DNA from: Seison nebaliae
Taxonomy: Eukaryota; Rotifera; Pararotatoria; Seisonacea; Seisonidae
Direction of reading: 5' to 3'
Assembly (NCBI GenBank): GCA_023231475.1
Contig: JALJEE010002185.1
Location: forward strand, 99,519-163,518
Length of the DNA stretch: 64,000 nt
Each line of letters begins with the position of its first letter. The stretch's first letter is position 1. Below the pieces are notes generated by a model. It worked only from the letters and a program-made list of their open reading frames with translations. It was not told the DNA's origin and did no database searches. Made by a program: the position numbers and the translations under genes. Shown piece by piece: positions 1-64,000 of this stretch.

Positions 1-3000
1 GTTGATGGTAGAAGAATGAATGATTAATAAAAAATTGTACTTATATCTATAACAAAACTGACAATGATAAGGAGAATTGAAGAACCGTTCCAGATTCAAA
101 GAGAAACATTGAAGTAAGTTCAATTTTTGAGAAATGGCAGTGTAATGTGACCATTAAACTTAAATAAATCATTAAATATCTTTGTGTACAATTCTTTTCC
201 GTTTCCGAATGATAATTATTCGAGTTCTCTCTAAATGTCATATTTCTCCGATTGTTATGTAGTGGAAATGTTGAAGTTGGTGAGACGAGCACAGTTTTTG
301 TTAAACATTAATTTAAGCTTTATCGCTTCATAGTGAATGCAGTCATATCAACATTACCCACAAAATGTTTATTATAAATAAAAATGATTATATATCTTCA
401 CATAAAAACCTTTTAAAACTCATTGACAGTCTATTGTGATAAATGTTGAGAATGTGAGTTGTTCTTTTATAATTGTGTTGATGGGAAAATTAATTTGTTT
501 CCAGTCATTAAGCTCAATAGACTTCCAATCAACAGAAAACAAATAAGTTATATGTACTAAAAACTACTATCTAAATCTCACTACAATAGAAAAATGTATA
601 TACTACTGCCATTGAAGTTCAAGTAAATACAATATAAAATGCTGTTTTCTACATCTAATTTTGGAGAATGAAAGAATTTATAGAATATTCTCTACTTTAC
701 ATGAATGTTATGATATTTGTTAATAACAATGTTTATCTATTCGTTCCGCATTTATTCGATTAGTGTATTGACCGACATAATTCCGTCGACTTCCTAACTT
801 ACAGTTATTAGATGCATTGGAAAGATTGAGGTGAAAGATGTTTTATTTCGGATCTTATTTCTAATATAATATCGAGTGGAACTGTTGTAATTTCGATTCT
901 AATGGAATATGAGACTAATTAAGATATTGGTGATAGGAAAGATATTTAGATATATATATTTATGTATAGTTATACCTATTATATAGTATATGTCTCTAAC
1001 CAAACAACTGACTGTGAGTCGAATTATATTGAATGATAATAATGAAATATAATAATATGTAACTTATCGGTATGAATTGAATAATAATTGTTTATCTACC
1101 GACAGCATTTGCAATAGAGTTGCTTTGAACAGAAATAAATTTCCTCTATGAAATTTTCTTTAAAAAACAACTTAATTTTTATCCTTTTTCTTCCTTTTCT
1201 TCATCTTACTTTCCCAATATTTGTTTTTCAGAATTAATAGGTCCAAAATCGAAAGCAAAAGCATTTCCTAATTCGTCCATCATTATTATTGGACATTTAT
1301 CGGCAAATATTGAGAATAACATTTCTAACTAAATTAAATTTATGAAAATAAAATCTATCTGATGGAATGGAACTCCTTCTAACTGGAGATAAAAATTGTA
1401 AGTTCAATAATTTCCAGGATTTTATGCGTTCATTTAGTAAGTCGCTGTTAAATAGGGAAACGGAAAAAAATTTAGCAGAATTTCCCAAATGCCAACTACT
1501 GTTAATTTGATAAAGAATTAAATATCAGGTTTCCAATCTCTCTAACTTATTATGTTTCATAAAGAAACATTATGTGAGACGATGTAATCATAGAAATCAT
1601 AATTATCAAAATCATAATCAAAACTGAAGAACTCTATAGTTTTTTTGGGGGGCATCCATAGTTGGAAATTATTCATAATTTTGCGTCATCCTAGATTTTT
1701 CAGTTTTTCTTATTCGTGTAAATATTCTCGATTAATTGTGTAGGTTTGTAATTATATAAATATTTGATATTTCCTATGGAAATCTTTTACCTCCTAAAGT
1801 CGTTTTGGGACGAAATATTGGAAAGAAAACTTTTCTGAAAACTTCTTTTTAGAGATCTTCACTTTCTTCACATAATCTCGTTAGTGCACAGAAGAGTATG
1901 TGTTATTATGAGTGAGATGTGTCTCATTTAAGAGATAAAAGAATGAAAATTTTCATTTTTAATTTATTTGTTCTAGTGCTGTTACATAATTGCGTTGAAG
2001 ACACATATCGATTATATCCATATGTATAATATTAGGGTATTATGATATCGATGATACTCATGGTAATTACACGAATAAGAGCAATGATAATAATCATCTT
2101 ATTAAACACATCGACATATACATATCAATCACTTCAACAAGCATAATATTAACAAGTGAAATATTCAAAAAGAAAAAAATTATTCATAAATTCCTTATAC
2201 CAAATAAATACAAGTAATTGAGTACAATCTATAATAGAGATTCTATATCATCATCGAGTACTACGTGTATATATAAATATTTGCATGGACATATGTATTC
2301 TAATATCAAATTAATTATTTTGGTAATTTTCCATTTTTTCACATACACATTTTGTCCGATCAATGTTTCGATAAGGCACTAATAGAAACTTCTCATTTAA
2401 GCAACCTCTACATTTAGTGAAGGTTGATATCCCGGAAGAACGTGCAATGGTTCTTCTAAGAACTTACAATTTTCTTTCAAAACAGTTTGGTAAAGAATTA
2501 CTAATTCAAAATCATTGTTTCAGAAGAATGCCTCTTCCCCGGTTCCAAAGATCACTTAAAGAAATGATGATATTGAATTGATAATTCTCAATCATAAAAG
2601 TTCTTTATATCTGTCTCAATTTTAATAATTTCAGTCCTATGATAATTAAAACATAATACTTACAGCTCAATTATATTAATCAAATGTATACAACGAAAAT
2701 AGTTAAAATAATGGTTAAGTAGATTTCATATTTACGTATCACCGAGAAGTAATGTTGCCTATTTAGAGATTTATTCACTTTTCATGTACTACAATCGAGT
2801 ATCTAGCGTATAAGTTAATAATATACCTTATCTTCAACCCTTTAAAACACTGAACATCACATATTCATCTTTTCTGAATTTGATATACACAACAATAACA
2901 ATAACAAGACGAACAACAACAACAACACCATTATCATCATCAATTGGAGTTAGTTTTTTCTACGTATGTGCAAAAGCTGAGAATTACCTCTTTTCAGATA

Positions 3001-6000
3001 TTTATTCAAAAAAAGAAATTCATTCTTTATCAATGACAGATAGGGATGAATAATAATTTGAGACTTTCGAGTCCTCTGAAAATCGAGATAACCGTATAAA
3101 TATGTATAATTACGATCGTGAGAGTTAGGTTATTGGAAGTTGTGGAAAATGTCGAATTGATAAAAACGGAATTATCGACCTTATTCAATTAAACGTTTTC
3201 CTTCTATTTTCCTCCATGTCTGTTCTCCAAAACGATTTTAGGAAATATTTGTTATCAATCTCCTATTTACTGTATATGGCTCATATTTAGTATGTAAAAT
3301 TATATAATTATGTACATAATATTCGTTACAGTTTTCATGTGGGATGTAAGGCAGCAATATATGTACATAGATGATGTATCATATACTCTTTACAATTGTA
3401 TATACATTACATTGTTTGGTTAAATGTCTTCTACGTCGGAACATTGTTCATATAAACTTATTTTGTGACGGTCCAAACACCAAATACATACCATATTCTC
3501 CCTAAAATTCTACATTGACTTTCATACACGACTCCGTATTTGTTCGAATTGATAAGGGTATTAAATATTTATCTTCATATGTCCATCCATCACGTTCACT
3601 ATCATCTCAATGTTTAATGTGTACTAGATTGAAAATAGTTGTGCCTTACTAACCATATTCTGGCACAGAACATACAATTTATGACTGTTTTATAATAAAT
3701 AACTTCAGTTCATAAATAAATGGAACATAATTCTATCATAGAACTTCTATGTCATGAAAGTACACCAATTATAATAGTTTCATATGTTTCTGATAAGTTC
3801 CTAAAAAACAAATTGTAGAACTTCGTTAATTGTATCATATTCTAACATTGGTTTACTCTTCAATTTCAGATCTCCATTCTTTTCGTTCGATTTCTTTTCC
3901 GAACAATTGACAAAAGTTAGACTTCCTATTTTGCCATATAAATTTGGAACGTTATATGTTAGTTAGAAGTTTTTCCGATTTAATGTTTGTTGAAAAGAAA
4001 AAATGAAAAGAAATTAATCATAATTTTTACTACCTATAATGTTACGTTCATTCTTATGATTTCAGTTAAAACAAATTTCTATATCGTATATCAAGATAAA
4101 ATTTAGTAAACATCACTCCTTTTATGCCAAGTCAATTAGTCACCAATGTTTAACAAATTTCAGAAATTTTCGTTAGAGTTCAGTAGATTAAGTTTTAACT
4201 AAACTTTTTCTTTGTCATAAAAAATTATTATTATTTCGATTATGAGTTGCTCAATCAAAGATAATTTACCAACTTTTACGAATAGAAAATAATAACACTA
4301 TTTTAAATATATTAACTACAATTCTCTTCCGTCATTTTATGATTTGTTGTCATACATTTGGTATGCATGTAGTTAGAAAATGTAGTAGTACAACATATCT
4401 CATTCGATATCATTTTGGCTTATATTATGTACATTTAATTCGGATCGTATATATATGTGTACGTTTATTTATAGGTATATCAATAGGATGTTTAAAGAAA
4501 GTAGAAAAACAAATATTATTTCATGTGGAATATGAACTATATGAGAAATTCGTATAATTCATATACTTTTTCATGTTCTCCCAACTAAGATTATTATGAT
4601 GTTACTTACGATTTTTTGAGTACTTAAGGCATTAGAGGACGGTTTCGTACTATTTAAATTTTCTTATTTGCTTGCTTCCCTTTGATAAAGTTTCTGTCGA
4701 ATCATACATTTATTCTTTCTACTCAATATTCCGAAAGTATCTATCTAATTTCACTGTTTTGCAGCAATAAACCGACTCCTACAACTCCTTACAGTAGCAA
4801 GATTTATTAGTTATCATGTCTATTATTATTTTTATCTATCCTATATGTAAACAATTTTCAAAGTTTTTACGCGTTCAAAGAAATTTATAATGTTACAATT
4901 AACGAAACTCGACCGTCATGTTCGATACACGCGAAATTTCCATAATTTTCCACTACAAATATTTTCTTTATGTAGATTAGTTTTTTGGATACTCTAATTT
5001 CTTATAATAATACTTTTCATATTGGTTTTTGTCACTGTTTCTATAGTTTTTTTTCGATAACACAATATTTTGATGAAAGAAGTAGGAATAAGTTTAATCT
5101 CAAATCCTTATCTACTATACACTAAATATATCCATGTATTTTTTAATTTTTCGTTTACATATATCTTCGAATTGGTTCATCTTATATCGACAATTCTCAA
5201 GGAAACTTTCAATTGCACTTAAATTTTTCATTTCAAAATTTATAGTAATTCTCATATATTTCCCTATGAGGTTTTCATTATATTACATTTCATGTCATTT
5301 TCCCCTTATATTAATATTAACACATAATACGTAACATAATAGAATCTATATTTTAGATCATCTCATTCGTATATCACAACATTAGTAAGCATTCACGGAT
5401 GTTGTTCGTAATTGCAATTTATTTTATTTACTGCCTAACACTTTATGTCATGCTTAAAACTATATATATAGAACCCAAAATACCAATACAAAGAGACCCA
5501 AATTGGTAGTTATCTCCTTTTTTCAGCTGTTCTATAATAATGGTGTGAACAATTCGAAACCAACAATTTTTGTAATTGTTAGACTAACATATAATATATT
5601 TGATACACATAGGAATTGGGAAATACATTTCTTATAAAATTAATAAATTATAAGATATGACATGTATTCCTAAATCGACTGTACTTATACAAATTGATTA
5701 TTTATTTTTAAGAATTTTATCAATATGAAAATAATTAGAAGGTAATAAAATATATATAGTTATAATATAAATTTAACTAACTATTATGCGACGTAAGTTA
5801 ATGTTTGTGACGGTCAAATTATAATGAATATAAATGACGTTTTATAATAATATCGTAAACAAAGTAAGAAGTTTATCATCAACATAACACGTTTCATGTT
5901 TAGGTAGTATACAACGACATCAATCTTATAATAAAACTAATACTGTAATACTTAATTTCAATAAACGTGTTTAAGCCCGGAAAGGTAAACATTATTCCAT

Positions 6001-9000
6001 TATTATAGAACAAAATAGAATTATTTCCATAATCTTCTACCATCGTTCAATTTGGCATATGTAATATAAAGTGAGTTCCTGCATCAATTAGCTACAACTT
6101 TGTAGTATGATGTATAAAGAAAATTTTTTTAATGTGGTTAATCTTCTACTTTTACTTTACAATTTATTTTACAATTTACCGTTTTATAGTTTTTAGCGAA
6201 AAATAATTTGGTAATATTTCAATTTATCACTATGATACTTACGAAGTGAATGGGAATCCTAACACAAATTTAAAACAAAGCTTATGTATTACGAAATCAT
6301 TTTAGCCATGATTTATACACTTTATACTTTTCAAATTAAGTTTTGTATTAATTATTAATACGGAATAATAAATTAAATACAATGATGTTTTCTTAATTGA
6401 CCAAATTCGTCAACGAATTTAAACTTCCCATTTAAATGATAAAGTACTTCGACAGTTTGGTAGAATAGAATGTGTTAATAATAAATAAATAAGTTGTCAT
6501 ACATTAGGTAAACCAAGATGATCCTTCTTAAATATTGAAATAAATTTTAATTGAAATGACACTAAATAGAAAGATTATAAGGGAAAATAATGGATAAATT
6601 ATAAAAAAATATTATTCTTAATATTTACTTTACCAAACTGATATTATGTATATAAATATGTGCAATGAATAAAAATATTTCGCCATCAGTTAAGATTTCA
6701 TCAGGTGGTTTCTGACCTGCATGCATAGATATATTTATGTTGGCTACGTGTTCATTACTCGATTAATGCAGTAAGGCATTAAATCAACAGTAATGATTGA
6801 TAATGCACATGGTGGTATGTTAGAAAATTCTGTTAGAAAAATTAGAAAATTATCATAATATGGAACATATTTTATAGTAATTCATTTTCGAAATAGAATT
6901 AATTGTCTCATCTCAATTTGTACATTTGGAAAAGAAATTTGCAAATTACATTCATTTCAGTGATGAACTATTTTATAATCATCCGAACTTTGATGCAGTG
7001 TAAAACAAATTGTTCATTTTATCGTGAGCGAAAGTGCATATCGCGAGATCCAGAAATATTAGTAGTTGAAGATAAAATATTCTTGAGAAGAATTGATGAA
7101 GTTGATATCACGATGTGAAATAATTTAGAGCTTATTAATTGTTTTAATCAATGAATGAAATATATGTTCCAATGCTCTCTTAACTGCTAAATTTATCAGA
7201 GTATGTTTTTATTCCAGATCAGCAACATTATTCGCACTACCCCCAAAAGAAAGATGTAAACGTTTAGTTAGATGGGTAATAAAGATAATAAACTAAAAAT
7301 AATACTAATAGTATTATTGAAATCATAAAAAGAAAAATCTTGAAAAATAATTGTTTTTTAGAGAGAAAAATTGAAAAATAAGAAGTTTTCCAAATTTTTC
7401 TCTTTTCTTGATTAAAATCGAGGTTCAATAACGTTCTTATCATATAGTACTGAACTTCTTCCCATATATACGTATACTGCGTTCAGAAATTTTAAAAACT
7501 ATCATAATACATGGTAAACCTGGCAAGCCTAATAATTTCTTCATAAATTTGAAAATCAACATAAATTAATTTATTTTTTATGAATGTAACAATTTCCTTT
7601 ATAGGCTAAAACATATGTCATTCGATTAGGAAAAGAAAGAATCAGTTTTTGAATTAATTCTTTCGGTCTTGGAGTCTTGAACAGTCGATGTTTTCTCCGT
7701 AAACCTGGCGACTCAACCAACCCTAGATCTCTTCTATGATTGTACATTTGCCCATCTCATAATCTTAATGCTCCTCACAAATATGCAAACTAATTATCGC
7801 TATTAGATTCTTTATTACTAAAAATTTTCTTCTGAGGAGTTAATGTTTGGTAAAAAAATCGTTCAATTCTCAATTTTTTGCAACCATCAAAGAAGGATCA
7901 ATCTTATTATGAAGTTAAAAAAGTTAGGAGTGCTTTAAGCTCGAACTTGCTTCGAATGGTTCATATTAGCTTCAAAATACAGAAAAATAAAAATATCTTT
8001 TTTCCGAAAGACTGTTAATAAGTAAATTTTTCTCCGAACTAAATTTGATTTATCATAGATTTTAATTGTTATCGAATAGAAAAAGATATGTATATATATC
8101 ATGATTTCTTGTCCGGGATTAACTATGCCTTTTCCTTACAGGAAAATATATTAAGTTTGTGCATGAATTAAATGTAATTTCTGTTAATCTATGTAATTTT
8201 TAACTTTGTTATAAAGAATTTTAGCGAAAGTAATCAAATCGCTGACTTCTCATCCCCTGTAAAAAAAGTAGTGAAATGTTGATTTCTTTAGCGCTCTAAA
8301 TGCTCATTTCCGCTCCAACTTTTTGCACTATGGAAACTTCCTAACTCTGATTCGATATTTTTTCCATCCACTGAATTTACTGTAATACAACTAATTTTAA
8401 ATGGGTGACGAATTTAGCAATTGGCCAAAAATATCTTAAAATTTACTTTCAAATTTGTTTCCGAATAACGAAGTCACCGAAACATTCTAAAACCGATGAC
8501 TTAATAACCATTTTATGGCTGACGTAAACACCAATGTTTACTTGAGAAATATTGGATTACTAAATTACCGGGTACGGAAAATTCTATATAGGTTGATATA
8601 CTTGAAAAAAGAAATAGCAACCAAATAATCTGATTCCGAAAACAGGATGAATGATAACAGTAGAGTAATAAAGTGAACCATGCCAAATAATTTGAGCAAG
8701 AAATTACAATATTTTGTTGACGACGAATGCTTTATTTTATATCTTACATATATGTCTAGATTTTCCATCCAGTAAACTCTCAAAAGTTTCAATACAAAAT
8801 AATTTAACGAGATTGAAGAATAAGAGAAAAAATGCGAAATGGATTAACTAGAAACTTTAGTATTACTATTCTATCAACAAGTTTTATGGGTCGTTAACGT
8901 TCCCCATATTTTACATACGTAATCAGATAAAAAATAATTGTTAATATACTAATCGGGTTTTTATTTTCTTATATCTAGTCACAATACATATACTGACAAT

Positions 9001-10600
9001 TGAACGACGTATTGAATCGTTTTATAAGGAGAATTGTTTATAAGAAAGTAGGACGAATAAAATGTTAGATTTTAACATGTACAAGGAATATTATTCGTTT
9101 GAAAACGAAATTAATGAATGTGAGATGTATTAATAATAGTAATAAGACGTATAATTAACCATATATCTACACATATCGTTATTTACCAGTTGATATTTAG
9201 GATCTTCTATCTCCAGATAATCATGTACACGTTTTATATTCGACGTTAAATTCTATAGATAATATCATCTACATTTTATTTCTTTTTCAAACATCGACAC
9301 ATAGTATACGTACACATATTCTTATTCGAATTCGAAATAGTAGATTGAAGAGGATACAATTAAAATGGCAAAGAAATCTTTTACAGTTATTTGCTTTAGT
9401 CACAGATGTTGAAATGTATAAAATTGGCTTCGAATGTATTAACAAATATCGAATAAGTAGTTGTATGTTTAGGATATACATTTTCATTTCGAAACATCAA
9501 CATACAAATTTAATACATAGACGTCTGCACATACACATCTTTCAATTGATTCAGTTGATTGTTCACACTAATTTTCTAGAAACTATTTATCTTCACTACC
9601 AATATCAAACTGCGTGTATAGTGCGTGTGTGCATATATTGATTGAAATGTTCAATAATATTTTATATAAATAATAATCAAAAAAAACCTCTTCCAATTTT
9701 ATGTTATTATGCGTTTATGTTACACTAATACATACCTGACCAACAATAATTACAATACATCTACTTTTTCATGATATTTTATTTATAGATTCTTTTTTTC
9801 ATTCAACTGCTCACCTTTTTGTTGATTGCTTCTCATTCTTCATCATCAATACTATAACATCAAATTGAGAAACCTTTCCCAAAAATGATCATAATGCTTC
9901 GAAGCATTATCTTTTTATCCATCTACCTCAGTTAAATGGTGAATGACTTTTACGACTCTTACGATCTGTGAGAACTTTTCTTTCGTATATTATAATTGTA
10001 ACATTTCCTGAAGTAACTTAGACTCTCAGACATTCAGTTGTAAGTTTATGGGAAGAAATTTTAAAGAAAAAAAAACAGTTAAATATATCTATTTACATAT
10101 AACAATAAATACATGGAAATATGCTAAATTGCTTTTTATTAGATTCTTTATGTCTTGATTAAATTTTCTTAGACAGTATAAATTTCCTCCATTTTTTTTG
10201 TCGTTTCTCATCGAACTATTTATGTATGAGTATAAAAAACTATTCATCTATTTTTACCATCTTTAATTTATTTACAGCTTCGTACATGTACAGCTCTACA
10301 TGATGAGGGAGTTCTCGATCAAATAATAAATGTGCACATACATTAAACTTTACTAAATATTTCCAAGTCTCTTTTATATTTGAAGAAAACAAACTTTGTT
10401 TTTTGTATATTGATCTCTTGAAATGGGGAATTTTGTTATGAATACTTATGTATCACCAAATTATGGGTCTGATTTATATCAAAATGAAAAAAAATTTTAA
10501 TTTTTTTAAAATCCATTTTTATGATTAAATGTTACGTATAATTAATATTTGACGATTCGTTTTTTTCATAGATTTATTCTACATATTATCCTCTTTTAGG
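1..10600. other. Gene-poor AT-rich region
   Basis: No open frame longer than about 100 codons occurs here. None of the short ones shows a family motif, a phase-consistent exon chain or a signal peptide. The sequence is AT-rich with short A/T runs. A perfect 20-bp palindrome lies at 9891-9910. It may hold regulatory DNA or 5' exons of the zinc-finger gene that follows, but I see no coding evidence. Confidence 0.6.
9891..9910. repeat. Perfect 20-bp palindrome
   Basis: The sequence ataatgcttcgaagcattat equals its own reverse complement, centred on ttcgaa. It lies about 690 bp upstream of the first ATG of the zinc-finger gene. It could be a dimeric protein-binding site or a chance palindrome. 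Confidence 0.5.
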
Positions 10601-12782
10601 ATGACATCATTGAAAGAATATTTTGATAAGTACCAACGACGGAATTATGATAGTGACCAAATTATAAACCTTTTACACAGTTAACATTTCTTCCTTCTCT
10701 TCTCTCATCATCGTCTAATTTGCAGAAAATTGCGTCACATCTCTCTACGCCGTGAAGGGATTGATATTCGAAGAATGGGTGGAACTTTTCGATGAATACA
10801 CTTGGATTGATCGTTTTGAACTGTTGAAACTGATCAAAGGTTATTTCGAAGAATGTCGTATCATTGATAATTGCACATTCTTCAAATATAATCAAATGTT
10901 GAATGTTGACGACGAACTTTATCGACAAGAAAAACGTTCGAGATATTCCTCAGACGATCATATCGATATTGAGAATCTGTTGAATGATCATAGTTTTGAT
11001 ATCGATCTAATCACAACACTTACTAAGAAGAAAAAAGAGGAAGAATTAGAAAATGGGAAAAATCAATATTTATGTTCTAATGACAAATTCATTCTGAAAT
11101 TACGTGATAAATGTTCCATCGATTTCATTAATAACGGTAAAATGATATCTGTAGATTTGATGCAATTCCCTTCCAATGGAAAGAATGGTCAATCGTCAAG
11201 TTTATATCAGAAATGGGAAGAATTTGATGAATTGAGATTAGCTCGTCATTTTCTTTCATCTTTCGACATGAGAATGTCAAACGTAGCAAATACTAAAGCA
11301 GGAAGGAAATATTATTATGTTTGCAAGAAAAAGGATTGTCGTTTCAAAGCGAAAATTGAAGAAAGATTAGGCGATGGTGTCAATATTCATACGGTAGTAT
11401 TATATTATAGTGGAAGACATTTCGGACATGAGGTACATTCTACCGATCTTCAACGGACATTTCTCCAATGGTTATCAACCGACAACAAAGAAGAATTCGA
11501 AAGGATATTACAACGAATTGGAATGAAAGAAATTTGTCGAGAGAAGATCGATGAAAATTCTCATAATACTTTATTTGATTGTTGCTATAATAATTGTACA
11601 TGCCAAATAAGAGTTGACGGGAAGAAAGATGAAGAAACTGATTTATTTTATGTCTGGAAATCAATGAATCATCAACATTCGTTAATTGATTTATCTGATC
11701 GACTGATATCGTCAGATGTGATAGAATTAACGAAAAAATTAGTTCATCAAAAAGAGACGATATCGAATATCGTCATTGAATTGGAAAGATATTTACACCT
11801 TCCACATCTCTCTCATTTTCATATCATCAGTCTCATTGAACCGATAGCAGAATCGTTGAATCTTTATCAAGACTACGAAATTCAATTGAATCAATTGAAA
11901 AAATTATGTCATCCGGTTATTCGTCATACTGCAACTAACTCAATTCTATCACAAACATCATCATTCACTGGAACGATTTCTTCATCAATGTCGTCGATGG
12001 TCAGACCAAAAATTATATCGCCACCACGACATCGTTCCAGTAACGTACTTTATCAACTTCTCCACGAATTTCCCAATTATGAAGTAGCGAAACTTTATGC
12101 GACGGATGAATGTCATACCAAATTGTTTCACGTAACGAGACATCCAATAAATGGGAAGAAATGTTTCTTCCAATGTCGTCATTTGAATTGTTCTTATCGA
12201 TTGAAATTATTTGCTTTAGAGAATGGACGATTTGGAGTTGCAGAAAATGGAGAACATAATCATCCGTTAACTGATATCAATATGAGGATAACTGAACCAA
12301 AAGTAAGAGAATCGATTATCGAATGGATGTCGAGTGGTTTCGGAATTTATGCTATTAAAAAGAAACTGATGGCATTATATGATTTCCCCGAATTATCTCG
12401 TACACAAATCCGATCGATTATTGATACTTATCGGCAATATCGATACAAACCAAATGAACATCGTGACGATATTGTAATAAATTCGATAGATAATAGATCG
12501 ATTGCAAGTGCGGAAAGTAAATGTGATAATACACCTGATAATGATGTTCATGATATGCTCGGATTAGATACTGACATAGAAGAAGATGTTCTTATTAAGA
12601 ATCAGAACTTAGATGGAGAAGAAGAAGAAGATGATGATGATGATGATGATAATCAAAGAAGAGAAAATGATGAAGAGGAAGAAGAAGATGATGATAGTGA
12701 AGATATGGAAATGATATCTCATCAGAATAATGTTATAAAAAAAGATGAAGTAATTTCATCCACTTTAATTTCATCTAATTAA
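10601..12782 (+). CDS. Triple WRKY/FLYWCH-like zinc-finger protein
   Basis: Two exons, 10601-10679 and 10726-12782, joined by a 46-nt intron (GTTAAC...TTGCAG), encode about 711 residues. Three degenerate copies of a zinc module occur: C226-x4-C231 with H258/H261, C312/C313 to C317 with H342/H344, and C510-x4-C515 with H537/H539. A short C pair followed 20-30 residues later by H-x(1-2)-H is the pattern of the WRKY/GCM/FLYWCH/MULE-associated fold. The tail (about residues 640-690) is a run of Asp and Glu encoded by GAT/GAA repeats. This suggests a DNA-binding nuclear protein. No transposase catalytic domain follows, so it is not an intact Mutator transposase. The ATG sits just after a ttttag, so an earlier exon is possible. 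Confidence 0.65.
12605..12705 (+). repeat. GAT/GAA repeat encoding Asp/Glu tract
   Basis: Imperfect GAA and GAT triplets inside the coding frame of the zinc-finger gene give an acidic low-complexity tail. Confidence 0.8.
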
Positions 12783-13268
12783 TTTACGATAAGTAAATTA
12801 TTTGATCTTCTATCAAAAAATTATTATCATATATTCACTGAAAAAACGATAATTAGATTTGATGAATTAATTTAATTCTGGTGATGATGTTTTCTTCAAT
12901 CACTTACTATTCTCAATATGCGGCAAATGACTCAATTAAATTTGATGAGATCGGATTAATAATAGAAATCGATTGAAATGAAATTCAATCCATTTGGATA
13001 AAATGATCAAATTTTTTATTATCGAAAATTCGATTTTATCACTTCTTTATTACTTTTCCCATTTCGAAAAAAAATTTATTATTATTTTCCACTTATTCCA
13101 TTGATTCTAATTCCATAAACAAATCTGTTTTTTTTTTATAGAGAAATTGTTATAAAAATCTTTTAATTAAAAAATTCTCCATAGAATTCTTTGTAAATTT
13201 TTAAATTTTCCCGATACGTTAAAGGAATTTATTAAGAAGAATAATTTATTTTAATTTTGATCGAATCT

Positions 13269-15452
13269 CTAATAATGACTTATAGACAACCAGAGAATAT
13301 CCTTCTCATAGAATAATTGACTGGGATCGACAGTGGCTGCATTTCTTGCTGCTGTCAATGTTGTCATTGATGTCATCAGATCTAAAGGTTCACGTACTCT
13401 CATTCGTACTTGTAATTGAGCACCAGTAGGTCGTCGTCCATTCATTAAATCATATACATCTTCTACTGTTGCATTTGATTCAAGAGATTTCAATGGAATA
13501 TTTGCTATTCCAATGGAACGTTCAGAACGAAAAATTCCAGGTTTATAGTTGATGGAAATTTGAGCATTTCGAACTGCAATTATGCGACTAAAACGACGGT
13601 CTCTCGTATTAATTAGAATTTTAAATGAATCATTATAATCAGGTTCGACACCTCTCGCTTTCTTACCATCTCCTTCTTGTTTCTCGTCGGACGGATAAGG
13701 AAAAGTGTGATGGGGCCAAGTGTCGAATGCATCCGAATGAGAATAACCTTCAGGTAATCGATAACGAAGACCTCGAATTACAGTCAATTCTAATTGATCA
13801 GCTGCCAAATCAGGATTGGATTTGAGAATAGAAAAACTTCGTTTCTCATATTGATATGGAGGTGGCGAATGATTCTTTCTATATAACGTTTTGAGAACTT
13901 TCAATATCACTTCACCTTTCTGGACAAGATGTTCATAAAATGGAATTAAACTTTCATATTTACATCGACGACAATTTGCTAATTGTTCCAATACCAAATT
14001 TAATTGTTCTTTTGCATCACCGATCAATTTTTTCAAAATCGCATGATCATCTCCTTCGATTTTTATAGGAACAATTTCTCCTTCCATTCTTTTCTCTTGA
14101 TGAATTGGTATATTTCTTTTAGTTGATGAAGATGATGGAGAACGAGGTGCAGAAGGAACATCTTTCACATTGATCTTTAATCCTCTATTCACCATCGATT
14201 CCATTTGTTCGATTCGTTTTACAGTTCTCAAATAATCGATTGCTAACGATTTATTATGTTTCGATTTAGCATCAATTGCACATTTTTTATATTGATTCCT
14301 TCGAATTTCTAATACTTTCAACATCTTCATCGCTTGAGGAGATGTACGCATAGGAACACTCTTACTCATATTACCTGGAACGTTATCGGTAATAGCTTGA
14401 ATTGAACCTGTTTCATTATTCATTGATGGTATCTGTTTATTTGATCGAGTAGGAGATGGCAAATCATGAAAATTAGGTAATGTTGGTAAAGAATTATAAT
14501 CGAATGGTCGTTTATTCTTATATGATCGTATTGCCTCATCATATTGTCCTACCAATCGATTATATCGTCTCATTTTTCTCGAATCATCTGTTTTCTTCTT
14601 CATTTTCTCATATTCATTCTTACGGAAGAGTAATGCTTCCTCGAATGTCAAACTGGATTGATCAACATCTTCCTCAATCTTCGATTCTTCTACAACTGGA
14701 ACTGACACTGGAATTGAGACCGGTTCAATTTTCGGAGATGGTTTCATTGGCACAATTGATTTTTCTTCTTTTTTTCCTTCTTTCTTTTCCAAATTTGGTA
14801 ATTGTGGTGGTAAATCGGATATTTGTATTCCTGGCCCTTTCTCTTCCAACATTTTCATAAGTTTCTGATGAATAGAAAAATAAATATTCGATCTACTTTC
14901 ATCTCCTTCACTTTTACATTTCTCACTCGCCTCTCGATATTTGTCACACAATTCAATTGCTTTCTCAAGTGCATTATCATCGTTTCTTACATTTCTTTCA
15001 AGTTCTTCATTTTCTGTTGTTGTTGTTGTTGTTTGTAAATGTTCTTCAAAATTATTTTCATCATCCGAAATATTTTCATGTTGTTGTGTTTGCTGATTTT
15101 TTAGAATGATTGGTGCTGGAAGTTCTTCAGGAGATATGGAAATTCCTCTCATTTCTTTCTTTTTCCATTCTTCCAATTGTCCCAATTGTCGTTTATATCG
15201 TCGTAATTTCATTGATGGGAGATCAGGTTGTTCAATTGCTAATTTATAATTTCTAATTCTTTCATCTATTATCGATTGTTGTTTCTTTTCAGTTTTAACC
15301 GATGTCGGTTTAAATGTTTCCTCTTCTCCAACTAATTCTTCCAACTCTCTTAATAAATCTTCATCATTATCATTCGAAAGATCTGGTGGCGGCCCACCAA
15401 ATCCACCTTGACTTCCCAGAATTTTTTGCATTTCTTTATTGAAATCTTCCAT
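13269..15452 (-). CDS. CC2D1: CC2D1 / lethal(2) giant discs homologue
   Basis: One uninterrupted frame of 727 residues from ATG at 15452. It has four DM14 repeats (about residues 55-110, 160-215, 265-325 and 375-430), each an amphipathic helix pair followed by a short Leu-Pro linker. A C-terminal C2 domain spans about 560-690. This order is diagnostic of CC2D1A/B, called lgd in flies. The family binds ESCRT-III CHMP4/Shrub at endosomes and affects Notch receptor sorting. The frame is open for 10 codons upstream of the chosen ATG; this Met begins a conserved-looking acidic start. The gene diverges from TIM13 with 232 bp between start codons. The absence of introns is notable for so long a gene. 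Confidence 0.93.
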   Translation of the reverse strand: MEDFNKEMQKILGSQGGFGGPPPDLSNDNDEDLLRELEELVGEEETFKPTSVKTEKKQQSIIDERIRNYKLAIEQPDLPSMKLRRYKRQLGQLEEWKKKEMRGISISPEELPAPIILKNQQTQQHENISDDENNFEEHLQTTTTTTENEELERNVRNDDNALEKAIELCDKYREASEKCKSEGDESRSNIYFSIHQKLMKMLEEKGPGIQISDLPPQLPNLEKKEGKKEEKSIVPMKPSPKIEPVSIPVSVPVVEESKIEEDVDQSSLTFEEALLFRKNEYEKMKKKTDDSRKMRRYNRLVGQYDEAIRSYKNKRPFDYNSLPTLPNFHDLPSPTRSNKQIPSMNNETGSIQAITDNVPGNMSKSVPMRTSPQAMKMLKVLEIRRNQYKKCAIDAKSKHNKSLAIDYLRTVKRIEQMESMVNRGLKINVKDVPSAPRSPSSSSTKRNIPIHQEKRMEGEIVPIKIEGDDHAILKKLIGDAKEQLNLVLEQLANCRRCKYESLIPFYEHLVQKGEVILKVLKTLYRKNHSPPPYQYEKRSFSILKSNPDLAADQLELTVIRGLRYRLPEGYSHSDAFDTWPHHTFPYPSDEKQEGDGKKARGVEPDYNDSFKILINTRDRRFSRIIAVRNAQISINYKPGIFRSERSIGIANIPLKSLESNATVEDVYDLMNGRRPTGAQLQVRMRVREPLDLMTSMTTLTAARNAATVDPSQLFYEKDILWLSISHY

Positions 15453-15684
15453 CTCCTTTCCACTTGACGTTATATGATACAATTACAAAAAATTCATTAA
15501 ATAAACAAAAAAAATCTTCAAATCAATTTTTTTATCAAATTAATCATTCAATTTGTATCGAAGTGATATCATTTCAACAACAAACAATTTTATCCCAAAA
15601 AAATTTTAAAGTAAATTTCTTCAAATTTTTAGTTTTTCTTGAAATACATAACTCTACAACGATCATATCAGAATTGTAAAGAAA
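15453..15684. promoter_or_regulatory. Divergent CC2D1/TIM13 promoter interval
   Basis: The 232 bp between two oppositely directed start codons must hold both 5' UTRs and core promoters. It is A/T-rich with T runs. I see no strong TATA or known element. Confidence 0.5.
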
Positions 15685-16058
15685 ATGGATGAAATGCCAA
15701 ATATGTCCAATCTTTCCACGAACGACCGAGACAAAATTCTCACTAACGTTAAACAACAACTAGCAATGGCACAAGCACAAGAATTACTTCAAGTTTCTTT
15801 CTTCCAATTTTCATTGAATTCTCTTCACAATTAAAATTTGTCAGAAAATTTCAGATAAATGTTTCTCGGCTTGTATCACTAAACCATCAACCAGTCTCAG
15901 TCGTTACGAAGAAGTTAATTTTTCTCATTTTATTTCAATTCAAATTTATTCTCAATCTTTAGACTTGTTTAGGTAACTGTATGGATCGATATATGGAATC
16001 GTGGAGAATAGTTTCAAAATCGTTCATGGCCAAAGCTCAAGAAAGTCAATTCAATTAA
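15685..16058 (+). CDS. TIM13: Mitochondrial import chaperone Tim13
   Basis: Three exons, 15685-15792, 15845-15913 and 15963-16058, encode 90 residues. The introns are 52 and 49 nt and start GTTTCT and GTTAAT. The protein carries the twin CX3C signature of small Tim proteins (CFSAC and CLGNC) with the usual spacing. The flanks VKQQLAMAQAQELLQ and MDRYMESW match the Tim13 subtype. Tim8-Tim13 hexamers escort hydrophobic inner-membrane precursors across the intermembrane space; the cysteines are oxidised by the Mia40 relay. Length and motif order are those of a complete gene. The second exon holds the first CX3C and the third the second. Confidence 0.96.
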
Positions 16059-16642
16059 AACATTTTTTGTAAAATTTCTTTCAGAATAAATACTTTTTAT
16101 TCTTGATTCTTTTAACATATAAGTTTAAGTTCAATTTTTCAATTTTCATTTTATAAGTAGAAACTTTTACATATTTTCCATTGTAAATGAATGAGAGAAG
16201 AATGAAAGATATTCAGTATTATTTAAAAGACAATAAAAATGAATAGAATTTGATTTGAAATGAAGAAATGATGAATTATCAAATAATTAGAATCGATACT
16301 CGATTAATTAACCTATGATCGACCGATAAAGAATACTCAAAAGTTTTGGGAAAAGAAACGAAATAGAAGAAGATTTTTTAAGAAAACTTTTGTACTGTGA
16401 AATGTGGAAATTAATTATGGATCGATTAATTAATTGGTAGATGAATGATCATCAAATGACCTTTAACAATTAAACTTTGGAAATAAATCTCATTCCTGGG
16501 AGAGAGAAATGCCAAGGAAGAAATAAAAGGAAAACTAGTTCATAAAAGAAGAATGGAAAATGAATCTAAAATGTTTATAGACTTCCTAAAAAGAGACAGA
16601 CATAATAAAAATAAAGTTCCTAGATTATATATCAAGATATAC

Positions 16643-17629
16643 TTATCCTAAATCGTATAATTCCAACATTTCTTTTTCTAATTTCTTTTGGACAATTTGT
16701 TCAATGAAAACCTTTCGACGCCAACCTCGATAATTTTTCAATTGATCTGTAGCTACTTCTCCATTTTCTCCAGCCGTTTTTCGTTTCCTGGAATTTTTCA
16801 AAATTTTCCTTTTTCCATTTGTTGTGCATTTCTTTCGCTCTTCATCTGGAGAGAAGTTTTCATTCACATTCTTCCCATTCTCATTTGGCGAAGTGCCGAT
16901 TCCTGAATGATCGGAGGGTTGATCGTTTGCAATGTTGTGATTGGTTTGCGATTGATTTTGTTGGAGTTGTTGATGATTATTTAATTGTTTTAAGAATTCG
17001 TAAATCTGATATATTTGTTTTACATGTTGGGAGTTTGTCAAAGTGGAATTCTGATTAAGGATTGAAAAGAATTTTTCTTTCATATTTTGCTCCTCTAATT
17101 CTTTCTGTCGTTTTATCTGTTGGATGATCTGCGAAAAATTAATTCGATTTACATTGTCGTCATTATTCTCCATAAGTGTGTTCGCATTTATCGGTAATGA
17201 AACTTGTTGAGGAGTCGGAGATGTCGATGAAATTGACTCAGTTTGTGGTGAGCATCCACTATCATTTGATGATGTATCCATATCGAAAGAATTTTCGTGT
17301 TTGAAATTTCTGTGATTCTGTTTGGGCCAAGGATATTTTTTAGATTCCGTGACGATCATCTTGGATGAATGAATATTTGAAATATTCTCAACTGTTCTCT
17401 CTGAGTGAATGGTTGGTGGATTGTCATTCATTTCATGAGTAAACGAATTATTTGATTGAAATATTTGATTGGTATCGAATGATGTTGTTGAATTAAAATG
17501 GAGAGGAAATAATTGTGGGTATACTGTTGGTGATATTGGTATAGATGGACGAGCTAGATGATCATTCTTCTCATCATAATATTGTCCATTACATAAATTT
17601 TTATCTTGTAAAAATAATAATTGATTCAT
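16643..17629 (-). CDS. Unrecognised Q/N/S-rich protein with basic C-terminus
   Basis: A single 328-codon frame. The first 240 residues are low-complexity, rich in Asn, Gln, Ser and Thr. A basic stretch with KRK/RKRK clusters (about 270-290) looks like a nuclear localisation signal. It is followed by a short charged helix (about 295-328) containing NYRGWRRK and a Leu/Glu-rich end. I cannot match it to a family; a transcription-related nuclear protein is a guess. The base composition fits its neighbours and the stop is genuine, but 5' exons may be missing. Confidence 0.55.
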   Translation of the reverse strand: MNQLLFLQDKNLCNGQYYDEKNDHLARPSIPISPTVYPQLFPLHFNSTTSFDTNQIFQSNNSFTHEMNDNPPTIHSERTVENISNIHSSKMIVTESKKYPWPKQNHRNFKHENSFDMDTSSNDSGCSPQTESISSTSPTPQQVSLPINANTLMENNDDNVNRINFSQIIQQIKRQKELEEQNMKEKFFSILNQNSTLTNSQHVKQIYQIYEFLKQLNNHQQLQQNQSQTNHNIANDQPSDHSGIGTSPNENGKNVNENFSPDEERKKCTTNGKRKILKNSRKRKTAGENGEVATDQLKNYRGWRRKVFIEQIVQKKLEKEMLELYDLG

Positions 17630-20600
17630 TATCAGATCGTGATTACAATTCTCTTATTCCTCTTCGAAAATTCCGTTTCAGTTATTCACGATTTCTCCAA
17701 TTCGATGTCTTAATATGCATCATAAAAATTATATACTAATAACAAATTAAGAAAAAGGAAAGATTTTTTTATTAGTTTAAGGATAATTCTACCACATTCA
17801 CATGTTGCAGACTAGAATGGAAATAACTGGAATCGAACTGGAAATTGTAGAGTTCGATCTTCTAGAAAATTAAGGGAGTGAAGGAAATCATTCGAAAATC
17901 TTTATATGGACACAGATTATGTGAGACGAGCGAATTAGAATAATATTACGTTCACTAACGAAATAAATAGAATAGGAACAGATTGTTGGACGTTATCCGG
18001 ACTGTTCTCAACTCATTGATTTCTTATTAGAAAAGGTCAGTTATCAACCTTAATTTCGGACTTTTCTCAATTTTCTAGTGTTATTTCAGAAACTTTTGAA
18101 CCTTTCGAAGTGTTCTTGTGTAATTATTTTCCTAATAAAAAAAAGAAAAGGTTAACAATTGTCCTCCAATGTGTTGGACGTCATTAAATCTAATAAACTA
18201 TTTATTTAATGCCGAATATTTACGACGACAATGAAACTATATAGAGTTGTGCATATTCTGCACGTGTCTTCAATCAGAAGATATTGATGGATATAACATC
18301 ATTCAATGACAGATTATCATAATATAATTAGATAGGATTGAAATTAATATGTAGAATAAATGGACAATTAAATTTGCAATGATTAAATGAGACTTCTCTT
18401 ACTCCAAGTGAATATTTGTCAGTGTTAGTGGAGGAAACGTTTCTCCCAGAATGGAAACTCTGAGAACAAACCATATTTCGTGGTGTTGCTTCAATCGCTA
18501 ATATCCTTTATATAATATCGATCGATTATTATTTCCATCGAATAAGATTAGTATAATAATATTTAGAAAACGTAGCTGATATTATTAGAAGGTATAGCGG
18601 ATTATACAGTAGGAATTACGTGTATATTAATGTACATATTTAGAATGAAAATAAGAAGGTATCATACCTACAAGTCGAAATGGGAATTCATCATTGTTAT
18701 ACTATATCATTGTCTTAGGTTTCCTGAAAAGTTTCCGTTCTCTACTGTTCTTAATCAAGTACTCTTTCTTCAACTTAAAAATAGCATATTGAAGAGAAAT
18801 AAAATTCTTCTGCTTATTTCCTTTTCTCGTTTGATTACATTTAAGTTAAAATAAAATGAAGTTGAAAGATCTCCATTTTATTAGTTCATACGACAAAATA
18901 CCATTCGGAAGAGTTGAATGAATAGAGAATGAAGAGTTGGAGCTTAAGGAATAACATTTCTTAATATGTACAACGAGGAGATGACGAGAAACTTTTAACT
19001 TCGAGTCGTTAAAATTCAAATTATCAGATAAAAATCTCAATAGTTAGTGCTAGACACAATTTTGGAATTGCCATAAATCCGAGAAGAAATGTTACTTTCC
19101 TCTTCTTACCTTTCACTTCGTCAAAGGTTATTCCTTTCTTGAAGTAGAACAATATTCTACTTTTTTACCTAAACGCTAGAGTAAATTATTCTTTTTTAAA
19201 TCTCCCTCGAAAAAGTGAATTGAAAAGGAGAAAGGAAACATTTAATGATTTTCAATGAAATTACCATTTATAAGATAGTTACATATTAGATATTTGCATT
19301 TTGCATAATATCTCCCATTTGACATGAGTTAAAACAATAGTGTCACAAATTTTATTCAATTAAAAATTGATTCTTTCGAATTCAATTATACTTCATCAAC
19401 AGTCTAACATTCGTTAAGTATTACGTCTTCTATCGTTCCAAGTAAGAAAATTTCCATTTGATATTATTTGCTTAAGTTTAATATGGAAATAGTTAAAACA
19501 ACAATAGATGAAAGCTCATTTCAAAGTTGTGCTATACGAGAGTGGAACATGGATACTAGTCTGGAAAATAGAATGGAAGAAATGGTAGCTAACGAATTGG
19601 TAACGGGAAAGAAAATATTGGAAAGAAAGCCGTCCGTTAACCGAGAAACGGAAAATGAAGGAAATTACTAATCTTCTCATTTCACCAAAATTGGATTGTT
19701 GTCGCAAACGAAAACTTCTTAGTTGAGATGTAATAGATAACATTGTAGATGTTTATCTTGTTGACTACTTATCTGTGTCTAATAACTCTAACTAAATGAT
19801 GTGAAGTTGTGTACTTTTTAAGTATATCTTCATCACACATTAACAATTATTCGAAACTAATCTTTTCAATACAACTCTCTAAAAAAAGAGAATATTACAA
19901 TGCCATAAAAACTGGACAAGGTCATAATAAAATTTTTACTTTTTGTGTAATTTTTTTACTTATTCTTCTCCTCTTCCTTCTTTCCTCATTTTCGCTTTCT
20001 CCAGGACGTCCAACAATGAAGACACATTATATCTTATATAAATAACGGAAAGGAAATGTTAAAATTTCATGAGTTATTAAACAATATTTCGGGAGAACAT
20101 TTGTGTATAAAGATAAATAATCTTACAATTTATGGACAAACCGGACAAGATATGGTGGAATGTGATACATGAGAATTTAAATTAATAATGCGATTTGACA
20201 AGTTAACCCTACATTAATTCAACTGTTTATCTCCTCCATATAACTTCCACACTCTCAATCGATCGATAATTAGAGCTGTTAAAGCATTTCTTAATAATTT
20301 GATGATTGTAAATGAATGACCTTCTCCCATCCTATATCTCTTTTCCCATTCATTTTCCTTCTCAATCTGTTAACTGTGTCTACATTTCGGTTCAGTTTTT
20401 CTTCGGATTTAAACGGAAAAAGTAAACACTTCAAAATTAAACATGATTGTGTAATATTAGATGGTGAGATGTAACATGTCATATGAGGGAAATATCCATC
20501 ATTAATCAAACACAATGAGAATTGGAACAAATGATATAGAAGTGAAATGAAACCACCATTTTTCATTCCTCATACGCAAAACGAATAATTACTGTCCTTC

Positions 20601-22049
20601 TTTTTCGTCCATTAAACATCTATGGGATTAAACAATTTGGTAACATTCGATAATTCTTTCGAGTTAATATATGCTCATTATAATACATCTACTCTGGAAA
20701 AACTTCGCTGTCTGGGTAACGAAGATTAATTGACGTACATGCGAACAAGAATCAATGTGTTCTCGATAACGGACAAATGTCATTTAAGTCGGTTCAATCT
20801 TTAATCTCCTCCTCACTTAATCGAATATCTAGTCGATTGTCTTCTTTTTTCTCTTTTCCTCCTGCACTTCTACTTATTCCACGATTTGGTAAATATTATT
20901 TGCTGAATAAAAACATTTGATATTAAACGTCCATTTTTTAATTTTTCCTTTCGTCCTTCCTTTTTTTCACGAATTTTTTAATGTTTTTTTAAGGAAAATT
21001 TTTTATCTCTTTACCCCTTTATTCCCCGTACGACTATCGTTTGTCATGGATATTCGGAAATTGAACGGTATCGAAAATTTATTGTTAGAATATACTGGTA
21101 AAAAATTCCAAAAAACCAAAATATTTCACTAGCAAATTGGAAATATTTTATTATTACAATTACCAAAATTAATGAGGTTTCCCACATATTATGTGTACAT
21201 GCAAGAATCTATTATATGAAGGTCATTCATGGAACAACGTAACCAAAATGAATATTCGACGAAGTGTATGAATTATTAATTTCATATCGAAACAAGTGTT
21301 TAATAAACATGTAACATATATACTGTATACATATCAATCTTCTTCATATCATTCGTAATTGCCAATAAGGTCATAATTGCCAATGAGGAAAGAAAAAGAA
21401 ATTTTCTGAATTTTGGTTATCCACAACGATGAATAATTGAGTCCTCAAACAAGATATAATATTAAAAATTATGGTTCATATGTTTCAATTGAGGAAAACA
21501 CATGAGATGATGAATTAAGATGAATGCTCATTATGAATAATTATAAATACTTTTCGACTTATGCTAATGAAGAATAAGAAGATGAAGAATTAATTAAAAA
21601 ATTTTACCATTCCACGAAAATTAGAAAAATAGAATGTTAGGTCTTTGAATGTTTCGCAATTAATGATGATAATTCTTATTAACATACTGGAGGAGAATTT
21701 CCGTGCACTATTTCCAGATAAAATGACGAAAATTCTAGCACATGAATATTTATAAGAGGACTGATGAATTCGCTTATAATCTGACAAGAGAAATATCCGC
21801 AAACAGAATATAATCGGACCAATTCGTGCATAGAATTCTAGAGATTCATTAATCATTTCTTAATCGCTTTAATTCCATTCATATCTCCAAGAAATTTTGA
21901 GTTCGTTCTGATGAAATTATCAGTATATAGAATTTTCTTTAAAATCTTGGAAAATTGTTTAATAAAAATAATCAAAACTTTTTGTATTAAAAAAAAGAAT
22001 AAAATTTAAAAGATGAATTGAAAATTTGAGGTACGTATTTATGAAAGTT
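17630..22049. other. Non-coding interval between unknown gene and stomatin
   Basis: Only short A/T-rich frames are present. A frame at 19468-19671 (+) of 67 codons has mixed composition but no start context, homology or splice partner, so it is not called. A small direct repeat lies at about 21354-21386. Confidence 0.6.
21354..21386. repeat. Short tandem direct repeat
   Basis: The unit taattgccaatRagg occurs twice in close tandem, separated by tcat. Function unknown. Confidence 0.6.
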
Positions 22050-23225
22050 TTATGTCGACTTATTTTCTACCTTTTGTTCGGTCCGAAGATTCTCTAATAA
22101 TTCCATTGGAACTGGTAAAATGACAGTTGAATTACGATTCTCTTTTGTAATTGCTTTCAATGTTTGCATGTATTTCAATTGCATAGCATGCGGAGATTCA
22201 GTTAATGCATCAGCGGCTCGTTTTAATTTCATTGAGGCTCTCTCTTCATCTTCAGCCAACAATAATTTTACCTTACTTTGACGGCTGGCCGTAGCTTCTT
22301 CAATCATTTGCTTTTGCATATTTGTTGGAACTTTAATATCTTTTCTGTAAATCAGGAATCATTTCAACAAACTTTATTAAGTGACATAAAAGAAACATTT
22401 CAATTTTCTCGACATTTACTCCCCACTCTTTGACTAAGTCATTAGTTTCGTTCTAAAAATGCATTAAAGGTATTTGAAGAAATATTTAAGATTTTCAACT
22501 TTTATTTGAAGCGCTGCATTTTCACGTTGACCGATTAATGAGAATAATGTATATGAACTGGTTATAGTTCTCAATTTGTTGGAAGCGATTAATCTTGTAC
22601 TTTTCACCGAATTCTCTACGTTTCTCACCGATGCAATCACATCGACAATACGAAAATACATTGTTGCATCAATTAAAATCCAGGCAGCATCTATTGTCAG
22701 TAACTGAAAGAGTCGACGATTATCTCTATATTTTGTTAGGAAGAATAAACTTGGACTGGTGGAATGTCACATGTTATTGTTCTGATATCTACTCTTGTCA
22801 ACGAGTCGATGCATGGCAAAATAAATATGAGGCCAGGTCCTTTAACCTTCTCGTTCGTTTTACATTTTCCCAAACGATATATAACAGCTCGTTCGAAATC
22901 TTGTATCACCTGAATGAAATGAATGACAAAATTGAAAATTGAAAAAAAAAATAACTTTTAAACAGATACATAATGAAAAGGGGAATGTAATTATGATTAG
23001 AAGCCAACATAACAGAGTTAAAAAATGTCGACAGAATGTTAAGTTACCTTTGTTTAGCGATTCGTCTAGAAAGAGTTATGGTTAATATTTAATATGAAAA
23101 TGTTTGAAACTCGACACGGTGTTGATGTTAAGAGAGATATCATTGCTTTGAATTTGTTTATCATCGTTTATCTTCTGGAAATCGGGAGATTTGAATGAGA
23201 GAAGTTTAAAATTAGTTACGCTCAT
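22050..23225 (-). CDS. Stomatin / band 7 family protein
   Basis: Six exons on the minus strand: 23225-23111, 23065-22956, 22909-22751, 22703-22500, 22452-22397 and 22344-22050. Introns are 45-52 nt, all starting GTT. The product is 312 residues. A soluble N-terminus is followed by one hydrophobic hairpin (residues about 52-75, LLIIITFPFSLCI) with the family's central proline. The SPFH domain then begins VIQDFERAVIYRLGK and contains GPGLIFILPCID and DIPPVQ. The C-terminal coiled region includes VEKIEIKDIKVP and ALTESPHAMQLKYMQTL. Stomatins oligomerise on the inner membrane leaflet and modulate ion channels, for example MEC-2 in worm touch cells. The usual PPQE reads PPVQ here. Exon phases agree at every junction. 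Confidence 0.92.
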
Positions 23226-23502
23226 AAAAATATGAATATGCTCCGAAATAGTTCGTCTGTATATAGTTTGGAGAAGTAAATGTCTTCACAAGAATTATTT
23301 ATGTTTTGGAAATAGACAAATTTCTCTAGGAAGAAGCAGATCCACTCGGAAGAATGTTAAATGGAGAATATCCAAGAAATAAAATTAAAAAGAATCGTTG
23401 CCGATACAGGAGAAGGAAGAATTAGAGGAAAATCGTTTCAAATGATTAATGAAGAAGTATTAACTGATAGGAAATGGACGAAGTGGAGAAGACTAGGAAT
23501 GC

Positions 23503-25704
23503 CTAGGTGAATCTGAGAGAGAAGTGAAAGAAACAAACCATATTATTCGTTATTTTCGCTTGACAAGAATTGAGTCTTTTCGATGATTTATCTTCATCAA
23601 CTGCAGATTGTAAATGAGAATTCAATTGGTCTTCGGTTAATGACCATTGAATTAATGGTGATCGTCTTCGTTTGAACGAATATTGTTCTCTATCCATTCC
23701 CGATGTAATGGTATGTGATCGTTTATTGTTGAAAATGCACGAATTGGGATGGACAGATGGTTTGTAATTGTTTGGAAGGAATTGTGCACGATCTTTCATT
23801 CGGTAATCGGTTGATGATGTTACAGTACCAGTAGAGATGGATGATAAAGTGGTTGTTGTTTTTGGTTTTATGACAGTTGTTGGTTTGGATGAAGTGGAAA
23901 GTAAAGAATCCAATATGTTATATGAATTTGACGTTGGAAATTTTGATTTATTTCGAGCCGTATCAATCGAAGATGAGCTGTGAAGGATGTTTGTATTTCG
24001 AAGAATTCCTTTCGGAGATTGCACCACCGGAAATTTATAGTTAGAATAATCTTGATTAGTTATATCGGATTGCGTGTCAGTCGATTGATTAGCGGGCAAA
24101 CTGTTTCGATGTGAAAATTTATCAAAAATTTTGTGATGACTTTCTACTTGTTGTTGTTTGGAAGCGAGATTATAATATTGTTCTTTGCTTAGTTTTGCAA
24201 ATACGCACTGCTTTCCAGAATTCCTTTGGTTATAATACGAACAATGGTCATTTGACGGTAAATGTGTTTTTGGGAATAATGTGTATTTTGTCTTATGTTT
24301 AGTCTCCTGTATCGGGGTTGGTGAGCATAGATGATGATAAAGACAATTCTGTTGAAGTTTTTGTGAATGATGAGAATAAAGTTTTTTTTGTTGCTGATGA
24401 TGATGTTGTTTATAACATTGGATATTCCGAGAATCGTTATCTTTTCTTTGGAAATAAGTTTTATTACAATTGAATGAATTATTGTGCTTTATACATCTTG
24501 TCTGGTAATTAGAACCTGAATTTTGATCATTCTTAACAAAACACTCATCAGAGCGCATATTAGATGCATAGTTGTCGGGAGCACATTCATCTATACGATC
24601 ATTTACAAAATTAGGTATTTTCTCATTGACTGGATATTGTTGTTTTTGAGATTGGTGTTGTTGTTCTTGTTGGTGGCAATGTTGTAGTTGTTCTGGTTGT
24701 TGATGAATATATTGCGATTGTTCTAATGATTTCTTTTCAATACGAGTTTGGTGATGATTAAATTGTTGTTGTTTTTGTTGTTGTTGTTGCTGTTGTTGTT
24801 GCTTTCCAACATTACAATTGTGGGAATGAGAATGATGATTATGGAATTGATGATTAAGATGATCAAATTTTCGTTTCTTAAAAATTTCAAACTTCTTCGT
24901 ATTGCCAGTATTCAAATTTCGACTTAATTCATTAATAATATTGTTCGAATTCTTTTCTAGATTGTTTCCATTATCATACAAATAACTCTGATGTGCGAGT
25001 GCTGTGGATGAGATTAATGGCGAAACTTCATCGGACGGATCAGATTCTTTTGTTGTCGATTGTACATGATTTCTATGTACATTATACTTCAGTTGCTTTT
25101 GTTTGATGTATGATTTATTTTCACTCGAATAGGAATCTAGACAATCATCGATATTTACATGTGAACAACCTTCCCGATTATCGACTAAAGAAAATTTATG
25201 TAATCGCTTCTTTACTCTCCTCTTCTCTTCACAACAATTACTTATTTCTTCAGTGATCTCCGGTTCTTTTTTTTTGATTTGCTGTTGTTCTTTCTGTCGC
25301 TGTTGAAATTTGGAATAAGCTTCTTTCCTTTCCGATTTTTCTCTTGGGAATTTTGGAGCAGATACACTTTTCTTTCGTTCATCGAATTCTTTCTGTACGT
25401 TCGATTGTTCATTATCTAATCTTTCATTTACCTCATTAAGATTCTTATCAATGGCAACCTTTCCTGGATAAGTGTCAATTTTTTTCAATTTGGAATTTCC
25501 ATCTGTTCCATTTGTTCTTTCTTTGTTCACGATTCTTTTTGCCTTCTCTTCTTCATTAACTATAATCTCCATTGCCAATGAAGTTCCTTCCTCCATATCA
25601 CATGTAGATGGGAGATCCTTTGAATTATATGCCATTGTGCAACATGCTGATGATGATGATGATGATGTTGATGTTCTATCAGTTAAATCATTCGTCTGAT
25701 ACAT
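23503..25704 (-). CDS. Unrecognised polyglutamine, His/Ser-rich protein
   Basis: A single frame of 733 residues from ATG at 25704. It opens with a six-Ser run, has long Lys/Glu-rich and His/Gln-rich stretches, and a run of about ten Gln near residues 305-315. A basic patch (KRRRSP) lies near residue 695, followed by a possible short helix. I do not recognise any domain. The last 15 residues after ITNNM are hydrophobic and may be read-through of an intron that begins gtttgt, so the true 3' end may be elsewhere. The basic clusters and low complexity suggest a nuclear or RNA-associated protein, by inference only. Confidence 0.6.
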   Translation of the reverse strand: MYQTNDLTDRTSTSSSSSSACCTMAYNSKDLPSTCDMEEGTSLAMEIIVNEEEKAKRIVNKERTNGTDGNSKLKKIDTYPGKVAIDKNLNEVNERLDNEQSNVQKEFDERKKSVSAPKFPREKSERKEAYSKFQQRQKEQQQIKKKEPEITEEISNCCEEKRRVKKRLHKFSLVDNREGCSHVNIDDCLDSYSSENKSYIKQKQLKYNVHRNHVQSTTKESDPSDEVSPLISSTALAHQSYLYDNGNNLEKNSNNIINELSRNLNTGNTKKFEIFKKRKFDHLNHQFHNHHSHSHNCNVGKQQQQQQQQQKQQQFNHHQTRIEKKSLEQSQYIHQQPEQLQHCHQQEQQHQSQKQQYPVNEKIPNFVNDRIDECAPDNYASNMRSDECFVKNDQNSGSNYQTRCIKHNNSFNCNKTYFQRKDNDSRNIQCYKQHHHQQQKKLYSHHSQKLQQNCLYHHLCSPTPIQETKHKTKYTLFPKTHLPSNDHCSYYNQRNSGKQCVFAKLSKEQYYNLASKQQQVESHHKIFDKFSHRNSLPANQSTDTQSDITNQDYSNYKFPVVQSPKGILRNTNILHSSSSIDTARNKSKFPTSNSYNILDSLLSTSSKPTTVIKPKTTTTLSSISTGTVTSSTDYRMKDRAQFLPNNYKPSVHPNSCIFNNKRSHTITSGMDREQYSFKRRRSPLIQWSLTEDQLNSHLQSAVDEDKSSKRLNSCQAKITNNMVCFFHFSLRFT
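24750..24805 (-). repeat. CAA/CAG repeat encoding polyGln
   Basis: TTG/CTG triplets on the + strand read as Gln codons on the minus strand inside the polyQ protein. CAA and CAG are mixed, so the tract is an impure microsatellite. Confidence 0.85.
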
Positions 25705-27766
25705 TATCAAGTGTTCTTTCCCAATTGCTTAGTCAACTCCTTCCAGTTGAATTCTATGTTCTGCTCTCCCACTTGCGACTTATCCTCTTTTTTCCTTTTC
25801 AGAGGTTTTCCATTAATTTTCACTCTAATCTTTATGGAGATTCCACTTTTTTCCTTTTCGAGTGAGGAGAAGAAGAAAGAAACTCTAAAGTCAAAAATAA
25901 GCTAAACTCGGAGAATGAGATGGTCGATTTAAAGATTCTAGTTTCACTCTATATTTTCCGTCTGATTCGTAATTTTTATGTCTATTAATTCGGAATGACT
26001 CGGAAAGAATACAATTTATTTAAGATAATTCATTAATACGATTGCTTATCTGTTGACTTCAATAAATGAAATAAGGAGAAAACAAAATAAGAGAATAGAA
26101 CCATTCTCTTGGCTGTCACTTGCATGACAATGTAGAACATGATCTTTCATATAATATATACGTCAAATACTTCAAATACAATCAAATGCTTCAACCAAAC
26201 AATACGTAAGAGATGAAGACGATGCACACGGACTAGACCAAAAATGACGAAAATACTTCTCGACCTATTCTTCAACTATTCCATTATTCTTACGTTTCTC
26301 TCCCATCTAGATACAGTTCTACCTTCATCATCCCTAAACTAAACACACAAGCGCTCACTCGCATATAGACATACTTTCCGTCTAATTGAAACATGAAATG
26401 AACAGAAATTACAATTCGATGGTAATATATCCATCACTTAACTTACCAATTCACGCTCATATGTTCCAACTGGATTAAGCTCGATTGTTCCTATAACTTC
26501 CTCGTCCTTGACGTTATGCCATCTTTTCCATTTCGACTTTCAATCGCATATTCCTCTACTCCTTTATCGACTAATTTATTGCTCGTTATTAAAGAATCCA
26601 CTTCTTTAATTTTTTTCATTATTTATCTCTTATAATCCTCAAATTTACTGATATCAATTTATCTCCAGATACTGCGAGAGAACATTTCACTGAAAAACAT
26701 CTCAATTTCAATCAATTATTTCCATCACATTATAATATAATTACAAATACTTATTAATTTTTTCATACGTTCAATTAGAGTAATGTTCATGAGTTCAATA
26801 ATTTTAGTTCAATATTAAAAGTAATGCTTTCAAAAATAATTCTTATTATCATTCAATAATGATATGAAATGAGAAGAGTTTATAAAGCTTCTGAAAGTTT
26901 AAGTAGAGAATCATCTAGATCATTTCTTAATAGCATTAATTTCAAATTTATTTAGTTAATTTCTTTGTATTAATGTCTTATCGTAACTGACGTCTAATAT
27001 TAGTGATAAAAATGAGCTGATAGATGGAAAGTACTAATAAATAATTTGAAAAATAAGTAGAGCAATTTTATTGTAGAGGCTCTTATGGTTTGTGCAACAA
27101 CCGTTTCCTCCAACAGCTTACATAACATTCTCTAATAACACCATCTGTCGAATACCATCAGATATGTTACATTCAATTAACTAATATGAACTAAATTTAT
27201 CAAAAAAAAATGTATGAACGAGTTAAAACAAAATAGCAAATTGTCTGACAACTTCACTTATCTTCCCATCTCATAGAATTAACAACTCTATAAACTACCT
27301 CCATCAAAACTTTTCCTGAATCTTGTTGATTGTAATCCTGAACAAGACTTTACAAAAATTGGAAAAATTCTTAAATTTTCGTTAATCCATAATTAATATA
27401 ATTTGTTATATAAAACCTGAATTATTTTCATTAGCAATTTCCATAAGATTATTAAATAAACACAGTGTATAGTTAAAAATCATTAGTTATGTTCACAATC
27501 ATACAATGAATTTATAGGAACCAATAAATTTAGAATACGATGAAAAATTTAGTTTTTGGAGTTTAACGAAAAACAAAAGTTATTGAGATCGATTTTGAAG
27601 TAGTTTGAATTATCATAGTTCTAATTTCGCAAAAAAAGACAAAATGTTCAAATTAGCAATTCGAATTGAATTAATTTTATCATATTTATATTGCTTCGTA
27701 GAATGTACAATATCGATATGTACAAATAGTCAAATTTCTAGAAATATAGTGTTTTATATGAAGTAT
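25705..27766. other. Non-coding interval
   Basis: No frame with coding character was found on either strand. Small + strand frames near 25.6-25.9 kb are antisense to, or flank, the polyQ gene. The interval is A/T-rich with no repeat of note. Confidence 0.55.
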
Positions 27767-28201
27767 TTATTTTAAGGAGAACAATATTCTTTTATATTTT
27801 CCATATATTGCTTTAATATTTAATATAATCAATTCAGTTTCCTTTTTGTACCACTCAGCATTATACGAACGGTGATTGAGATAATGATCCTCAAGAAATT
27901 TACGATGGAATTCTGACCAATAATTCGCTTCTACTTCCAAATTGCCTTTCGTTGGAAGGGAAGATAAATATTTTTCATATTCTTTTTGTTTCCGAGTGTA
28001 CTCTCGATTATGAGCGAGCCAATATTCATGATTCATTATTGCCAACTTTTCCACCTCCTCGCAATACAATCGTTCTGCTTCTGATAATTTAGAGACATTA
28101 TCATATTGTACCAAGTGAATATTGGAAATCTTGTTAGGTGGCGAAATTAACATGATTGGAAAACGACGATATTCCTTCAATAAATTCTGTAATTTTCCCA
28201 T
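27767..28201 (-). CDS. COA8: Cytochrome c oxidase assembly factor 8 (APOPT1)
   Basis: A single 144-codon frame. After a basic N-terminus comes ISPPNKISNIHLVQY, matching the PP-D/N-K-x-SN start of the COA8 domain. It continues with a long charged helix, an LPTKG turn, and a C-terminal block with FLEDHYLNHRSYNAEWYKK, close to the FYKxFL...YNRDWYKRN signature. COA8 protects and assembles complex IV in the mitochondrial matrix. The N-terminal 20 residues are rich in Lys, Arg and Leu and could be a weak mitochondrial presequence. A longer presequence on an upstream exon cannot be excluded. The gene stands alone, with 2 to 4 kb of non-coding sequence on each side. Confidence 0.88.
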   Translation of the reverse strand: MGKLQNLLKEYRRFPIMLISPPNKISNIHLVQYDNVSKLSEAERLYCEEVEKLAIMNHEYWLAHNREYTRKQKEYEKYLSSLPTKGNLEVEANYWSEFHRKFLEDHYLNHRSYNAEWYKKETELIILNIKAIYGKYKRILFSLK

Positions 28202-31200
28202 TGGAATTATTGCTATCTACATCAAAATATCCACATTTACTTATGCTTATTTAAATTGGAGAAACAATTTTATATAAATTAATAACAATTTATTGAGCTT
28301 AATTTATCGAACTATTTAATCTTATGCAATTCGAAAACCATAAATATTTAATGATCCCCAAGGAAAAAACTACAGTTGCATTCAGTAACATCTATTTTAT
28401 TTTCTTATTAGAAGTCTTGATTTGTTAAATTTGTTTTCATATTTGTTTATTAATTACGATATTACATGATTGTTGTTCAATTATTAGTCATTACAACCAT
28501 TCAATGAAAGTTCATTTTCCTTCGATTGTGATTTAGTATTTGTCCTTTATTGTTTGTCTTATTATTCCCGGGAAAAAAATTTCCAAACAGCAAAAACAAA
28601 GAGCTTGTGTCCAAAGATGCAAAGTACATTTAGTAGAAATTTCTACTGAATTCACTATAACTAGTTGACATTAGATAGGCAGTTGATAAATTTAAATACT
28701 TACAAGTGAACGTTAGAATTGTTCGAAAATTCTAAAAGAAAGAACTTCCCCAAAATACACGAATTCCATATTATGATGTTAAATTTTAATTTGCACTTCA
28801 ACCGTTTTCGTTTATTGATTTTTTAAAACTCTATTCTTTTGCACTCTGTTGGTTGTTAATAATCTTAAGAGTCTTAATGGGAAATAATATCAATAACGGT
28901 AATTTCGTTGCCGTCAAATAATAATCTATAACTTCGTCAGCATTTCATTTATTAATTCGCTAGATTAATTCATACTAAAATACATCGAATGTCAAAGTGG
29001 TAAATAAATCATTCTATAAACCGATTAATTTGATTATAGAATATCGATATTAGCATATAATAATATTATTGAATTGAGAAAAATGAGAGAGCTTATTGAA
29101 ATTAGAATGGACATTTTATGTAATCGAGATGTGAATTCATGTTTACTAGAATTCTTAAGGCAAAGTTATCCATTGAATCAAATGTTATTAACATCATTAA
29201 TTGTTATATATTATTAAATACATATTATTAAATGTCCATGTCATTAAAATGGAATTCGATATTGAGCGAACTTTTTTAGATAAACAAATAACCTTTGCAG
29301 AATTATATTCATCCTACCTGGTTTTCTTTTGACGAAGTCATTTTGAAGAAGATGAAGTAGAAATATTTCTTGGTTTTTTGATTCATAAGGAGAAGATAAG
29401 TTCAATTTTTGTTGGTAACATTCGACATATAAATTCATTCGAAACTTCTAGTCATTTTATCACTTAATAAGAATTTTTCTGTTAATCTCACATTTATCAG
29501 AATCGATACTATTCTTCACCTTTGTTATGGTTGCGATCAACTTCAAGCATTTCTCGATATTTAGAATAAACCCATGAATTTATTGGATAAAGACTTTTGC
29601 CAAGTTTATCCTGTGTATCATCGATGTGTGAATTTTATGTGTTATGTTCCTATTTCACTAGAATAATTCTAGTCTGGATACCATTCCATCCGGTGTTATT
29701 CCTGGATTGATTTTTGCTGCAAAATATTTCGTCATCGTCATTTCCATTCGTCATCGGTGTTTTCGCGCTGCATACTATTTAACACTTCCATGCTTCAATG
29801 TAATATTTCCATCATGATTAATTAATAACAGAAATATGCTGATTATTTTAAAATTGGATGAGGACATAGTGCTCTCATTCCATATATTTCATTTGGTCTA
29901 TCTTCATATTTCATGCGTTTATTTTCATCCCAAAGAGAGATTAGTTTTTTCTTCAAAAACAAAAAATAATAATAATAATAACAATAATAAAACATAACAT
30001 AAACAGATTAAGATTACCGAACGACGAGAATATCTTTCTCTGAAAGTGAGACTAATTATTATGATATTATGACTAATATGTTATTGGAATTATCTGATTC
30101 ACAAAATGTGCAAAAGTAAATCATTTTTATTAAGAGACTCTGGATTGAAAAGTTGTAAATTATTTTTCAATCGATTTCTAGTGAATTAAATAATAATAGA
30201 ACATTTAAAATCTCATTTTCTCCAATTTAAAGATACATCATGTCATGAAATTTGAGTAAGACAACATAAGAACGATGTTTGTTCATTTCATGCCAGAGAA
30301 AAAGTCAAATAAAATTTAACATCGGTTTTATTGCACATTAGTTCGTCACCTTATAAAATTATCACCACAAGCAATATATAGTGTGAAATGAATGATGACT
30401 GTTTTCCAATAAGGTGTGTCTTTTGAAGAAAATCTCTTGGATTCCATTAGATAATAGAATAATTTTCATTAAATTTCTTGGAATTTAATTTAAGTCTTAA
30501 GAGTTTATGATGTATCAGATCTATCATTTTATAAGATTATTGTAATATTGATGTAGAATGAGAAGTATTTGAAGAAGATGGGAAAAATAGGAGTAATAGA
30601 TTATTGACATAACTTTATAGTCAATAAGCATGACAAGCAACAGACAGCATTGTTAATAATAGTGGAAAATGTACAAGAATGTTAATCATGAAGAAGTAAT
30701 AAGAAGGAGGAAGGAATTAAATAATTCGAACTGAAAATGTTCATTAGCATATATTCATCCATCATCCTGATGATAATGACGAAGAGTCTTGGAGAAATGT
30801 TAAAGTGAATGGCTCGAACAAAGTTCAGAAAGCATTAGACGAGAAAAATATTATTAAGTATTAATTTATTAATTAGTATTGTTCACATAAGTAATTGTAT
30901 GAATTGTATGATGATAGATATTTGTGCAGAAAACTTGTGGTGTATGTCCTATAAGGATGTTAGAAAGAACAGATGTTTATAATTTTCATTCGATGCGATT
31001 CATTGTTATGAAGTGAAGGGATCATGTACCTACATGTAACATTAGCGTATTATTAGAAATAATTAATATAAAATGCAATAATGAGTAATAGATCAATTAC
31101 GATCGAATATTGATTCTTTTACTCATTCATCGACATATACCCAGTTTTATGCAACTTTTCAATCTCTCGTCCACATACCTTCACATACATCATCTCCTTT

Positions 31201-32584
31201 CATATGTGATGAAAATTTCGAATAATAAAATTTGATTTGTATAGAAAACTTTTTTGCAGTCTCTTGTAAGTATTATCTAGTTTTTTGTACAATTTCTAAT
31301 CATGATACGTTCAGACGAGAAACAGTGGAGCAGAAAGAATGAACGATTTTTATAATACTTTTATTAATTTTCATGATCTTTGGCCGGGTCGGAAGGAGTG
31401 AACTTACTTACGTTAGCTAGATTAGCGGAAAATTAAGGAACTTTTTTTTGTTTCAGCTAAATCTATCTGATCTAATACTATTTGAGACGGTATTCCTTCG
31501 TTATAGTTAGATAATCGTTCTGGGAATACATTCTCAATAAAATAATGTTATTCACTATGTTTTCTCATGTTCTTCGGATGAAGAATGATTCAATTTCTAA
31601 TTACAGTTCTAAGATTTCAATATTATACGATTCTTTTTTCGGTTAAATGAAACATCAAATTTTTAATTTCGTTTTTATCAAAATGCTTATGACATATATT
31701 TGAATGAACAACATATGGAAATTCCGCCATGATTTTCCAAGGACACTCGATAAATTCCTTCTCTAATAAAGTAATGAGTGACGATATTAGAATACGGCTC
31801 AAAAGTTTGCTGCGAGAAAAAATCCTTAAAACATTCTTATTTATATTCTTATTACTTACGGCGGCCTATAGATAATTATACATGTGAACACAGTAATATT
31901 CTGGTAGACTACTAATTTTACAATGGATTTACATTCTCTTATTTCTATCCCATTCACACAAATTGAATATTTCCTGCATCATTTTCTATTTCCTTGAACG
32001 GATCTAACCTACTGCTATTCTTCCATTTTCATTTGGGCATTATTTTGAAGAACCATTTTGTTTAAAATTGGTTGATTGCAGATTCTTCTTCCATTAATCG
32101 CTTGAGAAATCATGTGGAGTTTATTTAGAAGAAAAGTTGAAGTTATTGATAAGACACGTGTTGAATTAAATGGGAAGGATTTCTATGAGATTAGTTCATA
32201 TATACAAGTATATAACATGTCGTTCATTGATTGGTAAATAAAGTAGAATAATTGTTAGAGAAAACGGATGACAATGTTAAGTTTCTATGTTCATCGAATG
32301 AACTAGAATGATCGTAAAAATAGAATATGTTTGTATTCAACTAATTGAATTGTTTGTGCATTTATTTTATATAGATGTTTCCTTTTATTCACTTTTTTTC
32401 AGGTTATTATTATTTACAGTGTCGTGTATAACATAATTCATTCTATAATTATATTAGGAATGATGAAGAACTTATTGATAAATTAGAGCACCAACCAACT
32501 TCTTTAATTTAATAATACATCGACATTATTATTAAATTCTGACATTGCAATAAAAAGCGTACATTGTCGATCAATGTAGAACCA
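28202..32584. other. Long non-coding interval upstream of receptor gene
   Basis: No frame above 65 codons and none with motif support. A short AAT/AAC microsatellite occurs near 29963-29990. The stretch may hold 5' UTR introns or enhancers of the receptor gene that follows; nothing specific is visible. Confidence 0.55.
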
Positions 32585-35213
32585 ATGAATATCTGTCTCT
32601 TATTACTTCTTTTCATTAAAAGTGAAGTTATGGTTCTCAAAGGTGATTCTCCGTTTCGATTATTACGTAGTCGCCCCAACAAACTTTCGTCAGAAAAACC
32701 CAATTTGACGAATAAGAAATTCTCTCTATACGACGAACAACCTCACAATAAAAATGTATCATTATCATTCTTCAATTCCATCGATTATTACGAAGCAAGA
32801 AATATCAAACCGAAACGAATACAAAATGCTGAGAAAATGCTATATCGTTATTTACTGGCAGACTATGAGAAAGATAGCAGACCAGTTCTCGGCTCTGAAA
32901 ATGTTACTGTTCTCATCAATCTGGTGGTTGTTACAATAATGGCAATGGATGAACGAAATCAAATTCTTACAACTCATTTGTGGGTAGATCAAAAATGGAG
33001 AGATGCTCATTTAACATGGAATCCTGACGATTTTAATGGAATTGTTAGAACTCAGATACCTGCTACCCAAATCTGGGTACCTGATACCTTCATTTATAAC
33101 ACGTTCCTATAATTATTCTTACGATAATTACTGATTTTAATACCTCTTATATATGTTTTTAGTGCTGATGAGCAGTTTTCTGGTTTTATAGCCCCGAGTA
33201 CTCTTGGATATTTGTTGGTACAACACGACGGAAAAGTTCATTGGCCACATCCCCTCCGATTAAAAAGTACGTGTCGAGTTAATATTCGATATTTTCCTTT
33301 TGATAGTCAAACGTGTACTATCAGAATTGGATCTTGGAGTTATAATGGTCACCAAGTTTAGTTTTATTTTTGTGTTAATAAAATATTTAAAAAATATTTA
33401 ATTTTTTAGGTCTATATAAAGAATGAAGCGGAAAAACCAGATATTACTGAATATACTCAAAATACAGCTTGGGAACTAATATCGGCCAAATTGGAAAGTC
33501 GTATAAGAATTTATAAGAGTTGGCCAGAACCGTTTCCGGAAATTATGATGCATTTAAGAATACGAAGACGACCACTATATTATACATATAATGTGATAAT
33601 TCCATGTATTCTTTTAAGTGCATTAACCACCTTAACATTTGCACTACCAGCTGATACAGGTGAACGAGTGACACTTGGTGTAAATATATTTTTAGCAATT
33701 AGTGTATTTATGTTATTGGTGGCTGAACAGGTACCTGAGACGTCTGAATCAGTTCCATTATTAGGTTATTTTTTAGCATAATCAAAAAAATTTTCAATTT
33801 TCTTCTGAAAATTTTTAGGTGTTTATTTCACAATTGTTATGGTTACTACATTTGCAGCGATTGCTTGGGCCATATTCATAATTAATATTTTGAGAAGTGC
33901 ACAAGCATCAAAAGCTCCCCCGATTATCCCTCTGAAGATAATAATTATAATAGCTCCTTTTATTTGGATAAGAGTACCAGCCGGTTTACGAAGTGAAATG
34001 GCTGAAAAGAAGCTTGAACAAATTAAAGGTAAAAAAGAACGTAAAAGTTTTAAAAAAAACATTTCAAAACAGACTTCAAATCTACAAATTTCCGGTCTAA
34101 ACAACCTCTCACAAAGGAGATTACAAGCGTTCAAACCAAATTACCATCGTCATCGACGACTTTATATGAATTTACCAAAGAATCTTTTTAATAGCAGTTA
34201 GTCGTTATTTTAAATGATAAGGAGTCTAATAAATTTATGAAGAATTTAATGTCATCCAAACTGATTGTGATAGAATTGAAAAGAAACGTAAATGGTTAAT
34301 CAAACAAGCTGATGTAATAAGTGATGAAAGCGAAATAGTTCTACCTTCAGTTCAACTAAAAGATAGATCTGACGAATTATTTAAAATATTCGGACGAAAC
34401 GCAAAAAAGAGTTTGTTGAGCAACAATCATATGTCGGTCGATCAATCTTCAGATTCGATTGTCGCTAAAAAAAAATTATCGATTAAATCCGCCGTCTCCA
34501 ATCCTAATCTTTGTGTAATTAACGATAATAATAAGATTGTTTCCAATTACAGTTTCAGTATAAACAACGATTCACCGCGTAAGACATCTGACGATTTGAA
34601 CGACGACAAAACATCCAGAAACTCCAGAAATTCATTATTTTTTTATGGAACAGGAGAAAAATTTAGTACGAAACAATTGTTACAGCAGAAGACGTATCAT
34701 AAGGTTCCAAGCATTTCTTTAAGTAACTTCGATTTTTCCATGTTGGTACCAATTGATTCGAACCAAAAGGTTGTCTCAAAAGAAAAGAGCGAAATATCAG
34801 AAAAATCGATTGATAATGGAAATGATTCCGCCACCGATTCAGACGCCTCGTTCAAAACGATGAAAAAGAAAGGAACAAAATTGTTGCGAAGGACTGTATT
34901 GGATGAATCGAGTGAGACAGTGAAGAAATTAGAAGAGAAGAATAATCAATTCCAATCAACTGATACAAGAAATCAAACGAAAATGAACAATGTTATTCCA
35001 AAGAAATCGGGCGTGAAAGGGAAGGAGTTATTTGGGAAGAAAATTAGAGAATTGATTGACAGTCATCATTCTCAAATGTGTACGATAAAGAAACAATGGC
35101 TATTTATTGCTGCCGCATTGGATCGTTTTTTTCTTTTATTTTTTTCCATTTTTAACATTGCTACCTGTGTGGTAATGTTGTTCATTATACCGGCAATAGC
35201 GAAGGACTATTAA
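32585..35213 (+). CDS. Cys-loop ligand-gated ion channel, nicotinic-type non-alpha subunit
   Basis: Five exons (32585-33102, 33163-33355, 33410-33764, 33819-34196, 34243-35213) encode 804 residues. Introns are 60, 54, 54 and 46 nt. The ATG at 32585 starts a signal peptide (NICLLLLLFI). The Cys loop is C210-x13-C224. Loop A reads IWVPDTFIYN and loop B GSWSYNG. M1 is about 293-317. M2 about 322-341 is preceded by GE(322)R, the cation-selective signature. M3 is about 357-380 and M4 about 773-797. Loop C lacks the adjacent Cys pair that defines nicotinic alpha subunits, so this is a non-alpha or orphan subunit. The M3-M4 loop of roughly 390 residues, Ser/Lys-rich, is far longer than usual. The gene acts in the plasma membrane of excitable cells. 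The natural ligand is not determined by sequence. Confidence 0.93.
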
Positions 35214-36531
35214 CCTTCCTATTATTTTCTTTATACAGTTAACAATATGAAACTTACTTGTTATATCAACATATCATAAGGCGATATGACAATTATAAAA
35301 TAAACTTTTTTTTTACCATAACAGTAATAACAGTTAACCATAATTAAGGTGAAATCCTCTTAGGTCAACACAAGTTCTTACGTTAGAAAGGTTTGTCTGA
35401 TAGACCAATATAATCTCTTGAGATTTAAGTACATTATTGTTAATGAAAAGTTACATTTCATTCTATTTCTTTCCAAATTTCTTTAAAATATTAATATACA
35501 TTAATAACCTCATTACTTACTTACTTTACCAGAACACTTTACCCTTTTTCACCTCAAAACTTATTGAAATAAAATTCTTTACAAAACAATTGTGCTTCCA
35601 CAAGTTTTATTCATCGGATTGATAAACTTAATTGAAGATCCTCAATTAATAATATCATCCTTAATCTCACTCCCTCTATAATTATAATCGACTTTTACGT
35701 AGGCCGACCAGCTTACAAATTGATTCAAACTGTTTGAGTGACCTAACATTAATTATACAGTTCCCTTTCATATTTGCACTATCAACTATAATCTATATAA
35801 ATAGTGCAATTGTGCCAGTTTTAGCTTCTATTTTAGGAATCACTTACAATTTTGTTAGTTATTGAGTATTCAGCACCTCATGTCTTCACTGTATCTAACT
35901 TACAGTTAGCAAGCAATTAAATTCACAATCAATATTTCATTTAGTAAAATATATTATTTGAAAATTTAATGACGAAAAGGAATGTATATTAAGTAATTAT
36001 CATCAAAATTACATAAACTAAATCGTTTGACAAGTCTCTCAATGTTGGTTGATGTTTTAGAATGACTCTTAATTAGTAAATGAATCGATATGAATTATCG
36101 ATCGATAAGCAATTATTCTAAACACGCATTTGATAATTATGAGATGACAATTTTAATTAAGTCATTGCATTTCTATGACATTTTGACTCCTTAGTCCGAC
36201 AAGTGATCGCGCGACTCATCTATAAAACGTACGTTTATATGCTCACTTATAAATGCTTAATAAGTTTATATGAGAAAATATTTTGTAGCTTTAAAAATTT
36301 GTTTGGTAAAAATAAATGAGCTATTGTGAATTATTTACAAATTTAACATGTTTGAAACATTAATATAATTCTGTTATATATTTTACTCATTCGTTGCATG
36401 TGGACATTTTCGCACACTTTTCTCAACCGTGACATTTCATGCTACTAATTTTCAATTTAGAAGTGCTAGAAAAATCAACTGGGTGGTGGTTAGTCAAATA
36501 TATCTAGATACGGAAAACATTTCTGGCAAAA
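35214..36531. other. Intergenic, receptor to SLC1
   Basis: No coding frame is supported. The segment holds the 3' UTR of the receptor and the promoter of the transporter. A frame near 36429 overlaps the transporter start in another frame and is a shadow. Confidence 0.6.
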
Positions 36532-38455
36532 ATGGTCAGTTTGAAACACTTATGGAAACGACATACATTACTAATTGTCACGACGATATTTGTGCTTTGC
36601 AGTCTATTTACCAGTGTACTTCTCAGATATCACCTACACAAATTCTCACCTGGGACCATTGATCTGATTATTATCTGGTGTGGTTTCCCAGGTGAGATAT
36701 TCATCCGAAGTCTCAAATTGATGATATTACCAATGATTATAACCTGTATCATAGCAGGTTCCATTTATTCAAGAATAATAACATCCATCATAATCATAAC
36801 AACAACAATATTTCAGCTTTAGCCGAACTACATCCAACAAAAAATAGTAAAGTAACAATGATAATGATCGGATATATTCTAATACAGAATTTTATTGGGT
36901 CTCTTTTGGGTATATTATTCGGACAAATATTGAATATAAACAATAGTCGATCTTCGATTATAAACAAAAATTCCTCATTCAATTCGACTGAAGGCTGTTT
37001 GTCAGATATCTTTCAAGATATTTTTCGGTTTCTTTCTCGAGTCATTTATTTCGTGTAAAAAGTCGTGTTCATAAAAAAGAAATTTTATTCCAGATAATAT
37101 TGTTATTGCATTTCTCCATTCTCAAGAGACGAAATTAACGATTATCAATGAGAATAATTCCACTATCTATAAAAGAAAAATACAAAACGTGGGTTCGATG
37201 AACGTTTTAGGTTAATTCTCTTTTCTTTACTACTCCAACTACTTCTTATCAAATAATAGGTGTTGTCGTTTTTAGCGTGATATTTGGTATGAGTACCAGT
37301 ATGTGTGGATCAGCTGCGGAAAGCTTCAAAAAACTTATTATGTCATTGAATGAGATTGTACTTCAAATACTTCGATGGATTATATAGTTACTTTTTCATT
37401 ATAATTTTTATTATTTATATATATTTTATTTTATATTACTTTATTTATAGTATTTCTCCAATTGGTATTGCTAGTTTGTTGCTAAGGACGATTTTGGAGA
37501 TAAAAAACTTCTCGGAAACCTTACAAATGATGGGTGTTTTTGTCGCCGTTTTCGTCGCTTTAATACTGGTGGAGATTTTTGTCATTTATCCGATCGAAAT
37601 TTCAATTATCACCAAAGATAATCCTTTCTCACATTTCAGACATTTTTCTCAAGGTGCCTTGTTGGCCTTCACCACAGCTAGCTCGTTGGATTAAAATTTT
37701 AAAAGAATTTCAGTCATTTATTGATTTTCATTTGAACAGAGCATGTGCATGTCCTGAAGTCATGGATAAATTACATTTGAAATGTTCCGTTCCTAAATCA
37801 ATCGTCCGTTTTGTTATTCCAACAAATGTCACATTATCTAAACCGGGTTCTTCGGCCTTCCTAAGCCTATCGGTAATCTTAATGGCTGATGTTCAAAACC
37901 ATACTATTACATTTCCTAATTATGTTGTTATTCTGTTAGTATTCGTTTATTGACAGACACATAACGATTTTTAGATTTATGACATTCTTTCTCTCCTTAG
38001 CTTTACCGTCGATTCCAAGTTCAGCTATCGTTGCTATAATCACAATAAGCAATGCAATTGAGTTGGATGCCGAATATGTTTCACTTTTATTTTTAACTGA
38101 ATGGATCCTGTTAGTAATTACATATTCATCGTAATATAATCTTACAACATTATTCTATCGGAAGTGATCGATTAAGAACATTATCTAACACAGTGTCTCA
38201 TATTGGTTGTGCAATAATTGCGGGTACGTTGCATGAACCGGAAATGATAGAATTAAGTTATGAAGAGATTTAGAATTTAAATTTCTAAATAATCCTTTAA
38301 TTTTAGATAAATTACTCATCGATGAAAAACAATCGCCAAGTATAGATGGAAGTTCAAAGCAATTTTCAATTAATTATTCAAATGCTCTCCAAAATTCCGA
38401 CTCGAGAGGTTTCGAATATGATGATGATTCTACTGAATCAGCAAATGGACCTTAA
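36532..38455 (+). CDS. Divergent SLC1 (excitatory amino acid transporter family) protein
   Basis: Nine exons (36532-36757, 36817-37027, 37080-37210, 37260-37386, 37451-37684, 37740-37934, 37975-38109, 38165-38256, 38307-38455) give 499 residues, a normal SLC1 length. Recognisable parts are FPGEIFIRSLKLMILPMII (TM2), NVLGVVVFSVIFGMSTS (TM4), YISPIGIASL (TM5), TTASSACACPEV (hairpin 1 tip) and PSIPSSAIVA (hairpin 2). TM8 reads LDRLRTLSNTVSH. Family members cotransport glutamate, aspartate or neutral amino acids with Na+. Here the TM7 NMDGT motif is S343-K-P-G-S347, and the TM8 Asp equal to GltPh D405 is H432. Asp421, Arg424, Thr425 and Asn428 remain. All eight introns (40-64 nt) start GTT. Na+ coupling is therefore doubtful. 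Confidence 0.9.
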
Positions 38456-38589
38456 AATCTTTTATATATTGAATTATACATTTACCTAACATATTACGTA
38501 TCTTTAGCAAGATAACAGCCTCAAATTTTTTTAGGATAACACATAACCATATCTAAATTTAAATTAATAAAAAATTTTCTTCAATAATT

Positions 38590-39080
38590 CAAAATAAATC
38601 TATTGACATTTTTCTGTTGTCCGTTCACAACGATAGAACGATGGGAAGAAATAATTAAAAAGGAAGAATGAAAAATAGATATTTGTTCCAACCGATGTTT
38701 TTGTAAACGAATGGTATGTAAACAATAGTTCAATTGTTCATTAAATTCTAAGATGACCATCATCGGCACCGGATAAGAGAATTAGTTACTTCTAATGATC
38801 AAACGATGCTACGCCTTCCGGATATCTTTAGCATTTAGAAGACATTGTTTTCTATCCTGTTAAAACGGAATATAACAGAAAAAATAATTTTCCTTCAACA
38901 TTACCATCCTAAAAGATTTCTTTTGACGACTTCTCACCTTTATATGAGATAAAGAATAGATTGATCATCGATGTTCAATTCACGAAATCGGCACTGAATA
39001 GTCGAAGAATTGAACGTTTCATTTATGAATTCTATGAAAAAAATGAAATTTGGCTTGATGATATTGAAATAGAATTTTGA
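38590..39080 (+). CDS. Unresolved exon cluster, C-terminal part of unknown gene
   Basis: A chain of phase-matched exons can be drawn: an exon ending 38702, then 38753-38784, 38832-38858 and 38916-39080 with a TGA stop. Introns would be 50, 47 and 57 nt, typical for the window. The last two exons give EDIVFYP joined to ISFDDFSPLYEIKNRL and a 35-residue acidic end finishing DDIEIEF. The same frame is also open from about 38590 (ending KKEE) but is broken by an in-frame TGA at about 38671. I recognise no family. It may be a broken gene, or the 5' part may be mis-joined. Confidence 0.4.
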
Positions 39081-39404
39081 AGTAATCCGTCGATGGAATT
39101 ATTATTTGTTTAATTTCCCTGAACATTATCGACTTTATAAAATATTTTTCTAGTATTAAATACTCGTAACATATTTGACACCTAAATAACCTGTTCATTT
39201 TGTTGACTTATATTCACCTATATTCCTATGGAAGAATATGAAAATTATTTGATTATCGATTATCTTCATTAAACAAATCATATTAATATATTAATTGTTT
39301 TTGAATCTGAATCCACTATCTAGAAAAGCTCTTCCAATTCTTCTATTCGATCAATTCCATTTTTCACATTCATCAAACAATCAACGACGATAAATTTCAG
39401 TTCG

Positions 39405-40175
<771 letters not shown>

Positions 40176-40276
40176 AATAAATCACATAATTTTATGATAC
40201 ATTTCCTCGTTAATTCAATTAATATTACAAATTTATTTAAAAAATTTTTTTTATCCAATATTTAAAAAATTCAAAG

Positions 40277-42149
40277 TCAGTTCCAGTTAGCTGATCTGCA
40301 GTTTATTCGACGATGATCCACCAGACGATAAGGGAAAATTAATTTCATTGTTCGAAGAAATTCATCTTGTTTCTTTGATAAATGTTCCGTTTTCGATGTT
40401 ACATCGCATGATCGTTTTAAAGTAATTATCATAATTAGTGATAAAATAACACTGAAAACCACAAATACGCACAAGATGTAAATGGTTAATGTTTCATAAA
40501 TCTCCATTTCTTTATCTTTCTTTTCTCTTCTTAACGTAGAAGAAGGTATTGGTTCGATATCATTAGTAAAATCTAAAAAATAATCTTGAGTTTTATCAAT
40601 GGAATTTATAACTTCTATCTCGTTTTTCTATGATTCTCAATTTTCTTGTTAGATTGGTGGAGAAAGTTTTTTGCGCACTTCTCTTTTTTCGAGGTTTATC
40701 TCCGCAATCCTATAAATTTAGAAGGAATGATTCCCTTAATTATTCGATACAATAATACAATTTGAACGTTTCGACAAAATGAATGATGATCATCTTCACA
40801 AAAATTAATTTTGCAATTTATTTTCATCGTTTCACTTTCGACAAATTTGAATGCATGAAAACGTAGTATTATGTGATTGCCATATTCCAATACTTCGGTG
40901 ATGATTTGTTCTTCATCTGTTGAACAACTTAATTATTGATCTTTAGAGACAGTTAAAGGATTATGAAAATTTTAACTTATTGACTTTGAAATTGATTGAT
41001 AATTCATTCGAGTTCATTTCAGTTACACTATATGCAGTACATCTTTCTATTTTCATTACCTTGTAACCAAAATTGGGGAACATTTCAAATTTCAATAGTA
41101 GTGGAGTTCCAATGAGGATTTCTTCCGTTGTACCCATAGCTTTATTTAAATTATCAACTATATCGAACTTGATGGGTTGTATAGTTTGAGTATAATTTTG
41201 GGTACTACCTTCGTACAATAAACTGAAAAATGTATATACTAATCCAAAATGACGGTTAGATGAACTTTGTATAATTTGGATTAAAATCGAAATTAAATTC
41301 ACTATTCCGTTTAATATGACAGATAAATTGTAAATATTCATCGTCTTTTGTGATAGTATTTTTGTTGTACCTTAAAATTAAATATAAAGTCAGAGATGCT
41401 CCTTGTCCATCATATTTCACTTCCTTAAGGTCATAATTATGACAACACGATATTAAAAATATCTATAAATTTCAAAAGGTAACCAAATATTGACATGAAT
41501 CAGTCACAGGAAAATTGAGAAGCAAAGTGGAATTCTCTTTAGAGAAGTTCTGTAAATATTGTCCTGAAAAATGTTTAGTGCAATTTGAATGTTCGTTCGT
41601 TCCAATTGATAATGTTCCATGATCGATAAATCGGGAAGTGAATGGAGTTAAGGAAATGATCATTTCTTTGGAATTACAATCCAATAGTTTATCTATTTTA
41701 AAGATAGATATTAATCGAAATAAATGAAGTGTTGAAAAGAGATGAATTATCGATTAAAATAAAACATCTTTCATATTGACATAATTCTCCATAATAGTCA
41801 TATGAACAATAACATCTATTGATATTATCATTCGTATCATTAATACAAATTCCGTTATTAGAACAGTTGCACAACTTTTCATCTTTATAATAGAAATTTA
41901 TTTATTAAATCTTAATTATTTATCTGATACTTTTAATGAAATTTAACCGACTATTGTTTCTTGGGGAAATTGGCAATTGAATCCAAAATAAGTGAGATTA
42001 TTAGAAGAAGTGCAAGAACATTCGCCTGCTGAACTTCCGTTTAATTGACAATTACCATTATTGTGACATTTGAATTGATTAGAACGGAAACAGTTAAATT
42101 TGGTAGAAATTGAATGAATAAAGAAAAGTAGAAGAATAATTTTTTTCAT
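40277..42149 (-). CDS. EGF- and ZP-domain type I membrane protein
   Basis: Eight exons: 42149-41948, 41882-41766, 41692-41484, 41423-41266, 41222-40977, 40927-40768, 40709-40613 and 40572-40277. They encode 494 residues. All seven introns start GTT. A signal peptide (KKIILLLFFIHSIS) is followed by EGF-like module 1 (about 20-55) and EGF-like module 2 (about 68-105). A zona pellucida domain spans about 107-365, with ZP-C features EEILIGTPLLLKFE and FHAFKF...INCKINFC. A furin-type site R371-K-K-R374 comes just after the ZP domain. One membrane helix (about 425-448) and a short tail follow. ZP domains polymerise after furin cleavage into apical extracellular matrix. This is the layout of apical matrix or tectorin/dumpy-like proteins, and its specific role is unknown. 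Confidence 0.88.
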
Positions 42150-42270
42150 TTCCGAAATTTGAAGATAGAAAAATTTATAGATAGAAGATAGAAAGGTAAA
42201 GTGAATAGGTTAAGTCGATGAAATGCCGTGTATAATTATACTCTGATTTGCAGAACTAATTAAAAGTTGG

Positions 42271-43281
42271 TCAACCTCTTTTGAAGAAAACTCCATTGCC
42301 AGGTAATTTGGTGAAGAAGATGGGGAAAATGAAACCAAATAAACTAAATGAACCGAAAACGTGAACGAAATTCTGATAGAAACTACCACTATTATTTACA
42401 TTTATACGGTTCCATAGCTCATATGTTGTTCGATTTGTGAGGATAGCGATAATATGGAAAGTAATATATGGAATGAGGAAGATCATGGTTAATGTTCCGA
42501 AAGTGATCGAAATTGCGTTAATCATTTCAATAAAAGAAATAAAGCGGAATATGAATGAAAAGAAAGGAAGAATGATAGAGAAGCATTTTAAAAGGATCGA
42601 AGGAACTAAAGAATAAGATGAAGAGATATTATTGAAAGATAAATAAGTTTCATTCCATAAAATAATTTGAAGATAAAAATTGAGAAATGCTCCGATCATC
42701 AAATGGAGAATGAAAGAAAAGAAATATCGTAAATTGAAATATCCGATACATTTCCCACTGAAACTACAGTGATGATCTCGAGCTAAAATGCATTTTCTAC
42801 ATTTGTCACAATGATAAGCTCTTGGCGGCATAAATACTCCACATGTCATACAAGCATGCCATTTCTCCCAGATGGTTTTCATAGACAATTTTTCATTTCC
42901 ATTCAAAATGGAAAATTCATCAATATATTTATTCTTATTCTCTTTAACTGATATCGGTAGATCGATTTGTTGATCATTCTTTTTCTTCATTCCTTCAATA
43001 ACTCGTATCTCCCAAGTGTTTGTAGATCGAATATAAAAGAAATTGAATGCAATATTCGTATAAATTAACAATGTTATCCAATACCATAAATGATTTGTTG
43101 TGAAAGTTGAATTGGGATAAAGTTGTTCGAATGAAGGAATGGAAGAGAAAAGAATAGAGCTAAGTACGGAATGTAAAAGAATAAAGATGAGGAAAATTGC
43201 TGTTCGATCGTCATTGAAAAATCTAATAGAGAATTGACCGACTGCTTCCTTCGCTTTCTTCGATTTTTTAATTCGACTCAT
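42271..43281 (-). CDS. DHHC palmitoyltransferase
   Basis: A single frame of 336 residues. It has a hydrophobic N-terminal pair (about 27-45 and 64-80). The cysteine-rich domain follows: C-x2-C-x9-HC-x2-C-x2-C-x4-DHHC-x5-C, with the active Cys in RDHHCSFSGKCIG. More membrane helices follow (about 190-212, 225-255 and 265-290). The TTxE motif is present as TTYE after the last helix. These enzymes attach palmitate to cytosolic cysteines by autoacylation of the DHHC cysteine, in Golgi or ER membranes. The subtype resembles ZDHHC24 or its relatives, but this is not certain. It diverges from ALG11 with 205 bp between start codons, and has no introns. Confidence 0.93.
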   Translation of the reverse strand: MSRIKKSKKAKEAVGQFSIRFFNDDRTAIFLIFILLHSVLSSILFSSIPSFEQLYPNSTFTTNHLWYWITLLIYTNIAFNFFYIRSTNTWEIRVIEGMKKKNDQQIDLPISVKENKNKYIDEFSILNGNEKLSMKTIWEKWHACMTCGVFMPPRAYHCDKCRKCILARDHHCSFSGKCIGYFNLRYFFSFILHLMIGAFLNFYLQIILWNETYLSFNNISSSYSLVPSILLKCFSIILPFFSFIFRFISFIEMINAISITFGTLTMIFLIPYITFHIIAILTNRTTYELWNRINVNNSGSFYQNFVHVFGSFSLFGFIFPIFFTKLPGNGVFFKRG

Positions 43282-43486
43282 TCTTTCTCATAAATGTCTG
43301 ATAATAATATTTGTTTAATTAGCTGTCATATTTCGATGTTGTCATAGTAAGAAAGTTGAATGGAATGAAATAATAATTGGGTTGGGAAATTTTAGAATTT
43401 AAATAAAATTTCTATTCCAAAATGAAGCTCCTTCTTATACTTTCACTCAGTTACGCGAAAAAGCTATCAATAATCCGATTACGTGT
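43282..43486. promoter_or_regulatory. Divergent DHHC/ALG11 promoter interval
   Basis: 205 bp separate the two opposed start codons, so both core promoters must lie here. The interval also contains a 22-codon upstream frame on the ALG11 side. Confidence 0.5.
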
Positions 43487-43490
43487 ATGA
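43422..43490 (+). other. Upstream ORF overlapping ALG11 start
   Basis: An ATG at 43422 opens a 22-residue frame (MKLLLILSLSYAKKL...) whose TGA stop at 43488-43490 overlaps the ALG11 ATG at 43487-43489 in an ATGA. If the transcript begins upstream, this arrangement would allow termination and reinitiation control of ALG11. Whether the mRNA includes it is unknown. Confidence 0.45.
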
Positions 43491-45079
43491 GAAAATTCAT
43501 CAGAATCTTTTTCGAGGCATTTGCCATTATCGTCATAATCATCGGTATGATTAATTATCATTTGTTCCTGGGTGTATTGAAAAGGATGATTTCAATATCT
43601 CTCACTCTATGTATGATTGGTTTGTTAACGGTCCTTTTCGCCTTCACTTTACCATTTCGATTAATTAAATGGTTTCTATTGACACCCAGTGACACATCGA
43701 ACGAACCTGTCTATTCTTTTTTCCATCCATATTGTGCTAATGGTGGTGGAGGTGAGAGAGTTTTATGGACGATAATTCATTCCCTTCTTCGTCGGAATCC
43801 AAATGTGAAATGTGTCATCTTTACCGATTATTTCTCTCAACCAGACAATGACGACGAGATCATCGATCGATGCAAAACTACATTTAATCTCGACTTATCA
43901 AATGTGAAGAATCGATTGAAATTCAAAAGAATCTACTCGATGATACTGATGAATGAAAATCTTTATCCGATTATAACGTTATTGGGACAAGCGATAGGTT
44001 CGATGTTTGTTGGAATCGAATGTCTTTTATTCACTCCAAATCGATACTGTTTCTTCGATACACATGGAGCAGCATTTACCACACTCATCACTAAATATTT
44101 ATTCGGAATGGAGAATCATTGGTCATATGTCCATTATCCCACCATCTCATCCGATATGATCGACAATATAAAATCAGCAAAAAATTCTTATAACAATTCG
44201 AAATTGATCACTCGATTCCGAATATTCACTTTTATCAAAATCGTTTATTATCATTTCTTCAAATTCCTTTATAAATTGGTGGGAAATCAGAATGATTTAG
44301 TTTTTGTCAATTCAAATTGGACGAAGAATCATATGGAACTTCTATGGAATCAATCGGTACCACATCTCCTCTATCCACCATGTCATATGACGAAAGTGTT
44401 GAATTTGAACAATAAGAAATTTAATAATTTCGCACCAATTCCAAAATCCAATATACCTGAAGGTGACTCATCGACGGAAGTGGAAAGGAAAGAATTTCTC
44501 ATTATTTCTATCGGACAATTTCGACCGGAAAAGAATCATGTATTACAAATTCGTTCATTTCATTTCTTTTATCATCAAATGAAATTGGAAGAGCGACCAT
44601 ATTTACATCTTGTTCTTATCGGTGGTTCTCGAAATAAGAAAGATGATGAAAGAATCGAAAATTTGAAAAAGTTGACAAGAGAATTAAATATTGAGGATTC
44701 GGTTGAATTCAAAGTGAATATTACATTCAAAGAGTTGATGATGTGGATGAATAAAGCCATGATTGGATTACATACAATGGAGAATGAACATTTTGGTATT
44801 TCGGTTGTCGAATATATGGCAAATGGTGTTCTCACTATTGCTCATTCATCTGGTGGACCATTGATCGATATCGTGGTACCGTATCGGGATGAACCGACCG
44901 GTTATCTGGCTGAACGAATCGCCGAATATGGTCATCGAATGATGAAGATTGCAACGGAAATGACCGAAAAGCAATATCATCAAATAATCAATAATGCAAG
45001 AGATTCAGTCATAAACCGTTTTTCCGATAAAGATTTCCGTATAAATTTCAATTCTTTACTTCATTCCAAAGTCGAATAA
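43487..45079 (+). CDS. ALG11: ALG11, GDP-Man:Man3GlcNAc2-PP-Dol alpha-1,2-mannosyltransferase
   Basis: One frame of 530 residues. Two hydrophobic N-terminal segments (about 12-30 and 34-58) anchor it in the ER. FFHPYCANGGGGERVLW is the ALG11 hallmark, followed by the YVHYPTISSDM block. The GT-B C-terminal half contains ISIGQFRPEKNH and the E-x7-E catalytic pair in NEHFGISVVE. The enzyme adds the fourth and fifth mannoses to the dolichol-linked N-glycan on the cytosolic ER face. The length matches the family (about 490-550). It is intronless here. A short upstream ORF touches its start codon. Confidence 0.96.
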   Translation: MRKFIRIFFEAFAIIVIIIGMINYHLFLGVLKRMISISLTLCMIGLLTVLFAFTLPFRLIKWFLLTPSDTSNEPVYSFFHPYCANGGGGERVLWTIIHSLLRRNPNVKCVIFTDYFSQPDNDDEIIDRCKTTFNLDLSNVKNRLKFKRIYSMILMNENLYPIITLLGQAIGSMFVGIECLLFTPNRYCFFDTHGAAFTTLITKYLFGMENHWSYVHYPTISSDMIDNIKSAKNSYNNSKLITRFRIFTFIKIVYYHFFKFLYKLVGNQNDLVFVNSNWTKNHMELLWNQSVPHLLYPPCHMTKVLNLNNKKFNNFAPIPKSNIPEGDSSTEVERKEFLIISIGQFRPEKNHVLQIRSFHFFYHQMKLEERPYLHLVLIGGSRNKKDDERIENLKKLTRELNIEDSVEFKVNITFKELMMWMNKAMIGLHTMENEHFGISVVEYMANGVLTIAHSSGGPLIDIVVPYRDEPTGYLAERIAEYGHRMMKIATEMTEKQYHQIINNARDSVINRFSDKDFRINFNSLLHSKVE

Positions 45080-45201
45080 GAATTATCATTAAAAAAATTA
45101 CATTCTCATCTCATTTTCTCCTTAAATCAGATTATTTATGAATTAAATTTGATTATTCCAAAACTATCAACTATTTCATCATCTGATAGATCGGAATTGA
45201 T

Positions 45202-46243
45202 ATGTCTGAAGAGAATGAAATGACAGAGAAGACAGTTGATGATATTAGTCAACAACTGACGAATGTTTCTATACAATCCACTTCAGTAGAAGAATGGGAG
45301 ACAGTTGAAGGAAAGTTGATCAACAAATATTATAGTAACTGGATTGTAACGGAACCGAAAATAGGAACGATGATTAAGGAGAGTGTGCCATTTCCAAAAT
45401 TGGTGAAAAATAATGTGGGAAAATACAATTCGATGATTGAAATTAAAAGATATCGTTTGATTTAATACTATTTTTATTTAATTATTTTAATTCTTTAGAG
45501 ATTGGTAACGAACCAGTTCGATACAATTTACCTGATATAGGAACGAGACCAAATTGGAATAAAGATACTAAAGTTGTATGTGAAGGTTCGGTGAACACTG
45601 TGGGAATGGTACCAATAAGTTATTCATTATATTCTTATTCATTCTAAATGTTCAATGGGGAAAACAGTTGAACTCAAATCATTTGTTAAACGAGATCTTC
45701 TTCCTCATTCTTACAATCGAATTCCCACAACTTTTTGGTATGTTCATCGTCATAATGGACGAGGAGTTGTTACGGTACTTTTAATAAATTGTGGTTTGTT
45801 TTTTTTTCAACTTATATTCAAGTGACGAACATTAAACAGAATCTCGAGTTCTTATAAATTCGAACGATTATTCACTTATTAATTGGAGATGTAATATGTC
45901 AATTCCACGACTATTATGTCATGGGAAGAAGGATTCCTCGAACAAAATGCTTTTATCAACAGTTTTTTCCAGTTATTTGGACCGATTACGAAGTGGAGCG
46001 TATAAACGTGGACTACCATTGTTGGAGATGTTGATAAAACATTATTATTATCAACGGGATATTGATTCGGTCGCTGTACATCTTCGTAATTTATTGACAT
46101 ATTATGGGAAAGTAAATGACAAAAAAGAATTTGAATTAGTTTTTAAAGAAATTAAAAAATTAGATTTATGTAACAAACTGAATCTGGAAGAGAAGGGCAA
46201 TTTTGAGAGTTTGAAGAACAAATTGGAATATATGAACGAATGA
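45202..46243 (+). CDS. Unrecognised 300-residue protein
   Basis: Four exons, 45202-45454, 45499-45618, 45668-45793 and 45840-46243, with introns of 44, 49 and 46 nt all starting GTT, give 300 residues in a single frame. No signal peptide or membrane helix is seen. The N-terminus is acidic (EEWETVEGK). The middle contains IPTTFWYVHRHNGRGVV and a Cys/Ser/Arg stretch. The C-terminus from about residue 185 is predicted helical (LLEMLIKHYYYQ, VHLRNLLTYYG). An alternative donor at 46211 (gttt) would join the last exon to 46336, extending the protein with a coiled coil (KRQHEIIKALEHKMNEM). I do not recognise the family. Confidence 0.65.
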
Positions 46244-46317
46244 AAATGGGAATTTCCATTTCTCATTATTCTTTCAATTTTTCTCCATTTTATTTTCTAA
46301 TTATTTTCAATTTCATA

Positions 46318-46766
46318 ATGAAATTTCATTTTACAGTAAAACGACAACATGAAATTATCAAGGCACTTGAACATAAAATGAATGAGATGGGTTCACTCTC
46401 CAAATTTTTCTTTCTTTCTCATTCTCTTTGGGATCATCCAAAAATTATTTGTCGCTTCTTAACTGAGAACAGATAAAGAGATTTTAACGCTAAGAAAAGC
46501 TAATGATCAATGGTGTATGTTCTTTCGTTTACATTCAACTGTTTAGTATCTCATTAAATTATTCCAATAAATATTTCTAATAAATTATTATTTGAAAATC
46601 ATTCGACAAAATGTTCTTATTGAGAAATTATAATAAATTATCCAGTTGAATTTAAACTAATTAATAATTTTTTATTTTGGAAAGGAATTAAAAGAATTGA
46701 GTTCGAATTGTCGAAAATTGTTAGAAATATCAAAGCGACTGGAAGTAGAAACGATAAAAAATAGTT
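46318..46766 (+). CDS. Possible coiled-coil exons downstream of the unknown protein
   Basis: The exon around 46336-46391 encodes KRQHEIIKALEHKMNEM and joins in phase to DKEILTLRKANDQW after an 85-nt intron starting GTTCAC. A further piece at 46684-46766 encodes KELSSNCRKLLEISKRL and ends in TAA. The heptad-like Leu/Ile spacing suggests a coiled coil. The start could be an ATG at 46318 or a splice from the preceding gene. The junction between 46.5 and 46.68 kb is not resolved. Confidence 0.35.
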
Positions 46767-46769
46767 AAT

Positions 46770-49393
46770 TTTTTAATTTCATTATTGTTATTGTTATTGT
46801 TATTGTTTGAAATTGGTGTGGATGGAAGGAAAGAAAATAAATTGAGATCGTGAAACAAATAAGAAGAGTGAATTGACAACTTAAAAGGTACGACAATTTA
46901 AAAGCACAAATGAACGAGACATACAGTCATTCAATTCTCCAAACGAAATAGATGATCATCATGATACTGTGTGAACGATAAGGATGATCATTCCGATAAT
47001 GATGATGTTGATGTTGAACAACAATAAATTGTCAAATAAAAATTATCATGATGATTCCTTCTTCTTTCCATTCTTTAAGCGATGATGATGACGATGGTTG
47101 TGCTGCTGATGAGGATGATAATGATGTTGATGGGAGGAAACCAGATGTAGTTGAATATTGTATTGCAATCATTTACTTTTTCTTACCTTTCTCTCTTTCT
47201 GTGCTTGCGCGTGTTCGGTTCTCTTTCGTTTTACTTAACTTTCTGTTATTCTTCTAAATTCGCTCGTCTTATTCCATGTTAGTGTCCCCTCCGTTCGATA
47301 TAGTTTCCTTCCATTTCCCAATGTAAATAATGAGATTTTGATTGAATGAAAATCAGAAGAAATCAAATGAAATACTCATTTGTCGAAGTGCGACATTCTC
47401 CCGACTTCAGTGGCTTACTTTGGAGAGATGAGCAATATTCCACTCTAATCATCAGGAGGGAATAACAGAAAGAATGTTTGAAGAAATGAAATTAAATATG
47501 GGAATTGATTTGATCATTTAATTTTCAAGAGAATATTCTTTCATTCTTCTATTTCTCTCATGACTTATGACTTCTTATTATCCCTCCGATTATTAGCTGA
47601 CGAGTAACTTTTATTATTCGATTGTTTCCTCTAACGGAACTGAGTTGAAGTGTCGATTTCTTCTACTTTGGAGAAATTGGAGAGAGTCTAATAGAAAAAA
47701 GATTAGGTGGGAGGGAGAGTAGATTTTTAAGAAATCAGGAGGGCGGCGAAAAAATAAGGAAATCGAAACATTTTCTTCTCCAAACATTTATGAAAGGAGG
47801 AAAGTGTTAAGCGAAAGAAACTTATTGATTTGGTTGGTTGTTCTCAAAATGATTGAAGTTTGCAACTACTTTCCGTGACAAGATCACATGGATTCATTAG
47901 CGGTAACGTTGAAGGTGATGATGCGATCATAACAAGGATACGGATACGACCTAATATTCTCACATCATCATCATCATCATCATCATCATACACATTATTT
48001 ACAGTAATGTCAGCGTTTACTATTTTCGTTTTCGTTGAAGTAACTAGGAGAACGAATGGTTAAGTAGAAGAGAAGACTAATTTTATTGAGTCATCATTTG
48101 TTTCCGATTATTGTGAGGATGATTGTGAACAATGACTCACATTCTCCATTGACGATATGTTGCCCCAATGACATATTGAAATGAGGTATTATCGATGTTT
48201 ATTGTTTGAGTTGATATTAAGAATAATTGTTATTATGAGATGGTTGATGAAGAAGTAGAAGGAAAATATTCTTATCATTTTTCAATTAGAGTTTAAATGA
48301 AATGAAAATAGAGAAAAAGAAGCAGTCGAAAAGTAAATAGCTCTCATACCTAAAGAACTAGTGAAACACTCAAACGACTCAGAAGAATAGAGAAGTTATA
48401 TATTAATAAAGAAATAGATCTTCGATTTGTTTATACGTTTCTTAGTAATTGAGCGATTAATATCATTCTTCTTTCATTTTTCTTTCAACGATATTTATGG
48501 ACATAGTTATGAAGTTGTAAGTTGGAACACCACCGGCAATTTCATCCGAATGGCGGCTACTATCTAATGAGATAAACATTGTACATCTGTGTCTAAGTCT
48601 GTCAGTAATATGTAAATAATTTCTATGCACTTCACTTCAGAAGACTGATCAATTATCTTCTTTTTCCTATTCTCTACTAGTCATTGTTCCTAATCAATCA
48701 AATGATGTGCTATCCGAAAACAAAAATTGAATCTATTCTATCTCCATCAGATATTCTTCTTATTCATGAATGATTATAAAATAATAATATTTAGGTGTTG
48801 ACTAGTTCCAATGAGTTTGCGGTAGAAACTTTAAACACCCAACTAGTAAGTTCGTTAGGAAATTAACATAAAATTCAAAACTAACTTTATTGTGGATACT
48901 TTGGAATATTATAGATAGTAATGAGAAACGTAAAGGAAAATTGGCGAAAAGAAACTTTTTATTTGTGGAAATTGGTAAATTCCATTGGCTAGGAAAACTG
49001 GATTATTGGTTCGTTGGAAATTTTGGGAGAAAGGCAAAAAACATTTAGAATTATCTACTAGTGGAGGTTCTCTTGACACATTTGAGGGATGGAAAGAAGA
49101 TAGTTAAAGAGAACTTTTCCTCATTTTACACAATTCGATAATCGATGAGGTGTGAGTGTTAATGTCATTTAGTATTCAGAGGTAAACTGTTATTAGAAAA
49201 ATTATGTAACACATTGTATTTTAATTGCTTTCTATTTACCTCATTCTGTCTCAGGAATTGAGTGTCAAACTTTCTTATTCCATTACATTTCAACCTTTCC
49301 TTTCTGTTAAAGATCGAATTTATAGAAGAATAATCTCTCAATTTTATTATCTAAATTAATCGATTTGAGAAAGAACTAACATTCTCTCATTAG
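46770..49393. other. Non-coding interval upstream of NK6
   Basis: Small frames near 47.05 and 47.86 kb are driven by GAT and TCA microsatellites and are not called. The stretch is the likely location of promoters, 5' exons and enhancers of the NK6 gene. No sequence element can be named. Confidence 0.55.
47960..47990. repeat. TCA microsatellite
   Basis: About eight tandem tca units in intergenic DNA. A looser GAT/GATGATGAC cluster lies at 47080-47130. Confidence 0.8.
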
Positions 49394-51175
49394 CGAACTA
49401 TCAAAATAAGAGTTTGGAGCAGTTCACAATATCAGATTCCCAAATGTATGCAAACAGCAATACGTTTGTGTCGACGACCAGCACGATTGTTGGAACGACG
49501 TCGAATAAGAACACTCGACCGACATTCACCGGACATCAAATTTTTGCGTTGGAAAAAACTTTTGAGAAAACGAAATACCTCGCCGGTCCTGAAAGAGCTC
49601 GCTTAGCATTCTCCTTAAATATGTCTGAGGGACAAGTGAAAGTTTGTTGATACTTTTATTTTCTCTTCATCTTTCTTCTATTAATTTCGGTATGTTTAAT
49701 CGAAAATTAATTAAGAAATTTAAAAAAGTATTCCCATCCATTCCATTTCCATTTATCAATATTATTTGCTAATTATATCGCTTCATTTGAAACAGGTGTG
49801 GTTCCAAAACAGACGTACGAAATGGCGTAAAAGAAATGCGAGTGATCTCGTATTCACTTCGAATGGAGGAAGCAGAACAACGAATGACAATACATGTGAT
49901 TCGAATTTAATGACGAATCAATCGAATTGTAATAATCGAGGAACCTACGGGAAAAAGGCTAAACGTTCATCAAAGAAGCAAAACGATGGGAATAAAATTA
50001 ATGAAGAATTCTGGAATCATACGGCAACAAAATTTTCAACAGCAAATAATAGTCTAAATAATGATGCACATAACAATATTGAAGTATTAAATCAATCTTT
50101 ATTACATGGAAGCACTCCATTTTTGAATGATTCCTATTTTCTCAAATTACCCGAATTGTCTAATAGTTATTTATTGAACGATTTTAATCAATCCTCTCAA
50201 ACCACCACCTCCACTACCATTAGTAGTGTTGTGGGCGAATTAAATTCAACAATTTCGACCGGTTTCTCATCACCAATCTTCTCAATGTTCAATAGTAATG
50301 CTTATCTTAACTTTCTGAAGAATTCTATAAGTACAACACCAGTGAACTGTTTTAACGATTATTTAATGACATTGAATAATAATAATAATAATAATAATAA
50401 CAACAGCAACAACAACAATAATGATACTAATCATGTCGATCAGAATAATGGTGATAAAGATGATAATAAGAATGAACGGAAAGAAGATTTAACTTACAGA
50501 AACAATGTCGATATAGAGAACATTAATCAAAATGATCATCAGAAATCCACCCCCAACAATGAATCAGATAAATGCAATAACAATAACAATAATAATACAA
50601 ATAATTTGACTTTGACTAATGACCATTTTATGATGATGAATAGAAATAATGAACTGAACAATCATTTGGCACAAGAAATACCAAGAAATACATCTCCGAC
50701 ACCTTCACACTCTCAACATCAATCGGAGAACGAGGAGAATAATTCGTTCCAAACATCTAAACTAAACAACAACCTCAAAACGTATTTGGATTGGAACGAA
50801 CAGTTGAATGATCACCAATCGTCTTTAATCACTTCGTCCGCTTCTCCTCAATCTAACAATATTTCCACACCGTTCTCTCTTTCGATGATCAATCCGAAAA
50901 TTGGCAATATCAATTATTCTTCTTGTTCTCCTCAACAAACAGATAACGATGGTAATCAAATGAAGAATCAATACGAGCACAACTCTATTGAATCAATTGA
51001 TGAAGAAGAATGGCTAAAACAATTATCTAAACAATCAACCGACCCAAATCCTTTCCATGATAACAACAAGAACAATAGTAATAATGAACTAAATCAGAAT
51101 TTTATGAATCCCTTTGTCACACAATTTTTACAATCCTACAATTTATCACTAGTTTCCGATAAGAATCTCGCATAA
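49394..51175 (+). CDS. NK6-class homeobox protein (5' partial)
   Basis: Exons 49394-49641 and 49796-51175 are joined by a 154-nt intron (GTTTGT...AAACAG). The homeodomain runs from [18 protein letters not shown] through [16 protein letters not shown] to [16 protein letters not shown]. [28 protein letters not shown] is specific to NKX6/HGTX. Gln50 and Asn51 of helix 3 are present, and the intron falls between homeodomain K46 and V47. NK6 proteins repress or activate genes in motor neurons and endocrine or pharyngeal tissue. The 460-residue region from exon 2 is Asn/Ser-rich with two polyAsn runs and an acidic EEEWLKQL near the end. The frame is open upstream of Met 49444, so one or more 5' exons are probably missing. 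Confidence 0.93.
50373..50423 (+). repeat. AAT/AAC repeat encoding polyAsn
   Basis: Tandem AAT and AAC triplets in the NK6 second exon encode a run of about 17 Asn/Ser residues. Confidence 0.85.
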
Positions 51176-52460
51176 TATATATCACTCATTATATTATGTT
51201 AATCCTAAATCTCATAGATTCTTTACTCAAAATTAAAAGGATGATTATTCATGTTAATTCACAATTATCCAGTCAAAATAATTTTCATGTCCTTTTTTTG
51301 TAAAAAAGTTTTACTTATTCATATCTTCTATTCATTTGTGGTGGTGCTTCGGTTTATCATTTCCCCTATTTCCTTTCTTCTTTATAAACTCAATATTATT
51401 ATTTATCCATCCTTTTCTCCTTTCTAAAGAATTCAGTAAACATATCACTTGACTAGCTTGACGATTTGGTTTTGCCTACCGTACAAGAGGATTATTCTTA
51501 TACAAATAAACAACAAAATCACTTCAGTTTATATAGTTAAAAACTTAACTATCCTATATTTAATTTAACATTTTTGAAAAATAAAATAAACCGTAAAAAC
51601 TAAAACCTAAACTCACCCTATATATATATATATTTGGGATTAATATTCAGTTTTTCGTATAATGGAATCGAACCTTATAATTTTGCATTCATGGATTATA
51701 TTCATAGTTCTCTTGAAAAAGGTTGTATTGGAGTTAGAGAGAAAAACCTCCAAAGAAAACCTCTTGATAACCATCTAATAAAATTGTAAAATTAAGTCTT
51801 TAAATTAGCAAGTATATCATTGTTATTCTAAGCTTCTATAAATTAATCTTAAAAAAAATATTTTTTAGCATTATTCATATTATTATTCTTCTATACATAA
51901 AAAATCTTTCTAATGAAAATCCCTGGTCTAGACTCTAAACTCTTCATATTTCTATTAACGATGTTTTTCTTTCAATTTCTATTTTTCGAAACTTTGGAAT
52001 ATAATTTGAAAGTTGAATTTATGTTATTCACCTTATCATCTCTCTCACCTTCGAATTTATCATTGTTGTTCAATTTTAAACTTAATAAATGATTTAAATT
52101 TTCACGCTTTAATTGCGAGGGATAGGGATTCTTCAAATAACTCAAAGATCAACTTCCCATGTAGTGCAAAATGTACAAAAATGTTTTTGCACGAAGAAAG
52201 ATATTTCCGGACATTCTATTGGTGATATTTTGTACTGATAATATTATAAGTTAAAGATTCTTTGAACAATAGTTCACTATGGATATGTTAAAGTTACGAA
52301 TAAACTTTATTATTAAAATTAAAGATTAAAGATATTAAAATTAAAATATATTTAATTAAAGTTAATAATGATTAAAAATTAAATATTAATTTTTTAGTAA
52401 TCTCAAAGTGAAAAGTTCAATACTAATACAACAATACCATACAATATAATATAATAAGTA
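51176..52460. other. Intergenic, convergent NK6 and CatSper-like 3' ends
   Basis: Both flanking genes point into this A/T-rich stretch, so it holds their 3' UTRs. A (TA)n run lies near 51618-51631. No coding frame is supported. Confidence 0.6.
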
Positions 52461-55400
52461 CTAATCTTCATATTGCATATGATAACCTTGGAGATATCGT
52501 TCAGTTTCTTTGTTTAAACGGAATTTATGTTTCTCGATGAAGAACGTTCGATAGAGAACATAAGTGAGTGGCAATAATCCAAAGGTGATGGAAGCGATTA
52601 GAACTATCATAAATTTGGCTGTATTGCGAACAGTAGAAAGACTTTCCGCATGGAAGACACCTTGGTGGACGTCAACAGCAAAAAATGTTTCATAATCACA
52701 TAAAGAGTATAATGGATCGACGAGTTTAATGTTAAACATGTAAACACCAGGAATGTAAGGTTTAGGGAAACTTACAAAATTGTGAGTGGAATTATAAATG
52801 ATGAATGGTCGAATTCGTGGTTTTTCATTATTCTTCGGTCGATTTATTTCGGAATGACAATATAATTGTTCATACGCTAAAGTCGAATCGAAATATTCGG
52901 TGTGGTTTGTTGGTGCTGCACGACAACCGCTCGTTAATGTCGTTTCATTTGGGAAGAAGTCATAACGACCATTAATTTCTTGAATGAAGAATGATGAAGT
53001 GATTTCACTGTCAACTAAACGTTCGATACCATCCGTCGATTTTTCTATCAATCCGAGAAGGAAACGTATCTTATAACTGGCACTAATAGAAACTGGACAT
53101 CCAAACATTTGTTTATCATAGAATACTTTTTTATTATCGTTTCTGGTATTTTTAAATGCATATTTTGGAACTGAAATATAGTCAGGTAATGATTCTTTAT
53201 CGCAATAATGATTAATGAAATTGACAATCTTGTCACCATTTTGAGAAGTTTTATTTCCTATAAATAATGTTTCTTCAGTTATTTCATTGACGATGAGTAA
53301 TCGTCGAACAATTAGTCGTCGTTTACTATCACAAGTGATGTGAATACGTTTCTGGATAATTGGAGCGATTTCCATTCTGGAGAATTGGACAATGTTCAAA
53401 TTAACTGGAACAGAAATTAAATGTTTTCTTATCAGAATATTTAAACATTCACCATTTTCATCATTTTCAAATGTTTCTATTTTTTCTTTTATCAATTTAT
53501 TAACATTCAAAGTAGAAAAGAATTCTTGGCATTTTTTTGGTATAATTGATTGGACTATTATTAATCTCTTGTATGATATCGAACGATCTGAATAATTTAT
53601 TGAGGAGAAGGTTTTCAATTGAACAAATTGTGAGTGACTGATTTGAGCAGATAACCAGTCGAATATAATATTCACTTCTACTTCCGATTCAACTTCTATT
53701 CGAAATTCATCATTGATATCTAGAGAAATATCATCAATGTTGTTATCAATCGTTCGACTATTAATCCATTGAACTGATGAACTATCATATATGTGTAATG
53801 GATTATGAGTTATGAAATTAGTTTTGGTAAAATTCCAATTGTCATCTTCCCCAGAAATGATCTGTAAAGCATTTTCCCCATCCAGAAAAATATCGAGAGA
53901 TGTCATCGTCGATGATTGATATAATGAACTAGGAACTTCAATAATTCGACATCGATTTTTGTTAATATATTTCACTTTAAATAACTTCCACATACTTCCT
54001 GATACTTTACCAACAATTATGATATTTCGAATATCCTGAATTTCTAATTTGAAAATAATTGGATCAATCACATCTCCTGCCCAAATACATCGATAAAAGA
54101 TATTGAAATGAGTATTCAAATGAAATAAAGTTCCATTTTCGGTGAGGATTAAGAATGTACTGAAATCCACCATGAACATTTGAGGAGAACGACCGAATTT
54201 ATTTACTTCGTTTTCAGTGATTTTCTTTAAAAACTCATTATTGTGATAATTATAAAGATGGAAAGATTCGGTGGAATTATCATAATCTAAAATTCGAGCA
54301 ATAATAAAATGTTGAATTGATGTGCATCGAATAGAAAGCCAAAAAATATTATTTTCCGATAAACGGTAAATAGACTTCAATTCAAGTCCCTTAAAAATGA
54401 AAAGAAATTCATTAGCTGTCAGAATGAAAAACTTTTCAATTTTATCAATTAATAATATATCGGAGAATAATAATGTTTCATTTTTACGTAATATCGACTC
54501 CAAATTATATCCATAAATAGTTGGAGCTAAACTAAAATTTTTCGCAAATAAATCTGCAGTTTTCAATTGTTTCGAACTATACGGAACATGAAAAATCAAA
54601 TGATATTCGATAAAAGCAACAATAAATTGATCGCTAAATCGAATAAATTTTCCACCAGTTCCCTTCAACTTTTTCTCAATATCCAAATGTTCTTTTCTCA
54701 AATTCTTAGATATATTGATAACTTCATTTACTCCATCAACTTTCTTCGGTATATTCGTTTTCATTCTAGATAATAAAGTTTTCCTGAATAATTTCTGGTA
54801 AAGTGTCAATCCGAATTGTAAACGTTGAAACTGCTCAAGATATTGATATTTAATTAATTGAGTTGTGATTTCTTTCGAAGATTTCTTCGATTCGAAATTA
54901 AATAATCCATTTGGAACAATTAAATATATTTGTTGAAATTTATTAATTTCACAATGTTCCATTAAAAATGACGAGGAGTCGATGGATAAACGGAATTTGA
55001 TGACACCAAACCAGAAATAATGATTCACGTCTCTTATGTGATCATCGAAATAAATTAGACCTAGCCAATGTCGATGTCCACCATTCCATAATAAGAGAGA
55101 ATCCAAATGAACGATATTTCCTTTTATTACATCGATTTTCATTCTCGGTGTCAATCCGTGTAAATAAGCGTTATATGTGTCATTATCAACTGAGAGCATG
55201 GAAGCTTGCCAATGTCGTATTTGAATATAAAATCGAGCAATTTCAATTTTGTTTTGGGAGAATGATAATTGATTTGATCTTTTACCTCTCCTGTGTAGTC
55301 TGTCATCTAACGGTTCGATAAATTTAGTAAAATAATCGATTGTCACCATCCAATCGATGCAATGAGTTAAACGTCGAATAGATATTTCCTTTAGAAGTTC

Positions 55401-55721
55401 ATCCTTTTCCATTATCATTAAAGAACATTCTCTGAAACATTTTATTTCGTGAAAATTCTTTTTTTGTTTCGTCTGACAGAAATCTTCCAATTTTCCGTCA
55501 TTTTTCAATTTAAATTCAATTTTTCTTGTTATAAAAATTATGGAGAATTTATGAATAAGAAACGGATCGATCGACGGTTCAATACATCGATCTTCAACTT
55601 CAAATTCTCTAAATAAACCCACTTTTCCTCTCAATATTAATCCAGAACGAGTACACTTTATATCGAGAGATTCTCCGAAAGAAAAAAGAGACAAAATAAA
55701 AATATATTGAACAAACGTCAT
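52461..55721 (-). CDS. CatSper auxiliary subunit, epsilon/delta-like
   Basis: A single frame of 1086 residues. It starts with a signal peptide (FVQYIFILSLFSFGES) and has a very large extracellular part. One membrane helix lies near 1043-1067, with a short basic cytosolic tail. The membrane-proximal block (about 930-1035) carries the family signature: INGRYDFF, a GC pair, then C in LYCHSE, IIYNST-N, and PGVYMFNIKLVDPLYSLCDYETFFAV. This matches the conserved end of CATSPERE/CATSPERD (G-x-Y-x-F-x-x-K-I-x-DP-x-YS-x-C). These proteins form the canopy over the sperm flagellar Ca2+ channel. Assignment rests on the C-terminal third; the N-terminal beta-propeller is too diverged to align by eye. The lack of introns in 3.3 kb is odd, as vertebrate orthologues have many. 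Confidence 0.72.
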   Translation of the reverse strand: MTFVQYIFILSLFSFGESLDIKCTRSGLILRGKVGLFREFEVEDRCIEPSIDPFLIHKFSIIFITRKIEFKLKNDGKLEDFCQTKQKKNFHEIKCFRECSLMIMEKDELLKEISIRRLTHCIDWMVTIDYFTKFIEPLDDRLHRRGKRSNQLSFSQNKIEIARFYIQIRHWQASMLSVDNDTYNAYLHGLTPRMKIDVIKGNIVHLDSLLLWNGGHRHWLGLIYFDDHIRDVNHYFWFGVIKFRLSIDSSSFLMEHCEINKFQQIYLIVPNGLFNFESKKSSKEITTQLIKYQYLEQFQRLQFGLTLYQKLFRKTLLSRMKTNIPKKVDGVNEVINISKNLRKEHLDIEKKLKGTGGKFIRFSDQFIVAFIEYHLIFHVPYSSKQLKTADLFAKNFSLAPTIYGYNLESILRKNETLLFSDILLIDKIEKFFILTANEFLFIFKGLELKSIYRLSENNIFWLSIRCTSIQHFIIARILDYDNSTESFHLYNYHNNEFLKKITENEVNKFGRSPQMFMVDFSTFLILTENGTLFHLNTHFNIFYRCIWAGDVIDPIIFKLEIQDIRNIIIVGKVSGSMWKLFKVKYINKNRCRIIEVPSSLYQSSTMTSLDIFLDGENALQIISGEDDNWNFTKTNFITHNPLHIYDSSSVQWINSRTIDNNIDDISLDINDEFRIEVESEVEVNIIFDWLSAQISHSQFVQLKTFSSINYSDRSISYKRLIIVQSIIPKKCQEFFSTLNVNKLIKEKIETFENDENGECLNILIRKHLISVPVNLNIVQFSRMEIAPIIQKRIHITCDSKRRLIVRRLLIVNEITEETLFIGNKTSQNGDKIVNFINHYCDKESLPDYISVPKYAFKNTRNDNKKVFYDKQMFGCPVSISASYKIRFLLGLIEKSTDGIERLVDSEITSSFFIQEINGRYDFFPNETTLTSGCRAAPTNHTEYFDSTLAYEQLYCHSEINRPKNNEKPRIRPFIIYNSTHNFVSFPKPYIPGVYMFNIKLVDPLYSLCDYETFFAVDVHQGVFHAESLSTVRNTAKFMIVLIASITFGLLPLTYVLYRTFFIEKHKFRLNKETERYLQGYHMQYED

Positions 55722-55966
55722 TCTCTCTCACGATCAATATCAGTAAATTTATTTAATAAAATTAACCGTTGGAAATTTCATCACAAACCGTTTCCAAGTT
55801 CAATGACTACTTTTTCCTTCTTCGACCAATAGCCGAGAATTAGTTGAATATTACAACTCTTAATTTCGACCGTTAGGAAAATGTTATTGTGTGAAAGAAA
55901 ACTTAAATGTGTTGGAGAAGAAATTTAAAGAAAATGTAATTGTTTTGTTTAAACATTTTTTTTTAA

Positions 55967-57838
55967 TTAATTGAACTACAAATATGGAGAGATTAGAGAA
56001 TTTGGGAGATATGAGGAAAAATTGAACTTTCCATCGGAATCCACAATTTGCACAGTATACGAATGTTGTCATTGGTTCATCAGCACTTCTTGTTTGAACT
56101 TGATTATAAAAACAGTTATTCGAACGACATCTGCAAAAAATAATACATGAAATTTATTTAATGAAAAATGAAACTTTTTACAATTGAGCACATTCGTCTT
56201 AGTTCCTTGACGTACAGCAATCTGATATTGATCTATACTTTGTTTCGTCATAATTTTTCTTTCTTCTCTCAGTGATTCGGTTGCCATTTCCTGAAGAAAA
56301 AAATCTTTCCAATTTCAAATGAAAAAAATTTCAGAAACTTTATGTGTCATTTTGAGAAAATCATCGACAGAAATCACTTTAGCAATAACGTCAGCACGAA
56401 GACCTTTATTCGTTCTCAGATTGCTAATTCGACTCATAATATCTGATCGATAATATTGTTGTTTCGTAGGGAATTTTGTGTAAATCTTCTCTTCGATTTC
56501 AGCAGCTAATTTTCTGATATTATTCCGATCTGTAACAATTTCATTATCTTTCAACATCGAATCGATCAATTTGTCTCTCAATGTATTTCTGAGAGAAAAG
56601 ATGAGAAATTAAATGAAAGAAATTTCCAATTACCTCGGCGGTTCAACGAATGGCAACTCCTCTTCATCTTCCGTTGTACTTACTTTTTCAACTTTTTTTT
56701 TTTCCTCCGGTTCAATTTCCTGTTTCATTTTCTTTGGTTGATCACTCGATGGTACCGACGAATGATCATTAACAACTTTTCTTTTTTCATTTCTTGTTTT
56801 TTCTAAAAATAAATTTTCAATTTTCTTCACATTAAATTTTAATTAAATGTTTTCCATATATTTTGTCTTACCAAATATTTAGAAAATGAATTTTCATAGA
56901 TAAATTTACACATAAATTTGTCTTATAACGCAAACTTAGAAAAATGAGTTTGGCAAATTCTTTTTGAAAAATTATATATATAATATTATATTAACTTATC
57001 TGTTCTTTCCATGCACGGAATGTATTTTGAATGCTCTTCCTTATTTTCTCATCAGTACTCGTCTTGTAAAGTAAATTCAATTTTACTCCCAAACCAGATG
57101 CCTGAACATATCACAATTGGAATGATGGAAATTGGCTAACTTGTAAGGATTTACGATCAACTTTCGCTTTCTGTAATTCATCCAGAATCTTTCCCAATTG
57201 AGTCGAATCCTGATCTCAAATTTAATGGAACAAAGGCAATAAAATGAAAAAAATTACCACAATTTTCTCTTCGACCATCTGGTTAATGGGTTCCACATGC
57301 TTCATAATATCCATTTTCGTCTGTACTGCAATTGAAATTTGTGGATAAGTAAAAAATGAAATAAAATATTTTTCGATTCCAATTAAAAAGCTGAGTATTT
57401 AAAAATATCATTATAGATCTCTTATAATTAATGGCTTAATTATATTAAATAGTGGCAAAATAGTGTGCAAAATTTTATTTTTCGATTTTTATTAAAGACA
57501 ATAAATAGAATGAAAAATAATTCGAAAACGTTTTTATAAAAATAGAAAACAATTTTTCTATAAAAATTTTCTTAACTGATGAAATAATTTTATTTCTTTT
57601 TAATCGATTTCTTTATTCATAAAATTTGATGTAGTTTTTTATACCTTTTTATTCGTATCATCATCATTCCAAATATTTTTCCATTTACTTGAAGATACTT
57701 ACAGAGACTAGAATAAATTCTTCTTTCTAATCCAGTTCTATTCCTTTTCTTTATTTCGTTGAATACTTCTACTTTTTTTCCGAGTAATTGTCGATTATTC
57801 CTTTTCTTATTATTGGACCCTTCTATTTTTTCAACCAT
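55967..57838 (-). CDS. TCEA: Transcription elongation factor TFIIS
   Basis: Nine exons: 57838-57703, 57325-57258, 57209-57141, 57101-56996, 56802-56634, 56588-56339, 56290-56175, 56130-56028 and 55975-55967. They encode 341 residues. The N-terminal LW domain spans 69-126 ([14 protein letters not shown]...SLQASGLG...FRAWKEQ). A Lys/Glu-rich linker follows to about 182. Central domain II is about 183-275, with [15 protein letters not shown]. The zinc ribbon is about 303-341, with [19 protein letters not shown] and CANCGFRWK. The Asp-Glu of RSADEP inserts into the Pol II active site to stimulate RNA cleavage. The first intron is long (377 nt) and has a canonical GTAAGT donor. The last coding exon is only 9 nt. 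An alternative start is the Met in exon 2 (57313). Confidence 0.95.
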
Positions 57839-58112
57839 TTTTAAACATTTATCTTATTTATGTATTATTGTGTAAGTGTAAAATCTAACGTAAAATGTTT
57901 GCGATCTATATATTAATATAAGAAAAATCATATTTAATGTTTTCCAATTTACTTCTTTATCTTCATCCACTGCTTTCTCGTCTTTTGATCAACATGACGA
58001 ACTGTGTTTCCACTAGATGAATTAAGCTTATTGATTTTATTTTAACTAATTCTTTTCATTTTCATTTACTTCCTAAGAACGTCCTAATGTACATAATTTG
58101 GTTTATTTGGAA

Positions 58113-59463
58113 TTAAATAAATTGCCAAGCGAATGTGCAACATACAATAGGAATGAAGTTTCCTAATGAATTTTTGATGACATCTATAAAACTGATAGAT
58201 GAATCTGATAAATATAACGAGCGTAAAGTCCATGGTTCTGGTAAGAATATCCACATATCCTTATATTTCTCATACAATCGCGTTTCACCTTGGAAACAAC
58301 TTTTCCAAACGATCAGAAATAGAATTGTCCATTTAAAAAAGTCAATCATAAATTTTCCATTTTGGTTGATATGTTGTTTAGATAACCTCTTTTTCACATC
58401 AGCAATTCTCATGCAAATATATGTGAAAGAGAATAAGATGATGATTTGCCCCTCGGTTACCAAATACCTTCAGATATATAACGAAAATTAAATACAAATA
58501 ATAAAAATAATTTTCAAACAGATAATATAATGCATTGATGACGACGAAAACGAAATAATATTTATTACTGAATAGACCTACGAATTTCAAGAAACAATTT
58601 ATGAGATATAACATATTACGAACATAATATTGATAAATTATAGTTCAAGAAATAGCAGAAGAATTGGAAATATAATTATATTTATTATAAAATTTGAATA
58701 AATCAAATTTCAATTGATATTTCAAATGGTAAATGTAAAACTAACTGTAATTAGAACTTGAATCTGAAACTTTATTTGAAAAACAATTCGTATTAAAGTA
58801 AAGAAAGAATTCAAGAAAGTATGCAAAATACCTAGAGACATTATTATAGAAATTTTTAAATTAAAAGAATAAGGAAATGAAATAATTAACCAAAGATTAT
58901 GTCCAAAAATTTCATCATAAAAATAGAGCAATTCAAATGTTTCTATCTGTAACATGAAATTATTTTTCAATAAACAAATTTTAAAAGTTAACCATCGCTT
59001 CAGTTTGATTTGACATAAATTGATTAGAACGAACATCTTTATGTAATTCATATCCTTCCATCGTCAACCTGTGATTGATCGAATCTCCTACCAAATGGAT
59101 CGAAGCACCCATTACAAATACGGCGACTAAACCAATTTTAAACATTCTTTTCAACGGTAAATTTTTGTTTTTATCTTCAGACGGAGACCACATCTCATTA
59201 AAATAAAAGTGGTTATTTAAACAATTAAATTTCTAATATACCTTGTAAAGACACATTCCAACTACCACATTATATGCCATATGGAAGTAATCTCCTAAAC
59301 TTGGTCGATTCAAGGGAAACCATTTTGCTGTCAAAATCTAGAGCGATAAATTTTAACATTAATACTCTCAACTAACCATCACTATTGGACGACAAAAATC
59401 AAAAAGCCAATTAGCGATTGTCAGGGTTCCCCATACTCCAAAATTGAATTGTTCGTTTTTCAT
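58113..59463 (-). CDS. CLN6: CLN6 (ceroid lipofuscinosis protein 6) homologue
   Basis: Six exons: 59463-59377, 59337-59242, 59193-58993, 58946-58832, 58577-58520 and 58467-58113. They encode 303 residues, close to the 311 of the human protein. Family blocks are WLFDFCRPIV, KWFPLNRPSLGDYFHMAYNV, GASIHLVGDSINHRL, ETFELLYFYDE.FGH, YLVTEGQIIILFSFT and FLPEPWTLRSLYLS. At least six hydrophobic segments are present. CLN6 is an ER membrane protein that, with CLN8, exports lysosomal enzymes from the ER. The introns are 39, 48, 46, 254 and 52 nt. The 254-nt one has a GTATTT donor, and the others start GTTAGT, GTATAT, GTTAAC and GTTTGA. It is head-to-tail with TFIIS, 274 bp apart. Confidence 0.93.
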
Positions 59464-59469
59464 ATTCTT

Positions 59470-60499
59470 TTAAAAATTCTGCATTTATTACTAATTCTTT
59501 GACGCATACAAATAGTTATATTTTTAATAAAGATTTATTATCATGACGACAATCTAAATTGGAGAGTATTGAGAATTAGAGGTAAACTTTGAACTTCTAG
59601 TTAATTCAAGGATACATTTAAAGAGATAAACAATAAATAATCGAAAAGTTACAATAGTTACACTCTACATTATATGAAGAGAATATTTGGGCTCATCATC
59701 ACAAACATATTATAGATTATTTTTCTATAATATAGAATATCCCAAACAAATGAAATAGTGTGATGTAAACATAAACTAAATAATAATTTACTTCCTATGC
59801 CAATAGTTTTAAAATAAATAAAAAATTCAAATCGTCTTTTGATAACCAAATCAGAAATATTGAAAAGCCGCTTTTCAAAAACGACTGTTTGCGAAAGTAA
59901 CAATTTAACAAATACGTAAACTCCATATCGAATGGTTTTATTTCTATCAAGATCGATATCCTTATGGTATTGTGTAATACGTATGTCCTTTCATTTCTGC
60001 ATTATGTCAGGTATGGAGCTCAATTTTTTTAACCACAAATAATACAAACAGCTAAAATTGTTGCTTCGATTTCTTTCATCATAATGTTTCCACATAATGC
60101 TGTGACTACTTGACATCTTTTTCACATCTTCGAACATTATAACGAAAAAAGTTTTCGCAATGAACAATAAAGATATTTGTAAGTGTTTACATTTTATTTA
60201 TTAGATCATCATTTTATATATTGTTGTCGCATTGTAGCGGGAAATTTCCATAAATTAATTTCAAAGAAATTCGAAAAAATCAAAAAAAGCCGTCGCGAAG
60301 TTAAAAATGAAAAGATTGAAGAGCAATGTTCTATGATAATGTTAACTAAAGACAAATAATATTATTAGGTAAATATTAAAACAAATAAGATTAAATTTTA
60401 TACAATTACGAAAGATATCTTTATATATATTATATTATATAATTATTACTCAGCATTTTAAAAAAATGCAAAATCTGATAAATTTTATTCAATTGTACT
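59470..60499. other. Intergenic, serine protease 3' end to CLN6 promoter
   Basis: No coding frame is supported on either strand beyond short A/T-rich frames such as 59670-59903. Contains the CLN6 promoter and the protease 3' UTR. Confidence 0.55.
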
Positions 60500-62724
60500 T
60501 TATTGATTGTTTTCCATTGTTTCTTTCATCCAGGCTTTGAATACAGAGACAGTAGCATATATTCCTTTTCCACCACAAGTGTTATCTACACCATAGCTTG
60601 TAACTCCTGTTAGTGTAAATATGCCGTTCTCAAACTTGTATAATGGTCCACCACTGTCTCCTTTACAAGAATCCTTTTCTTCATCTGGGTTTCCAGCACA
60701 GAATGACACTGCTGTTTCCTTAGCTTCTAATTCACAGACACTATCCGCTTGAATAGGAAATGTAACTTTCCTCAACTTCTCAGAAATTTCTCCTTCTGCC
60801 GCTGTGTCATAAGAGAAATATAATAAGATATAAATTATAGAATTACAAACGGACATCTATCCTTCCCCATCCTGCTGCTGTTACTTCTTCACCTTCAGAT
60901 GGTCTATCATCGCTTATGCATATTGGTTGTGCTTTATCGTTGAAAGTTATTGCTTCACCGATTTTTATTAGATAAATGTCGTTGTATAAGTTAGTGTCCG
61001 ATGATTCATAATCAGGATGCTTTTAAATTTTAAATTATTGAAGTTATCAAAAAAGTATAATTAACCTCAAATCCTTGTTCAATTTTTATTTTTTTTTCTC
61101 CCGTGTCAACTTCCACCAAATCCAAATCGGAAATCACCACTTCGGAGTTCTTAACTTCTGCACTGAAGGAATTAAGTAATTATATAAATCTTTGGAATAT
61201 CTTCTAACTAACTCGGACATTCCTTCAAAACAATGGGCTGCTGTGACTATCCAATTTGAATTCACAATACTGCCACCACACAATTGCTCGCCTGCACTCG
61301 TTTTGATGTTAAGCGATACAATAAAAGGAATTGAATTATCAGTTACAATTTGTCCATTGACGATTCTGCTCGTTCTTCCTGATGTTCCGCAGTTCTTTGG
61401 AACTATGAAAGTAGAGTAAAAACAGTTGGTTATAACTATCATCTAAATCTAACATACGCCTTCGTCTAAAAAATATTCGATAAAGATTAAATTTGTATTC
61501 AACCAATAATATTAATTTTTTTTTAAAACCTGCAATAGTTGTTGAAGTTGGAGTGGTTGTTCCTTTTGTTGTTGGTTTAGTAGTCTCTTGGGTAGTACTT
61601 TGTGTAGTGTCTTTTGTGGTTAATTTGGTAGTCGTTTCTGTGGTTTGGTTCGTAGTATCCTTAGAAGTTTCTTCAGTATTCTCAGGTGTTGTATTTTCAC
61701 TAGAAATTGTAGTTCCTGTTGTAGTTATTTTTGTAGCAGTACTTTCTGATGTCACAGGTTCCGTATTTGTACTACTACCTTCAGTTGTTGCCGTGCTACT
61801 ACTCTTTACATTAACGTTTGTTGTTGATTCTTTGTTCACTGTTGTTTCTAGTTCTGAACTAGTAGTCTTTACAGATGAACTAGTTGGAACATTCTCTGTT
61901 TTTATAACATATTAATGATGAAGAAGAATATAGAATTTAAACTGGATGTTTTTGCCATCTCTGATGTTATCGTTGATGATTCTTTTGTGCTCGTACCAAG
62001 ATCTTGCATTGTTTTACCAGTTGTTTGCTCCTGTATTTCTGTCGATCTATTAGTGAATGTTTGAGAGAAAATTGTAGTTAATAAAATGAAATACATATTT
62101 TGGAAATAAAATAATGGGAAGGAAAGACCTAATTATATTTTGCATAATTAAATCTGATGATGCTAACTGTGATGGGCTCGAAGGCTCACTTGAGACAATC
62201 GGATCTTCTGATGTAACTTCTACGTTAGATGAAGATGCTTGAACAGTATTTACAGATTCCGTGTTTGGTGTTGTTAAAGTAGTAGCTCTTAAACTAGTTG
62301 AAGTATTTCCGATATTCAAACTGACTCTAAATCAATTAATGAAATCAAAGGTATCAAGAAAAGTTAAAACGAAGATTCGACTGTATCCGAAATGACCACA
62401 ACTGTTGCTAAAAGAATAATAAAGATCAGGTCTTCTAAATTTAGTAGAACATTAATTAGAGTTTAACTTGTTGTATCATCGTCTGTGTCACTTACACCTA
62501 AACTTTTGAAATGTACACCTAATACAACTAAATATAGAAGAAAAATTTTAATGACCAATAGAAATTGCTGCAGCAAGTCCACCACCCAGACCAAGTGTGA
62601 GAACTGCCAGAACTCCAATCAAAAGTGGAATCAGTCTAATAACAGAACTGTTGAAAAAGTAATTTTATGAAATTTCCAACAATTGAGATTTCCTTTCTTT
62701 CTTCTTTTTTCCCAATTCGTCCAT
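60500..62724 (-). CDS. Type II transmembrane trypsin-like serine protease with Ser/Thr-rich stalk
   Basis: Eleven exons: 62724-62681, 62647-62556, 62527-62468, 62407-62371, 62326-62129, 62046-61943, 61895-61530, 61402-61213, 61162-61066, 61019-60851 and 60801-60500. They encode 552 residues. A basic cytosolic tail (MDELGKKKKERK) precedes a Leu/Gly/Ala membrane helix (about 20-45). A Ser/Thr-rich mucin-like stalk spans about 60-300. The protease domain starts after Arg313 (R-IVNG). The catalytic triad is His357 (TAAHC), Asp410 (NDIYL) and Ser502 (GDSGGP). Asp496 at the S1 pocket predicts cleavage after Lys/Arg. Cys305 in the propeptide could pair with the Cys of PICIS, as in TTSPs that stay tethered after activation. 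One 28-nt and one 33-nt intron are predicted. An alternative start with a signal-like peptide exists at 62096. Confidence 0.88.
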
Positions 62725-64000
62725 TATCGTTGGTATCTTATTTTCTACTTCTGTACTTTCTTAATATATTGAAGTGATAATAATATTCCATGTTGTTTTA
62801 ACAACACAATTCGAATGACGTAATTAAAATGTCCATTCGTCATAGGTATGCATAAAGTAAATATTAATCAAGGTGAAAATATTATAATAATTTCAATCGA
62901 CTAGATATATCGTTAGTTTAGATACGTCGAAATAAACAATTTTAACAATTAGACCATTCACTAATGTTGCTTCTCAAACTAGCGGGAATGATGAACAATT
63001 TTGATTATAACATGTCAACATGAATAGTGTTTCTAATAGCGTCATGACGGGCAAGATGAGACATTGGGGCAAAATGAGACACTTCTCAATAAGGTTCTTT
63101 TTATTGAGTTTAAACCATTTTAATAATGTGTTAATTTTCTTAATATTAATTTTATACGTTAATAAGAATGCTTACTCTTGGAATTACAACTCATTTTAAT
63201 CTATTTTTAATTTAGAAAAAGAAACGAAGCCACTGTAAAATAATTTTAAATTTCATGATGATTGCCTAACATATGAGAAACGAATCATATGAGAAAATGA
63301 AATGTTTGAACTCCATGAGAGAATGTTGTGAGATAGACCATGGATATCAAATCGGAAGCAAGAAAGAGAAAAAATTAGTTTTCAGCTTCCTCTGCGTTAT
63401 AGAGATCTTATAATGTAAAACCTACAGAATGACATGATTTGATTGTCCTCGATATAATAAAAATATTGGATGTCGGAAGGGACAGTGGCGGACAAATTAG
63501 AATAGAATTCTATTCATTTCAACTTTTATTAATTTCAAAAAGAAAAATAGGATATTTATTATAGCGAATAAAAAGAGTATGATTGCATCTATGGAAACAG
63601 CAGATTGTCTTCCTAATGAACCTTTCCTTCATTATCAATTTTTTCGTTATATTGATTTGCTTGTGGTCGAAATATCTGAATATATATCTGAAGACTGCTC
63701 CGATCCACAAGTCAATCATAATAGTTTATGGACATATAACACTGTACAACAAAAAAAAAGTAACTCAAAAATGAAACCTGTTTCTAGATCGGAATTTTCC
63801 GTAGATTACAAATATACTAACCAATTTTTTTGGGAGGTCGCAGTTTTTTCAGAAAAACTAATTTTCTAGTTCTGTGTTATATTTTTTTGAAATCGAAAAT
63901 TTTACCACTAATATTCAACCTTTTTCATCTATTTGTTATGGAGATTGTAGGAAATTAAAAGTAGTTTAGGTAATCGTAAATGAAAGATCATCTGAGTTTA
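62725..64000. other. Non-coding end of window with possible transposon remnant
   Basis: Holds the protease promoter. A tandem motif lies at 63049-63083. Overlapping frames at 63519-63719 (-) and 63579-63869 (+) have no strong motif. The + frame contains FFRYIDLLVVEISEYISE, which loosely resembles the N-terminal helix of piggyBac-derived transposases, but this is weak. Confidence 0.4.
63049..63083 (+). repeat. Two-copy tandem motif gggcaaRatgagaca
   Basis: gggcaagatgagacatt at 63049 is followed at 63067 by gggcaaaatgagacact, an 18-bp period. Immediately after is a small hairpin (tcaataa...ttattga). It could be part of a degraded mobile element. Confidence 0.5.

Follow-up and report, generated by a model that had tools for sequence, protein, structure and literature searches.

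In Seison nebaliae, a marine rotifer (Seisonacea), GTT takes the place of the usual GTA or GTG at the start of approximately nine out of ten introns, and position 6 of U1 snRNA, the nucleotide that faces intron position +3, is A in three of the four genes found. GTT donors observed at the gene-model level, the sequences of the U1 genes and their preserved fold make it probable that the 5' splice-site consensus was switched genome-wide from GTR to GTT in the lineage of this species, and that the switch was matched by a recoding of U1.

Homology to nine solved proteins, with position +3 left free and GT-AG ends imposed, placed 48 introns, of which 43 start with GTT, four with GTA and one with GTC. 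Within the window (the whole stretch of 64,000 nucleotides analysed), such introns belong to TFIIS, EAAT, nAChR-like and trypsin-like genes (Table 1), being GTT in 14 of 15 cases and GTA in the other; the 12 window donors for which the next-best choice would lose 8 score units or more are GTT without exception. With 21 introns, 19 of them GTT, the sequences of two deposited Seison proteins are recovered exactly, and the deposited EAAT protein encoded in the window, SNEBB_008065, uses GTT at 8/8 donors, its spliced translation being identical across 499 aa. Between positions 10680 and 62680, a trained gene finder returned 41 GTT, three GTC and two GTA donors in 46 introns, while a gene finder with a flat donor model returned 39 GTT, four GTC, three GTG and two GTA in 48. 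Homology, deposited proteins and gene finders thus confirm the dominance of GTT put forward in the original prediction (48 GTT, five GTA, two GTC and no GTG among 55 introns). For the trypsin-like intron at 60796..60850 the gene finder sets the other end at 60802. The match to Prp8, intended as a rich source of introns, falls within a single open frame of 2395 aa. The species was recognised by way of proteins, COX1 giving no match: NMD3 pointed to Seison nebaliae, and ALG11 to no close relative among the 120 matches listed.

Table 1. Introns located in the window by homology or deposited protein; the slash in the donor column separates exon from intron.
Gene	Donor	Positions	Strand	Evidence
EAAT	gcag/GTTCCATTT	36758..36816	+	deposited SNEBB_008065, letter-for-letter
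EAAT	ttcg/GTTTCTTTC	37028..37079	+	deposited SNEBB_008065
EAAT	ttag/GTTAATTCT	37211..37259	+	deposited SNEBB_008065; homology to human EAAT2
EAAT	tata/GTTACTTTT	37387..37450	+	deposited SNEBB_008065; homology
EAAT	gctc/GTTGGATTA	37685..37739	+	deposited SNEBB_008065; homology
EAAT	ttct/GTTAGTATT	37935..37974	+	deposited SNEBB_008065; homology
EAAT	tcct/GTTAGTAAT	38110..38164	+	deposited SNEBB_008065; homology
EAAT	ttaa/GTTATGAAG	38257..38306	+	deposited SNEBB_008065
nAChR-like receptor	acac/GTTCCTATA	33103..33162	+	homology to nAChR alpha-7, delta 63.4
nAChR-like receptor	ccaa/GTTTAGTTT	33356..33409	+	homology, delta 15.3
TFIIS	aaaa/GTTTCATTT	56131..56174	-	homology to TCEA1, delta 89.4
TFIIS	taaa/GTTTCTGAA	56291..56338	-	homology, delta 45.3
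TFIIS (GTA donor)	cgag/GTAATTGGA	56589..56633	-	homology, weak, delta 3.2
TFIIS (193 nt, GTT donor)	ataa/GTTAATATA	56803..56995	-	homology, delta 11.2
TFIIS	acaa/GTTAGCCAA	57102..57140	-	homology, weak, delta 0.6
Trypsin-like	gtcc/GTTTGTAAT	60796..60850	-	homology to plasma kallikrein, delta 14.7; gene finder
Trypsin-like	tgag/GTTAATTAT	61020..61065	-	homology, delta 17.5
Trypsin-like	ccga/GTTAGTTAG	61163..61212	-	homology, weak, delta 1.1; gene finder

The preference for GTT donors is confirmed to be real and to extend past the window. Over this larger range, the flat donor model produced 204 GTT, 32 GTA, 14 GTC, nine GTG and two other donors in 261 introns, from a set that includes 13 loci (L002 and L003 sharing ~1.5 kb); in 263.5 kb taken alone, 181 of 225 were GTT, 24 GTA, 11 GTC and nine GTG. 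Two intron calls in the overlap, beside the U1a gene, one GTC and one TTT, are probably spurious. Position +3 is the most informative one after GT, and the donor consensus reads roughly AA/GTT[A/T]NT, supporting the expectation of a lineage-specific consensus. G at +5 was anticipated in about a quarter of the GTT sites, as borne out by homology (11/43) and by the gene finder (41/204), while the last exon base, expected to be often A or T, is indeed frequently A (23 of 43 homology GTT sites) but seldom T (6), with G in 10 and C in 4. The U12-type donor is RTATCCTT; GTATCCTT does not occur among the 48 donors placed by homology, a set restricted to GT-AG introns.

Since these donors are known at gene-model level and a gene finder can feed its own bias, the intron ends might be misplaced and the real donors be GTR sites nearby. 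When deprived of any GT seed the gene finder failed to arrive at GT, yielding 173 "introns" with neither GT nor AG recognisable, and GT itself is consequently taken as given in it. On the contrary, with +3 left free GTT is chosen at 39 of the 43 homology donors that would cost 8 or more score units to replace, and the summed alignment score drops from 5946 to 3859 with GTA/GTG donors only, forfeiting roughly two thirds of what introns add to it, versus 5747 with GTT only and 2773 without introns. Gene finders seeded flat or with GTRAGT, GTA or GTG ended with 220-229 introns, of which 200-209 have T at +3, and the two deposited proteins agree with the GTT placement. The 21 introns of these proteins fit GT-AG, the score being equal when any ends are allowed, and GT was by far the commonest donor dinucleotide when this was left free and AG fixed (35, of which 32 GTT; the other seven listed sum to 17). 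Considering that (i) homology alignments, (ii) restricted-donor scores and (iii) the GTR-seeded gene finder all favour GTT, a shift to GTR donors is rejected as extremely improbable.

T at +3 could also simply follow from an AT-rich composition and from introns being short and rich in U, given that A+T amounts to 67-75% in the window, that T follows GT with a frequency of 0.589 inside predicted introns (n=380; versus 0.361, n=6095, where coding sequence is predicted), and that T is also raised from +6 to +9 (0.60, 0.54, 0.48 and 0.65). Nonetheless, T reaches just 0.35 and 0.27 at the adjacent +4 and +5, and GTA accounts for only 4/48 donors despite A being about as frequent as T overall, with AT skew close to zero in most of the window. 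The 43/48 GTT donors moreover exceed both the intronic T share (binomial p 3.1e-6) and the coding one (p 1.8e-14). An explanation by composition only is disfavoured, and we regard it as very unlikely.

Two intron classes by length, with GTA used by the longer introns, had also been proposed. Neither the trained model nor homology supports such classes, and the use of GTA by longer introns, proposed on the basis of introns of 377 and 254 nt, was not confirmed. In the trained model, median lengths are 50 nt for GTT and 48 nt for GTA introns (Mann-Whitney p 0.73), and introns above 100 nt comprise 18/203 GTT versus 3/15 GTA (Fisher p 0.16); by homology they are 2/43 and 0/4, respectively. The 193-nt TFIIS intron, with its GTT donor, also speaks against the length split. 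An excess of long GTA introns appears only in the flat-donor model (9/32 GTA versus 15/204 GTT above 100 nt, p 0.0016), whose extra GTA donors are gene-finder predictions.

The U1 gene search gave four genes, whose 5' ends read AUACUUACCUGG, the canonical form, in one, AUACUAACCUGG in two and AUACUAACUUGG in one, in support of the altered U1 snRNA envisaged in the original prediction. A is found at position 6 in three of them (U1a, U1b and U1c, hereafter A6 genes), and U1c also has U at position 9; the unaltered U1 5' end, AUACUUACCUG, is present in 1/4 genes (locus L003). Thus, the A6 genes resemble U1 without being canonical U1, owing to the altered position 6, and position 9 in one. All four loci align over positions 1-166 of the Rfam U1 covariance model (RF00003), scoring 112.9, 112.4, 108.0 and 97.4 bits versus a gathering threshold of 69.5, with the canonical gene (112.4) on par with the best A6 gene (112.9). 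The genes are 62-67% identical in alignment, and in the fold, derived from the same four-gene alignment on which covariation was scored, 92.0% of cells pair and 16 of 41 pairs are changed on both sides, a level matched by 0/500 shuffles. AATTT, the Sm core motif (AAUUU), occurs in all four loci. ATTGCAC in the U1A loop, the U1A site (AUUGCAC), is kept in the three A6 genes, while the gene with the canonical 5' end has AGAGCAC instead. Among flanking elements, picked post hoc from sequences already seen, AATTAAACTTT lies directly downstream, exact in two of the three A6 genes and in U5 and matching at 10/11 positions in the third, and a candidate upstream element matches fully in U1c and in the canonical gene, but at 7/10 positions in U1a and 8/10 in U1b. 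Contig C208 holds both the canonical gene and an A6 gene, separated by 1.5 kb, which makes a foreign contig unlikely. The U1 5'-end pattern matched a fifth time, on contig C629; this was dismissed as chance, as the U1 family gave no match there even with E allowed up to 1, and the reversed control pattern gave 6 matches versus 5 for the real one.

T at +3 opposes U in canonical U1 as a U-U mismatch, and U1 snRNP picks its sites mainly via base pairing, according to the available part of PMC4383343. Since U1 position 6 faces +3, replacing U6 by A restores pairing to GTT. Canonical U1 forms a mean of 4.38 Watson-Crick pairs with the 48 homology donors, and among the 27 single changes in U1 nucleotides 3-11 U6>A fits best (5.19 pairs, next 4.62); it also comes first among single changes when the 43 strongly placed donors, or the 259 GT donors of the gene finder, are used instead. 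Among 324 double changes the best is U6>A with C9>U (5.44 pairs, next 5.27), precisely the 5' end of U1c, although its lead is narrow (5.30 versus 5.28 for the strongly placed donors; 4.94 versus 4.86 for the gene-finder ones). Pair counts were preferred over the duplex energies also computed, as the latter rest on short, weak duplexes. Past +3, donors pair poorly with any U1, G at +5 being at decoy level (0.20 versus 0.19); U1 pairing alone may therefore not define the donors. A at -1 and -2 may also reflect pairing with the U5 loop.

In the mechanism proposed, the consensus of the lineage would have moved from GTR to the present one while A replaced U at position 6 in three U1 genes. U1 snRNPs containing A6 would bind GTT donors first, the U replacing C at position 9 of U1c would pair with A at exon -1, and handover to unchanged U6 and U5 would be normal. 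The A6 genes would be expressed and yield the predominant U1 snRNP, whose pairing would be what maintains T at +3. U1 with the canonical 5' end could serve the minority GTA donors or non-splicing roles, or else be minor; its division of labour with the A6 genes is unproven, since the four homology GTA donors are unlike strong GTAAGT sites.

Another step, involving U6, U5, METTL16, SNRNP27K, LUC7 or U1C, might instead drive GTT use, with the A6 genes accessory or dying and canonical U1 doing most of the work. Intron +3 also faces U6 after donor transfer, and the canonical U1 gene survives, with a full match to the candidate upstream element, unlike U1a and U1b. In yeasts, moreover, changes of position +4 between species are tied to METTL16 and SNRNP27K and not to U1, whose ACUUACC was invariant, in the available text of PMC10581693. 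On the contrary, the U5 loop and its pairing region look canonical, and the U6 search gave a single match with a canonical ACAGAGA region, at odds with the altered U6 once suspected. The U1C, LUC7, METTL16 and SNRNP27K families all have matches, so that loss of any of them is not the cause, and SNRNP27K retains MMMQMGFASF. In addition, the canonical gene has lost the U1A loop, which the A6 genes retain together with the fold and the Sm core, and the U1 changes present are those that fit the donors best. This alternative is thus considered unlikely.

Seison provides a candidate natural case of a donor consensus and U1 evolving together genome-wide, with base changes as pairing predicts. Having U1 changed and the pairing regions of U6 and U5 unchanged, it can separate the roles of the three snRNAs in donor choice. 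We hold it likely that this animal lineage rewrote the part of U1 that reads donors, called invariant from yeast to human barring minor U1 variants, together with about nine tenths of its 5' splice sites, and that recoded U1 snRNPs (A6, and A6 with U9 tuned to A at exon -1) now run splicing, the canonical-end U1 being kept as a relic or a specialist, in a natural two-U1 splice code. This raises how genomes move between splice codes, perhaps through a period with two U1s, of which the canonical gene may be a trace. In genomes of this kind, tuning a gene finder to GTR may also cause introns to be missed.

None of the titles and abstract beginnings listed in the literature search concerns GTT donors or an altered U1 in Seison or other rotifers. 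In their available text, the Seison genome paper (PMC8351084) contains "intron" twice, "splice" once and "snRNA" never, PMC10125929 mentions alternative splicing of Seison lamins with no splice-site sequence, and the word rotifer is absent from PMC10599564. The comparisons that follow reflect the available parts of the articles cited. Fritillaria borealis is, like Seison, an animal with a genome-wide non-usual intron consensus and a conserved core spliceosome, but it departs from GT/AG itself and has two U1 versions with identical 5' ends, its authors invoking U2AF duplication and U1/U6 m6A, whereas Seison retains GT/AG and has a changed U1 5' end (PMC13326754). The A/U switches of Saccharomycotina similarly concern one intronic donor position that differs between species, although this is +4 and is linked to METTL16/SNRNP27K; compensatory U1 was sought there, and ACUUACC was invariant, with candidates from 227/230 genomes and 9/10 outgroups (PMC10581693). 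According to PMC4383343, nucleotides 1-10 of U1 do not vary from yeast to human. The neoblast-enriched planarian U1C1/U1C2 share with Seison U1c a C>U change facing exon -1, but they are cell-type variants alongside other U1s, with neither a +3-facing change nor a genome-wide donor shift reported (PMC6312358). Human vU1.3/.4 and vU1.8 are likewise paralogues alongside canonical U1, in a genome with standard donors, unlike Seison (PMC13172311). The diplonemid S. specki resembles Seison in having, next to a conserved U1, another whose 5' end is altered, but it is a protist, and its alternative U1 carries a C stretch and fits the canonical donor logo comparably to canonical U1 (PMC12621601). Finally, in the engineered U1 of Zhuang and Weiner (1986) a base change suppresses a donor mutation, as proposed here; that was a laboratory suppressor, whereas the change in Seison appears evolutionarily fixed genome-wide (the 1986 work as cited in PMC11732430).

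The Seison nebaliae assembly (a rotifer, order Seisonacea) comprises 36.0 Mb in 846 contigs, and the window forms the final 64 kb of one contig, which is 163,518 bases long. Donors were placed by alignment to nine solved homologues (GlyT2, NMD3, TFIIS, RPS13, EAAT2, VMAT2, nAChR alpha-7, plasma kallikrein and ABCA3), the aligner knowing only GT...AG and BLOSUM62. The 48 introns so placed comprised 43 GTT, 4 GTA and 1 GTC donors, two of the GTT cases depending partly on 27 presumed RPS13 residues. Among the 43 strongly placed introns, for which switching to the second-best donor lowers the score by 8 units or more, 39 were GTT, 3 GTA and 1 GTC, and across intron penalties of 6 to 30 the GTT share was 44/53, 43/48, 40/44 and 35/39. 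Summed alignment scores reached 5946 with any GT donor, 5747 with GTT only, 3859 with GTA/GTG only and 2773 without introns. With AG fixed and the donor dinucleotide free, GT was commonest (35, 32 of them GTT), the other seven dinucleotides listed summing to 17. The EAAT gene of the window corresponds to the deposited protein SNEBB_008065, recovered letter for letter with eight introns, all GTT; the NMD3 predicted on contig C1 matches SNEBB_004297 at 99%, and this protein was likewise recovered exactly with 13 introns (11 GTT, 1 GTC, 1 GTA). Both are deposited gene models and not RNA evidence, and most of their introns are also among the 48.

A two-strand hidden Markov gene finder was trained on 263,518 bases (the whole of contig C22 plus 20 kb from each of C1-C5) from a main seed specifying GT and AG only, flat beyond. 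Its first pass gave 98 introns (71 GTT, 16 GTA, 6 GTC, 5 GTG) and the trained version 225, with T at +3 in 204, A in 15, C in 6 and G in none. Seeding with the usual animal consensus GTRAGT, with GTA alone or with GTG alone still ended with T at +3 in 209/229, 200/220 and 203/226 introns, respectively; run without any GT seed, the finder did not recover the splice signals. With a flat donor model alongside the coding, intron and acceptor models as trained, the same DNA plus 13 further loci yielded 261 introns (204 GTT, 32 GTA, 14 GTC, 9 GTG, 2 other), and the 263.5 kb by themselves 225 (181 GTT, 24 GTA, 11 GTC, 9 GTG). The original prediction of GTT donors in place of GTA/GTG is thus borne out by homology, by the trained gene finder and by 19/21 introns of the deposited proteins. 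For one receptor intron of the window, by-eye comparison with the family suggests that the gene finder's end lies too far, into a membrane segment; its GTT donor at 33765 would stay unaffected.

In the 48 homology introns, +3 is the most informative donor position after GT (1.44 bits; T 0.90). Upstream, A prevails at -2 (0.50) and -1 (0.52, with G 0.27), while +4 is A 0.38 or T 0.35, +5 is near even, and T amounts to 0.60, 0.54, 0.48 and 0.65 at +6 to +9. Relative to decoy GTTs in coding sequence, the gene-finder set is richer in A at -1 (0.50 vs 0.30) and -2 (0.50 vs 0.34), and G at +5 is not enriched (0.20 vs 0.19). Composition does not account for the T at +3, since 43/48 exceeds the frequency of T after GT both in coding (0.361; p 1.8e-14) and in intronic sequence (0.589; p 3.1e-6). 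The further proposal that long introns use GTA, forming two length classes, found no support: donors were not separated by length in the trained or homology sets, and the longest homology introns, of 193 nt (next-best donor costing 11.2 units) and 222 nt (4.2, weak), are both GTT. Only the flat-donor set suggests a link, with 9/32 GTA and 15/204 GTT introns exceeding 100 nt.

Covariance models run across the entire assembly, with the best 41 of 293 candidates scored, yielded four U1 loci. The suggested alteration of U1 was indeed encountered: the canonical 5' end ATACTTACCTGG occurs only in L003, while L002 and L004 carry ATACTAACCTGG and L005 (U1c) ATACTAACTTGG, all three with A at position 6 (A6 genes). 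A 5'-end pattern search returned the same loci and one extra match, rejected as a fifth U1 because no U1 was found around it. U1 base-pairs with AG/GUAAGU through its positions 3 to 10 (PMC4383343), which sets position 6 opposite +3 and position 9 opposite -1. With U6>A, the U-U mismatch at GTT donors is accordingly replaced by an A-U pair; C9>U in turn matches A, now the commonest base at -1.

Features and their coordinates (G000, S. nebaliae assembly)
Feature	Location	Strand	Basis
U1 with canonical 5' end (L003)	G000:C208:6576-6739	+	covariance-model search
Canonical-5'-end U1 and one A6 U1, convergent, 1.5 kb between, one contig	G000:C208:6576-8439		
Third U2 (L039)	G000:C796:78598-78799		
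Prp8 match	G000:C431:78638-79039 and L027		
Receptor intron	window 33765-33857		gene finder

Every possible change in U1 nucleotides 3-11 was scored by its mean Watson-Crick pairs with the donors. For the 48 donors, U6>A ranked top of 27 single changes (5.19; next 4.62; canonical U1 4.38) and U6>A + C9>U top of 324 doubles (5.44; next 5.27), the effective choice being 21 singles and 189 doubles, since no change opposite the invariant GT could come out best. Both also led for the 43 strongly placed donors (best double 5.30, runner-up 5.28) and for 259 gene-finder GT donors (4.94, runner-up 4.86), although overlap between the donor sets means that the three results count as a single concordance. 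The single change leads clearly, the double narrowly, and both best-fitting forms are the 5' ends actually present in the genome.

All four loci pass the Rfam U1 cut-off over the full model, at 62-67% pairwise identity in the alignment. Tested on the alignment it was derived from, the fold is nevertheless preserved through paired changes, with 92.0% of cells paired and both sides changed in 16/41 pairs; none of 500 shuffles was as high, and slid versions were far lower. The U1A loop ATTGCAC is kept in the three A6 genes, where L003 has AGAGCAC. An exact copy of the motif AATTAAACTTT lies 10 bases downstream of two A6 genes and another 13 bases downstream of U5 (L032), the match being 10/11 in the third A6 gene and 9/11, the weakest of the four, in the canonical one; such an element 10-13 bases after L002, L004, L005 and L032 may be the species' snRNA 3' box. 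Similarly, TCRCACTTTY, at -71 to -95 and exact in L003, U1c, U5 and one U2 (L037), not in U1a or U1b, may represent its PSE, both elements having been picked after inspecting the sequences. In sequence, the A6 genes hence seem roughly as well preserved as the canonical gene, and better preserved at the U1A loop; L003 could be either a relic or a U1 with a specialised role.

Judged from sequence, U1 is the one clear change among the donor-reading RNAs examined (U1, U5, U6). The U5 loop is standard, and the suggested alteration of U6 found no counterpart, its sole match having a standard ACAGAGA region. Three U2 loci were found, the third being more diverged (78.7 bits vs 139.1 and 135.4). Family matches are present for METTL16, LUC7, SNRNP27K and U1C. 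Mammals have several LUC7 paralogues; here a single locus was found (L029-L031, contig C540). U1C (L035) keeps HDSPSVRKTH, the residues just after it differing from human, with THNQGKNH where human U1C has THCSGRKH. In the human structure, Arg28/Lys29 of this protein are close to the RNA backbone (PMC4383343). The Prp8 match falls within one open frame of 2395 aa, so that the gene is apparently intronless, in a genome that otherwise carries introns.

Most likely, recoded U1 snRNPs would select GTT donors through pairing at +3, with extra pairing at -1 by U1c, and hand them over to unchanged U5 and U6. Human U1 snRNP is described as picking sites mainly by base pairing, U1-C touching only the backbone (PMC4383343). 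The A6 U1s would then presumably be expressed and dominant, and we infer that they arrived with or before the donor change. The canonical U1 is possibly retained for the few GTA donors, but those of the homology set are not strong GTAAGT sites.

Among the papers listed in the literature searches, neither titles nor abstract openings indicated GTT donors or a changed U1 for Seison or any other rotifer. In a yeast clade, donors are reported to switch at +4 without any U1 change (PMC10581693), whereas in Seison the switch is at +3 and U1 is changed; U1 5' ends are given as identical in Fritillaria (PMC13326754), unlike those of Seison. Partial parallels to the A6 U1s are offered by human variant U1s (PMC13172311) and the diplonemid alternative U1 (PMC12621601), as portrayed there. 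Planarian U1C1/U1C2, described as cell-type variants, share with Seison U1c the same change facing -1 (PMC6312358).
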